This document shows positions 1 to 64,000 of a stretch of DNA of 64,000 bases, one piece after another. How positions within the stretch are numbered: position 1 is the first letter of the stretch; every line of letters starts with the position of its first letter. The notes below the pieces were generated by a model. That model was not told the origin of the DNA, did not search any database, and was given only the letters and a program-made list of their open reading frames with translations. The translations under genes and the position numbers were made by a program. Source of the stretch: Mycobacterium colombiense CECT 3035 (GTDB lineage Bacteria; Actinomycetota; Actinomycetes; Mycobacteriales; Mycobacteriaceae); NCBI RefSeq assembly GCF_002105755.1, contig NZ_CP020821.1:2542001-2606000 (forward strand), read 5' to 3'.

Positions 1-507
1 ACCCACCGGAGTCGGTGCGCGCGTTGGCGTTACGGCCAGATCCAATCGCATCGGCCGCCCGGATTGGTCCTCACCGACCAGGCTGACCCGGTAGGTGTAG
101 GGCAACAGTTCGCCATCGCCGTTGCGGCTGGTCGTCCACGACGCGGTTCCCGCGCTGCTGTGGTAGTTGATGTCGAGATGGCCGGATGCCATCGTCAACT
201 TGCGCTGGGCGCCGGGCTCCATGTTGGCCGGCGGCATGTCGTAGTCGGTGAAGGTGCCGTAGTCGCCGGTGTCGAGGTCGAACAGCGCCATCGTGTAGAA
301 GTCCGCGACGACGGTTCCCCCGGGGCGGTTCTTGTTGAAGATGGTCAGGAAGGCAAACGATCGATCCGACTCGGCGGCGTCCAGCTGACCGGCGATGAAC
401 CAGGTGTCCGACTCCTGGTCGGGGTGTTCGCCTTCGGCGGCGGGAAACTCCAACTGGTCGTCGCCGGGCACCAACCGGAACGGGTAACTGCGCCAATCGC
501 TGGTCAT
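1..507 (-). CDS. CrtC/AttH-type lipocalin-like protein, N-terminal part (runs off the window)
   Basis: The 169 codons from the ATG at 507 stay open to base 1, so the gene continues off the left edge. The residues TWFIAGQL, AFLTIFNK and FYTMALFDL followed by a TDYDMPP stretch resemble the N-terminal half of carotenoid 1,2-hydratase/AttH proteins (double lipocalin-like barrel), which in mycobacteria are often annotated as lipocalin-like or secreted hydrolase-like. No signal peptide is visible; the protein starts MTSDWRSYPFRLVPG. It is divergent from the aldehyde dehydrogenase at 591, and an inverted repeat lies between the two. The family call rests on motif resemblance only; the substrate is unknown. 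Confidence 0.6.
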   Translation of the reverse strand, partial: MTSDWRSYPFRLVPGDDQLEFPAAEGEHPDQESDTWFIAGQLDAAESDRSFAFLTIFNKNRPGGTVVADFYTMALFDLDTGDYGTFTDYDMPPANMEPGAQRKLTMASGHLDINYHSSAGTASWTTSRNGDGELLPYTYRVSLVGEDQSGRPMRLDLAVTPTRAPTPVG

Positions 508-526
508 ATCGGGCCTCGCTGCTTTT

Positions 527-552
527 TTCGCTATGTTAGCGTGAATAGCGAA
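527..552. promoter_or_regulatory. Inverted repeat, candidate operator between divergent genes
   Basis: TTCGCTAT (527-534) and ATAGCGAA (545-552) are perfect 8-bp arms around a 10-bp spacer that contains GTTAG. The arm plus spacer gives GCTATGTTAGC, a member of the CTATNWTAG group found before several other operons in this window. It lies 38 bp upstream of the start at 591 and 19 bp upstream of the divergent start at 507. Confidence 0.55.
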
Positions 553-590
553 ATTGCGGTCGCGGTCCGATCCCCTGAGGAAGTGCCCCG

Positions 591-2057
591 ATGACAGAGA
601 CTTCCGCCCATCGCTCCTACAACGAGCTGTTTATCGGCGGCCAGTGGTGCAAGCCGGCCAATCCTCAGCAGCTCACCGTGGTCTCGCCGCACTCCGAAGA
701 GCCGGTCGGACATGTCCAGGTCGCGGGCCCCGAGGACGTCGAGGCGGCCGTCGCCGCCGCACGACGCGCCTTCGACCACGGCCCGTGGCCGCGGATGAGC
801 CATGCCGATCGGATGGCCAAGGTCGAACAGCTCGCCGGGATCTACGCCGGCCACGCCGACGAGATGGCCGACCTCATCACCGATGAGATGGGGTCGCCGC
901 GCAGCTTCAGCCGGATGGGGCAGGGCGCGGCCGCCGCGGCGCTGATCCACCTGTCGCTGGCCGCCGCCCGCGAGTTCCCGTGGGAGGAACGCCGCCAGGG
1001 TGCGCTCGGCGAAGTCCACCTGCGCAGGGCCCCGGTCGGAGTGGTCGGGGCGATTGTGCCGTGGAACGTGCCGCAATTTCTGATCATGCCCAAGCTGATC
1101 CCGGCGCTGATCGCGGGTTGCACCGTCATCATCAAGCCCGCACCCGAAACACCTTTGGACGCATTGTGGTTGGCCGAGATGATCGAGCAGATCGGGCTGC
1201 CCGAGGGCGTGGTGTCGGTGCTGCCCGGCGGCCCCGAGGTCGGTGAGACGCTGGTCCGCCATCCCGGTGTCGACAAGGTCGCGTTCACCGGATCCAGTGC
1301 CGTCGGCCGCCGGATCGCCGCCCTGTGCGGCGAGCAGCTGAAGCGGGTGAGCTTGGAGCTGGGCGGCAAGTCCGCGGCGATCATCCTCGACGACGCCGAC
1401 ATCACCAAGACGGTGGCCGGCCTGAAGTCCGCGGGGTTGATGAACAACGGTCAGGCCTGCGTCGCGCAAACCCGGATCTTGGTCAGCGACCGCAAGCACG
1501 ACGAGGTGGTCGACGCACTCGCCGACATGATGTCGGCGCTGCATGTCGGCGACCCTGCCGACGAGTCGACCGACATCGGACCGCTTGTGGCCCAACGACA
1601 ACAGCGCCGCGTCCAGGACTTCATCAAATCGGGCCGCAGCGAAGGCGCGCGGGTCGTGCTGGGTGGTGAGCAGAGCCCCTCCGAGCGCGGCTGGTATGTG
1701 CAGCCGACGCTGTTCGCCGACGCCACCAACGACATGCGCATCGCCCGGGAGGAGATTTTCGGTCCGGTGCTGACGGTGCTGCGCTACCGCGACGAGGACG
1801 ACGCGATCCGCATCGCCAACGAGACCGACTACGGCCTGGCCGGTTCGGTGTGGACCGCAGACATCGAACACGGCCTGGACGTGGCGGCCGCCGTCCGCAC
1901 CGGAACGTACGGCATCAACATGTACACCCTGGACATCGGCGCGCCGTTCGGCGGCTTCAAGCAGTCCGGCATCGGGCGTGAGTTCGGGCCAGAGGGGCTG
2001 CACGAGTACGTCGAGCTGCAGACGCTGATATGCAAGGGCCAGCTACCGCCGCTATAG
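591..2057 (+). CDS. NAD(P)-dependent aldehyde dehydrogenase
   Basis: A 488-residue, full-length member of the aldehyde dehydrogenase superfamily that oxidises an aldehyde to an acid in the cytosol. Visible hallmarks are the cofactor-site segment FTGSSAVGRRIA, the catalytic-Glu motif LELGGKSA, the nucleophile in NNGQACVAQ, and the C-terminal EEIFGPVL. GAGGAAGTG a few bases upstream supports the ATG at 591. The stop overlaps the end of the convergent gene (2052-2582) by 6 bp. In this neighbourhood it probably oxidises an aldehyde made by P450 or alcohol dehydrogenase steps; this is inference. An inverted repeat at 527-552 is the likely control site. Confidence 0.92.
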   Translation: MTETSAHRSYNELFIGGQWCKPANPQQLTVVSPHSEEPVGHVQVAGPEDVEAAVAAARRAFDHGPWPRMSHADRMAKVEQLAGIYAGHADEMADLITDEMGSPRSFSRMGQGAAAAALIHLSLAAAREFPWEERRQGALGEVHLRRAPVGVVGAIVPWNVPQFLIMPKLIPALIAGCTVIIKPAPETPLDALWLAEMIEQIGLPEGVVSVLPGGPEVGETLVRHPGVDKVAFTGSSAVGRRIAALCGEQLKRVSLELGGKSAAIILDDADITKTVAGLKSAGLMNNGQACVAQTRILVSDRKHDEVVDALADMMSALHVGDPADESTDIGPLVAQRQQRRVQDFIKSGRSEGARVVLGGEQSPSERGWYVQPTLFADATNDMRIAREEIFGPVLTVLRYRDEDDAIRIANETDYGLAGSVWTADIEHGLDVAAAVRTGTYGINMYTLDIGAPFGGFKQSGIGREFGPEGLHEYVELQTLICKGQLPPL

Positions 2058-2582
2058 GGACTCCGGTCTCCACGACGGGTCGCGGCCAAGCCGCGCCAAA
2101 AGCTTTGCCTGCGCATCGGTTTCGTCGCCGACCGGGACCGGCGCACCGAACATCCCGGACGCGGCCAAGGCCCGCGCACCTTCCGGAAGACCCGCGCAGA
2201 ACAGCTCACACCACGCGAGGTCCAGGCTGTCGTCGGCGCCCACGGCGCGGGCGAGGTCCCAGGTGTGCACCAGGACATCGCGGGTCAGGTTCGGCATCAA
2301 CCGGTACTCATCGAGCTGTGCCGCGCCGTCGGAGCCAACGGCCTCAGCCACCGAGTCATAGGTCAATTGCCATCGCGCCTGCGGATCGTCGCGTGGCCGA
2401 TCGGGCTTACATCCCAAGGGAAGCAACAGAAGAACATCATGAAACCCGATCACGTGCTCGAGCACTCCTCGGGCGTCCCACGCATCGCACGGCGATGGGC
2501 GGTCCCACTTTCCGTTCGCCGCCCTGACCGCCTCACCGAACCGTCGGCACACCGCAAGGTGCAAGGCGCTGACGTCATCCAT
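2052..2582 (-). CDS. TIGR03086-type metal-binding protein (mycothiol-dependent/DinB-like fold)
   Basis: A 176-residue protein with the hallmarks of the actinobacterial TIGR03086 / maleylpyruvate isomerase N-terminal superfamily, a four-helix DinB-like bundle that binds a metal: HVIGFHD near residue 45 and the conserved VHTWDLARAVG near residue 115, which supply the His ligands. Family members include mycothiol-dependent enzymes, but most have no assigned reaction. It is the last gene of a minus-strand run. Its start overlaps the end of the MaoC-like gene by 8 bp, so the two are translationally coupled, and it converges on the aldehyde dehydrogenase. Confidence 0.78.
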   Translation of the reverse strand: MDDVSALHLAVCRRFGEAVRAANGKWDRPSPCDAWDARGVLEHVIGFHDVLLLLPLGCKPDRPRDDPQARWQLTYDSVAEAVGSDGAAQLDEYRLMPNLTRDVLVHTWDLARAVGADDSLDLAWCELFCAGLPEGARALAASGMFGAPVPVGDETDAQAKLLARLGRDPSWRPESL

Positions 2583-3030
2583 CGCCGGAAGATTCGGGCA
2601 CCTGCAAGGTCAGCTCGACCGGGCAGCACAGCGCGCCATGCTGATTGGTCACCTCGATTTCGACGTCGACCAGGCAGCGCGGCGGGTCAACCGAGGTGTC
2701 CCGGCGCTTCGCCACGGCCCGCCCCCGGCCGACCATCGTATCGCCGGCATACACCGACCCAGCCAGCCGCATGAACCGGCGCACCACCCGCGACCGCGGA
2801 CCCGCCCAGTCCGTCGCGACGCGGTCGGCGAAACCGGCCAGGTGCATCGTGTTAACGTAGATCGCCGGATTCCCCTGAGCCGCGGCGTAATCCGGATCGA
2901 AATGGCCCGGGAAATAGTCCCATGTCGCTCCGGCGTTCTCCACCACCCGCTGGTAGCTGATGTGGTCGATCACTTCCGGCAGCTCCACCGGAACGGTGAT
3001 CTGGCTCCAGTCCAGGCCGTCGCCGCTCAC
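2575..3030 (-). CDS. MaoC-like hotdog acyl-CoA hydratase subunit
   Basis: A 151-residue single hotdog domain. WDYFPGHFDPDYAAAQG and YVNTMHLAGFADRVATDW correspond to the hydratase core in which Asp and His activate water across an enoyl-CoA double bond. It starts at GTG 3030, which shares GTGA with the stop of the upstream FAS1-like gene, so the two are probably translated together as a heteromer. Such small MaoC-like plus FAS1-like pairs resemble the split hydratases of mycobacterial steroid side-chain degradation (ChsH1/ChsH2 type). It could instead be a structural partner; the exact catalytic residues are not certain by eye. Confidence 0.75.
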   Translation of the reverse strand: MSGDGLDWSQITVPVELPEVIDHISYQRVVENAGATWDYFPGHFDPDYAAAQGNPAIYVNTMHLAGFADRVATDWAGPRSRVVRRFMRLAGSVYAGDTMVGRGRAVAKRRDTSVDPPRCLVDVEIEVTNQHGALCCPVELTLQVPESSGDG

Positions 3031-3557
3031 GAGGAGGCTCCCGGGGTGAAGCGGAACAAGGTATTGCGGCAGGTGGCCACCACGGTCCCGTCCTGGCGGC
3101 GAAAGGTCTCCAGCGTCTCGACGAAATGACCGACGCCGAGTCGCGTCCGCTTTTCCGGTGACACCGAGACCAGCTCGTCGACAACGGTCAACACGTCGCC
3201 CTCGACGATGGGCTCGCCGAACTCAACCTCGTTGGCCGCGTTGATGAATGTGGTACCGGGCAGCGGCACCCGCAGGGCGATCAACGAAGCCGTCCCGCGA
3301 CCCCCTGGTTGCCACGGCGGTGCGATCAGCCAACCCATCAACAGCGCCGGCGGCGCCAGCAGGCCTCCCCAGTGCTGCCGGGCGAACTCTGAATCCCAAT
3401 ACGAGCGATTGCCGTCCCGGACCATCGCGGCGAACAACTGGATGCGTGCGGCGCTGACCGCGGTCGCCGCGGTGCGGGGCTCGCTTTTCGTGCCGACCAT
3501 CCGCAGCGCATCTTCGTAGGTGCCGAAGGCCAGCCGCTGACTGAAATCCTGATCCAC
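3027..3557 (-). CDS. FAS1-like (MaoC N-terminal type) dehydratase-domain protein
   Basis: About 176 residues when started at GTG 3557. This begins after the upstream stop (3571-3573); a longer reading to 3620 would overlap the upstream gene by 50 bp. The sequence shows the FAS1-like dehydratase pattern: YWDSEFARQHWGGLLAPPALLMGW, then PGTTFINAANEVEFGEPIVEGDVL and a VGHFVETLETFRRQDG strand. This fold pairs with a catalytic MaoC subunit, which is the next gene and overlaps it by 4 bp. Known relatives bind CoA thioesters in fatty-acid synthase or steroid ring and side-chain hydration. The start codon is the main uncertainty. Confidence 0.72.
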   Translation of the reverse strand: MDQDFSQRLAFGTYEDALRMVGTKSEPRTAATAVSAARIQLFAAMVRDGNRSYWDSEFARQHWGGLLAPPALLMGWLIAPPWQPGGRGTASLIALRVPLPGTTFINAANEVEFGEPIVEGDVLTVVDELVSVSPEKRTRLGVGHFVETLETFRRQDGTVVATCRNTLFRFTPGASS

Positions 3558-3570
3558 GTATCGGTGTCGC

Positions 3571-3996
3571 TCACATGACGAGCGGGTGTCGACTCGGTAC
3601 CGAATCCCATTCCAGCACACGGGAAGTGAAATACCAGCCGCCGCGCTCGTAGATCAACTTGTCCTTGAAGGTGCCCGTGGCCCGCAGCGTGATGTCGCCG
3701 AACATGCTGGCGAACAGCACGACGACACAACGCTGGACCGCATCGACACCGTCGACTTTGATCTCGTGGTCGACGGTGATCATGCGCTGTCCGTCACCGC
3801 CATCGAAGGCCGCGCTCAGATCGTCGAACACCTCGCCATCGCGGGTGTAGCTGGCGCCGGAATGGCGGAAGGTCGCGATCCAGCGCTTGCGGTTGCCGTC
3901 GGAATAGGCCCGATTGTGCCGAGCATTGAGGTCCAGGATGGCAGCGCGCCCCGTCGCGGCCTGGAGGAACTGCTCTTGTTGATAGCTCAGGGTCAT
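3571..3996 (-). CDS. SnoaL/NTF2-like protein
   Basis: A 141-residue alpha+beta-cone protein: an N-terminal helix (ILDLNARHNRAYSDGNRKRW), FRHSGASYTRDGEVFDD, the VDHEIKVDG strand, and TFKDKLIYERGGWYFTSRVL at the end. This layout is typical of SnoaL-like proteins, which include steroid isomerases, dehydratases and limonene-epoxide hydrolases, often recruited to catabolic operons. It is first in the 3996-to-2052 run, before the hydratase pair. The 62 bp upstream contain direct repeats (TAACTTAACTTA) that may belong to the promoter. No reaction can be assigned. Confidence 0.75.
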   Translation of the reverse strand: MTLSYQQEQFLQAATGRAAILDLNARHNRAYSDGNRKRWIATFRHSGASYTRDGEVFDDLSAAFDGGDGQRMITVDHEIKVDGVDAVQRCVVVLFASMFGDITLRATGTFKDKLIYERGGWYFTSRVLEWDSVPSRHPLVM

Positions 3997-4058
3997 GGTG
4001 GCTCTCCAGCCTCTGTCGGGAAATGACGGGAAATTGCCTCAAGTAACACTAACTTAAC

Positions 4059-5645
4059 TTAGCGGCTGGCGATATAACCGTGTTCTTCACGATCCCAAGT
4101 GGCCTCACTCAAGCCACGATTGCGCAACAAATCTTTACGTATTCGTCCAATAACGTTCTTCGGCAGTTCATTGACCGTCTCCACGAATCGCGGTACGCAG
4201 AAGTAGGGCATGCGTGCCGCGCAGAAATCCAGGAGCTCCGCGAAATCCAGTGTGGCGCCCGGGCGTAACGTGATGACCACCAGAACGTCGTCCTCTCCCA
4301 GCTCACTGGGGACGCCGACCGCGGCGGCCTCCGCGACGGCGGGATGTCGCATGACAACACCCTCCACTTCGACCGAAGAGATATTCTCACCGCGGCGGCG
4401 CAACGCATCCTTGATTCGATCCACATACGTCAGATTCTGATCGCAATCGAGCCGCCCGAGGTCGCCGGTGCGAAACCATTCCGGATGCGGCGTTATCTGT
4501 GAATCAGCGCCGACGTAACCTTCGCTCATTACGTGCGGATGCCGAGGTCGACAGGCGATTTCACCCACGGTACCGGCGGGCAGCGGGCGTCCTTGTCGAT
4601 CGAGGATGCGCACGTCGAAATCGGGATTCGGCCGCCCCGAGGTTCCGGGAACCCCGTCGTCGCCCAGCGCCTTGACCGCGATGGGAAACGCCTCGGTGAG
4701 TCCGTACATCGTGACGATGCGGCAGCCGTAACGCTTTTCGATCTCGCGGTAGGAGTCCGCGTCGATCGGCGCGGCGGAGATGAACCGCAACGGCAGCCGC
4801 GCGTCGGCCGGATCGACGGGCAGATTTCGCAGCATCGACACCATCGCCCCGGCGCCGGCGAATCCGACCGCACCGCGAGCGCGTATGTCACCCCACACCT
4901 CGCCGGGGTGAAAAGCCCCGGCCAGCACCGTCGTTGCGCCAACCAGCATGGGCGCCAGGATGCTGGGTGCGGCGCTGAGGTGAAACAGCGGCATCGCCGT
5001 CCACAGCACCTCGCCCTCGCGAAATTCCCAGGCCGACGAGACGGTCGCGGCCACCGAAAACAGGTAGTGCCAGGTCGTGGCGACCGCTTTGGACGGTCCG
5101 GTGGTGCCCGATGTGTAGAACAAGCACGCGAGGTCGCCAGGCGCCCCGGCGCTACAGGCAGGCGCCCGGTTCGTGTCCTGACACAGCGTCGCGGTCAGCG
5201 AATCACCTTGCACCACAATGCTCGTCAGGGTGTCGGCCGCGTCGGCGACCTCGGCGGCGCGGGGCCGGCGGTCGGTGTCGGTCAGCAGCACCTTGGCCTG
5301 CGACAGCCGCAGCGCGTGCAGCAGGAAGTCGCCCTTGTTCGCGGCGTTGATCGCCGCGCTCACCGCCCCGATCCGCGCGGCGCCCAGCCAGAAGTACACC
5401 CATTCCGGACACGTGCCGGTGAATAACGCGACGCGATCACCCGGTCCGACGCCCAAGTCGGTCAACAGGTTTGCGGCCGCACAGGACCGCCGGCGCATCT
5501 GCTCGAATGTCACGTCGACTCCGGCGATCGACATCATCACCCGGTCGGGGTACTGCTGCGCGCGGCGATCGAGCACCGCGGGCACGGTGAAACGTTCGAC
5601 TCCGTAATCGGAGGGCTGCGCGGGCCCGCTGCGGTCGGCGCACAT
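4059..5645 (-). CDS. AMP-forming acyl-CoA ligase (FadD-like)
   Basis: About 528 residues from ATG 5645, chosen because it follows the upstream Rieske stop by 19 bp; the longer open frame to 5783 would overlap that gene and reads as low-complexity Arg/Pro/Thr. Adenylation motifs are present in order: LFYTSGTTGPSKAV (P-loop), YGLTEAF, RTGDLGRLD, the hinge region RRRGENISSVEVEG, and a C-terminal IGRIRKDLL with the candidate catalytic Lys. It activates a carboxylic acid to acyl-AMP and then acyl-CoA. It lies downstream of a KshA-like oxygenase in the same direction, which suggests activation of an oxidised ring or side-chain acid. Confidence 0.88.
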   Translation of the reverse strand: MCADRSGPAQPSDYGVERFTVPAVLDRRAQQYPDRVMMSIAGVDVTFEQMRRRSCAAANLLTDLGVGPGDRVALFTGTCPEWVYFWLGAARIGAVSAAINAANKGDFLLHALRLSQAKVLLTDTDRRPRAAEVADAADTLTSIVVQGDSLTATLCQDTNRAPACSAGAPGDLACLFYTSGTTGPSKAVATTWHYLFSVAATVSSAWEFREGEVLWTAMPLFHLSAAPSILAPMLVGATTVLAGAFHPGEVWGDIRARGAVGFAGAGAMVSMLRNLPVDPADARLPLRFISAAPIDADSYREIEKRYGCRIVTMYGLTEAFPIAVKALGDDGVPGTSGRPNPDFDVRILDRQGRPLPAGTVGEIACRPRHPHVMSEGYVGADSQITPHPEWFRTGDLGRLDCDQNLTYVDRIKDALRRRGENISSVEVEGVVMRHPAVAEAAAVGVPSELGEDDVLVVITLRPGATLDFAELLDFCAARMPYFCVPRFVETVNELPKNVIGRIRKDLLRNRGLSEATWDREEHGYIASR

Positions 5646-5664
5646 CAGGGGTGTTTGGCTCTGA

Positions 5665-6774
5665 TCAAGCTTTGGCGGCCGCCGGATCGGGCTCGCCGTC
5701 GGCGTCGTAACCGAAGTCGGCGGGCGACGGCTCCTCCCCCGGGTAGAAGCGGTGAGCCCACCGGCGAAGGGCCGCGTAGTCATGCGCCTCTTCCGGTGCC
5801 AGGTTCGGCTTCTCCAGGTATTTCATGTTCTCCCAGGTGAAGAAGTCCTGTTTGATGACCTCTTGCTGCAGGGCGAGGAACCGGGCGGCACGTCCGGTGG
5901 GCACGCCGCCGTCGTCGTCCGGCTCACGTACGGACGCCTGGGTGTAGAAGTAATCGGTGTAGTCCTCGTCGACCGGCGTCTGGCCGGTGACCTGCACGGT
6001 GGCCACCAGCTCGCTGGGAAAGCGCACCACGCCCAGGCCCAGCGAGTAGTTGTCGTAGATGATCTTGGCGTCGACCGGACCGTTGGGGGTCAGCCACGTC
6101 TGCGCCCGGCCGCCGCCGAAATGGGCGTTGACGGTGGCGTGCAGGTGGTAGCCGGCCACCTCGAACGACGCCGTGGTGGCCGGGTTGGCGGCCTTGTGCA
6201 CGTATTGAACGTGATAGGGGTCGGCGGCGTTTTCGATGATCATCTGCGGATGCACCTTGACGCGGTTGAGCATCTGGGTGTGCGGGTGCAGCGGGTAGTA
6301 CTCGTCGGTTTCCAATTCCGGCAGCACCGGCGGCTGCCAATACGGCGCCCGGCCGTGGCGCTCGTGCCAGGCCAGGATGAAGCCGTACCACTCCATGCTC
6401 GGATAGGTCCGGATGCGGACGTTGTTCTTGCAGCCGATCTTGCTGTAGGGAATCAGCGCGTTGGTCCCGTCGCCGCGCCACTGCCAGCCGTGCCAGGGAC
6501 AGACGATGTTTTCCCCCTCCACGGTGCCGCCGACCCCGAGGTTGGCGCCGAGGTGCTGGCAGTAGGCCTCCATCACGTGCACCTGGCCCGAGGCGGTGCG
6601 GAACAGCACCAGCTCCTCGCCGAAGTAATGCGCGCGCCTGACCTGGCCGGGAGCCAGGTCGTTTCCGAAGGCGACGATGAACCAGCCCGTCGGGAAACGG
6701 TAGGTCGACAGGGCGATGCCGCCCGGACCGAACTCCCGTTCTGAGGGGTCTGATTCCGGAATCGTATTCGTCAC
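5665..6774 (-). CDS. Rieske non-heme iron oxygenase, KshA-like oxygenase component
   Basis: About 369 residues from GTG 6774, preferred because GGAG lies 5 bases upstream; a GTG at 6792 is possible. The Rieske [2Fe-2S] motif is CQH...CPWHGW (YCQHLGANLG, then VCPWHGWQW), and the mononuclear iron site is the ENAADPYHVQYVHK segment with Asp and two His. This pattern matches 3-ketosteroid 9-alpha-hydroxylase oxygenase KshA and its many mycobacterial paralogues, which need a separate reductase that is not seen nearby. It is divergent from a P450; the 6846-6867 inverted repeat lies between them. The steroid substrate is inference by family. Confidence 0.88.
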   Translation of the reverse strand: MTNTIPESDPSEREFGPGGIALSTYRFPTGWFIVAFGNDLAPGQVRRAHYFGEELVLFRTASGQVHVMEAYCQHLGANLGVGGTVEGENIVCPWHGWQWRGDGTNALIPYSKIGCKNNVRIRTYPSMEWYGFILAWHERHGRAPYWQPPVLPELETDEYYPLHPHTQMLNRVKVHPQMIIENAADPYHVQYVHKAANPATTASFEVAGYHLHATVNAHFGGGRAQTWLTPNGPVDAKIIYDNYSLGLGVVRFPSELVATVQVTGQTPVDEDYTDYFYTQASVREPDDDGGVPTGRAARFLALQQEVIKQDFFTWENMKYLEKPNLAPEEAHDYAALRRWAHRFYPGEEPSPADFGYDADGEPDPAAAKA

Positions 6775-6845
6775 GAGAACTCCGTTTCCCACGCGGCCGG
6801 GCGCACTTTGGGCCGCTCTTACCTCACCGCGTTTCGACGACTAAA

Positions 6846-6867
6846 GTCTATTTTTACTATTTTAGAC
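6846..6867. promoter_or_regulatory. Inverted repeat, candidate operator between Rieske and P450 genes
   Basis: GTCTA (6846-6850) and TAGAC (6863-6867) flank an AT-rich centre, and the right half reads ACTATTTTAGAC, a CTATNWTAG-type site. It sits in the only AT-rich stretch of the gap between the divergent Rieske gene (start 6774) and P450 (start 6929). It could control both. Confidence 0.55.
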
Positions 6868-6928
6868 ATTGAACGTCAACGCGGCGCCGGCCGGTGGTCG
6901 CGTGTCGCCTGAGCCAATGGGGGTTCGC

Positions 6929-8167
6929 ATGACGGCCGCTGCGGTGGACCTTTCCGACTTCGCCTTGTGGCGTAATGGTTTTCCCGACGAGTTGTTCGCC
7001 GACCTGCGGCGCACCATGCCACTTTTCAAGCACGACCTGACACCGGGTGTCGCCGACACCGTCCGGCGCCAGTTCTGGGTCGCCACCAAACACCGGCACG
7101 CCGTCCGCCTGCACCGCGACACCGAGTCGTTCACCGCGGCCGACGGCCCCCTCATCCAGCCGGTCGCCATGTTCTCGGCGTCCCCGACGATCATCACGCT
7201 GGATCCGCCGGACCTGAACAAGCGCCGCAAACTGATCTCCAACGCCTTCAACCCGCGCGCGATCGCGAAGCTGGAGAACGGCATCCGGGCGCGTGCGGCG
7301 CGGATGATCGACGGTCTGCTCGCCAAGGGCGGCGGAGACTGGATCGAGGACGTCGCCGACGCGCTGCCGATGACGGTGATCGGCGACATCATCGGCATCC
7401 CGGACGAGGACCGGCCGCGAATCTTCGACCTCTTCGACCGCATCCTCAAGGCCCTTGCTCCCGAGGCGGGCCCGAACGGCCAGGTGGAGCTCGAGCTGTT
7501 CGGCTCCGTCTTCAGCTATGCGATGGAGCTCACCGCCGAGAAGCGGCGCAACCCGACGGACGACATCTGGAGCACGCTGGCCACCGCGGTGATCACCGGC
7601 GACGACGGCGAACAGTTCAGCCTGCCCGAGAACGAACTCGAGTTCTTCTTCTTCGTGCTGGCGTTCGCCGGCAGCGACACCACGAAGAACGCGCTGGCCA
7701 TCGGGCTGCAGGCGTTCGTCGACAACCCCGAGCAGATCGACCGCTACCGCGCGGACGAAGCGTTGCGGCCCAGCGCCGTCGAGGAGGTGTTGCGCTGGGC
7801 GTCGCCGGTGGCCTATTGGACGCGCACCGCGAAGGTCGACGTCGAGATGGACGGCCAGCACATCGCCAAGGGCGACCGCGTGGTGTCGACGCTGCGATCG
7901 GCCAACCGCGACGAGGAGGTATTCGAGTCCCCGTTCACCTTCGACATCGGCCGCCAGCCCAACCCCCACGTGGCGTTCGGGGGCGGCGGACCACATCACT
8001 GCCTGGGCGCCATGCTGGCCCGTGCGGAACTCCGCGCGGTCCTCGACGAGCTGTTCCTGCGCTGCGACGACATCGAGATCGGCCCGGCGAAGGTGGCCCA
8101 TCCGAACCTGACCACCAACATGTCGATCTATGACGAGATGGCCATCTCGCTCACCGAGCGGCGCTGA
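6929..8167 (+). CDS. Cytochrome P450
   Basis: A 412-residue soluble bacterial P450 from ATG 6929, where GGGGGTT lies just upstream; ATG 6917 and TTG 6869 are alternatives. Hallmarks: I-helix FAGSDTTKNA (the AGxDT oxygen-activation motif), K-helix ExxR in EEVLRW, and the haem-binding loop FGGGGPHHCLGAMLAR with the Cys thiolate. It hydroxylates a hydrophobic substrate using electrons from a ferredoxin, and a 3Fe-4S ferredoxin gene lies convergently 46 bp beyond its stop, the usual partner arrangement in mycobacteria. Family number and substrate cannot be decided here. Confidence 0.92.
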   Translation: MTAAAVDLSDFALWRNGFPDELFADLRRTMPLFKHDLTPGVADTVRRQFWVATKHRHAVRLHRDTESFTAADGPLIQPVAMFSASPTIITLDPPDLNKRRKLISNAFNPRAIAKLENGIRARAARMIDGLLAKGGGDWIEDVADALPMTVIGDIIGIPDEDRPRIFDLFDRILKALAPEAGPNGQVELELFGSVFSYAMELTAEKRRNPTDDIWSTLATAVITGDDGEQFSLPENELEFFFFVLAFAGSDTTKNALAIGLQAFVDNPEQIDRYRADEALRPSAVEEVLRWASPVAYWTRTAKVDVEMDGQHIAKGDRVVSTLRSANRDEEVFESPFTFDIGRQPNPHVAFGGGGPHHCLGAMLARAELRAVLDELFLRCDDIEIGPAKVAHPNLTTNMSIYDEMAISLTERR

Positions 8168-8213
8168 GCCTGATTGCCGAGTCCGCCCTCGCGCCGTTGC
8201 GGCGCTCGTCGAG

Positions 8214-8405
8214 TCAGTCGATCAGTCGCAGTGCGGCCTTGGGGCATTGGTCCACCGCGGCCCGCACGTCGATCTCCAGGCGCGGCGGCACCGGGCCGTC
8301 CGCGATCTGCACCACGTCTTCGTCCCCCAGCTCGAACACTTCCGCCGCAAGCGATTCGCAGAAGCCGTTGGCCTCACACAAGTTCTCGTCGACCGTTACG
8401 CGCAT
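8214..8405 (-). CDS. [3Fe-4S]-type ferredoxin
   Basis: A 63-residue acidic ferredoxin. CEANGFC near the N-terminus and CP near residue 55 give the three-Cys pattern of mycobacterial P450 ferredoxins, in which one Cys of the CxxCxxC motif is replaced, giving a 3Fe-4S cluster. It ends next to the convergent P450 (stop 8167) and is downstream of the fused CoA transferase (gap 18 bp), so it is probably cotranscribed with that gene. It most likely feeds electrons to a neighbouring P450. Confidence 0.88.
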   Translation of the reverse strand: MRVTVDENLCEANGFCESLAAEVFELGDEDVVQIADGPVPPRLEIDVRAAVDQCPKAALRLID

Positions 8406-8423
8406 CAGATGCCCTCCACTTCT

Positions 8424-10817
8424 CTAGAGGCCCTTGGGTCGGGTCCCGATCACCCCGCCGGTCGCGAGGCGTGTCAGTTCTTCGTCGGTCAGCCCGCACC
8501 GATCGCGCAGGATCTCTTCATTGTGCTCGCCCAGCCTGGGCGGCGGCCGCAACAGCCACTGATCCTGACCGGCAAGCCGGGCGAACGGCGGGCACGGGTA
8601 CAGCCCGAGGCCAGTACTCGCGTGGTGCAGCGACTCGAAAAAGCCGCGCTCGCGCAGTTGCGGGTTGTCGGTGACCAGCGACGGTGACACCACCGGGGCC
8701 GCGGGAACACCCGCGCCTGCCAACCTCTCCACCGTCGGGTCGAGTGGCTGCCCGGCGAACCAGTCCGCCAGCCGGCCGTCGATGTCGTCGGCTCGTTCTC
8801 GCCGCCCGGCGATCGTGGACAACGCGTCGTCGCCGCACCAGGCCGGTCGGCCCATCACGTCCACCAGCGCGCGCCACTGCGGGTCGTCGCGAACGGTGAT
8901 CGCGATCCAGTCGTCGGATCCGGCGCAGCGATAGATGTTCTGGATCGCCGCGCCGTGACCGCGGTTGCCGCGACGGCTCAGCGTCGCCCCGAAGACTTCG
9001 GATTCGATCGCCTGGATCGCGGTGGCGTTGAGCACCGTTTCGAGCATCGGCAGCTCCACCAGCTGTCCCGTCCCGGTGCGTTCGGCGAAGTTCAGCGCGG
9101 CCAGCACCGCGAAGGCGGCGTGCACACCGGCCAACGGATCGCAGGCCCCGCGCGGTGTCACCGGCGGCGCGTCGGGCAGGCCGGTCACCCAGGCCAGGCC
9201 GGCGATCTGTTCCATGGTGGGAGCGAACCCGACGCGATCCCGCCATGGCCCCTCGACACCGAACGCGGGCATCCGGGCGAACACCAGTTTTGGGTTGACG
9301 GCGCGCAGCACGTCGTCGGTGAGCCCGAATTGCTCCATCACCCGCGGCGAGAAGTTCTCGATCACGACGTCGGCGCCGGCGACCAACTCGGTGAACAGGC
9401 GGCGACCCTGCTCGGAGCCCAAATCCAGTGTGACCGAACGCTTGTTGGTGTTCATCGCGTGGAACACCCAGCCGTATTCCCACCAGTCGTCCACGTCGGT
9501 GCGCATCCCGCCGGAGTATCGGATGCCGTCCGGACGCTGGATCGACTCGATCTTGACGACGTCGGCGCCGAAGGCTGCCAGCAGATGGGTAGCGGCCGGC
9601 CCGGCCCAGAAGGCGGTCAGGTCGACGATGCGAACGCCGGCCAACGGCAGCCCGTCCAGTTCCGGAGCGGCGTCGGATTCCGCACGGCGCCAAGGGGACT
9701 CGCCATCGGCCTCACCACACACGGGCGTGTCACCCACGGGTGCGGGCGCACACACCGACATCAGCCAGGGCGGCCGGGGCTGGTCGAACCCGGCGGGGTT
9801 GTGGCAGAAGACCCCACGCTCGCGCACGTACTGCAGCTCCCGGATGGTGGAGCCGTTGCCCAGCGCGGCGATCGGCAGCCGGAACAGTTGCCCGAGTTCG
9901 ACGATCTCGGCGACGGTGCGCTCGGCCAGCCACGGGCGGATCTGCTCGCGGATCAGGTCGCGATACTGCCACCGGCCGATCTGGAACCGCAGCTGTTCGA
10001 TCTCCTCCAATTGCGGGCATTCGACCATCGCGGCGAAGTCGAGCCACTGCTGACCGGTGACCATGGTGATCCCGACGTAGCCGTCCTTGGCGGGTTCGAT
10101 CGACGGGACCTCGGTGGTTCGCCGGATCGGCGGGACGCGCAGCAACTGCGAGTGCAGCCATTCGCTGCTCTGCATCGTGGTCAGCGCTTCCAGCATGGAC
10201 AGGTCCAGGTGCTCGCCGGGCCCGCCGCGCTCGACGCGACGGCGCAGCGCCAGGGCGCCGAACGCGGCGAATACGCCACCCATGTACTCGCCCAGATCGC
10301 CGCCGATGGAGATCGGCGGCCCGGCCGGATCGCCGCGGAAGCCGGGCGAACCCGCAAACGCCTGCAGGGTGAACTCGGTGGCGGCCCGCTCCGCGTAGGG
10401 TCCGTCCCAGCCGAAGTCGGAGACGCTGACGATGATCGCCCGCGGCGAGTCTTGCAGCAGCTGTGGTGGGTCGACGCCGAGCGCCGCGGCGCGGGCCCGG
10501 CCAGCGGTCACGACGACGACGTCGGCGCCGGCCAGTTCGTCGCGATAGCGCTGCGAGTCGGGCGCCCAAGTCATGCTGCGCTTGCCCGCGTTAAGGTAGC
10601 TGAAAAACGGCCCGGTGCGGTCCTGGGGAATCGAGGAGCCGCTGGCGGAGTAGCGCCGCAACCAATCCCCTTGCGGCGGTTCGATTTTGTGGACCTGCGC
10701 GCCGGCGTCGCGCAGCAGCTTCCCGCAGTAGCTGCCCGCTATCCGGTCACTGATCTCGACGACACGCAAATCGTGTAGCGGCGTCGGCCGGCCTTCGGAC
10801 CGCTCGCTCAATTGCAC
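8424..10817 (-). CDS. Tandem (two-domain) CaiB/BaiF family III CoA-transferase
   Basis: A 797-residue protein made of two family III CoA-transferase domains. The first covers roughly residues 12-380 (LRVVEISDRIAGSYCGKLL, then AGAQVHKIEPPQGD, then GGDLGEYMGGVFAAFGAL). The second covers roughly 405-790 (VRIVDLTAFWAGPAATHLL, then GADVVKIESIQRPDG, then ACDPLAGVHAAFAVL). Each has an Asp in the region of the catalytic aspartate (GDLGEYMGG and CDPLAGV). Most relatives are about 400 residues and dimerise as interlocked rings, so this is a covalently linked pseudo-dimer. It starts at GTG 10817, divergent from the GntR gene. It would move CoA between acids without ATP. Confidence 0.88.
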   Translation of the reverse strand: MQLSERSEGRPTPLHDLRVVEISDRIAGSYCGKLLRDAGAQVHKIEPPQGDWLRRYSASGSSIPQDRTGPFFSYLNAGKRSMTWAPDSQRYRDELAGADVVVVTAGRARAAALGVDPPQLLQDSPRAIIVSVSDFGWDGPYAERAATEFTLQAFAGSPGFRGDPAGPPISIGGDLGEYMGGVFAAFGALALRRRVERGGPGEHLDLSMLEALTTMQSSEWLHSQLLRVPPIRRTTEVPSIEPAKDGYVGITMVTGQQWLDFAAMVECPQLEEIEQLRFQIGRWQYRDLIREQIRPWLAERTVAEIVELGQLFRLPIAALGNGSTIRELQYVRERGVFCHNPAGFDQPRPPWLMSVCAPAPVGDTPVCGEADGESPWRRAESDAAPELDGLPLAGVRIVDLTAFWAGPAATHLLAAFGADVVKIESIQRPDGIRYSGGMRTDVDDWWEYGWVFHAMNTNKRSVTLDLGSEQGRRLFTELVAGADVVIENFSPRVMEQFGLTDDVLRAVNPKLVFARMPAFGVEGPWRDRVGFAPTMEQIAGLAWVTGLPDAPPVTPRGACDPLAGVHAAFAVLAALNFAERTGTGQLVELPMLETVLNATAIQAIESEVFGATLSRRGNRGHGAAIQNIYRCAGSDDWIAITVRDDPQWRALVDVMGRPAWCGDDALSTIAGRRERADDIDGRLADWFAGQPLDPTVERLAGAGVPAAPVVSPSLVTDNPQLRERGFFESLHHASTGLGLYPCPPFARLAGQDQWLLRPPPRLGEHNEEILRDRCGLTDEELTRLATGGVIGTRPKGL

Positions 10818-10847
10818 CCGCCCTTCCGATCGACACGCGACCAGAGA

Positions 10848-10878
10848 AGCTATTTATATCATTACTGCTAAAATAGCT
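10848..10878. promoter_or_regulatory. Inverted repeat, candidate GntR operator
   Basis: AGCTATTT (10848-10855) and AAATAGCT (10871-10878) are perfect 8-bp arms with a 15-bp spacer. On the minus strand the right side reads GCTATTTTAGC, a member of the CTATNWTAG group. It lies between the divergent CoA-transferase (10817) and GntR regulator (10911), the usual place for an autoregulatory operator. Confidence 0.6.
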
Positions 10879-10910
10879 AAGCCAGCGAGTTGCTTTGTTT
10901 CGAGGATCGG

Positions 10911-11732
10911 ATGACCGCCTTGGGAATTGGCCCCGACGCCCGGCGCCGGTTGTCGGCGCCGCGGATCGCCGAAATCGTAGCCGACGAGTTGCGCCGTCAG
11001 ATCATCGACGGCGAGCTCGCGGACGGTGATCTCCTGCCGCGCCAAGAGGTGCTCGTCGAACAGTTCAACGTCAGCTTGGTGTCGCTGCGCGAAGCGCTGC
11101 GGATCCTGGAAACCGAGGGGCTGGTTTCGGTGCGGCGGGGCAACCGCGGCGGTGCCGTCGTCCACGCCCCGGCGAAGACCAGCGCCGCGTACATGCTCGG
11201 CTTGTTGTTGCAGAGCGAGTCCGTCGAGGTCACCGATCTCGGCATGGCGTTGCAGGAACTCGAGCCCGCCTGCGCCGCGCTGGCCGCCCGCCGGCCGGAC
11301 CGGGCGGACACCCTGGTGCCCGAGCTCACCCGGATCAACGAGTCGATGGCCGAAAACCTGGACGACGGACGGCTTTTCACTGAAATCGGCCGTGAATTCC
11401 ACGATCAGGTCGTCCGCGGCTGCGGCAATCACACGATCATTGCGGTGGTGGGCAGCCTGGAGACGCTGTGGACCAGCCACGAACGGCAGTGGGCCGACGA
11501 GAGCGCGTCGCGCGGCACTTACCCCTCCCTCACCCAGCGCCGCGCGGCGCTCAACACTCACGTCAAGCTGACGGAGACGATCGCCGACGGTGACGTCGAC
11601 CGGGCCCGGCGCATCGCGGGTCGCCATCTGGCCGACACGCAGACCTATGTCCTGTCCGGCCAGCACGATCAACGCATCTACGCGCTCTCCCCGCAGGCGT
11701 TGGCGCGGCCGCGCGATATCCGGCACTCCTGA
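10911..11732 (+). CDS. GntR-family (FadR/FCD type) transcriptional regulator
   Basis: A 273-residue regulator started at ATG 10911 (GAGGAT just upstream). The N-terminal winged helix is clear: IAEIVADELRRQIIDGEL, LLPRQEVLVEQFNVSLVSLREALRILETEGL and a glycine-rich wing VRRGNRGGAVV. A C-terminal all-helical FCD domain follows (about residues 95-250), with EFHDQVVRGCGNHTI carrying candidate His/Asp metal ligands. FCD regulators sense organic acids or acyl-CoAs. It is divergent from the fused CoA transferase, with a 31-bp inverted repeat between, so it probably represses that operon and itself, and possibly the similar sites elsewhere in the window. Confidence 0.9.
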   Translation: MTALGIGPDARRRLSAPRIAEIVADELRRQIIDGELADGDLLPRQEVLVEQFNVSLVSLREALRILETEGLVSVRRGNRGGAVVHAPAKTSAAYMLGLLLQSESVEVTDLGMALQELEPACAALAARRPDRADTLVPELTRINESMAENLDDGRLFTEIGREFHDQVVRGCGNHTIIAVVGSLETLWTSHERQWADESASRGTYPSLTQRRAALNTHVKLTETIADGDVDRARRIAGRHLADTQTYVLSGQHDQRIYALSPQALARPRDIRHS

Positions 11733-11751
11733 AGGGCGGCCTGCAACGGTG

Positions 11752-12468
11752 ATGCGAACCGCATTGGTCACCGGCGGCAGCGGCGGGATCGGAAAGGGCT
11801 GTGCCCGCAAGCTGGTTGAGCGCGGCTACGATGTGGTGCTCTCGGCGCGCCGCGAGGCCCCGTTACGTGCCGCCGCCGAGGAGATCGGTGCCCGCCATAT
11901 CGTGGCCGACGCGTCCGACCCCGACGGATTCCCCGCTGCGATAAGCACATTGGAGACGATCGACCTCGTCGTTCACGCGGCCGGTGCGCTCGGGGGTACC
12001 TACGCGCGCAAGCAGACCTTCGACCAATGGCAAGCCATCATGTCGGCCAATCTGGATTCGTGCTTCGTGGTGACGTCCGCGGTGCTGCCGAAAATGACGG
12101 CGGGCTCGCGGCTGGTGTTCATCTCGTCGTCGGCGGCGCACGAGCCGATGCCGGCCCGCACCGCCTATTCCGCGTCCAAGGCCGGCATGAACGCGTTCGC
12201 GCGCGCCCTGGCGCTCGAGGTCGACCGCGACGGCATCAGCGTGCACATCGTCACGCCGGGGCCGGTGGCCACCGAAATGCTGCAGGACGTCCCGTTCGAG
12301 ATGTACGCCATCGCGGTGTCCGACGTCGCCGAGGCGGTCGCCTGGCTGGACACCGTCGATCCGTCGGTCGATCTGCCGGAGATCCGGCTGTCCGCCGTGG
12401 AGCGCGGTCCCTTCGCGCGACCGCCCGTGGTGCCCACCGAGGCGCGGCGACGCGCGCAAGGCGGTTGA
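11752..12468 (+). CDS. Short-chain dehydrogenase/reductase
   Basis: A 238-residue Rossmann-fold SDR. It shows the cofactor motif TGGSGGIGKG, VVHAAGA (the NNAG position), the catalytic Ser in ISSSAAHE, and the YSASK pair for Tyr and Lys, then TPGPVATEM. It starts at ATG 11752, 19 bp after the GntR stop, so it is probably in the same transcript. Such enzymes interconvert an alcohol and a ketone with NAD(P)(H), for example the 3-hydroxyacyl or ring-hydroxyl step of a degradation pathway. The specific substrate is unknown. Confidence 0.88.
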   Translation: MRTALVTGGSGGIGKGCARKLVERGYDVVLSARREAPLRAAAEEIGARHIVADASDPDGFPAAISTLETIDLVVHAAGALGGTYARKQTFDQWQAIMSANLDSCFVVTSAVLPKMTAGSRLVFISSSAAHEPMPARTAYSASKAGMNAFARALALEVDRDGISVHIVTPGPVATEMLQDVPFEMYAIAVSDVAEAVAWLDTVDPSVDLPEIRLSAVERGPFARPPVVPTEARRRAQGG

Positions 12469-12471
12469 GGA

Positions 12472-13331
12472 CTACCGCGCCGGGAAGGCTTTGATCACCG
12501 ATTCGCCGAACTCGTGCAGGGAGTCCGGGGCGGCGAAATCGGCGAACCATATGTAGAACCGCCCGACGCCCCGGGCTGCCAGGCCGCGGAAGTGCCCGAT
12601 CAGCTCGTCGGCGTCGCCGCAGACCAGCCCGGACCCGAGGTTGCCGAAGCGACGGGTGCTCACCTCGCGCACGGCGTCGGGGTCGGCGCCCGACCGCACG
12701 AAGCCCACCATCTGCTGGATCGACACCCGCGCCGTTCCCGCGGCCGGAGCGAGCTTCGGCAGCCTGTCCAGCTGGTTGGCCGGTAGATTCCACCAATCCG
12801 CGTATCTGCGAACGAGTTCCATCATCTTGGGCCCGCTCCCACCCAGAACCAGCGGTATCGGGTAGCTTCGGCGCGGAGATTGCGGGGCCGGCCCGGGTTG
12901 TTCGCCGTTGTCGCCCCAGTACCGCCTGATCAGTTCCAGGTGGCGGCCGAGCTGTTCGACCCGTGCCCGCGGATCCTGTTGGCCGACATCGAATCTCGCG
13001 AATTCCGCCGGCCACGATCCCGCCCCAGGCCCAACTCGAACCTGCCCCCGGAGGCCTCCGACAACGTGACGGCCTGCTTGGCGAGCACGGCAGGATGCCG
13101 AAACGCGTCACACAGCACCAGGTGACCGATCCGCAGCCGCTGGGTCTTGGCCGCCACCCAGGTGGCAACGCCCATTGCCTCCCAGATGCTTTCGTCGGGA
13201 AGCCCGGGCGCCTCGAGGTGATCGATGAAGGCGATCCCGTCGAAGCCGCTGGCCTCGGCGTGACGTGCCCGGTCCGCGATGTCGGCCGCCGACAATCGCA
13301 CCTGCGGCAAGAACAGATACCACTCGGCCAT
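12472..13331 (-). pseudogene. LLM-class F420-type oxidoreductase, broken by a -1 frameshift
   Basis: The N-terminal part (13331 down to about 13025: WYLFLPQVRLS, GFDGIAFIDHLEAPG, GHLVLCDAFRHPA, GGRFELGLG) and the C-terminal part (about 13023 down to 12472: WPAEFARFDVGQQDP, PIPLVLGGSGPKMMELV, WWNLPANQLDRL) are in different frames. They join perfectly if one G is added to the run of four G on the coding strand near 13023, giving LGLGAGSWPAEF and about 286 residues, the family's usual length. Relatives are luciferase-like enzymes that use F420 or flavin. The break looks like a homopolymer base-call loss and the gene may be intact in the organism. Confidence 0.82.
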
Positions 13332-13384
13332 GCGCCACCTCTGCGTCGGGACCCGTGCGATTGACGGCTCGGCTAGTTTATTAT

Positions 13385-13400
13385 CTTTACTATGTTAGAG
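13385..13400. promoter_or_regulatory. CTATNWTAG-type site before the acyl-CoA dehydrogenase operon
   Basis: TTTACTATGTTAGAG precedes the start at 13406 and matches TTTACTATTTTAGA at 6852-6866 at all but one base. It lies in a short AT-rich patch between the divergent luciferase-like gene (start 13331) and the operon. Confidence 0.45.
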
Positions 13401-13405
13401 GTCTT

Positions 13406-14476
13406 ATGGATGTCGGGCTGAACCCGGAGCAGCTCTCGCTGCGCGACACCGTACGCGACATATTGCGTACGGAGTGCCCGCCCGACGCCGCTCGTCAAGC
13501 GATGACCGATCCGGAGCGCTGGCGCACGCTGTGGAAGACCGTCGTCGACCTCGGCTGGACCGAGCTCGCCGCCCCGGATGCCGGCGACTACGGACCGGTC
13601 GAGCTTGCCGTGGTCCTCGAGGAGTGCGGCGCCGCCCTCGCACCAATTCCGTTGCTGAGCAGCGTCGGTCTGGCCGCGGGCCTGTTGCGCAGCACCGGGC
13701 TCGACTCGATGCTGACCGACATCGCGGGCGGCGTCGTGGCCACCGTGGCCGTCCACGCCCAGGGGGCCCGGCTGCCCGGCGCGCCGATGACGCTGCGCCA
13801 GGGACGTCTGCGCGGCACGGCGGTTGGCGTCCCCAACCTGTCGCGCGCAGAGCTCGTCGTCACCCTGGCCCGCTCCGACGACGGCGGCACCGTGGCGGCC
13901 GTCGCCCGCTGCGGCGACGGGGTCACCGCGGTGCCGGCGGCCGAATCCACCGATCCCGCTCAGCCGTTGGCACGCGTCGAGATCGACGCGGAGCCCGTCG
14001 CGGTTGCACCCGTCGACCTCGAGTCGGCCTTCGCGGCGCCCTGGGTGGCCGCGGCCGCCGACCTCCTCGGCGTGGCGAGTGCGGCGTTGCACCGCTCGGT
14101 CGAGTACGCGAAGTCGCGGTGTCAGTTCGGCCTGCCGATCGGCGCGTTCCAGGGCGTCAAACACGCGCTGGCCGACAACTACGTCAGCGTCGAGCGCGCC
14201 CGCAGCCTGACCTACGCCGCGGCGGCCCGGCTCGCCGATCCGGCCCCGGCACCGACCGAGGTGTGGACCGCCGCGGCGCTGGCCAAGGCGGCGGCCAACG
14301 ACGCGGCGAGCGGCTGCGCGCGCACCGCGGTCCAGGTGCACGGCGCCCTCGGGCAGACCTGGGAGCACGACGCCCACCTCTATGTCCGGCGCGCCTGGCA
14401 GGGCGCCGCCGTGCTGGGCGACAGCCGCTCGCTGTATGACGAGGTGGGCCGCCGGTTCTGCGGGGGTGCCGCATGA
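13406..14476 (+). CDS. Acyl-CoA dehydrogenase (FadE-like, partner subunit)
   Basis: A 356-residue ACAD from ATG 13406. It is shorter than the classical 380-400 and divergent in the N-terminal helical domain. The C-terminal half has SRCQFGLPIGAFQGVKHALAD (flavin-domain helix) and the VQVHGALGQTWEHDAHLYVRR signature, typical of one subunit of the heteromeric alpha2beta2 ACADs that mycobacteria use on steroid-CoA side chains and rings. The next gene supplies the GGTSEVQ-type subunit. It starts an operon of four ACAD genes and a ligase on this strand. Which subunit supplies the catalytic base is not certain from this reading. Confidence 0.88.
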   Translation: MDVGLNPEQLSLRDTVRDILRTECPPDAARQAMTDPERWRTLWKTVVDLGWTELAAPDAGDYGPVELAVVLEECGAALAPIPLLSSVGLAAGLLRSTGLDSMLTDIAGGVVATVAVHAQGARLPGAPMTLRQGRLRGTAVGVPNLSRAELVVTLARSDDGGTVAAVARCGDGVTAVPAAESTDPAQPLARVEIDAEPVAVAPVDLESAFAAPWVAAAADLLGVASAALHRSVEYAKSRCQFGLPIGAFQGVKHALADNYVSVERARSLTYAAAARLADPAPAPTEVWTAAALAKAAANDAASGCARTAVQVHGALGQTWEHDAHLYVRRAWQGAAVLGDSRSLYDEVGRRFCGGAA

Positions 14477-14529
14477 GCCGCACCGGCGACGATGCAGAGC
14501 GCAGCGATGAGGAGGAGTGGTGCGCATGA
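14473..14529 (+). repeat. MIRU-type repeat at a stop/start junction, copy 1
   Basis: The sequence between the stop at 14474-14476 and the start at 14526 contains GATGCAGAGCGCAGCGATGA followed by GGAGGAGTGG. It nearly matches the copies at 17714-17770 and 51052-51096. Mycobacterial interspersed repetitive units of this type insert at overlapping ATGA junctions and carry the ribosome-binding sequence for the next gene. Confidence 0.75.
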
Positions 14530-15632
14530 GCGCCCTGGTGCAGGAATTCGGTGCGTGGCTCGCGGAGTTTCTGCCCGACGACTACTACGCGGACTATCGG
14601 CAATACCGCTGGGACCTGGGGTTGCGGCGCGATTACCAGCGGGCCTCGTTCGAGGCCGGCTGGCTACAGCCGACCTGGCCCCGCGAGCACGGCGGTCGAT
14701 CGCTGGGCCTGCGCGACGCCATGGAAGTCCGGATCGAGGCGGCGCTGCGGTCCGCGCCTAAGCTGCCCAACGTCCAGGGTCCCGGTGTCGCCGCGCCCGG
14801 CATCCGTCAATTCGGGACGCCCGCCCAGATCGAGCGTTACCTCGTTCCACTGCTGCGTGGCGACGAGTGGTGGGCGCTGGGCATGTCCGAGCCCGAGGCG
14901 GGATCGGATTTCGCCGGCCTGCGCACCCGAGCGGTGCGTGACGGCGACGTATTCCGGGTCAACGGCCACAAGATCTGGACCACCCACGCGCACCTGTCGC
15001 GGTGGTGCACCCTGTACGCCCGCACCGATCCGGAAGCGCCGAAACACCGTGGCATCTCCTGCCTCATCCTCGATCTGCATTCCCCGGGGGTCAGGATCGA
15101 GCCCATCCGGATGGCGTCGATCTCCGACGAGACGTTCTGCGAGGTCTTCCTCGACGACGTCGAGGTGCCGGCCGATAATCTGCTGGGGCCGCTGAACGGC
15201 GGCTGGAACGTCGCCCTGTCGTCGCTGCATCATGAGCGCCAGATGATCTGGATCATGAATTGGGTCGAGATCAAGCGCGGGCTCGACTCGGTGCGCGAGG
15301 CCGCCTCCGCGGACTCGCGCCGGGACGTGTACGCCGAACTCGGTTCGCTGCTCGCGGATGCCGAAGCGTTGCGGGCCACCGGGTATCGCGCCTTGGGCAA
15401 CGAGCTCGCGGGACGGCCCAGCTCGGAGGCCGACACCATGAAGCTGCTCGGATCGCTTACCCTGCAGCGTGTTTGGGAGCTGAGTGCGGCCGCCGCGGGA
15501 CCGGATTCGGCCACCGATCCGGATCTACTGTTCGAGCGTCAGGACGCGCTGGCCGCAACGATCTACGGCGGAACGTCGGAGGTTCAGCGCAACATCATCG
15601 CCGAGCGGCTGCTCGGGTTGCCGAAGGGATGA
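14526..15632 (+). CDS. Acyl-CoA dehydrogenase (FadE-like, GGTSEVQ subunit)
   Basis: A 368-residue ACAD from ATG 14526, where the repeat supplies GAGGAGGAG. Hallmarks are WALGMSEPEAGSDFAGLRTRA (flavin and substrate loop), KIWTTHAHLSRWCTLYARTD, and the C-terminal IYGGTSEVQRNIIAERLLG that contacts FAD across the subunit interface. It is the natural partner of the preceding gene, in which the complementary HGxxGxTWEHD signature is found. It removes two hydrogens from an acyl-CoA and passes electrons to ETF. Its stop overlaps the start of the next ACAD (ATGA at 15629). Confidence 0.9.
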   Translation: MSALVQEFGAWLAEFLPDDYYADYRQYRWDLGLRRDYQRASFEAGWLQPTWPREHGGRSLGLRDAMEVRIEAALRSAPKLPNVQGPGVAAPGIRQFGTPAQIERYLVPLLRGDEWWALGMSEPEAGSDFAGLRTRAVRDGDVFRVNGHKIWTTHAHLSRWCTLYARTDPEAPKHRGISCLILDLHSPGVRIEPIRMASISDETFCEVFLDDVEVPADNLLGPLNGGWNVALSSLHHERQMIWIMNWVEIKRGLDSVREAASADSRRDVYAELGSLLADAEALRATGYRALGNELAGRPSSEADTMKLLGSLTLQRVWELSAAAAGPDSATDPDLLFERQDALAATIYGGTSEVQRNIIAERLLGLPKG

Positions 15633-16785
15633 CGACCATGGATTACGACCTCGGCGACGACGCCGGGCAACTGCGCGGCCACCTGCGCGAGCTGGTTGCC
15701 AACCACATCCCCGCCGACTTTCTGGGTGCCTGCACCGAGAACCCGCAGGACCTCGCCACCACCGAGACGTTCTGCAAACTGCTGGCCACCGAGGGGCTGC
15801 TGGCGCTGGCGTGGCCGAAAGAGCATGGCGGCGGCGGTGGTTCGGTCTGGCAGCAGACGGTGCTGCGCGAGGAGATGTGGGCCCAGCACGAGCCGCGCGG
15901 CCCGCAATACATGGGGATCAACTGGGTCGGTCCCGCGCTGATGCGGTACGGGACGGCCGAACAGAAGGCCAAGCACCTGTCCGCCATCGCCTCCGGAGAC
16001 GTGATCTGGTGCCAGGGCTTTTCGGAGCCGGAGGCCGGCACCGACCTGGTGTCGTTGCGTACCCGCGCCGTCGCCGACGGTGATGGCTGGCGCATCACGG
16101 GCCAGAAGGTGTGGACGTCGTACGCGCTGATGGCATCCTGGTGCGTGTTGGCCGCGTGCACCGATCCCGAGGCTCCAAAACACAAGCGGCTCACCCTGTT
16201 TCTGATCCCGATGGACCGGGCCGGCTTCACCGTCCGGCCGATTCCGTCGATGCTCGGACCGCACCACCTGAACGAGATGTTCTTAGACGACGTGCAGGCG
16301 TTCCCGGGCGACGTGCTCGGCGAGGTCGGTGACGGATGGCGGGTGATGCGCGAAGCCCTGGCTTTCGAGCGGGTGGGCATCGCCCGCTACGCGCGCTGTG
16401 AGTCGCTGCTCGAACGCATGCGCGCCCAACTCGGCGACGACTGGGAGCAGCTGCCCGAAACGATCCGCACCCGCTGGGTGCGCGCACTCGTCGACCTACG
16501 AGTCGCCCGCTTGCTGGCCTATCGCGCGGTCTCGCTGCAGGACGACCCGGCGGCGGGGCCGCGGCCAGCGCCGCGCGCATCATCACCACGACGTGCGACC
16601 AACTCGTCGCGGAGCTGCTGTTCGACGTGCTGGGCCCGACGGCGCTGGACAGCGGAACCTCCGCGGCGCTGCACGGGGCCATCGAAGACCATTGGCGTTA
16701 CGCACAAGCGGCGACCGTCGCATCGGGCACCATCGAGGTGCAGCGCATGCTGGTGGCACGAGACGTGTTGGGAGAACACAGGTGA
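15629..16785 (+). pseudogene. Acyl-CoA dehydrogenase broken by a -1 frameshift
   Basis: From ATG 15629 the frame gives a normal ACAD (AWPKEHGGGG, WCQGFSEPEAGTDLVSLRTRA, KVWTSYALMASWCVLAA, DDVQAFPGDVLGEVGDGWRVM) up to LQDDPAAG near 16557. The rest, with CDQLVAELLFDVLGPTALDSG and ASGTIEVQRMLVARDVLG, is in the next frame and ends with the stop at 16783-16785. Adding one G to the four-G run near 16555-16558 restores a 385-residue protein. The stop then overlaps the next start (GTGA), as expected of an intact operon. A homopolymer base-call error is the simplest explanation. Confidence 0.85.
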
Positions 16786-17717
16786 AAACCGATCTACCAC
16801 AAGACATCAGCGACTTCGCCGCCGTCGCCGCCAAGCGGCTCACCCGGCTGGGCGGACCGCAGGCCGCGCTGCGCGCCGAGACCGACGAGGCCATCCGGGA
16901 CGCCGCGCGCGCCGCGCTGAACGACGTCGGCGCTTTCGACCTGGACGTGCGCTCGGCGCCCGACGACCTACTGGCCGCGGCGGTGCTGTGCCAGGCCGCC
17001 GGCGCGACCGTGCTCCCCTACCCGCTGGTGGAGGAGCTGCTGGCGATCGACGGCGCGCGCCTGGCCCTGGTCAACCCGAAAGCCCCGCGCATCGACCACG
17101 GCGATCTGGCCGGTGACTGGGTCGCCGCGGACCTGGACGGCAATCGGTACCGGCCGCAGCCGGGCTCGCGGACCGGCGCCAAGCTGGGACCGTTCCTGGT
17201 CCCGGCCACCGTGAGCGCACCCGAGGGAACCGTCGGGGCCGCCGACGTTAATCTTCATCTCGTGCTGGGATCATGGCGGATTCTGGGGGCGCTGCAGCAG
17301 TCGTTGCGCATTGTCACCGAGCATGTACGCGCCCGGATTCAGTTCGGCAAGCCGCTCGCGGATTTTCAGGCGGTCAGATTCACCGTCGCCGACGCGGCCG
17401 TCGCGGTCCGCGGACTGCACGAACTCGCGAAATTCACCATCTGCCGCCCGGATTCGCTTCCGGCGCAGATTCATTCGGCCGATGCCCTGATTCTGCGACT
17501 CAAGGCCGCCGACACGGCACGCCAGGTGATGCGCTCGTCGCACCAGTTGCTCGGAGCGCTGGGCTTTTGCGACGAGTCCGACGTCAGCGTGCTCGATCGG
17601 CACACCCAACCGCTGATGCGGCTGCCGGTGGGCACCGAGGAGCTCGCCGTGCGCCTGATGTCCTGCGTGTCGGACGGGTCGTTCGAGACGCTGTTCAGCG
17701 AGCCGGTATCGGCATGA
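16782..17717 (+). CDS. Acyl-CoA dehydrogenase-like partner subunit
   Basis: A 311-residue, short ACAD-type protein from GTG 16782 (overlaps the upstream stop by GTGA). The recognisable flavin-domain helix is ARIQFGKPLADFQAVRFTVAD, followed by ADTARQVMRSSHQLLGALGFCDESD in the position of the HGxxG loop. The N-terminal domain is reduced (SDFAAVAAKRLTRLGG, then DDLLAAAVLCQAAGATVLPYPLVEEL). It forms the second subunit with the preceding ACAD, as in heteromeric FadE pairs. A MIRU-type repeat follows directly and leads into the ligase gene. Confidence 0.82.
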   Translation: MKTDLPQDISDFAAVAAKRLTRLGGPQAALRAETDEAIRDAARAALNDVGAFDLDVRSAPDDLLAAAVLCQAAGATVLPYPLVEELLAIDGARLALVNPKAPRIDHGDLAGDWVAADLDGNRYRPQPGSRTGAKLGPFLVPATVSAPEGTVGAADVNLHLVLGSWRILGALQQSLRIVTEHVRARIQFGKPLADFQAVRFTVADAAVAVRGLHELAKFTICRPDSLPAQIHSADALILRLKAADTARQVMRSSHQLLGALGFCDESDVSVLDRHTQPLMRLPVGTEELAVRLMSCVSDGSFETLFSEPVSA

Positions 17718-17770
17718 GCCCCGCCGGTGACGATGCAGAGCGAAGCGATGAGGAGGAGCGGCGCAGATGA
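17714..17770 (+). repeat. MIRU-type repeat at a stop/start junction, copy 2
   Basis: It spans from the ATGA holding the stop at 17715-17717 to the ATGA that starts the ligase at 17767. It contains GATGCAGAGCGAAGCGATGA and GGAGGAGCGG, differing from copy 1 (14473-14529) at only a few bases, and gives the ligase a strong ribosome-binding site. Confidence 0.78.
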
Positions 17771-19272
17771 GCCACGCCCCCGCGGCTGCGGTGACGCCCA
17801 ATCCGTTCGACGAGGGAGTCCCCTTCGGGGTCAAACTGCAGCAGCTGGCCGAGGAGCGGCGTGACGATCCGGGCGTCACCATCGTCGCGCTCGACGGCGC
17901 CGCGGAGCCGCTGACCTTCGGCGAGCTCGATGCCCGCGCCAACCAGTGGGGGCGCGCCCTGGCGGCCAGCGGCGCCCAAACGGGTTCTTTTGTCGCGCTT
18001 GCCATCCCGAATTCCCGGCATCTCGTGCTCGCCACGTTGGGGTGCTGGAAGATCGGCGCCGTTCCCGTTCCCATGCACTGGGATCTGCCCGAATGGGAGC
18101 GTGATCGGGTTCGGGCGGTGATCGATCCCGCCGTCGTCGTCGACGAACAGACCCGCTGGGAACTCGAGGCCCGCGCGGCCGCGGAGTCCGCCGACGCCCT
18201 GCCGGTCGCCGTCTCCCCCACCGCCAACGGGATCTGCAGCAGCGGGTCCACCGGTGTGCCCAAGGTGATCCTCAATTTGGCGCCGTCGCTATGGATCCCG
18301 CAGCAGGGCGAACCGTTCCTGGCGAACTGGACACCGGTGGCCCAGCCGCAGACCATCATGGTGCCCGCGCCGATGTATCACACCAACGGCTTCGCCACCT
18401 TCCTGATGATGCTGGGCGGCGACCATCTGGTCATCCTCGAAAAGTTCGATGCGGCATTGGTTCTCGATGTCATCGAACGTTTCCGGATCACCAACTTCAC
18501 CGCCACGCCCACCATGCTGGCGCGCATCGCGGCCCGGCCCGACGTGCGGCAGCGGGACCTGTCCAGCATCGTCTTCGTCCTGCAGGGCGCCGCGGTGATG
18601 CCGCCGTCGCTGCTGCACACCTGGTTCGAACTGCTCAGCCCCGAGCAGATGGTGACGGCGTACGGCATGACCGAGAACCTCGGCCTCACCGCGTTGCGCG
18701 GCGACGAGTGGCTCGCCCACCCGGGCAGCGTGGGCCGCGGCTTCCGGGACACCGAGATCCGGATCCTGGACGCCGACAAACGGCCGCTCGGACCGGGCGA
18801 GGACGGGGACATCTACCTGCGGGCGCCGATGAGCGCGGGATACCGCTACCTCGGCGGGGCGCCACCGCTGCCGTCGACCGAGGACGGCTTCCGCTCCGCC
18901 GGCGACATCGGTCACCTCGACGAGGACGGCTTCCTCTACATCGTCGACCGCCGCGTCGACATGATCGTCACCGGCGGCGCCAACGTGTTTCCCGCCGAAG
19001 TCGAGTCCGCGCTCGCCGGCCACCCCGGCATCGCCGACGTCGTCGTGATCGGGCTGGCCGACAAGCAGTGGGGGCGCCGGGTGCACGCGGTGATTCAGCG
19101 CGCCGACAGCGACGGCGCCGCGCCGCTGACCGAACAGCAGGTGATCGAGTATGCGAAGAATCGCCTGGCCCCGTACAAGGCGCCCAAGACCGTCGAGTTC
19201 GTCGAGGCGATTCCCCGGACCGCGGCGACCAAGGTCAATCGCTCGGCGATGATCGAGGCGCGCGGCGGCTGA
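17767..19272 (+). CDS. AMP-forming acyl-CoA ligase
   Basis: A 501-residue adenylate-forming enzyme, last in the four-ACAD operon. Motifs in order: ICSSGSTGVPKVI (P-loop, with Ser-Ser-Gly in place of the more usual Thr-Ser-Gly), YGMTENLGL, FRSAGDIGHLDEDG, VTGGANVFPAEVE, and IPRTAATKVNR with the candidate catalytic Lys. The His-rich stretch APMYHTNGF fits the substrate pocket side of the family. It would supply the acyl-CoA that the upstream dehydrogenases oxidise. Substrate chain or ring type is unknown. Confidence 0.9.
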   Translation: MSHAPAAAVTPNPFDEGVPFGVKLQQLAEERRDDPGVTIVALDGAAEPLTFGELDARANQWGRALAASGAQTGSFVALAIPNSRHLVLATLGCWKIGAVPVPMHWDLPEWERDRVRAVIDPAVVVDEQTRWELEARAAAESADALPVAVSPTANGICSSGSTGVPKVILNLAPSLWIPQQGEPFLANWTPVAQPQTIMVPAPMYHTNGFATFLMMLGGDHLVILEKFDAALVLDVIERFRITNFTATPTMLARIAARPDVRQRDLSSIVFVLQGAAVMPPSLLHTWFELLSPEQMVTAYGMTENLGLTALRGDEWLAHPGSVGRGFRDTEIRILDADKRPLGPGEDGDIYLRAPMSAGYRYLGGAPPLPSTEDGFRSAGDIGHLDEDGFLYIVDRRVDMIVTGGANVFPAEVESALAGHPGIADVVVIGLADKQWGRRVHAVIQRADSDGAAPLTEQQVIEYAKNRLAPYKAPKTVEFVEAIPRTAATKVNRSAMIEARGG

Positions 19273-19375
19273 ATTTGCGGTGAGCGTGAGGCCCAGGGAC
19301 GGGTTTGGGGGCAATCGCGTGCTTCACGTCCGCATTCGGAGGCCAAACAATCTGTACGACCCGGCCCGCAGTCGC

Positions 19376-19387
19376 GGTAATCTCATT
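19376..19387. promoter_or_regulatory. GGTAA-NN-TCATT half-operator before the TetR-thioesterase gene
   Basis: GGTAATCTCATT lies 44 bp upstream of the start at 19431. It shares GGTAA and TCATT at the same spacing with the perfect inverted repeat at 20513-20529 after this gene, consistent with one protein binding both. Weak by itself. Confidence 0.35.
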
Positions 19388-19430
19388 CTCATAGCGCGAC
19401 CGGCGCGCTAGGGAAGGGGACCGATCGCTC

Positions 19431-20465
19431 ATGGCCGACCCCAGCGACGACGTCGAGGTCACCCGCGGCGACCGCTTCATCAAGACCGCCGTGGCGATAC
19501 TGGGCGAGACGGGCCGCACCGACTTCACCGTGCAAGAGGTGGTCGCGCGCTCCAAGACGTCGCTACGCGCCTTCTACCAACACTTCAGCAGCAAAGATGA
19601 ACTGCTGCTCGCGCTGTTCGACCGAACCATCGCTCAATCGGTGCAGTCGTGGCGCGGCGAAACCACGGGGCTGGACAGCACGTCGGCGTTGAAGTTGCTG
19701 ATCGATCGGCTCAGCCAGCAACCGGAGTCGAGCACCCAGGACAGCCTCAACCGGGCATTGACCCTCTACAACCAGCACCTGGCCGAGACCCGCCCCCGCG
19801 AATACGCCCGGGTGCTCTCTCCCCTGCACGGCCTGATTCGCGACATTGTCGGGCAGGGCATCACCGAGGGAGTCTTCAATCCCGGCCTGGACGTCGGAGC
19901 GGCGGCCGCCATCGTCATGCAGACGATGATGGGTGCGCAGCGATTGCATTGGCTCGGTTCGGAATTGAACGGATCACCGGTCGACGCCGGCCAACTCTAT
20001 GACTTCTGCAGCCGCGCCCTGGGCATCCGCGACACCGACGAAGAATCGTCCGCCGCCCCCTCGCTGGCCGAGCTGTTCGCCCAGATCGGCATGCGGCCCG
20101 GCACCCGCAACGGCGAATTCGCCATGACCATGCCGGTCAGCCCCGCGGTGGTCAACACCTCCGGCGCGCTGCAGGGCGGGCTGATCGCCACGCTCGTCGA
20201 CGTGGCGGGCGGGCAATTCGGGCTGGACTACCTGCAGCCGGGCACCACGATGACCACCGCTGACCTGTTCATCCGGTACCTGCGACCGGTTCGGCAGGGC
20301 GCGGCGTTCGCGGTACCCACGATGCTGCGCTCCGGACGCCGCGCGATGGTGATGCAGGTGGACATCTACGGCGACGGCGACGACGAGCTGCTCGCCACGG
20401 CGACGGTGAATTTCGCCGTGATCGAGGGGACCACGCCCAAGCTCCCGAGCTGGCCGGGGACCTGA
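19431..20465 (+). CDS. TetR-family regulator fused to a hotdog thioesterase
   Basis: A 344-residue two-part protein. Residues about 10-60 are a TetR helix-turn-helix (RFIKTAVAILGETGRTDFTV, then VVARSKTSLRAFYQHFSSKDELLLALF), followed by an all-helical regulatory domain to about 200. Residues about 215-340 are a PaaI-like hotdog domain: MPVSPAVVNTSGALQGGLIATLVDVAGG, TTADLFIRYLRPVR, and RAMVMQVDIYGDGDDELLATATVNFAVIEG. The thioesterase may act as a ligand-sensing module or hydrolyse the CoA-ester inducer. The frame is continuous and both halves are well conserved in style, so this is a real fusion and not a frameshift artefact. It precedes the amidohydrolase at 20567. Confidence 0.85.
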   Translation: MADPSDDVEVTRGDRFIKTAVAILGETGRTDFTVQEVVARSKTSLRAFYQHFSSKDELLLALFDRTIAQSVQSWRGETTGLDSTSALKLLIDRLSQQPESSTQDSLNRALTLYNQHLAETRPREYARVLSPLHGLIRDIVGQGITEGVFNPGLDVGAAAAIVMQTMMGAQRLHWLGSELNGSPVDAGQLYDFCSRALGIRDTDEESSAAPSLAELFAQIGMRPGTRNGEFAMTMPVSPAVVNTSGALQGGLIATLVDVAGGQFGLDYLQPGTTMTTADLFIRYLRPVRQGAAFAVPTMLRSGRRAMVMQVDIYGDGDDELLATATVNFAVIEGTTPKLPSWPGT

Positions 20466-20512
20466 GCCAGCGGGGCCGATCCGCGGACCCGGTACACCTG
20501 ATTGCGCATCAG

Positions 20513-20529
20513 TGGTAACGTCATTACCA
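20513..20529. promoter_or_regulatory. Perfect inverted repeat before the amidohydrolase
   Basis: TGGTAA (20513-20518) and TTACCA (20524-20529) flank CGTCA. It sits 38 bp before the start at 20567 and just after the TetR-thioesterase gene, so that protein is a reasonable candidate for the binder. Confidence 0.5.
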
Positions 20530-20566
20530 GGCAGTGAGAATCTAAGACTTTTACAAGGAGATCGCC

Positions 20567-21772
20567 ATGCCGTCTCGCGAACTTTCCTTCCCCGTGTTCG
20601 ACGCCGACAACCACATGTACGAGCCGCAGGAAGCGCTGACCAAGTTCCTTCCGGACAAGCGCAAGAACGTCATCGACTACGTCCAGGTGCGCGGCCGCAC
20701 CAAAATCGTTGTGCGCGGCCACATCAGCGAGTACATCCCCAACCCGACGTTCGAGAAGGTCGCCAAGCCCGGCGCCCAGGAGGACTACTTCCGCAACGGC
20801 GCGCAGGGCAAGAGCTACCGCGAGATCCTGGGCGAGCCGATGAAGGCCATCCCGGCGTTTCGCGAGCCCGGCCCGCGGCTCGAGGTCATGGACGAGCTGG
20901 GCATCGACTACGCGCTGATGTTCCCCACCCTGGCCAGCCTGGTCGAGGAGCGCATGAAGGACGACCCGGAGATGACCCACGACGTCATCCACGCGCTGAA
21001 CGAGTGGATGTATGAGCAGTGGACGTTCAATTACCAGGACCGCATCTTCGCCACCCCGGTCATCACCCTGCCCATCGTCGAGCGGGCGCTGGAAGAACTC
21101 GAGTGGGTCCTGGAGCGGGGCGCCCGCACCGTGCTGGTCCGCCCTGCGCCGGTGCCCGGCTTCAAGGGCAGCCGGTCGTTCGGGCTCGAGGAGTTCGACC
21201 CGTTCTGGCAGGCCTGCATCAAGGCCGAGATCCCGGTGTCGATGCACGCGTCGGACAGCGGTTACTCCGAATTCGCGAACGTGTGGGAGCCCGGCGACGA
21301 GTTCCTCCCGTTCAAGCCGACCCCGTTCCGCAGCTTCGCGATGGGCCATCGGCCGATCCTGGACGCGATGGGTGCGCTGGTGTGCCACGGTGCGCTGTCG
21401 CGCAACCCGGAGTTGCGGGTCCTTTCCATCGAGAACGGCGCCGACTGGGTGCCCGACCTGTTCAAGGGCCTCAAGGGCGTCTACAAGAAGATGCCGCAGT
21501 CGTTCAGCGAAGACCCGATCGAGGCGTTCAAGCGGTGCGTCTACATCACCCCGTTCTGGGAGGACCGCTTCACCGAGATCGTCAACATGGTCGGCACCGA
21601 CCGGGTGCTGTTCGGCTCCGACTGGCCCCACCCCGAGGGCCTGAAAGATCCGATCTCGTTCGTCGACGAGCTCACGGACTTCTCCGAATCCGATATCGCC
21701 AAGATCATGGGCGGCAACCTGATGAAGCTCATGAAGGTGTCCGCGCCGGCCAAGAAACCGGTCTCAGCCTGA
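20567..21772 (+). CDS. Amidohydrolase-2 family metal-dependent hydrolase or decarboxylase
   Basis: A 401-residue TIM-barrel protein of the amidohydrolase-related (ACMSD-like) group. It starts with FPVFDADNHMYEP, in which the usual HxH metal motif is degenerate (DxDxH), as in many actinobacterial members. Other landmarks are IPVSMHASDSGYSEF, CHGALSRNPELRVLSIENGADWV, and VLFGSDWPHPEGLKDP, with the Asp that binds metal or activates water. AAGGAG precedes ATG 20567. Two shorter-range paralogues lie at 54515-55345 and 56971-58163. Family members include decarboxylases of aromatic or alicyclic acids; the reaction here is not known. Confidence 0.85.
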   Translation: MPSRELSFPVFDADNHMYEPQEALTKFLPDKRKNVIDYVQVRGRTKIVVRGHISEYIPNPTFEKVAKPGAQEDYFRNGAQGKSYREILGEPMKAIPAFREPGPRLEVMDELGIDYALMFPTLASLVEERMKDDPEMTHDVIHALNEWMYEQWTFNYQDRIFATPVITLPIVERALEELEWVLERGARTVLVRPAPVPGFKGSRSFGLEEFDPFWQACIKAEIPVSMHASDSGYSEFANVWEPGDEFLPFKPTPFRSFAMGHRPILDAMGALVCHGALSRNPELRVLSIENGADWVPDLFKGLKGVYKKMPQSFSEDPIEAFKRCVYITPFWEDRFTEIVNMVGTDRVLFGSDWPHPEGLKDPISFVDELTDFSESDIAKIMGGNLMKLMKVSAPAKKPVSA

Positions 21773-21826
21773 TCTCTCGTCGGTGCCCGCTGGGTGTAGC
21801 CGGACCGTCGGAGGGTACTCGTCGAC

Positions 21827-22243
21827 ATGACCGTTGACGAGCCGGACTTGACGGCGGATGGAGGGCAGATGAGCGTGGCACCGCACGCCGGCACCCCGGT
21901 CAGTATCGATGACGACGTCGCGTTCCTCACCGAGCAGATCGAGGCGCTGCACCGGCTCGGGCAGCGCGACGACGTCGACGACGAAGAGGTCTACGACCTG
22001 AGCATCAGGTGGGGCACCGCGCTCGCCGGGCGATTGCCGCGCTTGGCGCACTACGATTCGCTGGGGCAACTCGGCGCCGACGATCAGCGGCGGTTCCGAT
22101 CGCTGTGCGACCAACTTCGCGAGTTGTCGCCCCTGATAGAGCGATTCGATCTGGCTCGGCCGCGGCTTCCGGGATCGACGGACGGTCAAGCTAGCGGGCG
22201 GCGTCGCTCTCGGCAGCGTCCGAGTCGCTTGCTGCGTAGGTGA
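21827..22243 (+). CDS. Small conserved acidic protein of unknown function
   Basis: A 138-residue hypothetical protein from ATG 21827 (GGAGGG upstream, slightly far). A helical, acidic core includes DDDVAFLTEQIEALHRLGQRDD, RWGTALAGRLPRLAHY and FRSLCDQLRELSPLIERFD. The last 30 residues become Arg/Ser-rich and overlap the convergent gene at 22191-22514 by about 50 bp, so the true end could be the less coding-like part of the frame. No motif gives a function. Codon usage and a clean helical pattern favour a real gene. Confidence 0.55.
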   Translation: MTVDEPDLTADGGQMSVAPHAGTPVSIDDDVAFLTEQIEALHRLGQRDDVDDEEVYDLSIRWGTALAGRLPRLAHYDSLGQLGADDQRRFRSLCDQLRELSPLIERFDLARPRLPGSTDGQASGRRRSRQRPSRLLRR

Positions 22244-22514
22244 GGAAGTCCGTGTCGCGCAACCTGATCGCGGTCCGCGGCTTGGGGCAGTCCGGATTGC
22301 GGCAGGTCAGCGCGACCATGTAGGCATCGGCATCCTCGTCCAAGAACAGGAAACCGAGGTACAGGGCGTCGCCGACGGCGAAATCCGTTGCGCCGCAGGC
22401 TTCGCAATGTCCGCCCTTCGCCGCGATCTGTTCGAGTACGCGATGGTGCGCCACCGCATCCAGGCTGATCAGCTCGGGGCGTACCCCGATTCCCTCGGCC
22501 GCCGTCTCGGTCAT
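22191..22514 (-). CDS. Zinc-ribbon-like small protein
   Basis: A 107-residue protein from ATG 22514. HCEACGATDF and TCRNPDCPKPR give two Cys pairs (CxxC and CxxxxC), the layout of a small zinc-binding domain, with FAVGDALYLGFLFLDEDADAYMVAL between. It begins 2 bp after the stop of the molybdopterin oxidoreductase gene (22516), so the two are cotranscribed. The C-terminus is acidic and Ser/Ala-rich. It may be an accessory or regulatory protein for the redox enzyme; this is inference from position only. Confidence 0.65.
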   Translation of the reverse strand: MTETAAEGIGVRPELISLDAVAHHRVLEQIAAKGGHCEACGATDFAVGDALYLGFLFLDEDADAYMVALTCRNPDCPKPRTAIRLRDTDFLTYAASDSDAAESDAAR

Positions 22515-22515
22515 C

Positions 22516-24006
22516 TCAGATTTCCACGTCCTTGTCGTAGTACACGCGATCCTCGCGCCAGCCGCCCGTGCCCATGCCGATTCCGGTGTAATCCTCCACG
22601 AATTCAATCTGGTTGATCCACTTGGCCATTTTGAAGCCCACCTGGGTTTCCACCCGCAGGCGCAGGGGCGCACCGTGTTGGATCGGCAAAGGCGCGCCGT
22701 TCATTTCGTAGGCGAGCAGAGTCTGCGGCTTGTCGGCGAACTCGCGGTCGAGCACCTCGTAGAACTGACCTCCGCCGTGCGACGCCGGTTCGTCGGTGCT
22801 GTTGTCCTGCATCGTCAAAAAGCAGATGTAGCGCGCCTGCGGCAGCGGTCGCACCAGGTCGACCAGCTGATGCAGATGAACGCCGGTCCATTCGCCGATG
22901 CTGGTCCAGCCCTGGACGCAATTGTGCATCACGCATTGCGTTTCCGACTCGGCCAGCGCGCGCAGCGCGCTCAGGTCCAGAGTCACGGGGTTTTCCACCA
23001 GCCCGCCGACCCGCAGTCGCCAGTCCACGAAGTTGTGCACGGCCATCACCTTGTATTCCGTACTGGTGGGCGGCTTTCCGTTGATGCGGTGCTGCTTGGA
23101 GATTTTGTGCGCCGGATAATTCTGCCGTGAGTTCAACGGTCGCAGCAGCAGCAGGCGGACCGCGGTGACGACGGCCCCCAGCACGCGCTGCACCGACCGG
23201 GGGTTGCGCAGACTCCAGATCGTCGCCGCGACGTGGACGGCGACGATCGCCGCGATGATCAGCAGGGAGATCGCGGTCGCCCAATAGGTGTTGCGGACGG
23301 CGCCGAAAATCATTGACGCGGTGAGCCTGCCCCAGCCCCAGAAGAAAATCATCGACAGATGAATCACGATGAAGACCAGGAACGCGACGAGCCCCAGGAA
23401 GTGCAGGCTCCGCGCCCATTGCCGGCCCCCCCACATTTGCACGTACCACGGGAACCGCGCCTCGATCGCCGGCGACTGAGCGGCCCCGGTGAGGATCTGA
23501 AACGGCGCCAGAACGAAGATGACTCCCGCGTAGGTCAGCTTCTGCATGGCGTCCAGCGGTTCGCCGGGCAACACCGGCGGCAGATTGAACGTCAGGTAGG
23601 TGACGATGTCGTCCCACGCTTCGGGGAAGATCGACCACGAGGCGGGCCAGTAGCGATGCCACTGGCCGGTGGCGAACAACAGGATGTAGTAGGACAGGCC
23701 CAGCAGGATCCAGCCGATGACCACAAAGAAGTGCCAGTGACGACCCACGCCGAGTTGCGCGCGGCCGGGCAACGAAATAAACGGGCTGTAGTCCTCTTCC
23801 TCATCCAGGGTGTCGTAGATCCTGTCCCGCGGCATCACCTTTCGGGTGAAGCGTGCCCACTCCGTGCCCGGTTTGCTGTCGTCGTGCCAGTACAGCTTGG
23901 GGTGGGTGGCCAGGATCTCGAGGCCGCTGCGCAAGATCAGCGTCACGAACAAAACGTTCAGCCAATGATCGATGCGCAACCACGCCGGATAGTCCAACGT
24001 CGTCAT
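22516..24006 (-). CDS. Membrane cytochrome b fused to a sulfite-oxidase-type molybdopterin domain
   Basis: A 496-residue fusion. The first about 300 residues hold five hydrophobic segments of a b-type cytochrome (near residues 12-32, 92-113, 155-180, 205-228, 243-268), with His in RIDHWLNVLF, RHWHFFVVIGW, LHFLGLVAFLVFIVIH as possible haem ligands. Residues about 325-480 are an SUOX-type molybdopterin domain: the Cys in VMHNCVQGWTSIGEW would bind Mo, followed by LTMQDNSTDEP and GAPLRLRVETQVGFKMAKW. It would exchange electrons between a cofactor-bound substrate and the quinone pool. It is cotranscribed with 22191 and with a four-helix membrane protein upstream. Confidence 0.82.
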   Translation of the reverse strand: MTTLDYPAWLRIDHWLNVLFVTLILRSGLEILATHPKLYWHDDSKPGTEWARFTRKVMPRDRIYDTLDEEEDYSPFISLPGRAQLGVGRHWHFFVVIGWILLGLSYYILLFATGQWHRYWPASWSIFPEAWDDIVTYLTFNLPPVLPGEPLDAMQKLTYAGVIFVLAPFQILTGAAQSPAIEARFPWYVQMWGGRQWARSLHFLGLVAFLVFIVIHLSMIFFWGWGRLTASMIFGAVRNTYWATAISLLIIAAIVAVHVAATIWSLRNPRSVQRVLGAVVTAVRLLLLRPLNSRQNYPAHKISKQHRINGKPPTSTEYKVMAVHNFVDWRLRVGGLVENPVTLDLSALRALAESETQCVMHNCVQGWTSIGEWTGVHLHQLVDLVRPLPQARYICFLTMQDNSTDEPASHGGGQFYEVLDREFADKPQTLLAYEMNGAPLPIQHGAPLRLRVETQVGFKMAKWINQIEFVEDYTGIGMGTGGWREDRVYYDKDVEI

Positions 24007-24018
24007 GCTTGGGTCCCG

Positions 24019-24543
24019 TCAGTCATGCCACTGCCGGCGTCTCGGGTAGGCCACGTTGATGCCCGACAACACGGTCGTGTGCACGGCGATAAACGCCGCC
24101 GCGCAAGCCATTCCCAATGTCCCTGGCGCGAAGTCCCATCGGGCGGTCACCGTGACCAACCCGGGCAGGCTGACCCAGCGAGTGACCAGATACAAAGCGA
24201 GAAAGGCCGCGCAAACCAGACTGCCGAGATACCAACCGGCTTGGGGCACAGCAGGTCTGATGCCTACCACCATAGCGGTCGCCGCGGTCAGGCAGCCGGC
24301 CGCCAGCACCAGCACGTAGCCGGCGAAATAGCGTGGCAGGCCCGGCTCGGTGGCCAGCAGGTAGACGTGCACCGCCACCAGCCCGGTGAGCAGAGCCCCG
24401 CCCAGCGCAGTCACCGTGCGCGGCAGGTTGAACGCCACCCAGCCGTTCAAGGTCAGTACCGGTGACGACAGGAGGCGCCGCCAGAGCGCCGTCGTGCGTC
24501 GCGCCACAAGATCGGCCACGACTGCGAGGTACCCGTCCCGCAC
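24019..24543 (-). CDS. Small integral membrane protein, four predicted helices
   Basis: A 174-residue protein with hydrophobic segments near residues 45-65 (VTALGGALLTGLVAVHVYLLA), 73-95 (FAGYVLVLAAGCLTAATAMVV), 103-122 (WYLGSLVCAAFLALYLV) and 140-160 (GTLGMACAAAFIAVHTTVL). It precedes the cytochrome b-molybdopterin fusion by 12 bp in the same direction, so it may be a partner subunit. The His residues in AVHVYLLA and AVHTTVL could be haem ligands. It has no recognisable family. GTG 24543 is the longest start; a later one is possible. Confidence 0.6.
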   Translation of the reverse strand: MRDGYLAVVADLVARRTTALWRRLLSSPVLTLNGWVAFNLPRTVTALGGALLTGLVAVHVYLLATEPGLPRYFAGYVLVLAAGCLTAATAMVVGIRPAVPQAGWYLGSLVCAAFLALYLVTRWVSLPGLVTVTARWDFAPGTLGMACAAAFIAVHTTVLSGINVAYPRRRQWHD

Positions 24544-24574
24544 GCCCGCAAACGGGCTGCTCGGCGGTTTTGCG

Positions 24575-24665
24575 GGCTGCGATTTTCGCAGCCGTCAATT
24601 GCATTTGTCGGCCAATTTGCCGACACCGGTGACACTGGTATCAAACCGTTGCAATATGCATGCAA
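24575..24665. promoter_or_regulatory. Divergent intergenic region with three small inverted repeats
   Basis: The 235-bp gap between 24543 and 24779 has no gene. It holds GGCTGCG-ATTTT-CGCAGCC (24575-24593), TGTCGGC-CAATTT-GCCGACA (24606-24625) and TTGCA-N7-TGCAA (24649-24665), followed by an AT-rich patch. Any of these may be operators or promoter elements for the divergent genes, or a 5' hairpin of the membrane-protein transcript. Confidence 0.4.
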
Positions 24666-24703
24666 CAACGATTGCTAATCTGAACACCTACGTGTGCAAA
24701 TAG

Positions 24704-27986
<3,283 letters not shown>

Positions 27987-27996
27987 CGGATGGTCC

Positions 27997-29145
27997 TCAT
28001 TTCGCCGAACGACCCGCCTTCTCGAACTCGTACACGCGCAGATTGTGCTCCTCGGGCGTGCCAAACATGCTGCGGTACAACGTGATCCGGCGAAGATAGA
28101 GGTGCAGGTCGTGCTCCCAGGTGACACCGATTCCGCCGTGCATCTGCACACACGCCTGGACGATCTGACCCGCCATCTCGCCCACGTAGGACTTGGCGAT
28201 GCTGGCCGAGACATTGGCTTCCGGCGCGCGGGCGGCCACGTCGGCGACCGCCGCCGAGGTGGTGGCGCGGCACGCTTCCAGCCAGAGCTTCATGTCGGCG
28301 AACTTGTGCTTGAGGGCCTGATACGACGCCAGCGGCCGACCGAATGTGTGACGGTCCAGCGCCCAGCGCACGGTGAGGTCGAACACCGTCTGCAGGGCAC
28401 CGACCACCTCGGCGCACTGCAGCACCTGGGCGATCTGGCTCTGCCGATCGACGAGCGCGGCCGTCTCACCGGCGGTGCCGACGGCCGCCGACCGCGGCAC
28501 CACGACGCCGTCGAAGCGCACCCGGCCGTATTGCTTGACCAGATCGACCGATTGTTGGGGCTCGATCCGGACCCCCGGCGCGTCCGTCGGGACCAGGAAC
28601 TGGCGAATCTCGGCGCCCGCGCCGCAGCGCGCCACCACCAGCAGCAGCGCGCTCTGGGCGGCCGCCTCGACACGGTCCTTGACGCCGTCGATGCGGTACC
28701 CGGAATCGGTTTCGGTGGCCGTCACCGTCGGATGCAGCGGTGCCCAGCCCCGGCCCGGCTCACAGACCGCCCACGACGCCACGGATTCACCGGCTATCAG
28801 CGCCTCGATGGCGTCGGCGTGCTCGCCGGAGTTCGTGCACTCGACAAGCCCGGCCAGCACGGTGCTGACCGGGTAGAGCGGCCCCGGAGCGACCGTCTTG
28901 CCCAGTTGCTCGGCGACCATCGCCAGATCGGCGAAGCCGTTCTCCGAGACACTTCCCCCGCCCAGCTCCTCCGGCACCAGCAGGCCGGTCCAGCCGAGCT
29001 GCGCGGCGCGCTGCCACCACGCGGGATCGAATGACGTGCCGGCGGCGTGCAGCTCCCGCACCCGACGCAGCGGCGCTTCCTTTTCCAGGAACGCTTGGGT
29101 GGTCGAGGTGAAAAGGATCTTTTCGGGAGAGTCGAGGGTGGTCAT
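27997..29145 (-). CDS. Acyl-CoA dehydrogenase (partner subunit)
   Basis: A 382-residue ACAD from ATG 29145; an upstream start at 29190 adds residues with no family match. Landmarks: GWTGLLVPEELGGGSVSENG, HTFGRPLASYQALKHKFADM, and VQMHGGIGVTWEHDLHLYLRR, the signature of the subunit that pairs with a GGTTE/GGTSE-type ACAD. The neighbour at 26743-27986 provides that second type, so the pair is expected to form an alpha2beta2 enzyme on a bulky acyl-CoA. A small inverted repeat lies 126 bp upstream at 29271-29285. Confidence 0.9.
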   Translation of the reverse strand: MTTLDSPEKILFTSTTQAFLEKEAPLRRVRELHAAGTSFDPAWWQRAAQLGWTGLLVPEELGGGSVSENGFADLAMVAEQLGKTVAPGPLYPVSTVLAGLVECTNSGEHADAIEALIAGESVASWAVCEPGRGWAPLHPTVTATETDSGYRIDGVKDRVEAAAQSALLLVVARCGAGAEIRQFLVPTDAPGVRIEPQQSVDLVKQYGRVRFDGVVVPRSAAVGTAGETAALVDRQSQIAQVLQCAEVVGALQTVFDLTVRWALDRHTFGRPLASYQALKHKFADMKLWLEACRATTSAAVADVAARAPEANVSASIAKSYVGEMAGQIVQACVQMHGGIGVTWEHDLHLYLRRITLYRSMFGTPEEHNLRVYEFEKAGRSAK

Positions 29146-29270
29146 AGTGCCGAGGGGATCCTTCTTGACATTCGATCGCTGCGGCTGCAACGGAATCGAT
29201 TTGAGTGTTTGATCATCCGCCCGATCGGTCCTCGGTTGGCTGCCGATTCCGATGTTAGCAACGGTCGATA

Positions 29271-29285
29271 CGGTAAGAGATACCG
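29271..29285. promoter_or_regulatory. CGGTA-AGAGA-TACCG inverted repeat before an ACAD pair
   Basis: Perfect 5-bp arms with a 5-bp spacer lie between the ACAD start (29145) and the downstream end of the convergent-side hydrolase gene (29316). It resembles the spacing of the 20513-20529 site (GGTAA-N5-TTACC) but differs in sequence. Confidence 0.35.
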
Positions 29286-29315
29286 GAGTTCAGTCGGTAA
29301 AAGCGGGGCCGAGCG

Positions 29316-30275
29316 CTACATCGCGAACACGCGCCGCACCGCCTGCGCGTGCAGCGCCCGATTCTCCTGGGAAACAATCCAATCGGGGACCATCGAGTCG
29401 AAGCCGTTGAAGGTCGCGGCGATCACGTGCAATTCGGTATGGACGTACGCGTGCAACAGCCGGTTGGCGTAGTCGATGGCCTCGTCCCGGCACGGATCGA
29501 TCTCGGAGCAGCTGACGAACGTGGGCGGCAGGCCCTCGAGATTGGCCCGGTGCGCGGGGACGTGCTGGCCGTTGGCGCGGGCGTCGCCGAGATAGTGGTT
29601 CCACGCCCGGCTCACGGCCGGACCGTTGAGGCCAGGGGTGCGCTGGAATTCACGGCGCGACGGCGTGGCATCGGAATCGAGCATCGGCTGGTGCAGAATC
29701 TGCATCAGGATTGCCGGACCTTCCTGGTCGAACATGCGCTGGGTCAACGCCGCGACCAAGGCCGCGCCCGCATCGCGGCCCATCACCGCGATGCGGCTCG
29801 CGTCGGCGTCCAGTTCGGCGCTGTTCTCGACGGCGTAACGGAAGGCCGCCTCGACGTCGTCGAGCGCCGCCGGGCACGGATTTTCGGGGGCCAGACGGTA
29901 ATCGACCGAAACCACCAGACAGCCGCCGTCACGGGCCAGCTCCACGCAGTGCGCGTGGTCTGTCTCCAGGTTCCCGGTGACGAACCCGCCGCCATGCGCG
30001 TAGACCACCAGAGGTGCGCGGGATTCGGTGCGGCCACGGTACAAACGCAGGCCGAGCTGCTGACCGTCCGGACCGGCGATGGAACGTGAATCGATGGCGA
30101 CGCCAGTGGTATCGGCCGCAGCGGCGCGCTGCGCGGCCAGCAGGTTCGCGTGTTCCCGCTCGGCCGGCAGTGTCTCGGCGCGGAATTCGAAGGCGCCCAA
30201 CTCCACGGCGGCATCGCGCAGCACCGGATCAATGCGGCTGAGGCCGTGCGGCCGGGCCAGGTTCGTCTGTGTCAT
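29316..30275 (-). CDS. Alpha/beta-hydrolase of the HSL/LipN type lacking Ser and His catalytic residues
   Basis: A 319-residue protein with the hormone-sensitive-lipase layout: the oxyanion loop HGGGFVTGNLETDH, then the nucleophile elbow IAVMGRDAGAALV, and the acid motif SEIDPCRDEAI. The usual elbow is GDSAG; here it is GRDAG, with Asp where the nucleophile Ser should be. The usual C-terminal HGF is NGF (FNGFDSMVPD), so the catalytic His is Asn. Asp of the triad is present. A hydrolase by this mechanism is unlikely; it may bind acyl ligands or be a structural protein. The codons read cleanly, so these are not frameshift artefacts. It follows an ACAD pair on the same strand. Confidence 0.85.
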   Translation of the reverse strand: MTQTNLARPHGLSRIDPVLRDAAVELGAFEFRAETLPAEREHANLLAAQRAAAADTTGVAIDSRSIAGPDGQQLGLRLYRGRTESRAPLVVYAHGGGFVTGNLETDHAHCVELARDGGCLVVSVDYRLAPENPCPAALDDVEAAFRYAVENSAELDADASRIAVMGRDAGAALVAALTQRMFDQEGPAILMQILHQPMLDSDATPSRREFQRTPGLNGPAVSRAWNHYLGDARANGQHVPAHRANLEGLPPTFVSCSEIDPCRDEAIDYANRLLHAYVHTELHVIAATFNGFDSMVPDWIVSQENRALHAQAVRRVFAM

Positions 30276-30506
30276 GTCAACTCATTTTCGGGCTCGTCGT
30301 GCGGGCTCATCGGCGGTCTCGGAAGGTCAGCCTTACCGAGCACCACCTTCAACGTAGACCTGCGCTTTTGCCCGGCGACACACCAGGTGCTCGGCGCCGC
30401 GAACCGGACCGGCGCGACAGAAATGCGGTCCTACCCAGCGGCCCTAACGGCGCGTTGCGGATCGGTCGCCGGCCACCCCGGCGAGCACACGCCATTGGGC
30501 TTCGTT

Positions 30507-30526
30507 GCTATTTATACTATGATAGC
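30507..30526. promoter_or_regulatory. CTATNWTAG operator in the gap before a P450 operon
   Basis: GCTAT-N10-ATAGC (30507-30526) contains ACTATGATAGC, an 11-base match to the site at 44226-44236. The 348-bp gap 30276-30623 otherwise shows no convincing gene; a plus-strand frame through it lacks family features. The AT-rich patch 30503-30535 is the obvious promoter or operator for the P450 at 30624. Confidence 0.55.
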
Positions 30527-30623
30527 TATTTTCCGCTCGGTACACCCGCCGGCGTGGATTTCGCGGGCACTCGTCATCCGGTCCGCGTGAACCGCCTTAT
30601 CCGTTGTTTCAGGAGGAGCGCTG

Positions 30624-31856
30624 ATGACGCTCAGCACCGGCCCGAAAGGTCAGCCCGTGGCACCCGCACTGGATTTCACGGGTGAAACCAGCCCCTACCC
30701 GTTTTTTCAACACATGCGTCAGACTGACCCGGTGTGGCACGGTTCCCTCAACGACAACACCCAGTTGCCGGAAGAGCTGCGACCCAGTGACGAGTGGGTC
30801 CTGTTCGATTACGACGGTGTCTCCCAAGCCTTTCGCGACGACCGGATCTTCACGTCGGCCGCCTACGACAAGACGATCGGGTTGGTGATGGGGCACACCA
30901 TCCTGGCGATGGGCGGCCGGGAACACCACGATCACCGCAACCTGGTGGCCAAGGCATTCCGCGCGACCGCGCTGGAACGCTGGGAACCGTCGGTCATCGG
31001 ACCGGTCTGCGATCGACTGGTCGACGAGATCAAGAACGACGGTCAAGCCGATCTGGTGAAGGCGGTGACCTTCGAGTTCCCCACGCGGATCATCTCGACG
31101 CTGCTCGGTCTGCCCGCCGAGGATTTGGACCTCTTCCGGCGTTTGTCCCTCGATCTGATCTCGATCCCGACCGATATCGAGGCGGGCTTGAACGCCGCCG
31201 CGGAGCTCTACGATTACTTCCTCAAACAGGTCGAGCAACGCAGGCGCAAGCTCACCGATGACATCATCGGCGACCTGGTCGCCGCCGAGATCGACGGTGA
31301 GAAACTCACCGACGAGGCCATCATCGCGTTCCTGCGGCTGCTGCTCCCGGCGGGCCTGGAAACCACCTATCGCTCGTCGGGCAATCTGCTGTATCTGCTG
31401 CTGACCCACCCCGAACAGCTCGCGATGGTCAACCGGGACCGGTCGCTGATACCGATGGCGATCGAGGAGGGCCTGCGGTTCGAAACGCCGCTGACCATGG
31501 TCATGCGCACCACGACCGAAGAGGTCGAAATCGGCGGCAAGACAATCCCGGCCGACGCCCAGATCGACATGTGCATGGGCTCGGCCAACCGCGACGAGAC
31601 TCGCTGGACCGATCCCGACACGTTCGACATCCGCCGCCCGCGGCAAGCCCACATCGCCTTCGCCGGCGGTATCCACATGTGCCTCGGCATGCACCTGGCC
31701 CGGCTGGAAACCCGGGTCATGCTGAACAGTCTGTTGGACCGGGTCGAGAACCTGGCGTTCGCGCCCGACGACGGAACCGGCGAGGAATCCAAGATCGTCG
31801 GGCTCACCTTCCGGTCGCCGAACAAGCTTCCGGTGACGTTCGCCCCCGCCGCATGA
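30624..31856 (+). CDS. Cytochrome P450
   Basis: A 410-residue P450 with strong GGAGG upstream. Motifs: I-helix LLLPAGLETTYRSSGNLL (Glu in place of the usual Asp), ExxR within IEEGLRFETPL, and the haem loop FAGGIHMCLGMHLARLE. It is a close paralogue of the P450 at 48590-49798; the two share the I-helix block and YDKTIGL at the same positions. Its stop overlaps the start of an NDMA-type alcohol dehydrogenase (ATGA), so a hydroxylation followed by alcohol oxidation is the likely two-step job. The redox partner is not adjacent. Confidence 0.92.
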   Translation: MTLSTGPKGQPVAPALDFTGETSPYPFFQHMRQTDPVWHGSLNDNTQLPEELRPSDEWVLFDYDGVSQAFRDDRIFTSAAYDKTIGLVMGHTILAMGGREHHDHRNLVAKAFRATALERWEPSVIGPVCDRLVDEIKNDGQADLVKAVTFEFPTRIISTLLGLPAEDLDLFRRLSLDLISIPTDIEAGLNAAAELYDYFLKQVEQRRRKLTDDIIGDLVAAEIDGEKLTDEAIIAFLRLLLPAGLETTYRSSGNLLYLLLTHPEQLAMVNRDRSLIPMAIEEGLRFETPLTMVMRTTTEEVEIGGKTIPADAQIDMCMGSANRDETRWTDPDTFDIRRPRQAHIAFAGGIHMCLGMHLARLETRVMLNSLLDRVENLAFAPDDGTGEESKIVGLTFRSPNKLPVTFAPAA

Positions 31857-33010
31857 GAAGCCGCGCGGCGATCCTGCACGACGTCGGCGGGCCGTGGTCC
31901 GTCGAGGAATTCGAGCTCGATCCCCCCAGGGCCGGCGAGGTCCTGGTGCAGATGGCGGCGGCCGGTTTGTGCCACTCGGACGACCACATCCTCAAAGGCG
32001 ACATGTCGGCGCCCAACGAGGTGATGCGATCGATGGGGCTGCCGACCATGTTCCCGACGATCGGCGGCCACGAGGGCTCCGGCATCGTGCGCGAGGTCGG
32101 CCCGGGTGTCACCGACTTCGAGCCGGGTGACCACGTGGTGATGTCGTTCGTGGCCGTGTGCGGCCAATGCCGTTGGTGCGCCAGCGGAATCGAGTACCTG
32201 TGCGACGTCGGCATCGGCACGATGATCCCGGGGATGCCGACGGACGGCACGTTCCGCCACCACACCGCCGACGGCCGCAGCCTTGGCCATATCGCCAAGA
32301 TCGGGGCATTCGCCGAACACACCGTGGTATCGACGAATTCACTGGTGAAGATCGAGCAACATCTGCCGCTGACATCGAGCGCCCTGCTGTCCTGCGCCAT
32401 CCCGACCGGCTACGGCTCCGTTGCCAACCGGTCCAACATGCGCGCCGGCGACACGGTCGTGGTGATCGGCGTCGGCGGGATCGGCACCGGCGCGATCCAG
32501 GGGGCCCGCATCAACGGCGCCGCGCAGATCGTCGCGGTGGATCCGGTTGACTTCAAACAGAAATCGGCGCTGCAGTTCGGCGCGACACATAGCGCGGCGA
32601 CCATCGACGAGGCGCTGGACCTGGTGCGCGGCCTCACCTACGGGGTGATGGCCGACGCGGTCGTGGTCTCGCCCTCGTTGATCACCCCGGAGGACGTCCG
32701 CGACGCCGTGAAGCTCACCCGCAAGGGCGGCACCTGCGTGCTCACCGGCATGACGTCGCAGTTGACCCGGTCGGTCAAGATCGACCTGCAGGACTTCATC
32801 CTGATGAACAAGACGTTGGCGGGCACCATATTCGGCTCCTGCAACCCGAAGGCGGACATCTCCCGGCTGGCCAGGCTGTATGAGACGGGCCAGCTTCAGC
32901 TCGACGAGATGATCACCAAGCGCTATCGCCTCGACGAGGTCAACGACGCCTACGACGACCTACTCAACGGCAAAATCGTCCGGGGCATCATCGATTTCGG
33001 GATCGGCTGA
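31853..33010 (+). CDS. Zinc-dependent, NDMA-type alcohol dehydrogenase
   Basis: A 385-residue medium-chain dehydrogenase from ATG 31853. Catalytic zinc ligands are in AGLCHSDDH and IGGHEGSG; structural zinc is held by the four-Cys lobe CGQCRWCASGIEYLC; NAD binds at VVVIGVGGIGTGAIQGAR. The overall style matches the TIGR03989 group (Rxyl_3153/NDMA-dependent enzymes). Many such enzymes use a mycofactocin-linked electron acceptor and keep NADH bound, but this gene alone does not prove it. It overlaps the P450 by 4 bp and should oxidise the alcohol that P450 produces. Confidence 0.9.
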   Translation: MRSRAAILHDVGGPWSVEEFELDPPRAGEVLVQMAAAGLCHSDDHILKGDMSAPNEVMRSMGLPTMFPTIGGHEGSGIVREVGPGVTDFEPGDHVVMSFVAVCGQCRWCASGIEYLCDVGIGTMIPGMPTDGTFRHHTADGRSLGHIAKIGAFAEHTVVSTNSLVKIEQHLPLTSSALLSCAIPTGYGSVANRSNMRAGDTVVVIGVGGIGTGAIQGARINGAAQIVAVDPVDFKQKSALQFGATHSAATIDEALDLVRGLTYGVMADAVVVSPSLITPEDVRDAVKLTRKGGTCVLTGMTSQLTRSVKIDLQDFILMNKTLAGTIFGSCNPKADISRLARLYETGQLQLDEMITKRYRLDEVNDAYDDLLNGKIVRGIIDFGIG

Positions 33011-33018
33011 AAGCCCAC

Positions 33019-34923
33019 CTACATCTTGATCGCGGGGATCAGCCTGCCCAGATTCCACAGCCGGTCTCTTCGCGCCGACAGGCACGAGATCGCCAGCGCG
33101 ACGGCCGTGATCCCCACCAGCACGACGATCGCCTGCCACAGCCGGGCATCGATGCCGCCGAGTATCAGCTGCCGAAGCCCGTTGACGCCATAGGTCATCG
33201 GGTCGAAGCGGTGCAGAACCTGGAATGGCCGCGTCGTGGTTTCCACCGGATACATGCCGCCCGCACTGACGAGCTGCAACATGAGCAGGGCCATGATCAG
33301 CACCCGGCCCACCGCAGGGCCTACGAGCGCATTGATCGCCTGCGTCCCGGCGACGAACGCGCCGGAAATCAGCATCATGAACCCCAGCATCGCCGCCGGG
33401 TGCACGGCGTGCATGCCGAGCGCGAACCGGACCACGCAGTACAGGATGAGGGCCTGGAATACCGCGATCGCGGCGGCGGGCAGGTAGCTGGCGAGCACCA
33501 CGCGGATCGCGAGCACCTCCGCGGCGATCGCGCGAGTCTGCAAGGGCCGCAGCACCATCCACAGCACCAGGGCGCCGAAGAACAAGGCGAGTGTGAGGAA
33601 GAACGGCGCCATCCCGGTGCCGAAGTTGGGCGCGGCGTTTTCGTGTGAAGCCTCGAGTTGCACCGGACCACCGATGGTGTCGGCGACCGCCTCCTTTTGC
33701 TGGGTCGTCCAGTTGGGCACCTGCTTGGCTCCGTCGGCGAGTTTCGTGGCCAGCTCGGCGGATCCCGTCTTGAGCTGTCGTGCGCCATCGTCAAGTTTGG
33801 CGATGCCGCCGGCCAATTCGGCATTGCCCGTGGCGACTTGCTGGGCCCCGTCGCGCAATTGGGTGAGCTTGTTCGTCAGGTCCTGCCCCTTGCTGCCGAC
33901 CTGGTCGAGCGCCGACCCGAGCGGGCTACCCGGGTTACGCAAGCCCGATGTCATGGCGATCGCGGCGTTCTGCGCATCGGTGAGCTGCTGGCGGATCTGG
34001 GGCGTGTACTGGTGGCCCCGGAGCTGATCTTGGATGCCGCGCAGATTGTTCGCCAGCGGATCCTGTCGCGCGGCAAGCTGATCGATCACCGACGAAAGCG
34101 AGTTTGCGGCGGCATCCTGCGCCGCGGCGATGGCACCGATCTGGTCGTTGACCTGTGCAAGCGCGGTCGCGCCCTGCTGCAGTTGCTGCGTGGTGCCGCC
34201 GATTTGCGACACCGCCTTGGTCACCGCGAGCAGCGGGTCGGTGGCCTGGTTGATTCCGTCTGACAGTTGCTTGGCACCAGCGGCAAGCGTCGCCGACCCG
34301 GACCGCGCGGTGTCCAGGCCCGCCACCAGCTGACCCGCGCCGTCGTCGAGCTGAGCCGCACCGTCTGCGGCCTGCTTGATGCCCGATCCCGACGAAACCA
34401 CCACGGACAGCATCTGATTGACGGCCTGGCCCGAGATCCGGCTGGAGACGGCGTTGAGGACCTGGCCGATGGCGGTACGACCGATACTGGTGGAGATGTA
34501 GTTGTTGGCGTCGTTGTAGACGGCGATCAGGTTGGCCTTCTTGGGTTGCCCGGTCACCGGCGAAGCGATCGCCGCGCTGAAGTCCGGCGGCAACTCCACC
34601 ATGAAGTAGTACTTGCCGTGGTCGACCCCGTTGCGTGCCTCCGCTAGATCCACGACGTGCCAGTCCAGGCCGCCGTCCGCGGTCAGGCTCTTGGCGATCT
34701 CCGCGCCGGCGTTGAACTGCTGCCCGGACACGACGGCGCCGCGATCGGAGTTGACCAGTGCCACCGGCATCTTGTTGGTGTGGCCGAAGGGATCCCAAAA
34801 CGCCCACAGGTACAGCGCCCCGTACACCAGGGGCAGCAGCATCAGCACGACGATGGCCACGCGCGTCAATCGGCTGCGGCCGAAACGTTTGATCTCCGAG
34901 CCAAAGGCGAGTCCAGCCAGCAT
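33019..34923 (-). CDS. YhgE/Pip-type membrane protein
   Basis: A 634-residue protein with one N-terminal membrane helix (about 22-42), a large extracytoplasmic region, and a C-terminal group of five to six helices (about 445-615: FFLTLALFFGALVLWMVL, AAAIAVFQALILYCVVRF, MLGFMMLISGAFVAGTQAI, VLIMALLMLQLVSAGGMY, ALAISC). The middle contains repeated QLxDGAxxLxxG segments (ADGAAQLDDGAGQLVAG, LSDGINQATD, KLDDGARQLKTG), a family hallmark related to MmpL and phage-infection proteins and likely helical coiled coil. With the adjacent ABC-like gene it resembles an ABC-2 type exporter. Cargo unknown. Confidence 0.88.
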   Translation of the reverse strand: MLAGLAFGSEIKRFGRSRLTRVAIVVLMLLPLVYGALYLWAFWDPFGHTNKMPVALVNSDRGAVVSGQQFNAGAEIAKSLTADGGLDWHVVDLAEARNGVDHGKYYFMVELPPDFSAAIASPVTGQPKKANLIAVYNDANNYISTSIGRTAIGQVLNAVSSRISGQAVNQMLSVVVSSGSGIKQAADGAAQLDDGAGQLVAGLDTARSGSATLAAGAKQLSDGINQATDPLLAVTKAVSQIGGTTQQLQQGATALAQVNDQIGAIAAAQDAAANSLSSVIDQLAARQDPLANNLRGIQDQLRGHQYTPQIRQQLTDAQNAAIAMTSGLRNPGSPLGSALDQVGSKGQDLTNKLTQLRDGAQQVATGNAELAGGIAKLDDGARQLKTGSAELATKLADGAKQVPNWTTQQKEAVADTIGGPVQLEASHENAAPNFGTGMAPFFLTLALFFGALVLWMVLRPLQTRAIAAEVLAIRVVLASYLPAAAIAVFQALILYCVVRFALGMHAVHPAAMLGFMMLISGAFVAGTQAINALVGPAVGRVLIMALLMLQLVSAGGMYPVETTTRPFQVLHRFDPMTYGVNGLRQLILGGIDARLWQAIVVLVGITAVALAISCLSARRDRLWNLGRLIPAIKM

Positions 34924-34926
34924 CTT

Positions 34927-35604
34927 TCAGCCCTCTCCGGTCAGGATGCGGTGATCGTGTAGTTCGTGTTCGGGTGCGTCGGTGCCGAGCGGATTGGTCA
35001 CCCCGACGACGACGGTGCGCTGTTTCGCGATCACGCCGAGCCGGTCGGCCGCGATAGCCCGCCGGGAATTGTCGCGGACCTGTTCGAGGTCGCCGACCAC
35101 CAGGATCGGACGGTCCGACAGCAACGCCAGCGTGATGCGCAGCAAAAACAGTTCCAGGTCCGACAATTCGACGATGTAGGTGTCGTGCGACGGCGGGTTC
35201 ATCTCGCCGAAGACCTCGTTCAGCTCGGCCGGACCCGATTGAATCGGCACCGATGAATACCACGGCGCCAGCCACCGGCGTTGCTCGGCCAGCACGGTCT
35301 CCACGGTCACCGACTCCTCCAGCTCGTCGATGTCGTCGAAGGCCGCGATCGCGCACTGCCGGCGGATCGCACGCGGCGTCGTTTCGCGGAGCACGCTCAG
35401 CGAGCCGTGGCTCGGCTTGAATCGTCCCGCGAGCGTCAGCAACAGCGTGGTCTGCCCCGGACCCCCGGGCATCTGGATCGCGTGAAACCCGGGCGTCAGG
35501 GCCAGGTCGACGCCCGAGAAGAGCGGCCCGTGCTCACCGTCGACCCCCAATCCGGTGGCGGTGATCACCGGTGTGACGTCGTCCGGTTCGTCTGTGGCAT
35601 CCAT
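34927..35604 (-). CDS. Degenerate ABC transporter ATPase-like protein
   Basis: A 225-residue ABC nucleotide-binding-like protein from ATG 35604 (an in-frame start at 35631 adds 9 residues). The Walker A position is PGGPGQTTLLLTLAG with Gln in place of the invariant Lys; Walker B reads PILVVGDLEQV without the standard catalytic Glu; the signature loop is VELSDLELFLLRI rather than LSGGQ. The fold is still readable (VITATGLGVDGEHGPLFSGVDL at the start). ATP hydrolysis by the canonical mechanism is doubtful. It overlaps no gene but lies 3 bp before the YhgE/Pip gene, the natural partner. Confidence 0.75.
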   Translation of the reverse strand: MDATDEPDDVTPVITATGLGVDGEHGPLFSGVDLALTPGFHAIQMPGGPGQTTLLLTLAGRFKPSHGSLSVLRETTPRAIRRQCAIAAFDDIDELEESVTVETVLAEQRRWLAPWYSSVPIQSGPAELNEVFGEMNPPSHDTYIVELSDLELFLLRITLALLSDRPILVVGDLEQVRDNSRRAIAADRLGVIAKQRTVVVGVTNPLGTDAPEHELHDHRILTGEG

Positions 35605-35627
35605 GGTGTGGCTTTCCCTATTCGCCT

Positions 35628-36233
35628 TCAAACCGGAATCGATTCCAGCAGTGCGGTGATCAGTTGCGCGAGCAGGTCGGGGTTGATGGTTCCGGGACGC
35701 AGCACCTCTTCCATCGCGACGCCCAGGTTGAGGGTGACGACGAGCTGGGCGACGTCGGTCAGCCGCCGGTCGCCCGGCACGGTGTCGGTCGATTCGACGA
35801 TGTCCAGCGCCTGGTCGGCCGCGGCGCGGCGGCGCTCGATCAGGCGTTCCCGCAGCTGTGGATCGCGCTGGGCGCGCAGCCAGTACTCCACGAGCAGCAC
35901 GTAGTAATCGGAATGATCGCGGACCGAGTCGAGCACCGACCGGCTCACCTCCCGCGCGGCCGCGGCGCTGTCGCCGTCGCTGCGGTCCAGCGCTATCGCG
36001 ATCTGCTCCCCGCGCAGCTCGAACTCGCGGTCGAGCAGGGCCAGGAACAGTTCGTCCTTCGACTCGAAGTTGGAATAGACCGCGCCCTTGGTGAAGCCCG
36101 CGGCCTGACCGATCGCGTCGATGGTGGCACCGGCGAAACCCTCGGCCGCGAACACCTTCGACGCCGCATCCAGGATCCGGTCGCGAACCTCGCCCCGGGT
36201 GGGGCGGGTGCGAAGCGGTTTGACAGGCGACAT
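35628..36233 (-). CDS. TetR-family transcriptional regulator
   Basis: A 201-residue TetR regulator from ATG 36233. The helix-turn-helix reads DRILDAASKVFAAEGFAGATIDAIGQAAGFTKGAVYSNFESKDEL split as the family expects, and the C-terminal ligand domain is helical. It is first in the minus-strand run TetR/ABC-like/YhgE, so it probably represses this exporter. A cluster of CGAGTATCG repeats just upstream (36251-36280) is a ready operator. The inducer is unknown. Confidence 0.9.
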   Translation of the reverse strand: MSPVKPLRTRPTRGEVRDRILDAASKVFAAEGFAGATIDAIGQAAGFTKGAVYSNFESKDELFLALLDREFELRGEQIAIALDRSDGDSAAAAREVSRSVLDSVRDHSDYYVLLVEYWLRAQRDPQLRERLIERRRAAADQALDIVESTDTVPGDRRLTDVAQLVVTLNLGVAMEEVLRPGTINPDLLAQLITALLESIPV

Positions 36234-36250
36234 GTGCAGCAGCATACCCG

Positions 36251-36280
36251 CGAGTATCGGTTAGATACTAGCGAGTATCG
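36251..36280. promoter_or_regulatory. Repeat cluster, candidate TetR operator
   Basis: CGAGTATCG appears at 36251-36259 and 36272-36280 in direct orientation, and GATACT-AGCG-AGTATC (36264-36279) is a perfect inverted repeat between and within them. It sits between the TetR gene (start 36233) and the SDR gene (stop 36303), directly before the TetR start. Confidence 0.6.
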
Positions 36281-36302
36281 AAGATCACCCGGGCGGGAGC
36301 CG

Positions 36303-37127
36303 TCAGCCGAGCCTGGAGGCGGTGCGCTCCCACAGTTCGGCGGCCAATCGCGGGTTCTGGGCCAGGCGACTGGTTTTGGCGATCTTGCGCTTGGCGTAGT
36401 ACGCGCCGGGCGTCCACTCCACAACGGGTGTGCTCGACGCCAGCCGCACCAACTGGTCGGCGCCCTGGTCCGGGGTAGAGATGAACAGCACCGCCGGGGT
36501 GTACCGCTGCATGAAGACCAGAAATCGCGAACCCGACGCGACACCGATGTTGGAGTTGACGTTGCCGGGATGCACGGCCGCGACGGAGAGGCCGTCGGCA
36601 CGGTAGCGCCGGTGTAATTCCTTGGTGAACAACATGATTGACAGCTTCGAGAACGCGTAGGCGGCGGCGGGCCGGCGGATCGCGGTGTTCTCCAGGTCGT
36701 CGACGGTGGCCCGGAAGATCAGCTTGTGCGACGAGCTGGTGGTGTTGACGATCGTGGCGCCTGACTCCAGCAGGACATCCAGCAATCGGGTGGTCAACAG
36801 GAACGGTGCCAGGTAGTTGACCTGATAGGTGCGTTCGTAGCCGTCGGGGGTCAGCTCGATCTTGCTGGCCATCCTGCCCGCATTGTTGAGTAACACGTCG
36901 ATGCGCGGGTACTGCGAACGAATCTTGTCCGCCAGCGCCCGCACCTGGGACAGGTCGGCGTAATCGACGACGAAGTAGTCCGCGTCCAATTCGGCGGCCA
37001 CCGCGGCGGTCTTGGTGTGGGAGCGGCCCACCACGACGATCTGGTCGCCGGTGCGGCCGAGGCGACGCGCCGCAGCCGCGCCGATGCCGTCGCTGGCACC
37101 CGTGATGACGATCGTCCTGCGCGTCAT
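36303..37127 (-). CDS. Short-chain dehydrogenase/reductase (retinol-dehydrogenase-like)
   Basis: A 274-residue SDR. It has TGASDGIGAAAAR (cofactor), VLLNNAGRM, the catalytic Ser in NTTSSSHK, and YAFSKLS for the Tyr and Lys, then HPGNVNSNIG. The long C-terminal tail with YYAKRKIAKTSRLAQNP is common in retinol-dehydrogenase-type SDRs. It lies upstream of the TetR gene (70 bp gap) on the same strand and downstream of a P450, but no overlap shows a shared operon. The substrate is unknown. Confidence 0.88.
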   Translation of the reverse strand: MTRRTIVITGASDGIGAAAARRLGRTGDQIVVVGRSHTKTAAVAAELDADYFVVDYADLSQVRALADKIRSQYPRIDVLLNNAGRMASKIELTPDGYERTYQVNYLAPFLLTTRLLDVLLESGATIVNTTSSSHKLIFRATVDDLENTAIRRPAAAYAFSKLSIMLFTKELHRRYRADGLSVAAVHPGNVNSNIGVASGSRFLVFMQRYTPAVLFISTPDQGADQLVRLASSTPVVEWTPGAYYAKRKIAKTSRLAQNPRLAAELWERTASRLG

Positions 37128-37182
37128 TGCGAGACCTCCACGGGGAGTGTAGCGAGGGCCCCGCTCGATGAGGCGGCCGCAG

Positions 37183-38418
37183 TCAGGTCAGCGAGTACCG
37201 CACCGGCAGGTGCTTGAGGCCGCCCACGAACGTGGTGGCGACCAGCTCCGGATCACCGGTCAGCTCAATGGATTTCAGCCTGGGCAGCAGCTCGGAGAAG
37301 AAGCTGTTGACCTCCATGCGGGCCAGGGCGGCGCCCATGCAGAAGTGCACGCCGTAGCCGAAGGCCAGGTGCTTGTTGGGGTCGCGCCCGACATCGAATC
37401 GGAACGGGTCGGTGAACACGTCCTCGTCGCGATTGGCGGAGACGTAGGACAGCAGCACGGAATCGCCCGCGGCGATCGGCACTCCGCGTACGGTGGTGTC
37501 CGCGTTGGCGGTGCGCATGAATTCCTTGACCGGAGTGACCCAGCGGATCATCTCCTCGGTGGCCAACGGCATCAGGTCGAGATTGCCCCGCAGCCGCTCG
37601 AGCTGGTCCGGATTCTCGATGAGAGCTTGCAGCCCACCAGAAATGGTTGCGCTGGTGGTGTCATGACCGGCGGTGGCCACGATCAGGTAGTAGGACACGG
37701 TGTCGATGTCCGACAGCGGTTCGCCGTCGACGCGGGCGTTGGCGATCGCGGAGGCGAGATCCTCGGTCGGGTGCTCGCGGCGAGACGCCGTCACACCGTT
37801 GAAGTACTGGAACATGTCGAACAGTGCCGGCAACTGATCCTCGTTCGTGCTACCCCGTTTGAATTCGGAGTCGTCGCTGCCGAACAACTCCTGGGTCAGC
37901 TTGAGCATCCTCGGGAAATCGGCCTCGGGCAGTCCGAGCAGCGACATGATGACGTAGAGCGGATAATTGACCGCGACCTCCTGGACGAAGTCACATTCGG
38001 GCCCGGCCGCCATCATCTTGTCGACGTAGATCTTGGCCAGCTCGTCGACCCGGACCTTCAACGCCCGCATCGCCTTTGGACGAAACCAGTCTGAGCCGAT
38101 GGCGCGCACCACCCGGTGCTGTGGGTCGTCCAGATGGATCAGCGTGCGCACACCGGCGGCCGCCTGCATCTCGTCACCTTCGGCGGTCGTCAGCACGGGC
38201 CGGGGCCAGTTGGTGAAGAGCATGTTTTCGCGTTCGATATCCATGATGTCGACATGTCTGGTGATCGCCCAGAACGGCCGGTAGTTCGGGACCTCCACCC
38301 AGGACACCGGGGCATTGGCGCGCAGGTGCGTCAGCGCCGCATGCAGCCGCCGCTCGTCGGTGTACGCCAACGGGTCCGCCAAGAGCTTCGCGGCCTCGTC
38401 CATCGTCGTTGCGCTCAC
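37183..38418 (-). CDS. Cytochrome P450
   Basis: A 411-residue P450. Motifs: I-helix VATAGHDTTSATISGG, ExxR within EEMIRWVTPV, and the haem loop FGYGVHFCMGAALARME. The K-helix and meander residues (KEFMRTANADTTVRGVPIAAGD) are typical. It is not a near relative of the 30624/48590 pair. It is divergent from the carboxyltransferase, and a short palindrome (TTACAGTAA) lies in the 143-bp gap at 38488-38496. Substrate unknown; hydrophobic by context. Confidence 0.92.
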   Translation of the reverse strand: MSATTMDEAAKLLADPLAYTDERRLHAALTHLRANAPVSWVEVPNYRPFWAITRHVDIMDIERENMLFTNWPRPVLTTAEGDEMQAAAGVRTLIHLDDPQHRVVRAIGSDWFRPKAMRALKVRVDELAKIYVDKMMAAGPECDFVQEVAVNYPLYVIMSLLGLPEADFPRMLKLTQELFGSDDSEFKRGSTNEDQLPALFDMFQYFNGVTASRREHPTEDLASAIANARVDGEPLSDIDTVSYYLIVATAGHDTTSATISGGLQALIENPDQLERLRGNLDLMPLATEEMIRWVTPVKEFMRTANADTTVRGVPIAAGDSVLLSYVSANRDEDVFTDPFRFDVGRDPNKHLAFGYGVHFCMGAALARMEVNSFFSELLPRLKSIELTGDPELVATTFVGGLKHLPVRYSLT

Positions 38419-38487
38419 TGCTGAGACTCCTCGATTTGGGACGCCCCGCCGACCTCCAGGCAGGCGGCGTCGGACATGCGGGTAACT

Positions 38488-38496
38488 TTACAGTAA
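38488..38496. promoter_or_regulatory. TTACAGTAA site in the divergent P450/carboxyltransferase gap
   Basis: TTAC-A-GTAA is a half of the TACTGTAAT/ATTACAGTA family seen as a perfect 19-bp palindrome at 48517-48535 and elsewhere. It is in the gap between the starts at 38418 and 38562. Single short occurrence, so weak. Confidence 0.35.
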
Positions 38497-38561
38497 GCAA
38501 TCCAGTATGTGACCCTGCAAATCTGCTCGCGCGACGAATCCGTATGAGGTAGGACATAGGC

Positions 38562-40058
38562 ATGGCGAAAGCCCAGGACTGGGGAGAAACGCTCAACGAT
38601 CTCGAGCGGCGCCGTCAGCACGCACGGGCAATGGGCGGGCCGGAGCGACTCGACAAGCACCACAACAAGGGCAAGCTCGACGCCCGCGCACGCATCGAGT
38701 ACCTCCTCGATCCGGGCAGCTTCCGCGAACTCGGCACCCTGGTCGGCGGCGAGATCGCGGCCGACGGCCTGATCGTCGGCTCCGGCGAGATCAACGGTTC
38801 ACCGGTGATGCTGGGTGCCGAGGACTTCACCACCATGGCGGGCAGCATCGGACCCGGCGGCAACTCGAAGCGGTACCGGATCGCCGAACTGGCACTGCGG
38901 GACAAGGTCCCGCTGCTGATGCTGCTCGAAGGCGCCGGCTTTCGTCCCGGCGGCGGGCACTACGGCCGCACCCCCACCGACCTGCTGGCCCAGGCGCAGT
39001 GCTCGGGCCGCGTCCCGACCGTCGGCGCGGTGCTCGGCCCGTCGGCCGGACACGGCGCGCTGGTGGCCCCGGTCTGCGACTTCCGGATCATGAGCAGGCA
39101 GGGCGCGATTTTCACCGCCGGGCCGCCCGTCGTCAAAGAGTCCACCGGAGAAGACATTTCGAAGGAAGACCTCGGTGGACCGGATGTCGCTCTGCCCAGC
39201 GGGGTGATCCACAACGTCGCCGAAGACGACGAAACGGTGCTCGACGATATCCGGCGCTACCTGTCCTACTTTCCGTCGAGCGCCTGGTCCTACCCGCCAT
39301 CGTTGCCGCAGGACGAGGACAGTGAGCCACGTGCCACGCCGGAGCTGCTCGACATCGTGTCGCGGGACAACCGCCGCGTTTACGACATGCGCGCGGTGCT
39401 CGACGTGGTCTTCGACCGGCCCGACTGGTTCGAAGTCCAGCCGCAGTACGGCAAGGCGATCATCTGCGCGCTGGCCCACCTCGGCGGTCACCCGGTCGCG
39501 GTGGTGGCCAACCAGCCCCAGGTGCTCGCCGGCTCCATCGACGCCGCGGCCGCCGACAAGGCGGCGCACTTCATCATGGTGGCCGACTCGTTCCACCTGC
39601 CCATCGTCTTCCTCGCCGACAATCCCGGCATGCTGCCCGGCAGCCGCTCCGAGCGCAGCGGCGTGCTGCGCGCCGGCGCGCGGATGTTCGCCGCGCAAAC
39701 CGCGGCCACCACGGTGAAGTTGCATGTGACGCTGCGCAAGGCGTACGGGTTCGGCTCGATGGTCATGTCCCTGCTGGGTTTCGACAGCCAGTCCGCGACC
39801 TTCGCCTACCCGGGCGCGACGATGGGCGCCATGAGCGCGGCCGCGCTGGGCCGGGCGACACACGCCGGCGAGGACGTCACCGCGAAGTTGCGCGAGGCCG
39901 AGTTGCAGGCGTCCTATCGGTCTGCCGAACACATGGGCTTCGACGAACTCATCGATCCCCGTGAGACGCGTGACGTCCTGCTCGCGTCCTTGAAGCGCGG
40001 CCTGTCCAGCAGGCAGGCCGCCGCCGAACCGGTCACCCGGGCCGTCATCATGCCGTGA
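38562..40058 (+). CDS. Acyl-CoA carboxyltransferase, AccD-like (beta subunit)
   Basis: A 498-residue carboxyltransferase of the crotonase-fold AccD/PccB group. The N-terminal half has GRTPTDLLAQAQCSGRVPTVGAVLGPSAGHGALVAPVCDFRIM split over the usual acyl-CoA oxyanion region, and the C-terminal half has LADNPGMLPGSRSERSGVLRAGA with the biotin-side oxyanion and MGAMSAAALGRATH. It transfers a carboxyl group from biotin on a separate carrier to an acyl-CoA; no biotin carboxylase or carrier subunit is adjacent, so it must share one. It could be a geranyl-, methylcrotonyl- or propionyl-type enzyme; the sequence does not decide. Confidence 0.88.
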   Translation: MAKAQDWGETLNDLERRRQHARAMGGPERLDKHHNKGKLDARARIEYLLDPGSFRELGTLVGGEIAADGLIVGSGEINGSPVMLGAEDFTTMAGSIGPGGNSKRYRIAELALRDKVPLLMLLEGAGFRPGGGHYGRTPTDLLAQAQCSGRVPTVGAVLGPSAGHGALVAPVCDFRIMSRQGAIFTAGPPVVKESTGEDISKEDLGGPDVALPSGVIHNVAEDDETVLDDIRRYLSYFPSSAWSYPPSLPQDEDSEPRATPELLDIVSRDNRRVYDMRAVLDVVFDRPDWFEVQPQYGKAIICALAHLGGHPVAVVANQPQVLAGSIDAAAADKAAHFIMVADSFHLPIVFLADNPGMLPGSRSERSGVLRAGARMFAAQTAATTVKLHVTLRKAYGFGSMVMSLLGFDSQSATFAYPGATMGAMSAAALGRATHAGEDVTAKLREAELQASYRSAEHMGFDELIDPRETRDVLLASLKRGLSSRQAAAEPVTRAVIMP

Positions 40059-40082
40059 GTGGCGCGCGCAGGCATGCCAGGT

Positions 40083-40155
40083 TTTGCCCGCCTCGTAGCG
40101 ACAATCTCCGTGTGGCGTCGCCGCGACGATGAGTTGTCGCTACGAGGCGGGCAAA
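40083..40155. terminator. Long perfect hairpin between convergent genes
   Basis: Two perfect 22-bp arms, left 40083-40104 (TTTGCCCGCC at its start) and right 40134-40155, flank a 29-base loop that contains a second nested hairpin CGTCG-CCG-CGACG (about 40116-40128). It lies between the stops of convergent genes at 40058 and 40160, so it could terminate transcription from both sides; there is no U-run, as is common in mycobacteria. The arm sequence could also be a dispersed REP-like element. Confidence 0.65.
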
Positions 40156-40159
40156 TCTC

Positions 40160-41203
40160 CTAATCCCCCGCGCGGTAAGCAGCGACGACCGGCTCGAGCT
40201 CGTCGGGGGTGGCTCCGTGCATGATGACCGCGTCGGCCCCGTAGTCGAATTCCTTGCGGATGCGATCCACACACTGCTGCGCCGACCCGGTGGCCGAGGG
40301 CTCCAGCCATTCGTCGGGAATCAGCGTCGCGATGTGCTCGATCTGCTCGGCCGTGCCCTTGTGATCGATCCCGCCGGCGATCGAGGTGACCACCGGATCT
40401 TCGCGGAACCGCTGCAGCACAGCGGGATCCCAGTCGTTGGTCGTGACCAACAGATCGCCGTAACCCTGCAGATAGGTGGCCAGGCGCGCCACGGTCTTCT
40501 TCAGCCGCAGTTCTTCGGGCAGGTGGTCGCCGACGGTGGCGAAGCACGACCACACCCGGACGCTGTCCGGGTCGCGGCCGGCCTTCTCCGCCGCGGACTT
40601 CACGGTGTTGACGCTGCGCTGCAACGTCTCCGGCGTGAAATACGTGTGCAGGATGACGTCGTCGAACGCGCGCCCGCCGAGCGCGAGCGTGTTGGGCCCG
40701 AAGGCCACCAGCGCCAGCCGAATGTCCTCATTGAAGTCGGGGTCCAAGAACAGGATCGGGTACGTGCCCATCGGGCCGTCGTGGTTGAAGATCAGCTCGC
40801 CGTGCCACAGCCGGCGCATCACCTGGGCCCAGTCCTCCATCTGCGCCGTCGTCACCGCCGGGATGCCGAAAGCCCCGTAGATCGCGGCGATGCCCCGGCC
40901 GATACCGAGAGTGAACCGGCCGCCGGACAGGCGATGCATCGTGGTCGCCCACGACCCGGTGATCAGCGGATGGCGGGTGTTGTGATTGGTTGCGGCCGTG
41001 GCGATTTGCATCCGGTTGGTCACCGCGCATGCCGCCCCGACCAGAGACGACGCCTCTTTGACGTTCCACCGCTCGGAGATGAAGCCGGTGCCGAAGCCGA
41101 GTTCCTCGCCGCGGCGGGCCTCATCCATCAATGTCGCCGGGCCCTCGCCGCCGGCCCCGGCCAGCAGGTAGAAACCCAACTCGTCAAGCGATCGGTCACT
41201 CAA
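40160..41203 (-). CDS. LLM-class F420-dependent oxidoreductase (TIGR03857-like)
   Basis: A 347-residue luciferase-like enzyme. The start is TTG 41203, which overlaps the stop of the upstream gene (TTGA); frames extending further read as Arg/Gly-rich shadow. Family blocks include ELGFGTGFISERWN, CAVTNRMQIATAATNHNTRHP, RFTLGIGRGIAAIYGAFGIP, and TPETLQRSVNTVKSAAEKAG. Such enzymes use F420 (or flavin) for hydride transfer. It is downstream of a SnoaL-like gene. The reaction is unknown. Confidence 0.82.
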   Translation of the reverse strand: MSDRSLDELGFYLLAGAGGEGPATLMDEARRGEELGFGTGFISERWNVKEASSLVGAACAVTNRMQIATAATNHNTRHPLITGSWATTMHRLSGGRFTLGIGRGIAAIYGAFGIPAVTTAQMEDWAQVMRRLWHGELIFNHDGPMGTYPILFLDPDFNEDIRLALVAFGPNTLALGGRAFDDVILHTYFTPETLQRSVNTVKSAAEKAGRDPDSVRVWSCFATVGDHLPEELRLKKTVARLATYLQGYGDLLVTTNDWDPAVLQRFREDPVVTSIAGGIDHKGTAEQIEHIATLIPDEWLEPSATGSAQQCVDRIRKEFDYGADAVIMHGATPDELEPVVAAYRAGD

Positions 41204-41580
41204 TTCCAAACCCCTTGCTGGTAGCCGCCGTTCCAAACCTCGGTTATCTTGCCATCGACCACGCGGAACACCTCGATGCTGGCGATGTTGGTCTCGGCGC
41301 CGTCCTTGCTGGTGATCGTCGAGTCGTAGACGATCGCCACGTGCTCGCCGTCGTCGCCCTCGATGACGACGTTGAGGTCGAAGTGCAACGACTCCGCCAG
41401 CTCCCACATGTCCACCACCCGCTGCACGGCTTCCGCGTGGGTCAACGTGCGCACCCCACCGACCTCGTGCCGAATCACCGTGTCGCCCAAGAGCTCGTCG
41501 GCCAGGTCGATATTGCGTTCGTTCCACACGACGAGGTTGTAGAGCTCGACCACGGTTCGCGCGGTCCACGTGGGTGCCAT
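41200..41580 (-). CDS. SnoaL-like/NTF2-fold protein
   Basis: A 126-residue protein from ATG 41580. The NTF2 cone pattern is VVELYNLVVWNERNIDLADELL, then VIRHEVGGVRTLTHAEAVQRVVDM, and a C-terminal strand SIEVFRVVDGKITEVWNGGYQQG. A longer reading upstream to 41886 is Arg/Pro-rich and not conserved. Its stop overlaps the LLM gene (TTGA). Members include cyclases and isomerases; no reaction is assigned here. Confidence 0.78.
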   Translation of the reverse strand: MAPTWTARTVVELYNLVVWNERNIDLADELLGDTVIRHEVGGVRTLTHAEAVQRVVDMWELAESLHFDLNVVIEGDDGEHVAIVYDSTITSKDGAETNIASIEVFRVVDGKITEVWNGGYQQGVWN

Positions 41581-41968
41581 CAGTCGGGCACCACTGCTTT
41601 TCGCGCGATCACGTCGCGCAGGAATCGGTCGGTGATGCGCTGCACGCGCCGCGAGAAGATGTGGCCGACGTGGCTGCCGTCGTACCAGTACAGTTGGCCG
41701 CCCCAGCGTTCCTGCAACGCATCGGCGGGCTCGCGCATCGCCATCCGGTCGTGCCAGGCGCCGACCATCAGCCGGCGGTCCGGTGGCGGAGACGGAACGA
41801 CCGACAGCGGATCGATCACCGAGGTCAGCTGGGTCACCGCGGGCGATTCCAGCAACTCGCGGAATCCTTCGCGCGACGAGCCCCACCTCTGCAGGTGTCG
41901 CGCGATGATCGCGTTGAGCGCGCCTTGAGCTGTCGGATGGCTTCCAGCTCGTCAGCCGCTGTCGTCAT
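41580..41968 (-). pseudogene. Deletion scar: SnoaL N-terminus joined to an alpha/beta-hydrolase C-terminus
   Basis: ATG 41968 begins MTTAADELEAIRQLKAR, the usual N-terminus of SnoaL-like proteins, but the frame then degrades to RSTRSSR. In the -1 frame from about 41925, a C-terminal hydrolase segment begins (ALNAIIARHLQRWG, RELLESPAVTQLTSVIDP, LMVGAWHDRMA, YWYDGSHVGHIFSRRVQRITDRFL), including the G-S-H-V-G-H region typical of the catalytic His end. The rest of both genes is missing, and the hydrolase frame has a TGA just upstream. A deletion fused two genes. A product from 41855, 91 residues, would be only a hydrolase tail. Confidence 0.6.
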
Positions 41969-42009
41969 GTCACTCCCTTGCCGCGCGCGGGCCGGACTGC
42001 TGAAATCTA

Positions 42010-42018
42010 TACTGTAAT
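42010..42018. promoter_or_regulatory. TACTGTAAT site before the Rieske operon
   Basis: TACTGTAAT is identical to the left half of the 48517-48535 palindrome, and ATTTAG follows. The wider AAATC-N12-GATTT repeat (42003-42024) surrounds it. It sits 35 bp before the likely start at 42053. Confidence 0.45.
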
Positions 42019-42052
42019 GGATTTAGTATCAACGATCGCGGGAGGCACCGGC

Positions 42053-43060
42053 GTGAAAGTCCCATTCACCTGGAAAGTCACCGGCTGGTTCATGGTCGGC
42101 TGGTCTCCAGAGTTTCCCGTCGGCGAGGTCCGGCCGCTGCAGTACTTCGGTGAGGACCTGGTGGCCTACCGGGATGAGCGGGGTGAGCTGCACGTCTTGG
42201 AAGCACATTGCAAACACCTGGGCGCGCACATCGGTCACGGCGGCAAGGTGGTCGGCGACTGCGTCGAGTGCCCCTTCCATGGCTGGCGCTGGGGTCCGGA
42301 CGGCACCAACCGGTACATCCCCTACCAGCCGGACCGGCCCAACCGAGGGCTACGCCTGAAGGTGTATCCCGTCCAGGAGCAGTATGACTGCGTCTTCGTC
42401 TGGCATCACCCGGACGGCAAGGAGCCGCAGTGGCAGATGCCGGACATCTTCGGAAAGTTCCCGCAGTTCGAGACGGACCCGGCGGCGTATTACCGGGCGT
42501 ACCCGGAGTTCTCGAGGCGAGCGGAGCGCGAACCGGTGCATCCGCAGATCGTCGCCGAGAACGCCCCCGACAGCGCGCATTTCGAGTACGTGCACCACGC
42601 CACCGTGACGCCGAGGGTGCTGGAGTGGAAGATCGTCGACCACGAATGGCAGTTCGTCGCGGGCTGGCCGGACGCGCGCAGCGACAACCCCGAGGATCTC
42701 GCGTTGCGGTTCCACAGCCACCTGTTCGGCCTCGGCGGGGCGATCAGCGTCTTCGAGGGCGCGCAGAATCATCGGCTGATCTTCACCTGCACACCGGTCG
42801 ACGACGAATGCTCGGACCTGTTCTATTCGATCTGGTGGCCGCGGCTCCCCGGCGACACCGCCGACGTTCCCGAAGGCAAACTGCGCGACGTCATCGAGAA
42901 ACAATTCCTGTCCACCGTGTTCGACGATCTGCAGATCTGGCGCTACCAGAAGTATGTGGAACACCCGGCGTTGTCGAAAACCGACGCGAAAGGCTATATG
43001 GCGCTGCGCAAGTGGGCGGCGCAGTTCTATGACGTCGCGCCGGTGGGAGCCCCCACATGA
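42053..43060 (+). CDS. Rieske non-heme iron oxygenase, KshA-like oxygenase component
   Basis: A 335-residue protein from GTG 42053, chosen because GGGAGG lies 7 bases upstream. The Rieske motif is AHCKHLGAHIG then CVECPFHGWRW, and the iron site is ENAPDSAHFEYVHHA. It is the first of a plus-strand operon (stop overlaps the isochorismatase-like gene by 4 bp). It shares the KshA type with 5665-6774 but is shorter and not its close copy. A reductase is needed and not encoded nearby. Confidence 0.88.
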   Translation: MKVPFTWKVTGWFMVGWSPEFPVGEVRPLQYFGEDLVAYRDERGELHVLEAHCKHLGAHIGHGGKVVGDCVECPFHGWRWGPDGTNRYIPYQPDRPNRGLRLKVYPVQEQYDCVFVWHHPDGKEPQWQMPDIFGKFPQFETDPAAYYRAYPEFSRRAEREPVHPQIVAENAPDSAHFEYVHHATVTPRVLEWKIVDHEWQFVAGWPDARSDNPEDLALRFHSHLFGLGGAISVFEGAQNHRLIFTCTPVDDECSDLFYSIWWPRLPGDTADVPEGKLRDVIEKQFLSTVFDDLQIWRYQKYVEHPALSKTDAKGYMALRKWAAQFYDVAPVGAPT

Positions 43061-43686
43061 CGGACCGGCTGACCGCACTGGCCGCACCCGAGCGCACCGC
43101 GATCGTCACCCAGGAATGCCAGGGCGCGGTGATGGGGCCCGACGCGGGACTGGCGATGCTCGCCGAGGAGGCGCGCCGCGAGGCGCTGCCCAACATCGCT
43201 CGCCTGCTGCCCGCGGCCCGGGCGGCCGGGGTGCGGGTCGTGCACTGCCTGGTGCAGCGGCGCCCCGACGGGCTCGGGTCCAACCACAACGCCAAGATCT
43301 TCGCGATGGGCGGTGCCGGCAAGGTCGATATCACACCCGGCACACCCGGTGCCGAGCTGCTGCCCGAATTAGGGCCGGAGCCTTCGGATTTGGTGCTGCG
43401 CCGGTGGCACGGCGTGGGCCCGATGGGCGGCACGGACCTGGACGCGATGCTGCGCAATCTCGAAGTGTCGACCATTGTCGTGGTGGGTGTTTCGCTGAAC
43501 ATTGCGATACCCAACCTCGTCATGGACGCCGTCAACGCCGGCTACCGGGTGGTGCTCCCCCACGACGCGGTGGCCGGCGTACCCGCCGACTATGGTGCAG
43601 CGATGATCGCCAACACCCTGTCGCTGCTGGCCACGATCACCAGCACCGACGACCTGCTCCGGGCCTGGGACGAAGGACTGCGATGA
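43057..43686 (+). CDS. Isochorismatase/cysteine-hydrolase-fold protein without the catalytic Cys
   Basis: A 209-residue protein with the isochorismatase-like layout: TAIVTQECQGAVMGPD at the start and VVGVSLNIAIPNLVMDAVNAGYRVVLPHDAVAG near the end. The usual nucleophile sits in a TN-x-C-V motif just before this DAxxxGY helix; here the codon gives Ala (LNIAIP). The usual N-terminal Asp is Glu (TQE). So classical cysteine hydrolase chemistry is not expected, and it may be a binding or divergent enzyme. It overlaps both neighbours by 4 bp and is part of the Rieske-thioesterase-ligase operon. Confidence 0.8.
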   Translation: MTDRLTALAAPERTAIVTQECQGAVMGPDAGLAMLAEEARREALPNIARLLPAARAAGVRVVHCLVQRRPDGLGSNHNAKIFAMGGAGKVDITPGTPGAELLPELGPEPSDLVLRRWHGVGPMGGTDLDAMLRNLEVSTIVVVGVSLNIAIPNLVMDAVNAGYRVVLPHDAVAGVPADYGAAMIANTLSLLATITSTDDLLRAWDEGLR

Positions 43687-44303
43687 CCGAAACCGCGCCG
43701 GAAGTTCGAGGCGGATTCCCCGACGTCAGGCCCGTCGAGGACGCGCCCACGGAGCTGGGCCCGTTCGTCGCCGCGCTGCGCCGCCTGCAGGACCTGACCG
43801 TGTCCACCAAACCCGACCCCGCGGCGTGGGAGGCCGCGACCGCGCACCTGGAGAACGCCTGCGCGTTGCTCGAGGGCCACCAGGTCCCGGAGACCGAGGC
43901 GGTGGCCGGCAGGGTGCTGAGCCTGCCGGGGTTGGCCCATCCACTGATACCGCCCTGGATGGTGACGGAGTCCGGGCCCGACGGCGTGCGGATGGCCGGT
44001 CATTTCAGCACCGCCCACATCGGGGGGAACCGGGCCGTGCACGGCGGCATAATCCCGCTGTTCTACGACTGGCTGTTCGGCATGGTCGTGACCACCGCGG
44101 ACATCCGGCCGACGCGCACGGCGTACCTGCACGTCGATTTCCGCAGCATCACCCCCATCGACCAACCACTCACGGCGCACGGCCGCATCACCAACATCGA
44201 CGGCAGGAAGGTTTTCATTGACGCTACTATGATAGCCGCCGATGGAACCTTGCTCAGCGAGGCCAACGGCCTGATGGTTCGTTTGTTACCCCACCAGCCG
44301 TGA
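43683..44303 (+). CDS. PaaI-like hotdog thioesterase
   Basis: A 206-residue protein from ATG 43683, stop-start coupled to the previous gene. The hotdog core is HFSTAHIGGNRAVHGGIIPLFYDWLFGMV with the H-G-G motif, then TAYLHVDFRSITPIDQPLTAHGRI and DATMIAADGTLLSEANGLMV. The first about 95 residues are an extra helical region (VAALRRLQDLT, AAWEAATAHLENACALLEG) not found in minimal PaaI. It would hydrolyse an acyl-CoA in the same operon as the ligase at 44312. A CTATNWTAG-type site lies within its 3' end (44223-44236). Confidence 0.82.
   Translation: MTETAPEVRGGFPDVRPVEDAPTELGPFVAALRRLQDLTVSTKPDPAAWEAATAHLENACALLEGHQVPETEAVAGRVLSLPGLAHPLIPPWMVTESGPDGVRMAGHFSTAHIGGNRAVHGGIIPLFYDWLFGMVVTTADIRPTRTAYLHVDFRSITPIDQPLTAHGRITNIDGRKVFIDATMIAADGTLLSEANGLMVRLLPHQP
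44223..44236. promoter_or_regulatory. CTATNWTAG site inside the end of the thioesterase gene
   Basis: GCTA-CTATGA-TAGC is an inverted repeat and contains the same ACTATGATAGC as 30516-30526. It lies within codons for DATMIAA, 76 bp before the ligase start at 44312. It could be an internal promoter or operator, or chance codon usage. Confidence 0.4.
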
Positions 44304-44311
44304 GAGGCACA

Positions 44312-45964
44312 ATGTCCGACACCACAACAACATTCACGGTTCCGGCCGTCGCGAAGGCCGTCGCCGCCGCGATCCCCGATCGCGAGCTGATCGTCCAGGG
44401 CGACCGGCGCTACACCTACCGGCAGGTGATCGAGCGCTCCAACCGGCTGGCCGCGTACCTGCACGCGCAGGGATTGGGCTGCCACACCGAGCGCTCGGCG
44501 CTGGGCGGCCACGAGGTGGGCCAAGACCTGCTGGGCCTGTACGCCTACAACGGGAACGAATTCGTCGAGGCGTTGCTGGGCAGCTTCGAGGCACGGGTCG
44601 CGCCGTTCAACGTCAACTTCCGTTACGTCAAGAGCGAGCTGCAATACCTGCTGGCCGATTCCGGGGCGACCGCGCTGCTCTACCACGCCGAGTTCGCGCC
44701 GCGGGTGGCCGAGATCCTGCCGGATCTGCCACAGCTGCGCGTGCTGATCCAGATCGCCGACGACTCCGGCAACGACTTGCTCGACGGCGCAGTCGATTAC
44801 GAGGCCGCCCTGGCGTCGGTGTCCCCCGAGCCGCCGCCGGTGCAGCACTCCCCCGACGACCTCTATGTGCTGTACACCGGTGGTACGACGGGCATGCCGA
44901 AGGGCGTGTTGTGGCGCCAGCACGACATTTTCATGACGTCCTTCGGTGGCCGGAACCTGATGACCGGCGAGCCATCGACGTCGCTCGACGAGATCGTCGA
45001 ACGCGCCGCGTCGGGCCCGGGCACCAAACTGATGATCCTGCCGCCGCTGATCCATGGCGCCGCCCAGTGGAGCGTGATGACCGCGATCACCACGGGGCAG
45101 TCCGTCGTCTTTCCCACCGTCGTCGATCACCTGGACGCCGAGGACGTGGTGCGCACCATCGAGCGGGAGAAGGTCATGGTGGTCACCGTGGTCGGGGACG
45201 CGATGGCGCGTCCCCTCGTCGCCGCGATCGAGCAGGGGATCGCCGACGTGTCGTCGCTCGCGGTCGTCGCCAACGGCGGTGCGCTGCTGACCCCGTACGT
45301 CAAGCAACGCCTGATCGAAACGCTGCCGAACGCCGTCGTCATCGACGGCGTCGGCTCGTCGGAGACCGGGGCCCAGATGCATCACATGTCGACGTCGGGA
45401 GCTGTGGCCACCGGCACGTTCAACGCCGGGCCGGACACCTTCGTGGCCGCCGAGGATCTGACGGCAATCCTGCAACCCGGCCACGACGGGATGGGCTGGC
45501 TGGCGCAGCGCGGCTACGTTCCGCTCGGATACAAGGGCGATGCGGCCAAGACGGCCAAGACATTTCCGGTGATCGACGGCGTCCGGTACGCCATCCCCGG
45601 TGATCGCGCGCGCCATGGCACCGACGGCTCCATCGAACTGCTGGGCCGGGATTCGGTGACCATCAACTCCGGTGGCGAGAAGATCTTCGTCGAGGAGGTC
45701 GAGACGGCCATCGCGTCACATCCCGCGGTGGCCGACGTGGTGGTCGCCGGCCGGCCGAGCGAGCGGTGGGGCCAGGAGGTCGTTGCGGTGGTGGCGCTCG
45801 CACCGGGAGCCAGCGCCCAGCCAAACGAACTGGTGTCGCACGCTGCGCGGACGCTGGCGCGCTACAAACTCCCCAAAGCGATCGTGTTCCGTTCGGTCAT
45901 CGAGCGCAGCCCGTCGGGTAAGGCCGACTACCGGTGGGCGCGCGAGCAGGCGGTGAGTGGCTGA
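44312..45964 (+). CDS. AMP-forming acyl-CoA ligase (FadD-like)
   Basis: A 550-residue adenylate-forming enzyme from ATG 44312 (GAGAGG upstream; GTG 44300 is possible). Motifs: VLYTGGTTGMPKGVLW (P-loop), DGVGSSETGAQ in the A5 region, YAIPGDRARHG, SGGEKIFVEEVE, and ERSPSGKADYRW with the catalytic Lys. It is a close paralogue of the broken ligase at 55342-56966, sharing the Gly-rich P-loop and the insertion after HxERxxL near residue 65. Last in the Rieske operon, it likely activates the oxygenase product or its acid. Confidence 0.92.
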   Translation: MSDTTTTFTVPAVAKAVAAAIPDRELIVQGDRRYTYRQVIERSNRLAAYLHAQGLGCHTERSALGGHEVGQDLLGLYAYNGNEFVEALLGSFEARVAPFNVNFRYVKSELQYLLADSGATALLYHAEFAPRVAEILPDLPQLRVLIQIADDSGNDLLDGAVDYEAALASVSPEPPPVQHSPDDLYVLYTGGTTGMPKGVLWRQHDIFMTSFGGRNLMTGEPSTSLDEIVERAASGPGTKLMILPPLIHGAAQWSVMTAITTGQSVVFPTVVDHLDAEDVVRTIEREKVMVVTVVGDAMARPLVAAIEQGIADVSSLAVVANGGALLTPYVKQRLIETLPNAVVIDGVGSSETGAQMHHMSTSGAVATGTFNAGPDTFVAAEDLTAILQPGHDGMGWLAQRGYVPLGYKGDAAKTAKTFPVIDGVRYAIPGDRARHGTDGSIELLGRDSVTINSGGEKIFVEEVETAIASHPAVADVVVAGRPSERWGQEVVAVVALAPGASAQPNELVSHAARTLARYKLPKAIVFRSVIERSPSGKADYRWAREQAVSG

Positions 45965-46155
45965 CCGGTTGACCCGGCAGCCCGCCGCGGGAAGGCGAAG
46001 GGCATGTCGTTGCCGCAAAAGGACGAGACGCTGGCGCGTCTCACCGAAACGGTCCGGATGTGCGTGCCGCTGCCATTAGGCGCAGTGGCCTTCGAGCACC
46101 TGTTCTTGTTCGTCCGGGATCGTCGCCGAGTCAGGAGTGGATGCGTGAGGAGCTC

Positions 46156-46980
46156 ATGAGGTACCAAGGTCGCGTCGCTGTGGTCACGGGCGCCGGTTCC
46201 GGCATCGGCCGCGCCCTGACCCAGGCGCTTACTCGGGATGGGGCGCACGTCGCCGCATCCGACATCGACCCGGCCGGCCTGGCCGAAACCCAGGCCGCGT
46301 GTCCGCCCGGGCAGGTCACGCCGTACCGGGTGGACGTCGCCGACCGCGACGCTGTGCTGGGTTTCGCCGACGAGGTGCGCGAGCAGCACGGGCCCGCCTC
46401 CCTGGTGTTCAACAACGCCGGAGTCGACCTGTTCGCCGGCGTGGCGGACATGTCCTGGAAGGACTTCGACTGGCTGATGGAGATCAACGTCGGCGGCGTC
46501 GTCAACGGAACCAAAGCCTTTCTGCCACAACTCATCGAGGCGGGTACGACGGGACGGCCCGCCCGGTTGATCAACCTGTCCAGCGCGTTCGGGCTGATCG
46601 CGGTTCCCTACCAAGGCGCCTACAGCATGTCCAAGTTCGCGGTGCGCGGCCTCACCGAGGCGCTGCGTCAGGAGATGATCATGGAACGCCGTCCGGTGAC
46701 CGTGCACTGCGTGCATCCCGGTGTCGTGCGCACCAACTTCGGGGCGAACATGCGCACGGCGGACAACGAGGATCCCGAGATGGCGACCAAGATGTTCGAT
46801 CGCGCGGCCCTGACGTCCGCCACCAAGGCCGCCCGGCTGATTCTGCGCGGGGCCGAGCGGAACCGCGCCCGCATCCTTATCGGGGCCGACGGCCGCGTGA
46901 TGGCCGCGATGCCGCGCCTGCTCGGCGCGGGCTACGCGGGTCTGTTGGCTAGGGCCGGGAGACTGACCGACTCGCGCTGA
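46156..46980 (+). CDS. Short-chain dehydrogenase/reductase
   Basis: A 274-residue SDR from ATG 46156 with GAGGAG close upstream; ATG 46141 adds five residues. Motifs: VTGAGSGIGRAL, VFNNAGVDLF, NLSSAFG with the catalytic Ser, and YSMSKFA for the Tyr and Lys, then HPGVVRTNFG. The 191 bp from 45965 hold no convincing gene. Its end overlaps the convergent aldehyde dehydrogenase by 32 bp. The substrate is unknown; a hydroxy-acid or ring hydroxyl is plausible in context. Confidence 0.88.
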   Translation: MRYQGRVAVVTGAGSGIGRALTQALTRDGAHVAASDIDPAGLAETQAACPPGQVTPYRVDVADRDAVLGFADEVREQHGPASLVFNNAGVDLFAGVADMSWKDFDWLMEINVGGVVNGTKAFLPQLIEAGTTGRPARLINLSSAFGLIAVPYQGAYSMSKFAVRGLTEALRQEMIMERRPVTVHCVHPGVVRTNFGANMRTADNEDPEMATKMFDRAALTSATKAARLILRGAERNRARILIGADGRVMAAMPRLLGAGYAGLLARAGRLTDSR

Positions 46981-48457
46981 GCCGGCGGCGGTTGCGGGCC
47001 TTCGTTATTCGCATCATGACGTCGGCGTACATTCGCATCGACTTCCCGAACGGCGGAGCGGCGCTTCCGGTGATGCTGAAGGGCAGGTCGTTGCCCACCA
47101 CTGTCCGGTGATGGCTGAACGTGTCGAAACCGGCCTTGCCGTGGTAGGCGCCCATCCCGCTGCGGCCCACTCCCCCGAACGGCGCCGCCGACGGAATCAT
47201 CTGTGCGGCAAAGTCGTTGCGGGCCACGCCGCCACTGCGGGTGTTGCGCACGAAGTCGCGGAAATCGGCGTCGTCGGCCCCGTACCAGTAAGCCACCAGC
47301 GGGGCCGGCCGCTGATTGATGTAGTCGATCGCCTCCGTCAGTCTGGAATACCCCCGCACCACCAGAACCGGGCCGAAGACCTCCTCGCCCGCGATCCTCA
47401 TGCGTTCGTCGATGTCACGGACAATGGTGGGCGCGATCTTGCGCGAGGCGCGGTCCGGCAGCGACTCCCCCTCCGGGGCAATGGTTTCCACAGTCGCGCC
47501 CTTGTCGCGCGCATCCTCGATCAGCCCGATGACCCGGTCGAAATTCGCGTGATTGACGCTCGAACAGTAGTCCTTGTTGGACACGATCTCGGGAAACATG
47601 TCGCGCAGGGTGCGTCGGGCGTTGTCGACGAACGTGTCCAGCCGCGCCTCGGGCACGAACACATAGTCGGGGCACACGCAGACCTGTCCGCCGTTGACCA
47701 TGCGAGCCTGGGCGATCCGCGCCGCCGAGCGGCGGATGTCGGCGCTCGGGGCCACGACGACGGGATTCTTCCCGCCGAGTTCCAACGTTACCGGGACCAG
47801 ATTCAGCGCCGCCGAGCGTTGCACCAAAGCTCCGACCGACGGTGAGCCGGTGAAGAACAGATGGTCGAAGGGCAGGGCGGCGAAGGCGGCCGCCACGTCG
47901 GGACCGCCGGTGACGACGTGCAGCTCGTCGGACTCGAAGTACTCCGGTGCCAGCGACGCCATCAGGTCGGCGGTGTGCGCGGTGACCTCCGACATCTTGA
48001 CCATCGCGCGGTTGCCGGCCGCGAACGCGGTCGCTGCGGGCAGCACCACGAGGTTGAGCGGAAAGTTCCACGGTCCGATGATCCCGATCACTCCGAGTGG
48101 CGAGGGCTGGACCTCGGCGCGCAGTCCACACAGCCGCGCCGCCCGCATCAGCTTGGTTGGCCGCATCCACTGAGCCACATGGGATCTGGTGTGCTCGATG
48201 ACCGAGATCATGCCGATGACCTCGGTGAACAACGTTGCAGCCCTGGAGCGGGTGCCGAAGTCGGCGGCCATGGCGTCCACGAACGCGTCGGTGTTGTCGA
48301 GGACCAGGGCCATCAACCGGTCGATGCGATTGTGCCGCATCGCCAGGCTGGGCGGGCCCTCATTCATGAATGCTCGCCGCTGCCGGTCCAGCACCGCGGC
48401 CAGGGCGGCGTCCGGCTGTTCGACTGTGCCGTGACCACGTTCGTCGAGTGTGCTCAT
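46949..48457 (-). CDS. Aldehyde dehydrogenase (coniferyl-aldehyde-dehydrogenase-like)
   Basis: A 502-residue ALDH. It has the cofactor segment FFTGSPSVGALVQR, the catalytic-Glu motif TLELGGKNPV, the nucleophile in NGGQVCVCPDYV, and EEVFGPVLVVRGY. The shape of the N-terminus (RQRRAFMNEGPPSLAMRHNRIDRLMAL) resembles long-chain or aromatic aldehyde types rather than betaine-aldehyde types. It is divergent from the P450 at 48590 with a perfect 19-bp palindrome between. It probably oxidises a long or aryl aldehyde; the tail is basic and overlaps the SDR. Confidence 0.9.
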   Translation of the reverse strand: MSTLDERGHGTVEQPDAALAAVLDRQRRAFMNEGPPSLAMRHNRIDRLMALVLDNTDAFVDAMAADFGTRSRAATLFTEVIGMISVIEHTRSHVAQWMRPTKLMRAARLCGLRAEVQPSPLGVIGIIGPWNFPLNLVVLPAATAFAAGNRAMVKMSEVTAHTADLMASLAPEYFESDELHVVTGGPDVAAAFAALPFDHLFFTGSPSVGALVQRSAALNLVPVTLELGGKNPVVVAPSADIRRSAARIAQARMVNGGQVCVCPDYVFVPEARLDTFVDNARRTLRDMFPEIVSNKDYCSSVNHANFDRVIGLIEDARDKGATVETIAPEGESLPDRASRKIAPTIVRDIDERMRIAGEEVFGPVLVVRGYSRLTEAIDYINQRPAPLVAYWYGADDADFRDFVRNTRSGGVARNDFAAQMIPSAAPFGGVGRSGMGAYHGKAGFDTFSHHRTVVGNDLPFSITGSAAPPFGKSMRMYADVMMRITKARNRRRLSASRSVSRP

Positions 48458-48516
48458 GAATCACCTTTCGGTGTGTGGACCGGCGAGCGACCTCGCATGG
48501 TCATGCCCATATTGCC

Positions 48517-48535
48517 TACTGTAATAATTACAGTA
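48517..48535. promoter_or_regulatory. Perfect 19-bp palindrome, candidate operator
   Basis: TACTGTAAT-A-ATTACAGTA is exactly symmetric. It lies in the 132-bp divergent gap between the aldehyde dehydrogenase (start 48457) and P450 (start 48590), the right place for a repressor that controls both. Half-matches occur at 38488, 42010 and 61587. Confidence 0.7.
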
Positions 48536-48589
48536 CGATCTTACGAAGCAAGTGTCCGATCGTGCTGAGATCAAGATGCTGGAGTTCAG

Positions 48590-49798
48590 GTGACGACCAA
48601 CGTTCACACCGCGGCCGGTGCCGGCGACGAGACCGTCAGCCTGCGTGACCCCTACCCGTTCTTTGGCCGCAAGCGGCGGGAGGCCGGCGTGTTCGCCGGC
48701 ACGGTGATGAACTACTCCAAGACGCCGGAGTCCCTGCTGCCCAAGCAGGAGTACTCGGCGATGTCGTTCAACGCGGTCAACACGGTGTTCCGGGACGGCC
48801 GGGTGTTCAGTTCCAAGCCGTACGACAAGACCATCGGCCTGTTCATGGGGCCGACGATTCTGGCCATGGAGGGCAAGAAGCACCGCGACCACCGCAACCT
48901 GGTCTCCGCGGCATTCAAGTCCAAGGCGCTGGCGCGCTGGGAGCCCACCATCGTGCGGCCGATCTGCAACGGCCTGATCGACGAGTTCATCGAGGCCGGT
49001 CGGGCCGACCTGATCCGGAACTTCACCTTCGAATTCCCCACCCGCGTCATCGCCGAGCTGCTGGGACTGCCGGCCGACGACCTGCCGAAGTTCCGCAAGC
49101 GCGCCGTCCAATTGATCAGTTACCACGTCAATTACGAAGCCGCCTTCGAGGCGTCGGCCGCACTCAAGGACTACTTCCTCGCACAGATCGAGCAGCGCAG
49201 GTCCAAGCCCACCGAGGACATCATCGGCGACCTGGTCAGCGCGGAGATCGACGGCGAAAAGCTCAGCGACGAAGCCATTTACTCGTTCCTGCGGCTACTG
49301 CTGCCCGCCGGCCTGGAGACCACCTACCGCTCGTCGGGGAACCTCCTGTATCTGTTACTCACCCATCCCGAGCAGTTCGCCGCGGTGCAAGCCGACCGCG
49401 AGTTGCTGGCGCCGGCCATCGAGGAGGGGCTGCGTTACGAGACGCCGCTGACCGTCGTGCAACGCTTCACGACCGAAGACACCGAGGTGGAAGGTGTCAA
49501 GATTCCGACCCGTTCGGTGATCGGAGTGTGCATCGGTTCGGCCAACCGTGACGAACGGCGCTGGGAACGCTCCGAAGAGTTCGACATCTTCCGCAAGCAC
49601 GTGCCACACATCTCGTTCGCCGCCGGTGAGCACACCTGCCTGGGCCTGCATCTGGCGCGCCTGGAAACGCGGGTCGCGATGGAATGCCTGCTGAACCGGC
49701 TGACCAACGTCACCTTGCTGAGCGACGATGACCCGCATATCCACGGTCAGCCCTTCCGGTCACCGAATGTGCTTCCGGTGACGTTCGACGCGAAGTAG
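48590..49798 (+). CDS. Cytochrome P450, paralogue of 30624-31856
   Basis: A 402-residue P450 from GTG 48590 (GGAG upstream). Motifs: I-helix AGLETTYRSSGNLLYLLL, ExxR within IEEGLRYETPL, and the haem loop FAAGEHTCLGLHLARLE. The I-helix block, YDKTIGLFMGPTILAM and DHRNLV segments are shared with the P450 at 30624, showing a relatively recent duplication. The next gene, a CaiB-type CoA transferase, starts 10 bp beyond the stop, so hydroxylation and CoA transfer may be sequential. Divergent from ALDH with a palindrome between. Confidence 0.92.
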   Translation: MTTNVHTAAGAGDETVSLRDPYPFFGRKRREAGVFAGTVMNYSKTPESLLPKQEYSAMSFNAVNTVFRDGRVFSSKPYDKTIGLFMGPTILAMEGKKHRDHRNLVSAAFKSKALARWEPTIVRPICNGLIDEFIEAGRADLIRNFTFEFPTRVIAELLGLPADDLPKFRKRAVQLISYHVNYEAAFEASAALKDYFLAQIEQRRSKPTEDIIGDLVSAEIDGEKLSDEAIYSFLRLLLPAGLETTYRSSGNLLYLLLTHPEQFAAVQADRELLAPAIEEGLRYETPLTVVQRFTTEDTEVEGVKIPTRSVIGVCIGSANRDERRWERSEEFDIFRKHVPHISFAAGEHTCLGLHLARLETRVAMECLLNRLTNVTLLSDDDPHIHGQPFRSPNVLPVTFDAK

Positions 49799-49808
49799 GG
49801 TCCGACAA

Positions 49809-51035
49809 ATGACCAAAGTCATGACGGGCTTTCGGGTCCTGGAGCTTGCGCAGTTCACCTTCGTTCCGGCGGCGGGAGCCATCCTGGCCGACTGGGGAGC
49901 GGACGTCATCAAAGTCGAACATCCGGCGCGCGGCGATACCCAGCGCGGCTTCCTGAATATGGGTGGCATTCAAATAGATCCGGAACGCCACCCCCTGATG
50001 GAACATCCCAACCGCGGCAAGCGCAGCGTCGGGATCGACGTCTCCACCCCGGGCGGTCAGGAAGTGATCTACGAGCTGGCCAAGACCGCGGACGTGTTCC
50101 TCACCAACTACATGCCCGCCCAGCGCCAGAAGCACAGGTTCGACGTGGAGCACATTCGCGCGGTGAACCCGAACATCGTGTACGCCCGCGGCTCGGCCTA
50201 CGGCGACAAAGGCGCCGAACGCGACACCGGCGGCTATGACGGGACGGCGTTCTGGACGCGCAGCGGGATCGGCTATGCCCTGACCCCCGAGGAACTGGGC
50301 GGTGCACTGGGACAAGGCATTCCCGCATTCGGCGATTCGATCGGCGGCATGTTCATCGCCGGCGGCATCTCGGCAGCGCTGCTGCATCGCGAGCGCACCG
50401 GTGAAGCCGTCGAGCTGGACGTGTCGCTGCTGAGCACGGCCTGGTGGGCGGCGGGTGCCAGCGTGACGCAGGGCATGGAGACCGGCGAGGTCATGCGCAC
50501 GCCCATGCCGGGTTCGCTTGCTCCATCGGTGAATCCGTTCATGGGCAATTACGAAACCTCCGACGGTGGCACGATCAACCTGTGCATCATCAGCCCTACC
50601 GGCCTGATCCGCGACACGTTCGAGCACCTGGGCATTCCCGAGGCGGCCGACGATCCGCGTTTTTCCGAGGTGCTCCCGTTGATCCAGAACGCCGACGCCG
50701 CCGCCGAATTGATTTCACAGGCCTTCGCCGGCAAGCCGTTTGACTATTGGCGACAGCACCTCAAGACCATGAAGGGTCAGTGGGCGCCGTTCCAGAGCCT
50801 CCTGGACCTGGTCGACGACGAGCAGGCCATCGCCAACGACATGATCGCCGAGGTCGAGCTCGCGGGTGGCGGCAAGCCGTTCCGCGTGGTCCGCGGCCCC
50901 GTCCAGTTCAACCACGAGCCGTTGACGACGACGCGGGCGCCGCAGGCCAGCGAGCACACCGAGCTGGTCCTGATGGAGCTCGGCATGGACTGGGATCGCA
51001 TCGAGGAACTCAAGAACGCAGGAGCCATTGCGTGA
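49809..51035 (+). CDS. CaiB/BaiF family III CoA-transferase
   Basis: A 408-residue single-domain family III enzyme. Motifs: FRVLELAQFTFVPAAGAILADWGADVIKVEHPARGD, split here as the N-terminal ring, and GIPAFGDSIGGMFIAGGISAALL, where Asp of FGDSIGG corresponds to the catalytic aspartate. It transfers CoA between acids without ATP. It follows a P450 and is followed by a thiolase, an arrangement fitting activation of an acid before carbon-carbon cleavage. It is about half the size of the fused enzyme at 8424. Confidence 0.92.
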   Translation: MTKVMTGFRVLELAQFTFVPAAGAILADWGADVIKVEHPARGDTQRGFLNMGGIQIDPERHPLMEHPNRGKRSVGIDVSTPGGQEVIYELAKTADVFLTNYMPAQRQKHRFDVEHIRAVNPNIVYARGSAYGDKGAERDTGGYDGTAFWTRSGIGYALTPEELGGALGQGIPAFGDSIGGMFIAGGISAALLHRERTGEAVELDVSLLSTAWWAAGASVTQGMETGEVMRTPMPGSLAPSVNPFMGNYETSDGGTINLCIISPTGLIRDTFEHLGIPEAADDPRFSEVLPLIQNADAAAELISQAFAGKPFDYWRQHLKTMKGQWAPFQSLLDLVDDEQAIANDMIAEVELAGGGKPFRVVRGPVQFNHEPLTTTRAPQASEHTELVLMELGMDWDRIEELKNAGAIA

Positions 51036-51051
51036 CCTCCAACAGCCGCCG

Positions 51052-51096
51052 CGCGGCGACGCTGCAGAGCGAAGCGATGAGGAGCGGCACCCATGA
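51052..51096 (+). repeat. MIRU-type repeat at a stop/start junction, copy 3 (partial)
   Basis: GCAGAGCGAAGCGATGAGGA matches copies 1 and 2, but the 5' part differs and three bases of the GGAGGAG run are missing. It ends at the ATGA of the thiolase gene and lies after the CoA transferase stop (51033-51035). Confidence 0.68.
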
Positions 51097-52238
51097 ATGA
51101 CGTCGCCATCATCGGCGTGGGTTTGCACCCGTTCGGGCGCTTCGAGGGCAAGTCGGCGATGCAGATGGGTGTCGACGCCATTCTCGCCGCGGTCGCCGAT
51201 GCCGGTATCGCCTGGCGGGACGTCCAATTCGCCACCGGCGGGAGCTGGACGGTGGCCAACCCGGACGCGATCGTCGGCATGGTCGGCCTGACGGGCATCC
51301 CGTTCACCAACGTGTTCAACGCGTGCGCGACCGCGGCCAGCGCGGCCAAGGCGTGCGCCGACGGGATCCGCCTGGGCGACTACGACATCGGGATCGCCAT
51401 CGGCCTGGACAAGCATCCGCGCGGCGCGTTCACCGAGGACCCCGCGCTGGTCGGCATGCCACGCTGGTACGCGGAGAACGGCCAGTATCTGACGACCCAG
51501 TTCTTCGGCATGAAAGCCAACCGCTACCTGCACGATCACGGCATCTCCCAGCAGACCCTGGCCAAGGTCGCCGCCAAGAACTTCCGCAACGGGACGATCA
51601 ACCCCAACGCATTTCGCCGCAAGCCGATCTCCGAAGAGGACATCCTGAACTCGGCCATGCTGAATTACCCGCTGACCCAATACATGTTCTGCGCGCCCGA
51701 CGAGGGCGCCGCCGCCGTGGTCATGTGCCGAGCGGACATCGCCCACCGCTACACCTCCAAGCCCGTCTATCTGCGCGCGGTGGAGGTGCGCACCCGCCGC
51801 TACGGGGCCTACGAGGTCAACACCACCTGCGCGCCCGTCGAAGAAGACATGGCCCCAACGGTTTACGCCGCCCGGACCGCGTTCGAGAAGGCCGGCATCG
51901 CGCCCGGCGATGTCGACGTGATCCAGCTGCAGGACACCGATGCCGGGGCCGAAATCATCCATATGGCCGAGTGCGGGTTCTGCGAGCACGGCGATCAGGA
52001 GAAGCTCCTCGCCGACGGCGCCACCGAGATCAACGGCGCGATGCCGGTCAACACCGACGGCGGGCTGATCGCCAACGGCGAGCCGATCGGCGCCTCCGGC
52101 CTGCGCCAGATCCACGAAATCGTGCGTCAACTGCGCGGTGAAGCCGGCGAGCGACAGGTGCCCGGCAACCCGAAGGTGGGATTCACCCAGCTGTACGGCG
52201 CGCCGGGCACCGCCGCGGCGACCATCCTGACGACCTGA
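51093..52238 (+). CDS. Thiolase-like protein (lipid-transfer-protein type)
   Basis: A 381-residue thiolase-fold protein from ATG 51093. It shows IIGVGLHPFGRFEGKS, the nucleophile region VFNACATAASAAKACAD with the active Cys, the loop GANxxPG-like KHPRGAFTEDP, and a C-terminal NTDGGLIANGEPIGASGLRQIHEIV with the Gly-rich catalytic His region changed to an IGASG form. Such SCP-x-type thiolases and Ltp proteins cleave or aldol-split steroid-side-chain CoAs. It is last after CoA transferase and P450. Whether it acts alone or with a DUF35 partner cannot be seen; none is adjacent. Confidence 0.85.
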   Translation: MNDVAIIGVGLHPFGRFEGKSAMQMGVDAILAAVADAGIAWRDVQFATGGSWTVANPDAIVGMVGLTGIPFTNVFNACATAASAAKACADGIRLGDYDIGIAIGLDKHPRGAFTEDPALVGMPRWYAENGQYLTTQFFGMKANRYLHDHGISQQTLAKVAAKNFRNGTINPNAFRRKPISEEDILNSAMLNYPLTQYMFCAPDEGAAAVVMCRADIAHRYTSKPVYLRAVEVRTRRYGAYEVNTTCAPVEEDMAPTVYAARTAFEKAGIAPGDVDVIQLQDTDAGAEIIHMAECGFCEHGDQEKLLADGATEINGAMPVNTDGGLIANGEPIGASGLRQIHEIVRQLRGEAGERQVPGNPKVGFTQLYGAPGTAAATILTT

Positions 52239-52265
52239 CGACACACTCCCCCAGCGCCGGGCGAG

Positions 52266-53465
52266 CTAGGAGGCTTTCCGCGCGACCGGCGCGTAGGCCG
52301 GCTTGCCCAGGCCCAGCACGTATTGCGCGATCATGTTGCGGAATACCTCGAGCGTGCCGCCGTAAATCCCGACCAGCGGGGCGAACCGGTACACGTACTC
52401 CGCGGCCCCGTTGTCGGCGGCGCCGTCGGTGCCGAGCGGCAGCGTGGCCGCTGTGCCGAGGATGTCCATCAGGTCCGGGGAGATGTCACGCATGGTCTGC
52501 GCCAGGGCGACGCGCCCGAAGATGCTGGGCGCGCTCAGCGACGCTTCCATCCGCGCGGCGCTGCGGCCCAACCGATATGCCACCGCGGAGTCGTCGATGA
52601 GCCTGCGCCCGTTCGGATCCCGCTCCGCGACTTTGGCCGCGGCCTTGTCCAGGGCGTCGGCCATGAAGCCGGCCTGGTGCATCATGATCGACACGTCCTG
52701 CAGCCCGTCCGGGGCGGCCGCCACCGCGCCGTGCTCGGTGTTGAGGGGTTCACGCAGCACCGTCCAGCCCGCGTTCACGTCGCCCAGGCGGTACTTGTCG
52801 TCGACGCGCACATCGCTGTAGTAGACGATGTTGGTGCGGTCACCGTCGACGGTGCGGATGCCCTGGATCTCGATGCCCGGGGAGTTCAGCGGGACCAGGA
52901 ACATGGTCAGGCTCTTGTGCTTCTGGGCGTCCGGATCGGTGTTGGTGATGAGGAAGACGTACTGGCAATTGTGGGCTCCGGTGGTGAACATCTTGGAGCC
53001 GTTGATCACCCAGCTCGATCCATCCGCTTCCCGCACCGCGCGCGTCTTGCAGGTGGCGATGTCGGATCCGCCCTCGGGTTCGGTGTAGCCCAGGCACAGC
53101 CGGACGTGCCCGCTGAAGACGCCCGGCAGCACCTCGTCGCGCAGCTCGGCGGAGCCGAATCTCGCGACCGAACGGGCCACCATGGCGGTGGTGCCCCAGG
53201 TCACCCAGGGCACGTGTGCGCGCCGCTTCTCCAGCTCCCAGATGCGGCGACGCACCCGGCTGAAGCCGCCGTCGGCCTCCGACTTCCATTCGCGTTCAAG
53301 ATAACCGGCGGCGCCCAACGCCAGGTGCACACCTTCGTCGAAGTTGTCACCCGTCTCCCGGTCCCGGCGCTTGACGTCTTCCGTCACATGCGTGCGCAGG
53401 AAGTCGCGCGCTTCGGTGAGAAAGCGCTGATCGTCGTCGGACAGCGTGACCCGTGAGAAATCCAC
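52266..53465 (-). CDS. Acyl-CoA dehydrogenase (GGTLEV subunit)
   Basis: A 399-residue ACAD from GTG 53465. Motifs: LCLGYTEPEGGSDIATCKTRAV (flavin and substrate loop), KMFTTGAHNCQYVFLITNTD, and IYGGTLEVFRNMIAQYVLG near the C-terminus. It follows its partner (53466-54512) with no gap. It is at the end of a six-gene minus-strand operon that starts near 59013. It dehydrogenates an acyl-CoA and passes electrons to ETF. Confidence 0.9.
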   Translation of the reverse strand: MDFSRVTLSDDDQRFLTEARDFLRTHVTEDVKRRDRETGDNFDEGVHLALGAAGYLEREWKSEADGGFSRVRRRIWELEKRRAHVPWVTWGTTAMVARSVARFGSAELRDEVLPGVFSGHVRLCLGYTEPEGGSDIATCKTRAVREADGSSWVINGSKMFTTGAHNCQYVFLITNTDPDAQKHKSLTMFLVPLNSPGIEIQGIRTVDGDRTNIVYYSDVRVDDKYRLGDVNAGWTVLREPLNTEHGAVAAAPDGLQDVSIMMHQAGFMADALDKAAAKVAERDPNGRRLIDDSAVAYRLGRSAARMEASLSAPSIFGRVALAQTMRDISPDLMDILGTAATLPLGTDGAADNGAAEYVYRFAPLVGIYGGTLEVFRNMIAQYVLGLGKPAYAPVARKAS

Positions 53466-54512
53466 TTAGGCGCCCTTTCCACTTTCGCGCGCGGCGACCA
53501 GCTCGCCGACGTACTTGGCACTGGCGCCGGGATCGCCGCCGGCCAGTGCCCAGCCGCGGGCACGCACCAGATACGCGGTCGCTGCGGCCTCCGCCGAAAC
53601 ACCAAGTCCGCCTTGGATATGTACCGCCATGGTGGCCGCTTTCGCCGCCTCTTCGGCCATGAACACGAACGCCGACGGCGCCAGCTCCGGTCGCTCCTGC
53701 GGCTCGTTGTCCAGGAACCAGGCCGCACGCCGGGCCAGGTTGCGGCCGCCCTGCACGGTGATCGCGATGTTGGCCAGCGGGTGAGAGATGCCCTGCAGCG
53801 TCGAGATCGGCACGCCCAGCGTGTAGCGGGTCTTGGCGAACTCGGCCGCGATGGTCATGGTCTCCTCGACCAGCCCCACCAGCGCCGAGGCGCTCAGCAC
53901 CCGCCACTCGTCCAGCGCCCGTTGGTATTCCGCCAGCGCGTCGGATCCGCTGGCCAGCACGGTGCGGGTGTCGGCGGTCGCAGGATCCACCCAGGCCATC
54001 GGCAACCGGCCGATGTTGTCCACCTTGGTCGGGCGGGTCCCGAAGGTCAGTGCGACCACATCGTCTCCCTCGCGAACGATGATCTGGTCGGCGATCGACC
54101 CGGTGGGCAGGAGCCGGGTGCCGGACACGCAGTCGTGCTGGGGATCGAACGCGGCGAGTCGCTTGCCGTGGACGACGTCGGGTTCGACCGCGCCGAGCCG
54201 CGCCAGCAGCCGTGCGGTGCAGACCTGGTCGATCCACGGGACCGGCGCCAGCGACCGGCCGATCTCCTCGGCCACCAAGGTCAGGTCGACCAGCGTCGCA
54301 CCGTCCCCGCCCGCGGATTCCGGGACGGCCATGGTCGTTGCGCCCATGGCGCACAACCGTTCCCACAGGTTCTTGTCGAAGCCGGTTTCCTCGGCGGCGC
54401 GCACGGTTTCGATCGAACAGTGCGTCTTGAAGAAATCGCGGTAGGCGGCCTGCAGCGCCTCGTGATCCGACGTCAGGCTGTAGTCGAGCCTACGTAGTTC
54501 ATAGCGGTCCAT
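53466..54512 (-). CDS. Acyl-CoA dehydrogenase (partner subunit)
   Basis: A 348-residue ACAD from ATG 54512 (a longer open frame upstream is not conserved). It has AVPESAGGDGATLVDLTLVAEE, KTRYTLGVPISTLQGISHPLAN, and VHIQGGLGVSAEAAATAYLVRAR in the HGxxG position with Gln in place of His. It pairs with the next gene, as in other heteromeric mycobacterial FadE pairs. Gap to the amidohydrolase stop (54515) is 2 bp, so it is cotranscribed with it. Confidence 0.9.
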   Translation of the reverse strand: MDRYELRRLDYSLTSDHEALQAAYRDFFKTHCSIETVRAAEETGFDKNLWERLCAMGATTMAVPESAGGDGATLVDLTLVAEEIGRSLAPVPWIDQVCTARLLARLGAVEPDVVHGKRLAAFDPQHDCVSGTRLLPTGSIADQIIVREGDDVVALTFGTRPTKVDNIGRLPMAWVDPATADTRTVLASGSDALAEYQRALDEWRVLSASALVGLVEETMTIAAEFAKTRYTLGVPISTLQGISHPLANIAITVQGGRNLARRAAWFLDNEPQERPELAPSAFVFMAEEAAKAATMAVHIQGGLGVSAEAAATAYLVRARGWALAGGDPGASAKYVGELVAARESGKGA

Positions 54513-54514
54513 CC

Positions 54515-55345
54515 TCAGCCTTCCTCCTGGCCACCGAAGAAGAATTCTTGGGCATTGTTGTAGAGATAGTTGTCGAGCACGTCGGCCGGCAGGTCCAGCG
54601 CGGCCGCTTCGGGAACCACGCGATGCATTTTCAGCACCGGCCAGTCGGATGCGAAGATGACCTTGTTCGGCCCGCGGGTCCGCATGTAATGCAACAGGCT
54701 GTCCGGCAACCGCTTTGGCGACCACGCCGACGTCATCAACCGCAGGTTGGCGTATTTGATCAGCAACCGAATCGCGACGTCCCACCACGGGTCCGCACCG
54801 TGAATCATGCACAGCTTCAATTCCGGGAAGCGCACGCAGACCCGGTCCAGGTGGATCGGATTCTGCACCTCGCCGGGGATGGGCGGCCCGGGAATGCCGG
54901 TGTTGATGCACAACGGCAGCTCCAGCTCGGCGCACTTGGTGTAGAGCGGGTAATAGACGGCGTCGCTGGGCGGGTACTGACCGTCACCCCAAAAGCTCGG
55001 CCCGACAGCGGCATACGCCACGGGCAGGTCTTTGACGACGGCGGAAAGTTCACGCAGGGACGGCATCGGGCGCAGCAGGTTCACCCCACCCATCGCCAGG
55101 GCGAAACGGTCCGGCTTCTCCTCGACGAATTTGCGCGCGGTCACCGACGGCTTGGCCAGGTTGTCCATCAAGATCGCCTTGCGCACACCCTCGGCGTCCA
55201 TCTCGTCGAGCAACTTCGACAGCTCGACCGGCGCGAACATCGACTCGGGGCCCTTGAAGTAGTCATCGCGCACCTTGAGCATCCAGGTCGGCTGCTGCTC
55301 GGTCTCGCCGAAGTGGACGTTGACCAGGCAATCGATAGCTTTCAT
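54515..55345 (-). CDS. Amidohydrolase-2 family protein
   Basis: A 276-residue TIM-barrel protein from ATG 55345 (overlaps the ligase stop, ATGA). It has LVNVHFGETEQQP in the place of the HxH motif (Asn-Val-His), ELPLCINTGIPG, ELKLCMIHGADPWWDVAI, and KVIFASDWPVLKMHR with the Asp metal ligand. It is shorter than the paralogues at 20567 and 56971. In the operon it may be a hydrolase or decarboxylase acting between ligation and dehydrogenation. Metal content is uncertain. Confidence 0.83.
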   Translation of the reverse strand: MKAIDCLVNVHFGETEQQPTWMLKVRDDYFKGPESMFAPVELSKLLDEMDAEGVRKAILMDNLAKPSVTARKFVEEKPDRFALAMGGVNLLRPMPSLRELSAVVKDLPVAYAAVGPSFWGDGQYPPSDAVYYPLYTKCAELELPLCINTGIPGPPIPGEVQNPIHLDRVCVRFPELKLCMIHGADPWWDVAIRLLIKYANLRLMTSAWSPKRLPDSLLHYMRTRGPNKVIFASDWPVLKMHRVVPEAAALDLPADVLDNYLYNNAQEFFFGGQEEG

Positions 55346-56966
55346 GTTGACATCGGCGCCTTTGCTGTCGCGTGACGTTTCGCCCAACGGTAATCGGCCT
55401 TGCCGTTGCCCAACCGCTGGACGCGTTCAACGAAGATAACTTCCTTGGGCGCCTTGAACCGTGCCAGTTGCGACGTGCAGTGCGCATGCAGCTCCGCGGC
55501 GTCCGCCTCCGCTTCGTCACGGAGTTCGACGAGGGCGACGAGCTCTTCCCCCAGCGCTCGCTGGGGCGGCCGACCACCAGCGCGTCGGCGATCGACGGAT
55601 GGGCGCGCAGCACCTCTTCGACCTCTTCGACGAACACCTTCTCGCCGCCGGTGTTGACCACCAGGGAGTCGCGGCCGAACAGCCGCAGGGTGCCGTCGGC
55701 CTCCAGGCTGGCGCGATCGCCCGAGATGACAACTCTCTTGCCGGCGACCTCGGGGAACGTCGTGCGGGTGGCGTCGGCGTCGTTGAAGTATCCGAGCGGG
55801 ATTCGTCCCTCCCTGGCCACCCATCCCACCCCCGGCTCGCCGGGCACCAGGAAGTGGCTGTAGTCCTCCGCGAGAACCAGGCCACCTTCGCGCAGCGTGA
55901 ACGCGTCGGTTCGGGTGCGACCGCGGCTGTGCCCGAAGCCCATGTTTCCGGTCTCCGACGACCCGTATCCGTTGATGAGCGTCAGCTGGGGTATCAATTC
56001 CAGCAGCGCCCGTTGATATTTCGGGTTTGTCGCGGCCCCTCCGGTGCCGATCGCGTACAGCGACGACAGGTCGTATCGACCACGCTGCAGTTCGGCAACC
56101 AGCGGCGCCGCGTACGCGTCCCCGACCATGGTCATCATGCCGACTTTCTCGCGCTCGGCCGTCTCCCACACCAATCGGGGGTCGAGCTTCTTGGCGGTGT
56201 CGTAGAGCACCACCGGCGTGCCTGCCATGATCGCCGAGAAGGCCGTCCACATGCCGGCGGCGTGCATCAGCGGTGAGACGGCGAACCACGGCGCCCGGCC
56301 ATCGGCACGCACCTTGTCGTGAATCTCCTGCGCGGACTCATGATCCGCGCCGACCATCGACGACACATAGATGTCGGACTGTCGCCACAGCACGCCCTTG
56401 GGCCGGCCGGTGGTGCCGCCGGTGCAGATCATCAGCAGATCATCGGGTGACGGCGTCACGCTGTGATCCGTATCCCCCTGTGCGAGTGCGTTATCCAGGG
56501 ACACCGCACCGGGTAACTCCGGGACGCCGGTTCCGTCGTCGACCGACAACAACAGATCCACGCCGGCGCCAGGCAGCACCTCGGTGAACTTCGCGCCCAA
56601 CCCGCGGTGGTAGATGACCGCTCGTGGTTTGACGTAGTCAAGCAGCTCGCCGACCTCGCGCGGCGTGTAATAGTAATTGATGTTCACCGGCACGGCGCGG
56701 GCCTTGAGGCAGCCGATGACCATGTCCGCGTACAGGTCGTTGTGCATGATCAGCGCCACGCGATCCTGACCGCATTCCCAGTTCTGCAGGGATGCGCGTT
56801 CCCGATGCGCCCCCAACCCGTTGCCCGCCAGGTAGTTCGCCAGGCGGCGGGTGCGCTCCGCCGACTCGCGGAAGGTGCTGCGGCGGCCGCCGCACACCGT
56901 CATCGTCCGGTCTCCGATGACGCCGGCGATCTCGTCGAGAACCGCCCCTATGGTCCATTCACTCAT
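55342..56966 (-). pseudogene. AMP-forming acyl-CoA ligase broken by a -1 frameshift
   Basis: From ATG 56966 the frame gives motifs MICTGGTTGRPKGVLW, NGYGSSETGNM, VVISGDRASLEADG and TGGEKVFVEEVEEVL. It then fails at RPSERWGKSSSP near 55553. The other frame continues ERWGEELVALVELRDEA, ARFKAPKEVIFVERVQRLGNGKADYRW with the catalytic Lys, ending at 55342. Adding one G to the five-G run restores 541 residues. It is a close paralogue of the ligase at 44312. The restored stop overlaps the next start (ATGA), as in an intact operon. Confidence 0.87.
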
Positions 56967-56970
56967 GCGA

Positions 56971-58163
56971 TCAGGCGGGTACTTTAACGCCGAGAAGGTC
57001 TAAGGCATTGTCCCGCATGATCTTCCGAACGTCGGATTCACTGAAGCCTTCCAGTTCCTCGACGAACGACACCGGCGATTCGAGGCCCTCCCCGTGCGGC
57101 CAGTCGGAACCGAACAGAATCTTGTCGACGCCGATGGCCTCGGCAAGCTCCGCCAGGTCGTCCTCGTAGTAGGGGCGATCCACACGTTGTTGCGCAATTG
57201 CTCCACCGGGTCTTCGGGGAAGAACTTGGGCTGGGTGTTCGCCGCCTTCTTCAGGCGCTTGATCAGCCGGTGCACGAAGTAGGAACCGTTCTCGATGCTG
57301 ACCGCCTTGAGTTTCGGATGACGGGTGAACACCCCGTGCACGATCATCGAGGCCATCGTGTCGTGGATGGCGCGGTCGTCAAGGAGAACCTGATCCAGCG
57401 GGTCCTTGGCCCCGAAGCCCTCGAAGGTCGCCTTGCCGCCCCACGCCGCCGCGATGTGCAGATAACCGCTGTCGGACAGGTGGAATCCCACCGGCACCCC
57501 CGCCTCGGCCAGCCGGGCCCACACCGGGTCGTGGCTGGGATCGCCCAGCGACCGCGGCTTGACCAGGCCGGGCACCGGCGCCGGACGCACCAGGACCAGC
57601 TTGGCGCCGCGCGCCAACACGAACTCGACCTCTTCGACGGCCTTGGCCGGATCGGCCAGCGAAATGATCGGCGCGGCAATGATTCGGCGGTCGGGGCGGT
57701 CGAAGCCCCAGTCCTCGTCGAGCCACAGATTGAACGCGTGCACCGACGCCATCGTCGCCTCGATGTCGTGTTTGAGCGCCTCCTCGACCCCGCATCCGAA
57801 CGTCGGCAGCATGAACACCGTCTCGATGTCCTGGGTGTCCATCACCGCGATCCGTGCGTCGCGGTTCTGATACTCGGGATGGTCCGCCAGCCGCTCGACC
57901 TTCATCAGCGAGGCCGGGTCGACGCCCTCGGGAATCTCGCCGCGGAACAACAGGTCGAGGCAGCCCGGCACGATGATCGGGTCAAAGGTGGGATTGGGAA
58001 TGAAGTGATTGATCCGGCCCCCGATCACGGCCCAGGTCCGCTTGCCCTCGGTGACCATCTGGACGCCCCGCCCCTTGAACTTCTTGTCCAGGTGGCGGGT
58101 GAACGAGTCCAGCGGCTCGTAGTAGTGGTTGTCGACGTCGATCGCCTGATAATTCAGGGACAT
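56971..58163 (-). pseudogene. Amidohydrolase-2 family protein broken by a -1 frameshift
   Basis: The main frame from ATG 58163 encodes AIDVDNHYYEPLDSFTRHLD, VPVGFHLSDSGYLH, and VHGVFTRHPKLKAVSIENGSY, a paralogue of 20567-21772, but after NVWIAP near 57170 it degrades. The other frame continues YYEDDLAELAEAIGVDKILF then GSDWPHGEGLESP, ending at 56971. Adding one C to the run of four C on the coding strand joins VWIAPYYEDD and restores 397 residues. Five such lesions in this window share the same type. Confidence 0.87.
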
Positions 58164-58188
58164 GGCCGTAATCCTTTCCGTCAGCTCG

Positions 58189-59013
58189 TTACTCGCTCAG
58201 CGGCGGGAAATCCGGCGGCCGCTTTTCCAAGAAACTGGTAATTCCCTCGATGACGTCGGGCCGCGCCAGCGACTCGTGCATCAGCTTTTCGGCGCGGTCG
58301 CTGACGTCGGCGACATCGCGCAGCGCGTCGCCGTAGGCCTGCTCTTTGATCACCGCCATCGATGCGGGCGAACAATTGCGGGCGATGTCGTCGGCGTACT
58401 CGATGGCGCGGGCCATCAGCTGTTCGGGTGCAACCACTTCCTTGACCAGACCGAGTTCCGCGGCCTCCTCGGCGGAGAAAGTGCGCCCACTGAGCAACAA
58501 ATCCATCGCGGCGCCCCATCCGGCGAGCCGCGGCAGAATCCACGAGATCCCGTACTCGGCGATCAATCCCCGCCGGGTGAACGCAGTGGCGAACTTGGCG
58601 CCGGCGGCCGCGAACCGGACGTCACACATCAGGGCGTGGGTCAGGCCGATGCCGACGCAGGCGCCGTTGACCGCGGCGATGATCGGTTTACGCAGCGCGG
58701 TGAGAAAGTGCGGGTGGCGGTCGCCGACCAGCTGGCTGACGTCGGTGTCGCCATCGCCCAGCTTTTCATCGATGGTTCCCGCGCCGCCGAGATCCGCGCC
58801 GGCGCAGAACCCCTTGCCGGCACCGGTCAACACGATCACCCGAACCGCGGGATCGGCCTCGGCACGATCGACGCACGCGTAGAAACCCGCGGAGATGTCG
58901 GGGCCCCAGGCGTTGAGCCGCTTCGGGCGATTGAAAGTCAGAATCGCCACACCGGTTTCAGTGGTCTCATAAAGCACCGCCTCATCGGTGACCACACGCT
59001 CGGCGGCGCTCAT
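58189..59013 (-). CDS. Enoyl-CoA hydratase/isomerase (crotonase fold)
   Basis: A 274-residue crotonase-fold protein, first gene of the long minus-strand operon. It has LTGAGKGFCAGADLGGAG (first oxyanion half), KPIIAAVNGACVGIGLTHALMCDVRFA (second half), and RRGLIAEYGISWILPRLAG, where the Glu of AEYG matches one of the catalytic positions. The N-terminal VAILTFNRPKRLNAW is standard. It hydrates a 2-enoyl-CoA or isomerises it. A motif similar to one before the 61723 TetR lies 45 bp upstream at 59058-59076. Confidence 0.9.
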   Translation of the reverse strand: MSAAERVVTDEAVLYETTETGVAILTFNRPKRLNAWGPDISAGFYACVDRAEADPAVRVIVLTGAGKGFCAGADLGGAGTIDEKLGDGDTDVSQLVGDRHPHFLTALRKPIIAAVNGACVGIGLTHALMCDVRFAAAGAKFATAFTRRGLIAEYGISWILPRLAGWGAAMDLLLSGRTFSAEEAAELGLVKEVVAPEQLMARAIEYADDIARNCSPASMAVIKEQAYGDALRDVADVSDRAEKLMHESLARPDVIEGITSFLEKRPPDFPPLSE

Positions 59014-59057
59014 CGGACCGTCCCCTCATAGCTGACCAACAGGCGAGTTTGTACCCA

Positions 59058-59076
59058 TACTGTATACCTATCGGTA
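59058..59076. promoter_or_regulatory. CGATAGGTAT-ACAGTA site before the enoyl-CoA hydratase operon
   Basis: On the minus strand this reads TACCGATAGGTATACAGTA, sharing CGATAGGTAT and ACAGTA with the site at 61577-61595 (TACGATAGGTATTACAGTA), which differs by one shifted base. The 343-bp gap 59014-59356 has no gene otherwise; it should hold the promoters of 59013 (minus) and 59357 (plus). Confidence 0.55.
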
Positions 59077-59356
59077 CTGCATTCCACAACCGGCGCCAGG
59101 CGGGTGTGAAACCCCGACTAAACTGCGATTTCGCGCGCCGAACCAGCGCTCCAGTCACCCGCGGATCGCCGGTCCGGCGGGCAACGACTTTGACGGCACC
59201 GTAACCGAGCGCCGCAACTCTTTTTCGGCGCACAAACGCCCCGGCGACGTGGCAAGACTTAATTCTTGTGGCGTGTGCCACGTTGGCACCACGTTTGCAC
59301 CGGTCGCGCGATCGGGAAACCCATAGCAAGCCAGCCGACAATGGGAGGTAGATGCA

Positions 59357-59596
59357 ATGGTTGACGTCAAGAGCGGCCCGATCGAACTCGTTCGAGGCAT
59401 CGTCGAAGATGCTCTCGGGAAGACCAAGCAGATCATCGGGATCATCATCGGCAACGACGGCCTGATCGACGAGGGCAAGGCTCAGCAGGACAAGGCGGAG
59501 GCGCAGCGCAACGCCGGCAAGAAGGAAGCCGCTGCTGAGAAGGCTCGCGGCAAGGCCAAGGCCTACGAGGAGCGCGAGCGGGCCGAGCAGAACTAA
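59357..59596 (+). CDS. Small CsbD-like/microaggregate-binding-protein-1-like protein
   Basis: A 79-residue charged, helical protein. GSxxLVRGIVEDALGKTKQIIG followed by GNDGLIDEGKAQQDKAEAQRN and a Lys/Ala/Glu-rich tail matches the mycobacterial microaggregate-binding protein 1 and CsbD stress-protein style. GGGAGG precedes ATG 59357. These proteins are abundant, soluble and heat-stable, and are stress or envelope associated; no enzyme role is known. It is flanked by catabolic operons on the opposite strand and has its own strong terminator at 59612. Confidence 0.82.
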   Translation: MVDVKSGPIELVRGIVEDALGKTKQIIGIIIGNDGLIDEGKAQQDKAEAQRNAGKKEAAAEKARGKAKAYEERERAEQN

Positions 59597-59611
59597 ACGG
59601 CCAGCTGATCG

Positions 59612-59640
59612 AGCGGGCCCGGTCACCGACCGGGCCCGCT
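59612..59640 (+). terminator. Strong hairpin terminator after the CsbD-like gene
   Basis: AGCGGGCCCGGT (59612-59623) and ACCGGGCCCGCT (59629-59640) are perfect 12-bp arms with a 5-base loop, starting 16 bp after the stop. There is no U-run. It also separates the gene from the convergent DHDPS-like gene (stop 59658) and may work in both directions. Confidence 0.75.
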
Positions 59641-59657
59641 TCGCTGCGTAATCCCTT

Positions 59658-60674
59658 CTAGCGCAACGCCGTCTCGAGTAGGCCCAGACGCTGGTAGGCG
59701 TTCTCGATCTGGGCCTTGGCCTCGGCGGGCAGCTCGGCCTGCGGGGGACGGGAATGCGGATACGCCCCGATGGGCAGGCCAAGCAGCGACGCGGCGTACT
59801 TGAACGCCTCGCCCCAGTGGGTGAAGTAATCCGCGCGCCCGGGGTAGCACGTCCACCAGGATCCGACGTCGAGATCGAACTGGTCCATGCCGGACTCGCG
59901 GCCATAGTCCATCGCCTCGACCAGCTTGTCGCTGCGCACCAGATCCCAGTACTCGGAAAACAAACGCCGCGTGGGCGTTTCGAAAAGATAGCCCGCGGTG
60001 CCCAACTGCGCCGGGCAGACGATCCCGTCGCGCAGCCAGCCGGCCCGGTACACCGTCTTGTCGCATTCCCACACGGCAAGGCCCGGCGCCAGCTCATGCA
60101 GCATCCGGCTGGCCGCCGGCCGGAAGGCGCCCTCCTTGGTGGCACACACCGCGGGAACCTCGTGGTAGATCCGGGCGCTTTCGGCCGGAGTCAGCACATA
60201 ACCCGACGAAGGCGAATTGAACATGCCCAGCGCGATATTCGTGCGCGCCGCCACGTATTCGAAGAAGCGCAGCACGCCGTCACCGCCGTGCGCCTCCATC
60301 ATCGGTGTTTGGATATAGGCGATGTCGGCGCCCGCATGCTGGGCGTGCAGCGTCAACTCCACACAGTCCTTGGCCGACATGGCGGCCGTGCAGGCCTGCA
60401 CCACCACGTCGGGATTGATGGCGCGCGCCTCCTCGACCGCCACCTCCAGCAGGCGTTTGCGCTCGTCGAGGGTCAGCGACCAAAACTCGGCGATTCCGCT
60501 GGTGCACCACAACATCGGATGCCCGAGATCACCCACGCAGTAGCGCACCAGCGTCCGGTAGGCGTCCCAGTCGATGTCATCGCCGTCGGTGCCGCAGAAC
60601 GGGGTGTAGAGGGAGTCACCGATCCCCTGCAATGCGCCCGGCGCCCATGCACGCGCCTCTGCTGCCGTAGCCAT
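59658..60674 (-). CDS. Dihydrodipicolinate-synthase-fold aldolase
   Basis: A 338-residue TIM-barrel class I aldolase. It has GDSLYTPFCGTDGDDIDW at the start, the Schiff-base Lys in AVCATKEGAF, and DKTVYRAGWLRDG. The conserved Tyr-Asn-x-Pro motif that forms part of the proton relay is FNSPSSG here, with Phe in place of Tyr. It is longer than the 290-300 of true DapA and lies among catabolic genes, so it probably cleaves or forms a carbon-carbon bond in a degradation product rather than making lysine precursor. It is likely cotranscribed with the SDR at 60718. Confidence 0.83.
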   Translation of the reverse strand: MATAAEARAWAPGALQGIGDSLYTPFCGTDGDDIDWDAYRTLVRYCVGDLGHPMLWCTSGIAEFWSLTLDERKRLLEVAVEEARAINPDVVVQACTAAMSAKDCVELTLHAQHAGADIAYIQTPMMEAHGGDGVLRFFEYVAARTNIALGMFNSPSSGYVLTPAESARIYHEVPAVCATKEGAFRPAASRMLHELAPGLAVWECDKTVYRAGWLRDGIVCPAQLGTAGYLFETPTRRLFSEYWDLVRSDKLVEAMDYGRESGMDQFDLDVGSWWTCYPGRADYFTHWGEAFKYAASLLGLPIGAYPHSRPPQAELPAEAKAQIENAYQRLGLLETALR

Positions 60675-60717
60675 GGTCGACTCCTTTTGTCTGCCAATCG
60701 ATTTGTGGAACCCGCGG

Positions 60718-61515
60718 TCAAGTGAAGTCCGAGCCGCCGTCGACGTTGATGTTGGCTCCGGTCATGTAGGAGTTGCGTCGCGAGGCCAGGAACGCGGCGA
60801 CCGGGCCGATTTCGTCCGGCAGGCCCGCCCGCGGCATGTGCGCGGGATGACCGAAATGCTTGGCGATGGCCTCCATCAGAGCGTAGGGGTCGCTGCCGTC
60901 GACACCCACCGACTCCGCCCAGCCGACCAGGGATTCCGACGCGATGCTGCCCGGTGATACCACGTTGACCAGGATCTCGTCCTTGGCCAGCAGCAGGGAA
61001 AGGTTCTTCGAAACGCTGGTCAGCATCGACTTGGCCGCCGTGTAGGCGGGCAGCATGACGCTTTGGCGCTGAGTCGAATGCGCCGAGAAGGTGACGATGC
61101 GGGCCCATTGCGCCTTGCGCAACAGCGGAAGCGCGGCACGCACGCAGCGGACCATGCCCAGCACGCCGTCCTCGACGGACTCGCGCCACTGGTCGTCGGT
61201 CAGGTCTTCGAACGTGCCCGCGGCGCCGGGTCCCACGGTCACGACCAGAGCGTTCAGCTCGCCGTCCCATCGCCGCGCGAGCTCGTCGAACACCGCCCCG
61301 ACCGCGTCGTCGTCGCCGATGTCGGCGGTCAGTCCGACCGCGTCGGGACTCCCGCGTTGCGTGAGGTCGGTCACCGCCGCGTCGAGGGCATCTCGGCTAC
61401 GCCCGACCACCGCCACCCGGGCACCTTCGTCGGCGAAGCAGCGTGCCGTCGCCAATCCCATACCGCGGCTACCACCGACGACCACCGCAGTGGCATTCGC
61501 CAGCCCTAGATCCAT
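60718..61515 (-). CDS. Short-chain dehydrogenase/reductase
   Basis: A 265-residue SDR. It has VVVGGSRGMGLATARCF (cofactor, GGSRGMG form), VVTVGPGAAG in the NNAG position, SAHSTQRQ with the catalytic Ser, YTAAKSM for the Tyr and Lys, and VNVVSPGSIASESL. The C-terminal GANINVDGGSDFT is standard. It starts the minus-strand pair with the aldolase. The site at 61577-61595 lies 62 bp before its start. Confidence 0.88.
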   Translation of the reverse strand: MDLGLANATAVVVGGSRGMGLATARCFADEGARVAVVGRSRDALDAAVTDLTQRGSPDAVGLTADIGDDDAVGAVFDELARRWDGELNALVVTVGPGAAGTFEDLTDDQWRESVEDGVLGMVRCVRAALPLLRKAQWARIVTFSAHSTQRQSVMLPAYTAAKSMLTSVSKNLSLLLAKDEILVNVVSPGSIASESLVGWAESVGVDGSDPYALMEAIAKHFGHPAHMPRAGLPDEIGPVAAFLASRRNSYMTGANINVDGGSDFT

Positions 61516-61576
61516 CGCTTAATCCGTAGCTCTAGTCCGGTCATTTTCGCCTGTCCAGCCGGTTTACCAAAAAGCC

Positions 61577-61595
61577 TACGATAGGTATTACAGTA
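61577..61595. promoter_or_regulatory. CGATAGGTAT-TACAGTA site in the SDR/TetR gap
   Basis: TACGATAGGTATTACAGTA lies between the divergent SDR (start 61515) and TetR (start 61723) genes and matches the site before the enoyl-CoA hydratase operon (59058-59076) in reverse orientation. Location suggests autoregulation by the adjacent TetR protein. It also contains ATTACAGTA, the half-palindrome of 48517-48535. Confidence 0.6.
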
Positions 61596-61722
61596 GCAGA
61601 GGAAGAATGCGACACGAAGGCGTATACGCAGGTCAGATCAGAAGTGCCGGTAAATTCGATATTACCGGCAGCACGGCTGCCAGACCGCATGCACGAAACA
61701 GATTTTGATGGAGGTGCCCGTA

Positions 61723-62511
61723 GTGGCAAAACAGGCAACCGCCGATAAGCGCCAGCGACGCGAACGCGGGTCCATCAATCCCGATGACATCATCAGTGGC
61801 GCATTCGAACTCGCGGAGCAGGTGTCGATCGACAATCTGAGCATGCCGCTGCTCGGCAAACATCTCGGTGTCGGTGTGACGAGCATCTACTGGTACTTCC
61901 GCAAGAAGGACGACCTGCTCAACGCGATGACCGACCGCGCCCTGAGCAAGTACGTGTTCGCCACTCCCTATGTCGAGGCCAGCGACTGGCGCGAAACATT
62001 GGCCAACCATGCGCGGTTGATGCGTAAGACGTTCATGGGCAACCCAATTCTGTGCGACCTGATTCTGATTCGGGCGGCGCTTTCCCCGAAGGCGGCGCGG
62101 ATGGGTGCTCAGGAGATGGAAAAGGCGGTCTCCAATCTGGTGGAGGCCGGCCTGTCACCGGAGGATGCGTTCGACACCTATTCGGCGATCTCGGTTCACG
62201 TTCGGGGGTCGGTGGTGCTGCAACGCCTCTACGAAAAGAACCAATCGTCGGACATCGGTCCCCGGGCCATCGAAGACGCCGTGTCCATCGATCCGGAAAA
62301 GACCCCGCTACTCGCTCAGGTCACCCGGATCGGCCACCGCATCGGCGCGCCCGACGAAACCAATTTCGAGTACGGGCTGACCTGCATTCTCGACCACGCC
62401 AGCCGGCTGATCGACGAGAGCAAGGGGCCGAAGGCCAGCAAGGCGGCGCCGTCACGCCAGCGCAAGCCGACCGCCACCCGGAGCCGGACCAAGGCGGCAG
62501 CCGCGCGCTGA
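61723..62511 (+). CDS. TetR-family transcriptional regulator with basic tail
   Basis: A 262-residue TetR protein started at GTG 61723, preferred because GGAGG lies 8 bases upstream; ATG 61705/61708 are alternatives. The N-terminus has PDDIISGAFELAEQVSIDNLSM, then LGKHLGVGVTSIYWYFRKKDDLLNAM as the helix-turn-helix. A helical ligand domain follows (about 60-225), with ILCDLILIRAALS. The last 30 residues are a Lys/Arg/Ala/Pro tail typical of some mycobacterial DNA-binding proteins. It likely controls the divergent SDR-aldolase pair and perhaps the 58189 operon. Confidence 0.88.
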   Translation: MAKQATADKRQRRERGSINPDDIISGAFELAEQVSIDNLSMPLLGKHLGVGVTSIYWYFRKKDDLLNAMTDRALSKYVFATPYVEASDWRETLANHARLMRKTFMGNPILCDLILIRAALSPKAARMGAQEMEKAVSNLVEAGLSPEDAFDTYSAISVHVRGSVVLQRLYEKNQSSDIGPRAIEDAVSIDPEKTPLLAQVTRIGHRIGAPDETNFEYGLTCILDHASRLIDESKGPKASKAAPSRQRKPTATRSRTKAAAAR

Positions 62512-62530
62512 CCCTGCCCGAAACGGATTG

Positions 62531-63439
62531 TCACCCTTCGGGTTCCGGTACGTGGAAATGCTCGTCGCGTAACCGAAACGCCTCCCTGGCGCCGTGCTGC
62601 GCCCGGGTTTTGACGAAGTTGAATTCGCCCGGCCCGAATTGCAGGTTGGTGCCGTAGGCGTGGAACAGATAGCTGGCCACCTCTTCGCCCTGGTACGCCT
62701 GGCTCTGCTCGACCAACCGGAACGCCTCCTTTGCTATCACGACCCCGTCGGCGGGCATCTTCGCCGCCTTCTCGGCCCAATAGCGCGCCCGGGCCGTCAC
62801 CGCGCCGGGCGCGCAGGTATCGGTGAAGATTCCGAGGTGTTCGATCTCGGCCGCCTCGATGATGTCGCCGGTCAGGAGCAGGCGACGGGCCAGCACCGGC
62901 CCGAGCCGGTGAAAGAACATGTGCAGGCTGCCGAGCGCGGGCCCAAGGAAGCGGGTTGCGGGCATGCCGAGCTTGGTGTCACGGGCGATGACCGAGATGT
63001 CGGTCATCAACGCCATCTCGAAGCCGCCGCCGAGGGCGTAGCCGGCGATCTCCCCCACCGTCACCTTCGGGAACCCCATGAAATTGTGGTAGAAGCCAAA
63101 AGACTTGCGGTCCACGGTGAGTCGCCGGCGCTGACTGGGGCGGCGTTTGGACGCCCGGTCGTCGTCGGCCCCCCGGTCCGGTTGCGCTGACGAGCCATAC
63201 CAGCCGTAGGCGTTGTTCATGTCGGCTCCGGTGGAGAAGACCCCTTCGGCACCACGCAGTAGCACCACCGTCAGGTCGTCGTCCTCGGCCACCCGATCCA
63301 GACAGCGCGCGAGAGCCTCACGCATGGTCGCGTCATACGAGTTGCGTTGCTTGGGGTTGTTCAGCGTGATGGTCGCGATGCGCCGATCGGGATCGACGTC
63401 GAAGAGCACGCGATCGTCTGAGGTGCTCGAGGCGGTCAT
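62531..63439 (-). CDS. Enoyl-CoA hydratase/isomerase family protein
   Basis: A 302-residue crotonase-fold protein from ATG 63439 (AAAGGAG upstream; the frame to 63526 adds non-conserved residues). It has RIATITLNNPKQRNSYDATMREAL, LLRGAEGVFSTGADMNNAYG, GEIAGYALGGGFEMALMTDISVIA and TRFLGPALGSLHMFFHRLG, where the usual catalytic Glu positions look altered. A 40-residue charged insertion (DRGADDDRASKRRPSQRRR) sits between the first two blocks. It overlaps the thioesterase stop by 4 bp and so is coupled to it. Reaction uncertain. Confidence 0.85.
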   Translation of the reverse strand: MTASSTSDDRVLFDVDPDRRIATITLNNPKQRNSYDATMREALARCLDRVAEDDDLTVVLLRGAEGVFSTGADMNNAYGWYGSSAQPDRGADDDRASKRRPSQRRRLTVDRKSFGFYHNFMGFPKVTVGEIAGYALGGGFEMALMTDISVIARDTKLGMPATRFLGPALGSLHMFFHRLGPVLARRLLLTGDIIEAAEIEHLGIFTDTCAPGAVTARARYWAEKAAKMPADGVVIAKEAFRLVEQSQAYQGEEVASYLFHAYGTNLQFGPGEFNFVKTRAQHGAREAFRLRDEHFHVPEPEG

Positions 63440-63999
63440 GTATCGGACTCCTTTCGGCGCCTGCCGAATCGCGATCCGGCAAGCTTCTCCGGCCGTGAGG
63501 CCAACGTGCTGACCTCGCCGGTACACAGGACTTCGTCGTCGAGCAACAGCCGCCCGGTCGACGTGATCCCGCGTTCACCCGCGGAGCGGGCGATGTCGAA
63601 CCGTAGCGCCGTCAACACCGGTGTCGGCCGGCGGAAGGTCACCACGAGGGATCGGGTTTTGCCGGACAGGCCGGTGACACAGTTGTGGTGCTGAATGACG
63701 CAGTCGAAGAAGACACCCAGGAATCCGCCATGCACCAGCCCCGGCGGCCCCTCGTACACCAGCGGGAACTCGACACTGCCCGTTGCGTTCTCGGCATCAA
63801 GCCGGTCGAAACGGTATTCGGGAAAACACGGGTTGTACGCGCCGATATCGGTCGCGTGGTTGAGGTAGACGCGGCGAGGATCGTCGGGCAGTTCGCCGAT
63901 GCGCGGGGCGTTGTCCGCCGGTGCCGCGGCCGACAGCTCGCTCTCCCACTCGGCGAACTTCTGCAACATGGCGTCGACCGCTCGGTGTGGGTGCTCGAG
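63436..63999 (-). CDS. PaaI-like thioesterase, runs off the right edge
   Basis: A hotdog-domain protein of at least 177 residues from an internal ATG at 63969. The frame stays open upstream to 63999 (LEHPHRAVDA, coding-like), so the true start is probably beyond the window. It has GPPGLVHGGFLGVFFDCVIQHHN with the H-G-G motif, SLVVTFRRPTPVLTALRFD, and GRLLLDDEVLCTGEVSTLA. It would hydrolyse an acyl-CoA. Cotranscribed with the enoyl-CoA hydratase. Confidence 0.8.
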   Translation of the reverse strand, partial: LEHPHRAVDAMLQKFAEWESELSAAAPADNAPRIGELPDDPRRVYLNHATDIGAYNPCFPEYRFDRLDAENATGSVEFPLVYEGPPGLVHGGFLGVFFDCVIQHHNCVTGLSGKTRSLVVTFRRPTPVLTALRFDIARSAGERGITSTGRLLLDDEVLCTGEVSTLASRPEKLAGSRFGRRRKESDT

Positions 64000-64000
64000 G

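Follow-up and report, generated by a model that had tools for sequence, protein, structure and literature searches.

What holds together the catabolic genes scattered over this 64-kb stretch of Mycobacterium colombiense DNA (hereafter the window, meaning the whole stretch that was analysed)? The first-pass annotation reported six short palindromes with the core CTATNWTAG, proposed that they mark a local catabolic regulon, and named the product of a GntR-family gene as the best candidate to bind them. A pattern search of the window found an exact core at each of the six positions (531, 6857, 10868 on the minus strand, 13390, 30517 and 44227). Five of the six sites bear the observation out, with better support than the annotation could know. 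The explanation that we consider very probable is that the CTATNWTAG cores are the centres of putative operators for the FCD-type GntR protein encoded at 10911.

The core motif and its setting

The six distinct places in the window amount to eight strand-matches, against a mean of 0.08 in shuffled sequence, and none of 100 shuffles of the window attained eight. The organism's own genome (5,581,643 bases) has eight distinct CTATNWTAG places, six of them within the window; the binomial probability of at least six of eight falling there is 6e-11, a value qualified by the motif having been chosen from the same window. The bare 9-mer is not in excess genome-wide (six forward and four reverse matches, 10 in all, vs 7 + 7, or 14, for the backwards pattern), and the evidence is therefore its clustering, position and conservation rather than its number. 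The annotation had asked whether the motif is any commoner than expected across the genome; in part the bare 9-mer is not, whereas the long element described below is. The motif is real, and five of its six places in the window are operators, putative as to what binds them. The features concerned are as follows, with scores from the position matrix introduced below.

522..557, plus strand: operator before the aldehyde dehydrogenase (ALDH) gene; core CTATGTTAG at 531-539, with 9-bp units CTTTTTTCG, CGTGAATAG and CGAAATTGC around it; 30.3 bits
591..2057, plus strand: aldehyde dehydrogenase gene (Pfam PF00171)
5665..6792, minus strand: KshA-like Rieske oxygenase gene (Pfam; nearest solved chains KshA), with ligase, SnoaL-like and FAS1-dehydratase-like genes after it on that strand
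6848..6874, no strand assigned: operator between the divergent Rieske and P450 genes; plus strand CTATTTTTA CTATTTTAG ACATTGAAC; 37.2 bits
6917..8167, plus strand (start at 6917 or 6929): cytochrome P450 gene, CYP125/CYP268/CYP124-like (Pfam, nearest solved chains)
8424..10817, minus strand: gene for a 797-aa CoA-transferase of family III in which the domain is present twice (Pfam PF02515, two stretches)
10850..10885, no strand assigned: operator between the divergent CoA-transferase and gntR genes; minus strand CTGGCTTAG CTATTTTAG CAGTAATGA TATAAATAG; 16.9 bits
10911..11732, plus strand: GntR-family regulator with FCD domain, the candidate binder (Pfam PF00392 and PF07729; alignment; fold); the open reading frame opens at 10890 and the ATG conserved in the alignment is at 10911
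11590..12468, plus strand: short-chain dehydrogenase gene after gntR (Pfam)
13372..13398, plus strand: operator before the acyl-CoA dehydrogenase (ACAD) operon, ending 7 bp upstream of the ATG at 13406; GCTAGTTTA TTATCTTTA CTATGTTAG; 33.1 bits
13406..19272, plus strand: genes for acyl-CoA dehydrogenases and for a CoA ligase, presumably a single operon with provisional inner borders (Pfam)
30508..30534, plus strand: operator before the P450-alcohol dehydrogenase (P450-ADH) operon, 98 bp upstream of the P450b start codon; CTATTTATA CTATGATAG CTATTTTCC; 27.0 bits
30624..33010, plus strand: P450 and NDMA-dependent-type alcohol dehydrogenase genes (Pfam; TIGR03989 above cut-off)
44227..44235, no strand assigned: CTATGATAG within a 4HBT open reading frame, probably a chance match and not a member; 0.7 bits

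Among these enzymes, the alcohol dehydrogenase exceeds its family cut-off, the ligase is nearest to BaiB but below the BaiB cut-off, and the acyl-CoA dehydrogenase is nearest to IpdE2 and likewise below the cut-off. Taken together, the aldehyde dehydrogenase, Rieske oxygenase, P450, CoA-transferase, ligase, and acyl-CoA and alcohol dehydrogenases suggest that an isoprenoid- or steroid-like compound is oxidised and undergoes shortening that depends on CoA.

A longer element at five operon heads

The operators at the heads of the ALDH, Rieske/P450, CoA-transferase/GntR, acyl-CoA dehydrogenase and P450-ADH operons have in common an 18-bp element, CTATYTTTACTATNTTAG. EM from random seeds, run on 61 dereplicated promoters (five classes chosen for their core in the window, plus two places outside it), gave the consensus CTATTTTTACTATnTTAG at width 18 and CTAnAATnnCTAAnATAGTAAAAATAG at width 28; under the wider model 4 of the 61 promoters fell below zero (ALDH1 of L059, gntR of L043 and of L050, and L001). 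The 18-bp position matrix, trained on orthologous promoters and applied at a threshold of at least 9 bits, had six matches in the window, two of them in the gntR array, and none in the 80 kb flanking it. A 400-kb sample yielded four matches, two on a distal operator that had been deliberately included and two strays (13.0 and 10.8 bits).

This distal operator (23.3 bits) precedes a CoA-transferase gene 1.38 Mb from the window, and it is retained at the orthologous gene in at least four of the eight genomes searched (G046, G129, G048 and G031). The regulon had been described as local; five of its operators are indeed clustered in the window, but with a conserved operator so distant it is not strictly so. 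The pattern CTAANATAGNAAARATAG, derived from these same sites, occurs in the own genome with at most two mismatches at four places, all of them in the window at these operons. With at most three mismatches it occurs at eight places vs two for the reversed control, those gained being gntR, two overlapping places at the distal CoA-transferase gene and a stray at 562860. Of the five operators, that of gntR scores lowest, which we count against GntR as the binder.

The site preceding a ligase gene, which the annotation had included, probably lies outside the regulon. Two sites had been said to share an identical 11-base sequence, and ACTATGATAGC is present without mismatch at 30516 and 44226. The match at 44227 was rejected as a member because it scores so low, lies inside the 4HBT thioesterase open reading frame (43683-44303) and reads CTATGACAG in the relative G046; it is the same in G061 and G129, whose surrounding coding sequence is nearly identical.

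Two further candidates outside the window were left out of the regulon. A site before an amidohydrolase gene (L001, at 139809) recurs as GCTATCTATGTTAGC or a near form in five of eight further genomes searched (G143, G046, G048, G061 and G108), with matrix scores of -8.1 to 1.1 across genomes, and was not counted among the members. Clusters of CTATTTTAG in G037 and G087 were rejected as the same regulon, since most of those sites are near TCTCTATTTTAGAGA and only distant GntR matches occur there.

Apparent arrays of 9-bp units

The sites had been described as short palindromes. The core is present in them, but the element exceeds a 9-bp palindrome and resembles a tandem array of 9-bp units. 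When promoters were aligned on the core and scored against 2000 column permutations, the unit score peaked outside the model at +9 and +18, and 0 of 2000 permutations attained either peak. The peak at -9 is circular because that position belongs to the model, and a unit at -18 is unsupported over all promoters (850 of 2000 permutations), although the ACAD consensus alone does have one. The score at +14 is high too (-4.9, vs -3.1 at +9 and -7.9 at +18), which would not be surprising for a nearly palindromic unit, whose direct repeats are difficult to tell from its inverted ones. Phasing is clearest in the consensus of the distal gene (CATTCCTTG CTATTTTAG ATATTCTAG CTAGTCTTG) and equally plain in that of ALDH (CTTTTTTCG CTATGTTAG CGTCAATAG CGAAATTAC); the site of the Rieske gene has weak outer units. 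As far as their sequences tell, the sites appear to fit arrays of 9-bp units better than lone palindromes.

These results bear on the view that the motif has no dedicated binder and is simply a -10 region, conserved and AT-rich within a genome rich in G+C. TANNNT boxes do lie within several cores, and one promoter-like match falls on the Rieske/P450 site. However, ordinary -10 boxes would recur everywhere, whereas the 18-bp element with at most two mismatches is confined to four places in the genome, all at these operons; moreover, the units extend past the core, and the reversed control of the extended motif used below matches none of 148 genomes. We judge a promoter-only reading to be most improbable.

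Conservation of the operators in relatives

Exact cores were counted within -250 to +20 of the gene start over all fetched loci, which include the same or very near genomes repeatedly, so that the following counts are not independent. In the close clade the core precedes ALDH in 20 of 21 loci, the CoA-transferase gene in 83 of 92 and gntR in 93 of 96, with 0/1, 0/12 and 2/19, respectively, in the divergent clade, where CoA-transferase and gntR have a weaker form of the element among the matches listed; the scarcity of exact cores at these two genes is a further point against GntR as the binder. P450b has the core in both clades (2/2 close, 10/10 divergent). For the Rieske gene the counts are 33/85 close and 10/13 divergent, for P450a 16/60 and 3/11, and for ACAD1 24/93 in the close clade, no ACAD1 having been seen in the divergent one.

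The low exact counts at Rieske and ACAD1 arise because variants occupy the same place: the Rieske/P450 operator is conserved in both clades with TTAANATAG variants, among the matches listed, and the acyl-CoA dehydrogenase operator is conserved in relatives mostly as TTATGTTAG. LLM1 (25/93) and ABH3 (2/2) also have the core, in intergenic regions common to ACAD1 and P450b, respectively. LIG3 has it in one of two loci, consistent with the match at 44227. No core was found upstream of 42 of the 52 tabulated window genes, many of which are represented by one or two loci only.

The promoter of gntR itself has a near-invariant element, close to GCTATTTATACCATTACTGCTAAAATAGCTAAGCC, in 30 of 30 aligned loci, the own genome included, while the flanks vary in sequence and length. 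In one locus (L026) the match stops after AAAATA, and five (L021, L031, L034, L038 and L042) have a few substitutions. In 20 stretches of the close clade (L063-L082) all 33 distinct core matches are intergenic, before ALDH, between Rieske and P450a, between CoA-transferase and gntR, or before ACAD1 or P450b. A further 20 stretches (L043-L062) have a more distant GntR (63-79% identical) and mostly a different gene order; most of their core matches are again at Rieske/P450a and before P450b, with others at L048:5, L059:3521, L060:8810 and L061:438.

Co-inheritance with the regulator gene

Among 148 genomes of the genus, 73 have an orthologue of the GntR protein (E <= 2.2e-84). The extended motif CTAANATARYAAARATAR, with at most one mismatch, is found in 72, and its reversed control in 0. 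It is present in 71 of the 73 genomes with GntR vs 1 of the 75 without, a contrast whose independence a Fisher test overstates, the sampled genomes being related. Two genomes (G067 and G089) have GntR and no motif match; G075, a 3.3-Mb genome with 46 core matches, has a motif match and no GntR. Of the six best named relatives by GntR protein (97-98% identical), five are M. colombiense strains.

The sites could be true operators of another regulator, encoded either by a TetR gene in the cluster or somewhere unlinked to it, with gntR just another target. The window has three TetR genes, the binding of GntR to the sites is a prediction from sequence, and the Rieske gene and GntR never separate in the sampled genomes: all 70 genomes with the Rieske gene also have GntR, and presence or absence alone therefore cannot separate the regulator from its targets. 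None of the three TetR proteins follows the distribution of the motif, however, and each was rejected as the binder. TetR-4HBT (at least 73% identical) is missing from 25 of the 72 motif genomes, the TetR at 35628 is missing from 58 of the 72 and present in 11 without the motif, and the TetR at 61705 is present in 43 without it. Operators are also kept at targets that lie apart from gntR: 46 kb away in G117, on another contig in the draft G071, and, in the own genome, at the CoA-transferase gene 1.38 Mb distant. We regard control by another regulator as quite unlikely. That the sites form a catabolic regulon with GntR as the best candidate binder is well supported by the conservation at operon heads, by this co-inheritance and by the element at the gntR promoter, which is near-invariant in the close clade.

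The candidate FCD-type GntR regulator

The candidate protein has the architecture of the FadR/FCD subfamily, with an N-terminal GntR winged helix and a C-terminal FCD domain (Pfam). Among solved chains, those nearest to it in sequence carry the names PdhR, GntR and NanR. The structure model (mean pLDDT 73.3, with residues 1-21 and 266-280 below 50) matches DhdR, McbR, PmiR, VanR, NanR and FadR, the full-length rows having an rmsd of 7.7-13. According to PMC4494728, TKGT/ACMA palindromes are usual in this subfamily (VanR, PdhR, DhdR, FadR), with NanR and BioR among the published exceptions, and further half-sites can occur close to the main one. The same source (Table 1) has Arg45 of the FadR recognition helix contacting a G. 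The present protein shares the domains and fold of the subfamily and differs on both counts. Its operator consensus CTATTTTTACTATnTTAG is without the GT/AC boxes, and its recognition helix, VSLVSLREAL, has Leu63 in place of the Arg in all 17 aligned sequences, an equivalence that comes from a hand alignment using that table and the FadR helix.

The closest parallel may be NanR, in whose operator the repeats follow a step of 8-9 bp. In E. coli, according to PMC8012715, this GntR/FCD protein has a (GGTATA)3 operator, to which three dimers bind cooperatively and which requires at least two closely spaced repeats. At the cut used, the present protein matches no NCBIfam model other than NanR, scoring 84 bits against a cut-off of 260 bits for NF003011 (NanR), and NanR is also among its nearest solved chains. 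Both combine the GntR and FCD architecture with an operator built on a repeated short unit, here at a 9-bp step; NanR is an autonomous repressor of a nutrient pathway, as the present protein would be. The unit here is CTATNWTAG-like, whereas that of NanR is GGTATA, and GGTATA repeats were not found in the units of the operator consensus; the gene set here is catabolic, with no sialic acid genes among those named. Several dimers may bind cooperatively as in NanR, the 9-bp phasing of the units being the part of this that is observed here.

Mycobacterial paralogues of the protein (ten, L233-L242, 42-53% identical, with a similar architecture in the aligned part) offer a further comparison, as the promoters of 8 of 10 contain a palindrome or something close to one. 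The six with a VSYPS helix have CAATCCTTATAAGGATTG, with one base changed in L240. Of the two with VSPPA, L239 has CTATCTTGTACAAGATAG and L238 an imperfect form, and the two with ISKPS have neither. In the paralogues the half-sites are CAATCCTTA and CTATCTTGTA; their similarity to CTATCTTTA in the operator studied here hints at a common mode of recognition in a changed arrangement.

In mycobacteria, lipid-type catabolic genes are also controlled by KstR and KstR2, which are TetR proteins with steroid regulons; the palindrome at KstR target promoters is TNNAACNNGTTNNA. The annotation held that the regulon does not use this consensus, and it was right: the window has a single KstR-type match, at 59382, and there are none at the five promoters. 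The likeness to KstR and KstR2 is in the type of genes controlled, and the difference in protein family and palindrome.

Proposed circuit

These sequences are best read as a circuit in which a GntR repressor of the FCD type is predicted to control its own gene along with the catabolism of isoprenoid- or steroid-like compounds, through an operator that is atypical and perhaps resembles that of NanR; the binding, the repression and the effector are all predictions. In this scenario, GntR dimers, perhaps several next to one another in the manner of NanR, would occupy the array and block the promoter, keeping both the pathway genes and gntR itself switched off. A compound of the pathway, probably an acid or an acyl-CoA, would then dock in the FCD domain and the DNA would be released.

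FCD regulators of both signs are known, and GntR might instead bind as an activator, as the position of the P450b site, 98 bp upstream of the start codon, would allow. Two other sites argue against this. At Rieske/P450, a promoter-like sigma-70 match on the minus strand (TTGACG-18-AAAAAT, 6879-6850, the one such match in 6780-6960; a match to consensus is not proof) has its spacer and -10 overlain by the operator, and the acyl-CoA dehydrogenase operator ends 7 bp before the ATG. Since both arrangements suit repression by occlusion, we consider activation unlikely.

It is also possible, if rather doubtful, that a distinct FCD-GntR clade of non-tuberculous mycobacteria without the usual recognition-helix Arg has several dimers that cooperatively read phased 9-bp AT-rich arrays, and that it controls an isoprenoid- or steroid-like pathway in about half of the sampled genus.

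Significance

A literature search by titles and the starts of abstracts found no description of this regulator or motif, and the repressor circuit proposed here points to control not described in the literature searched. If it is correct, a catabolic cluster of many non-tuberculous mycobacteria would gain a defined regulator, operator and gene list, and its substrate could then be sought via the effector. The few exceptions published for FCD regulators would be joined by one with an AT-rich operator in array form, and the paralogues, with their different helix and operator, would be material for testing how GntR proteins read DNA.

Related palindromes and regulators

CTATNWTAG core matches were also found in two genomes of the genus set, G037 and G087, both of which are without a close orthologue of the window GntR:

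G087 C1, around 4.10-4.35 Mb, and several contigs of G037 (loci L163-L176): CTATNWTAG core matches

Among those listed there are 22 core matches, the majority of them within a longer palindrome, TCTCTATTTTAGAGA. This palindrome is an operator distinct from the window GntR element and probably belongs to a regulator other than the window GntR.

Three further features were considered:

L001 1475-1515 (139809 in the M. colombiense genome): site GCTATCTATGTTAGC, upstream of an amidohydrolase gene
Window 59382-59395: KstR-like palindrome TCGAACTCGTTCGA, single match
Window 19431-20465: TetR DNA-binding domain and 4HBT thioesterase domain in a single ORF

The amidohydrolase site does not fit the long motif and is conserved, being retained in five of the eight further genomes searched. 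For the KstR-like palindrome, 0.21 matches would be expected by chance in the window, against the one found. Full-length relatives of the TetR-4HBT protein (at least 73%) occur in 47 of the 148 genus genomes; the remaining matches span barely beyond the first 200-240 residues.

Two copies of the window-type GntR clade lie near one another in L057, L060 and L061, where a ligase gene either separates or adjoins the pair. Upstream of the second L060 copy is CTATCATAG. The paralogous FCD-GntR genes of L233-L242 have palindromes of their own, either CAATCCTTATAAGGATTG or CTATCTTGTACAAGATAG, and together with these palindromes they form a natural set in which to study specificity.
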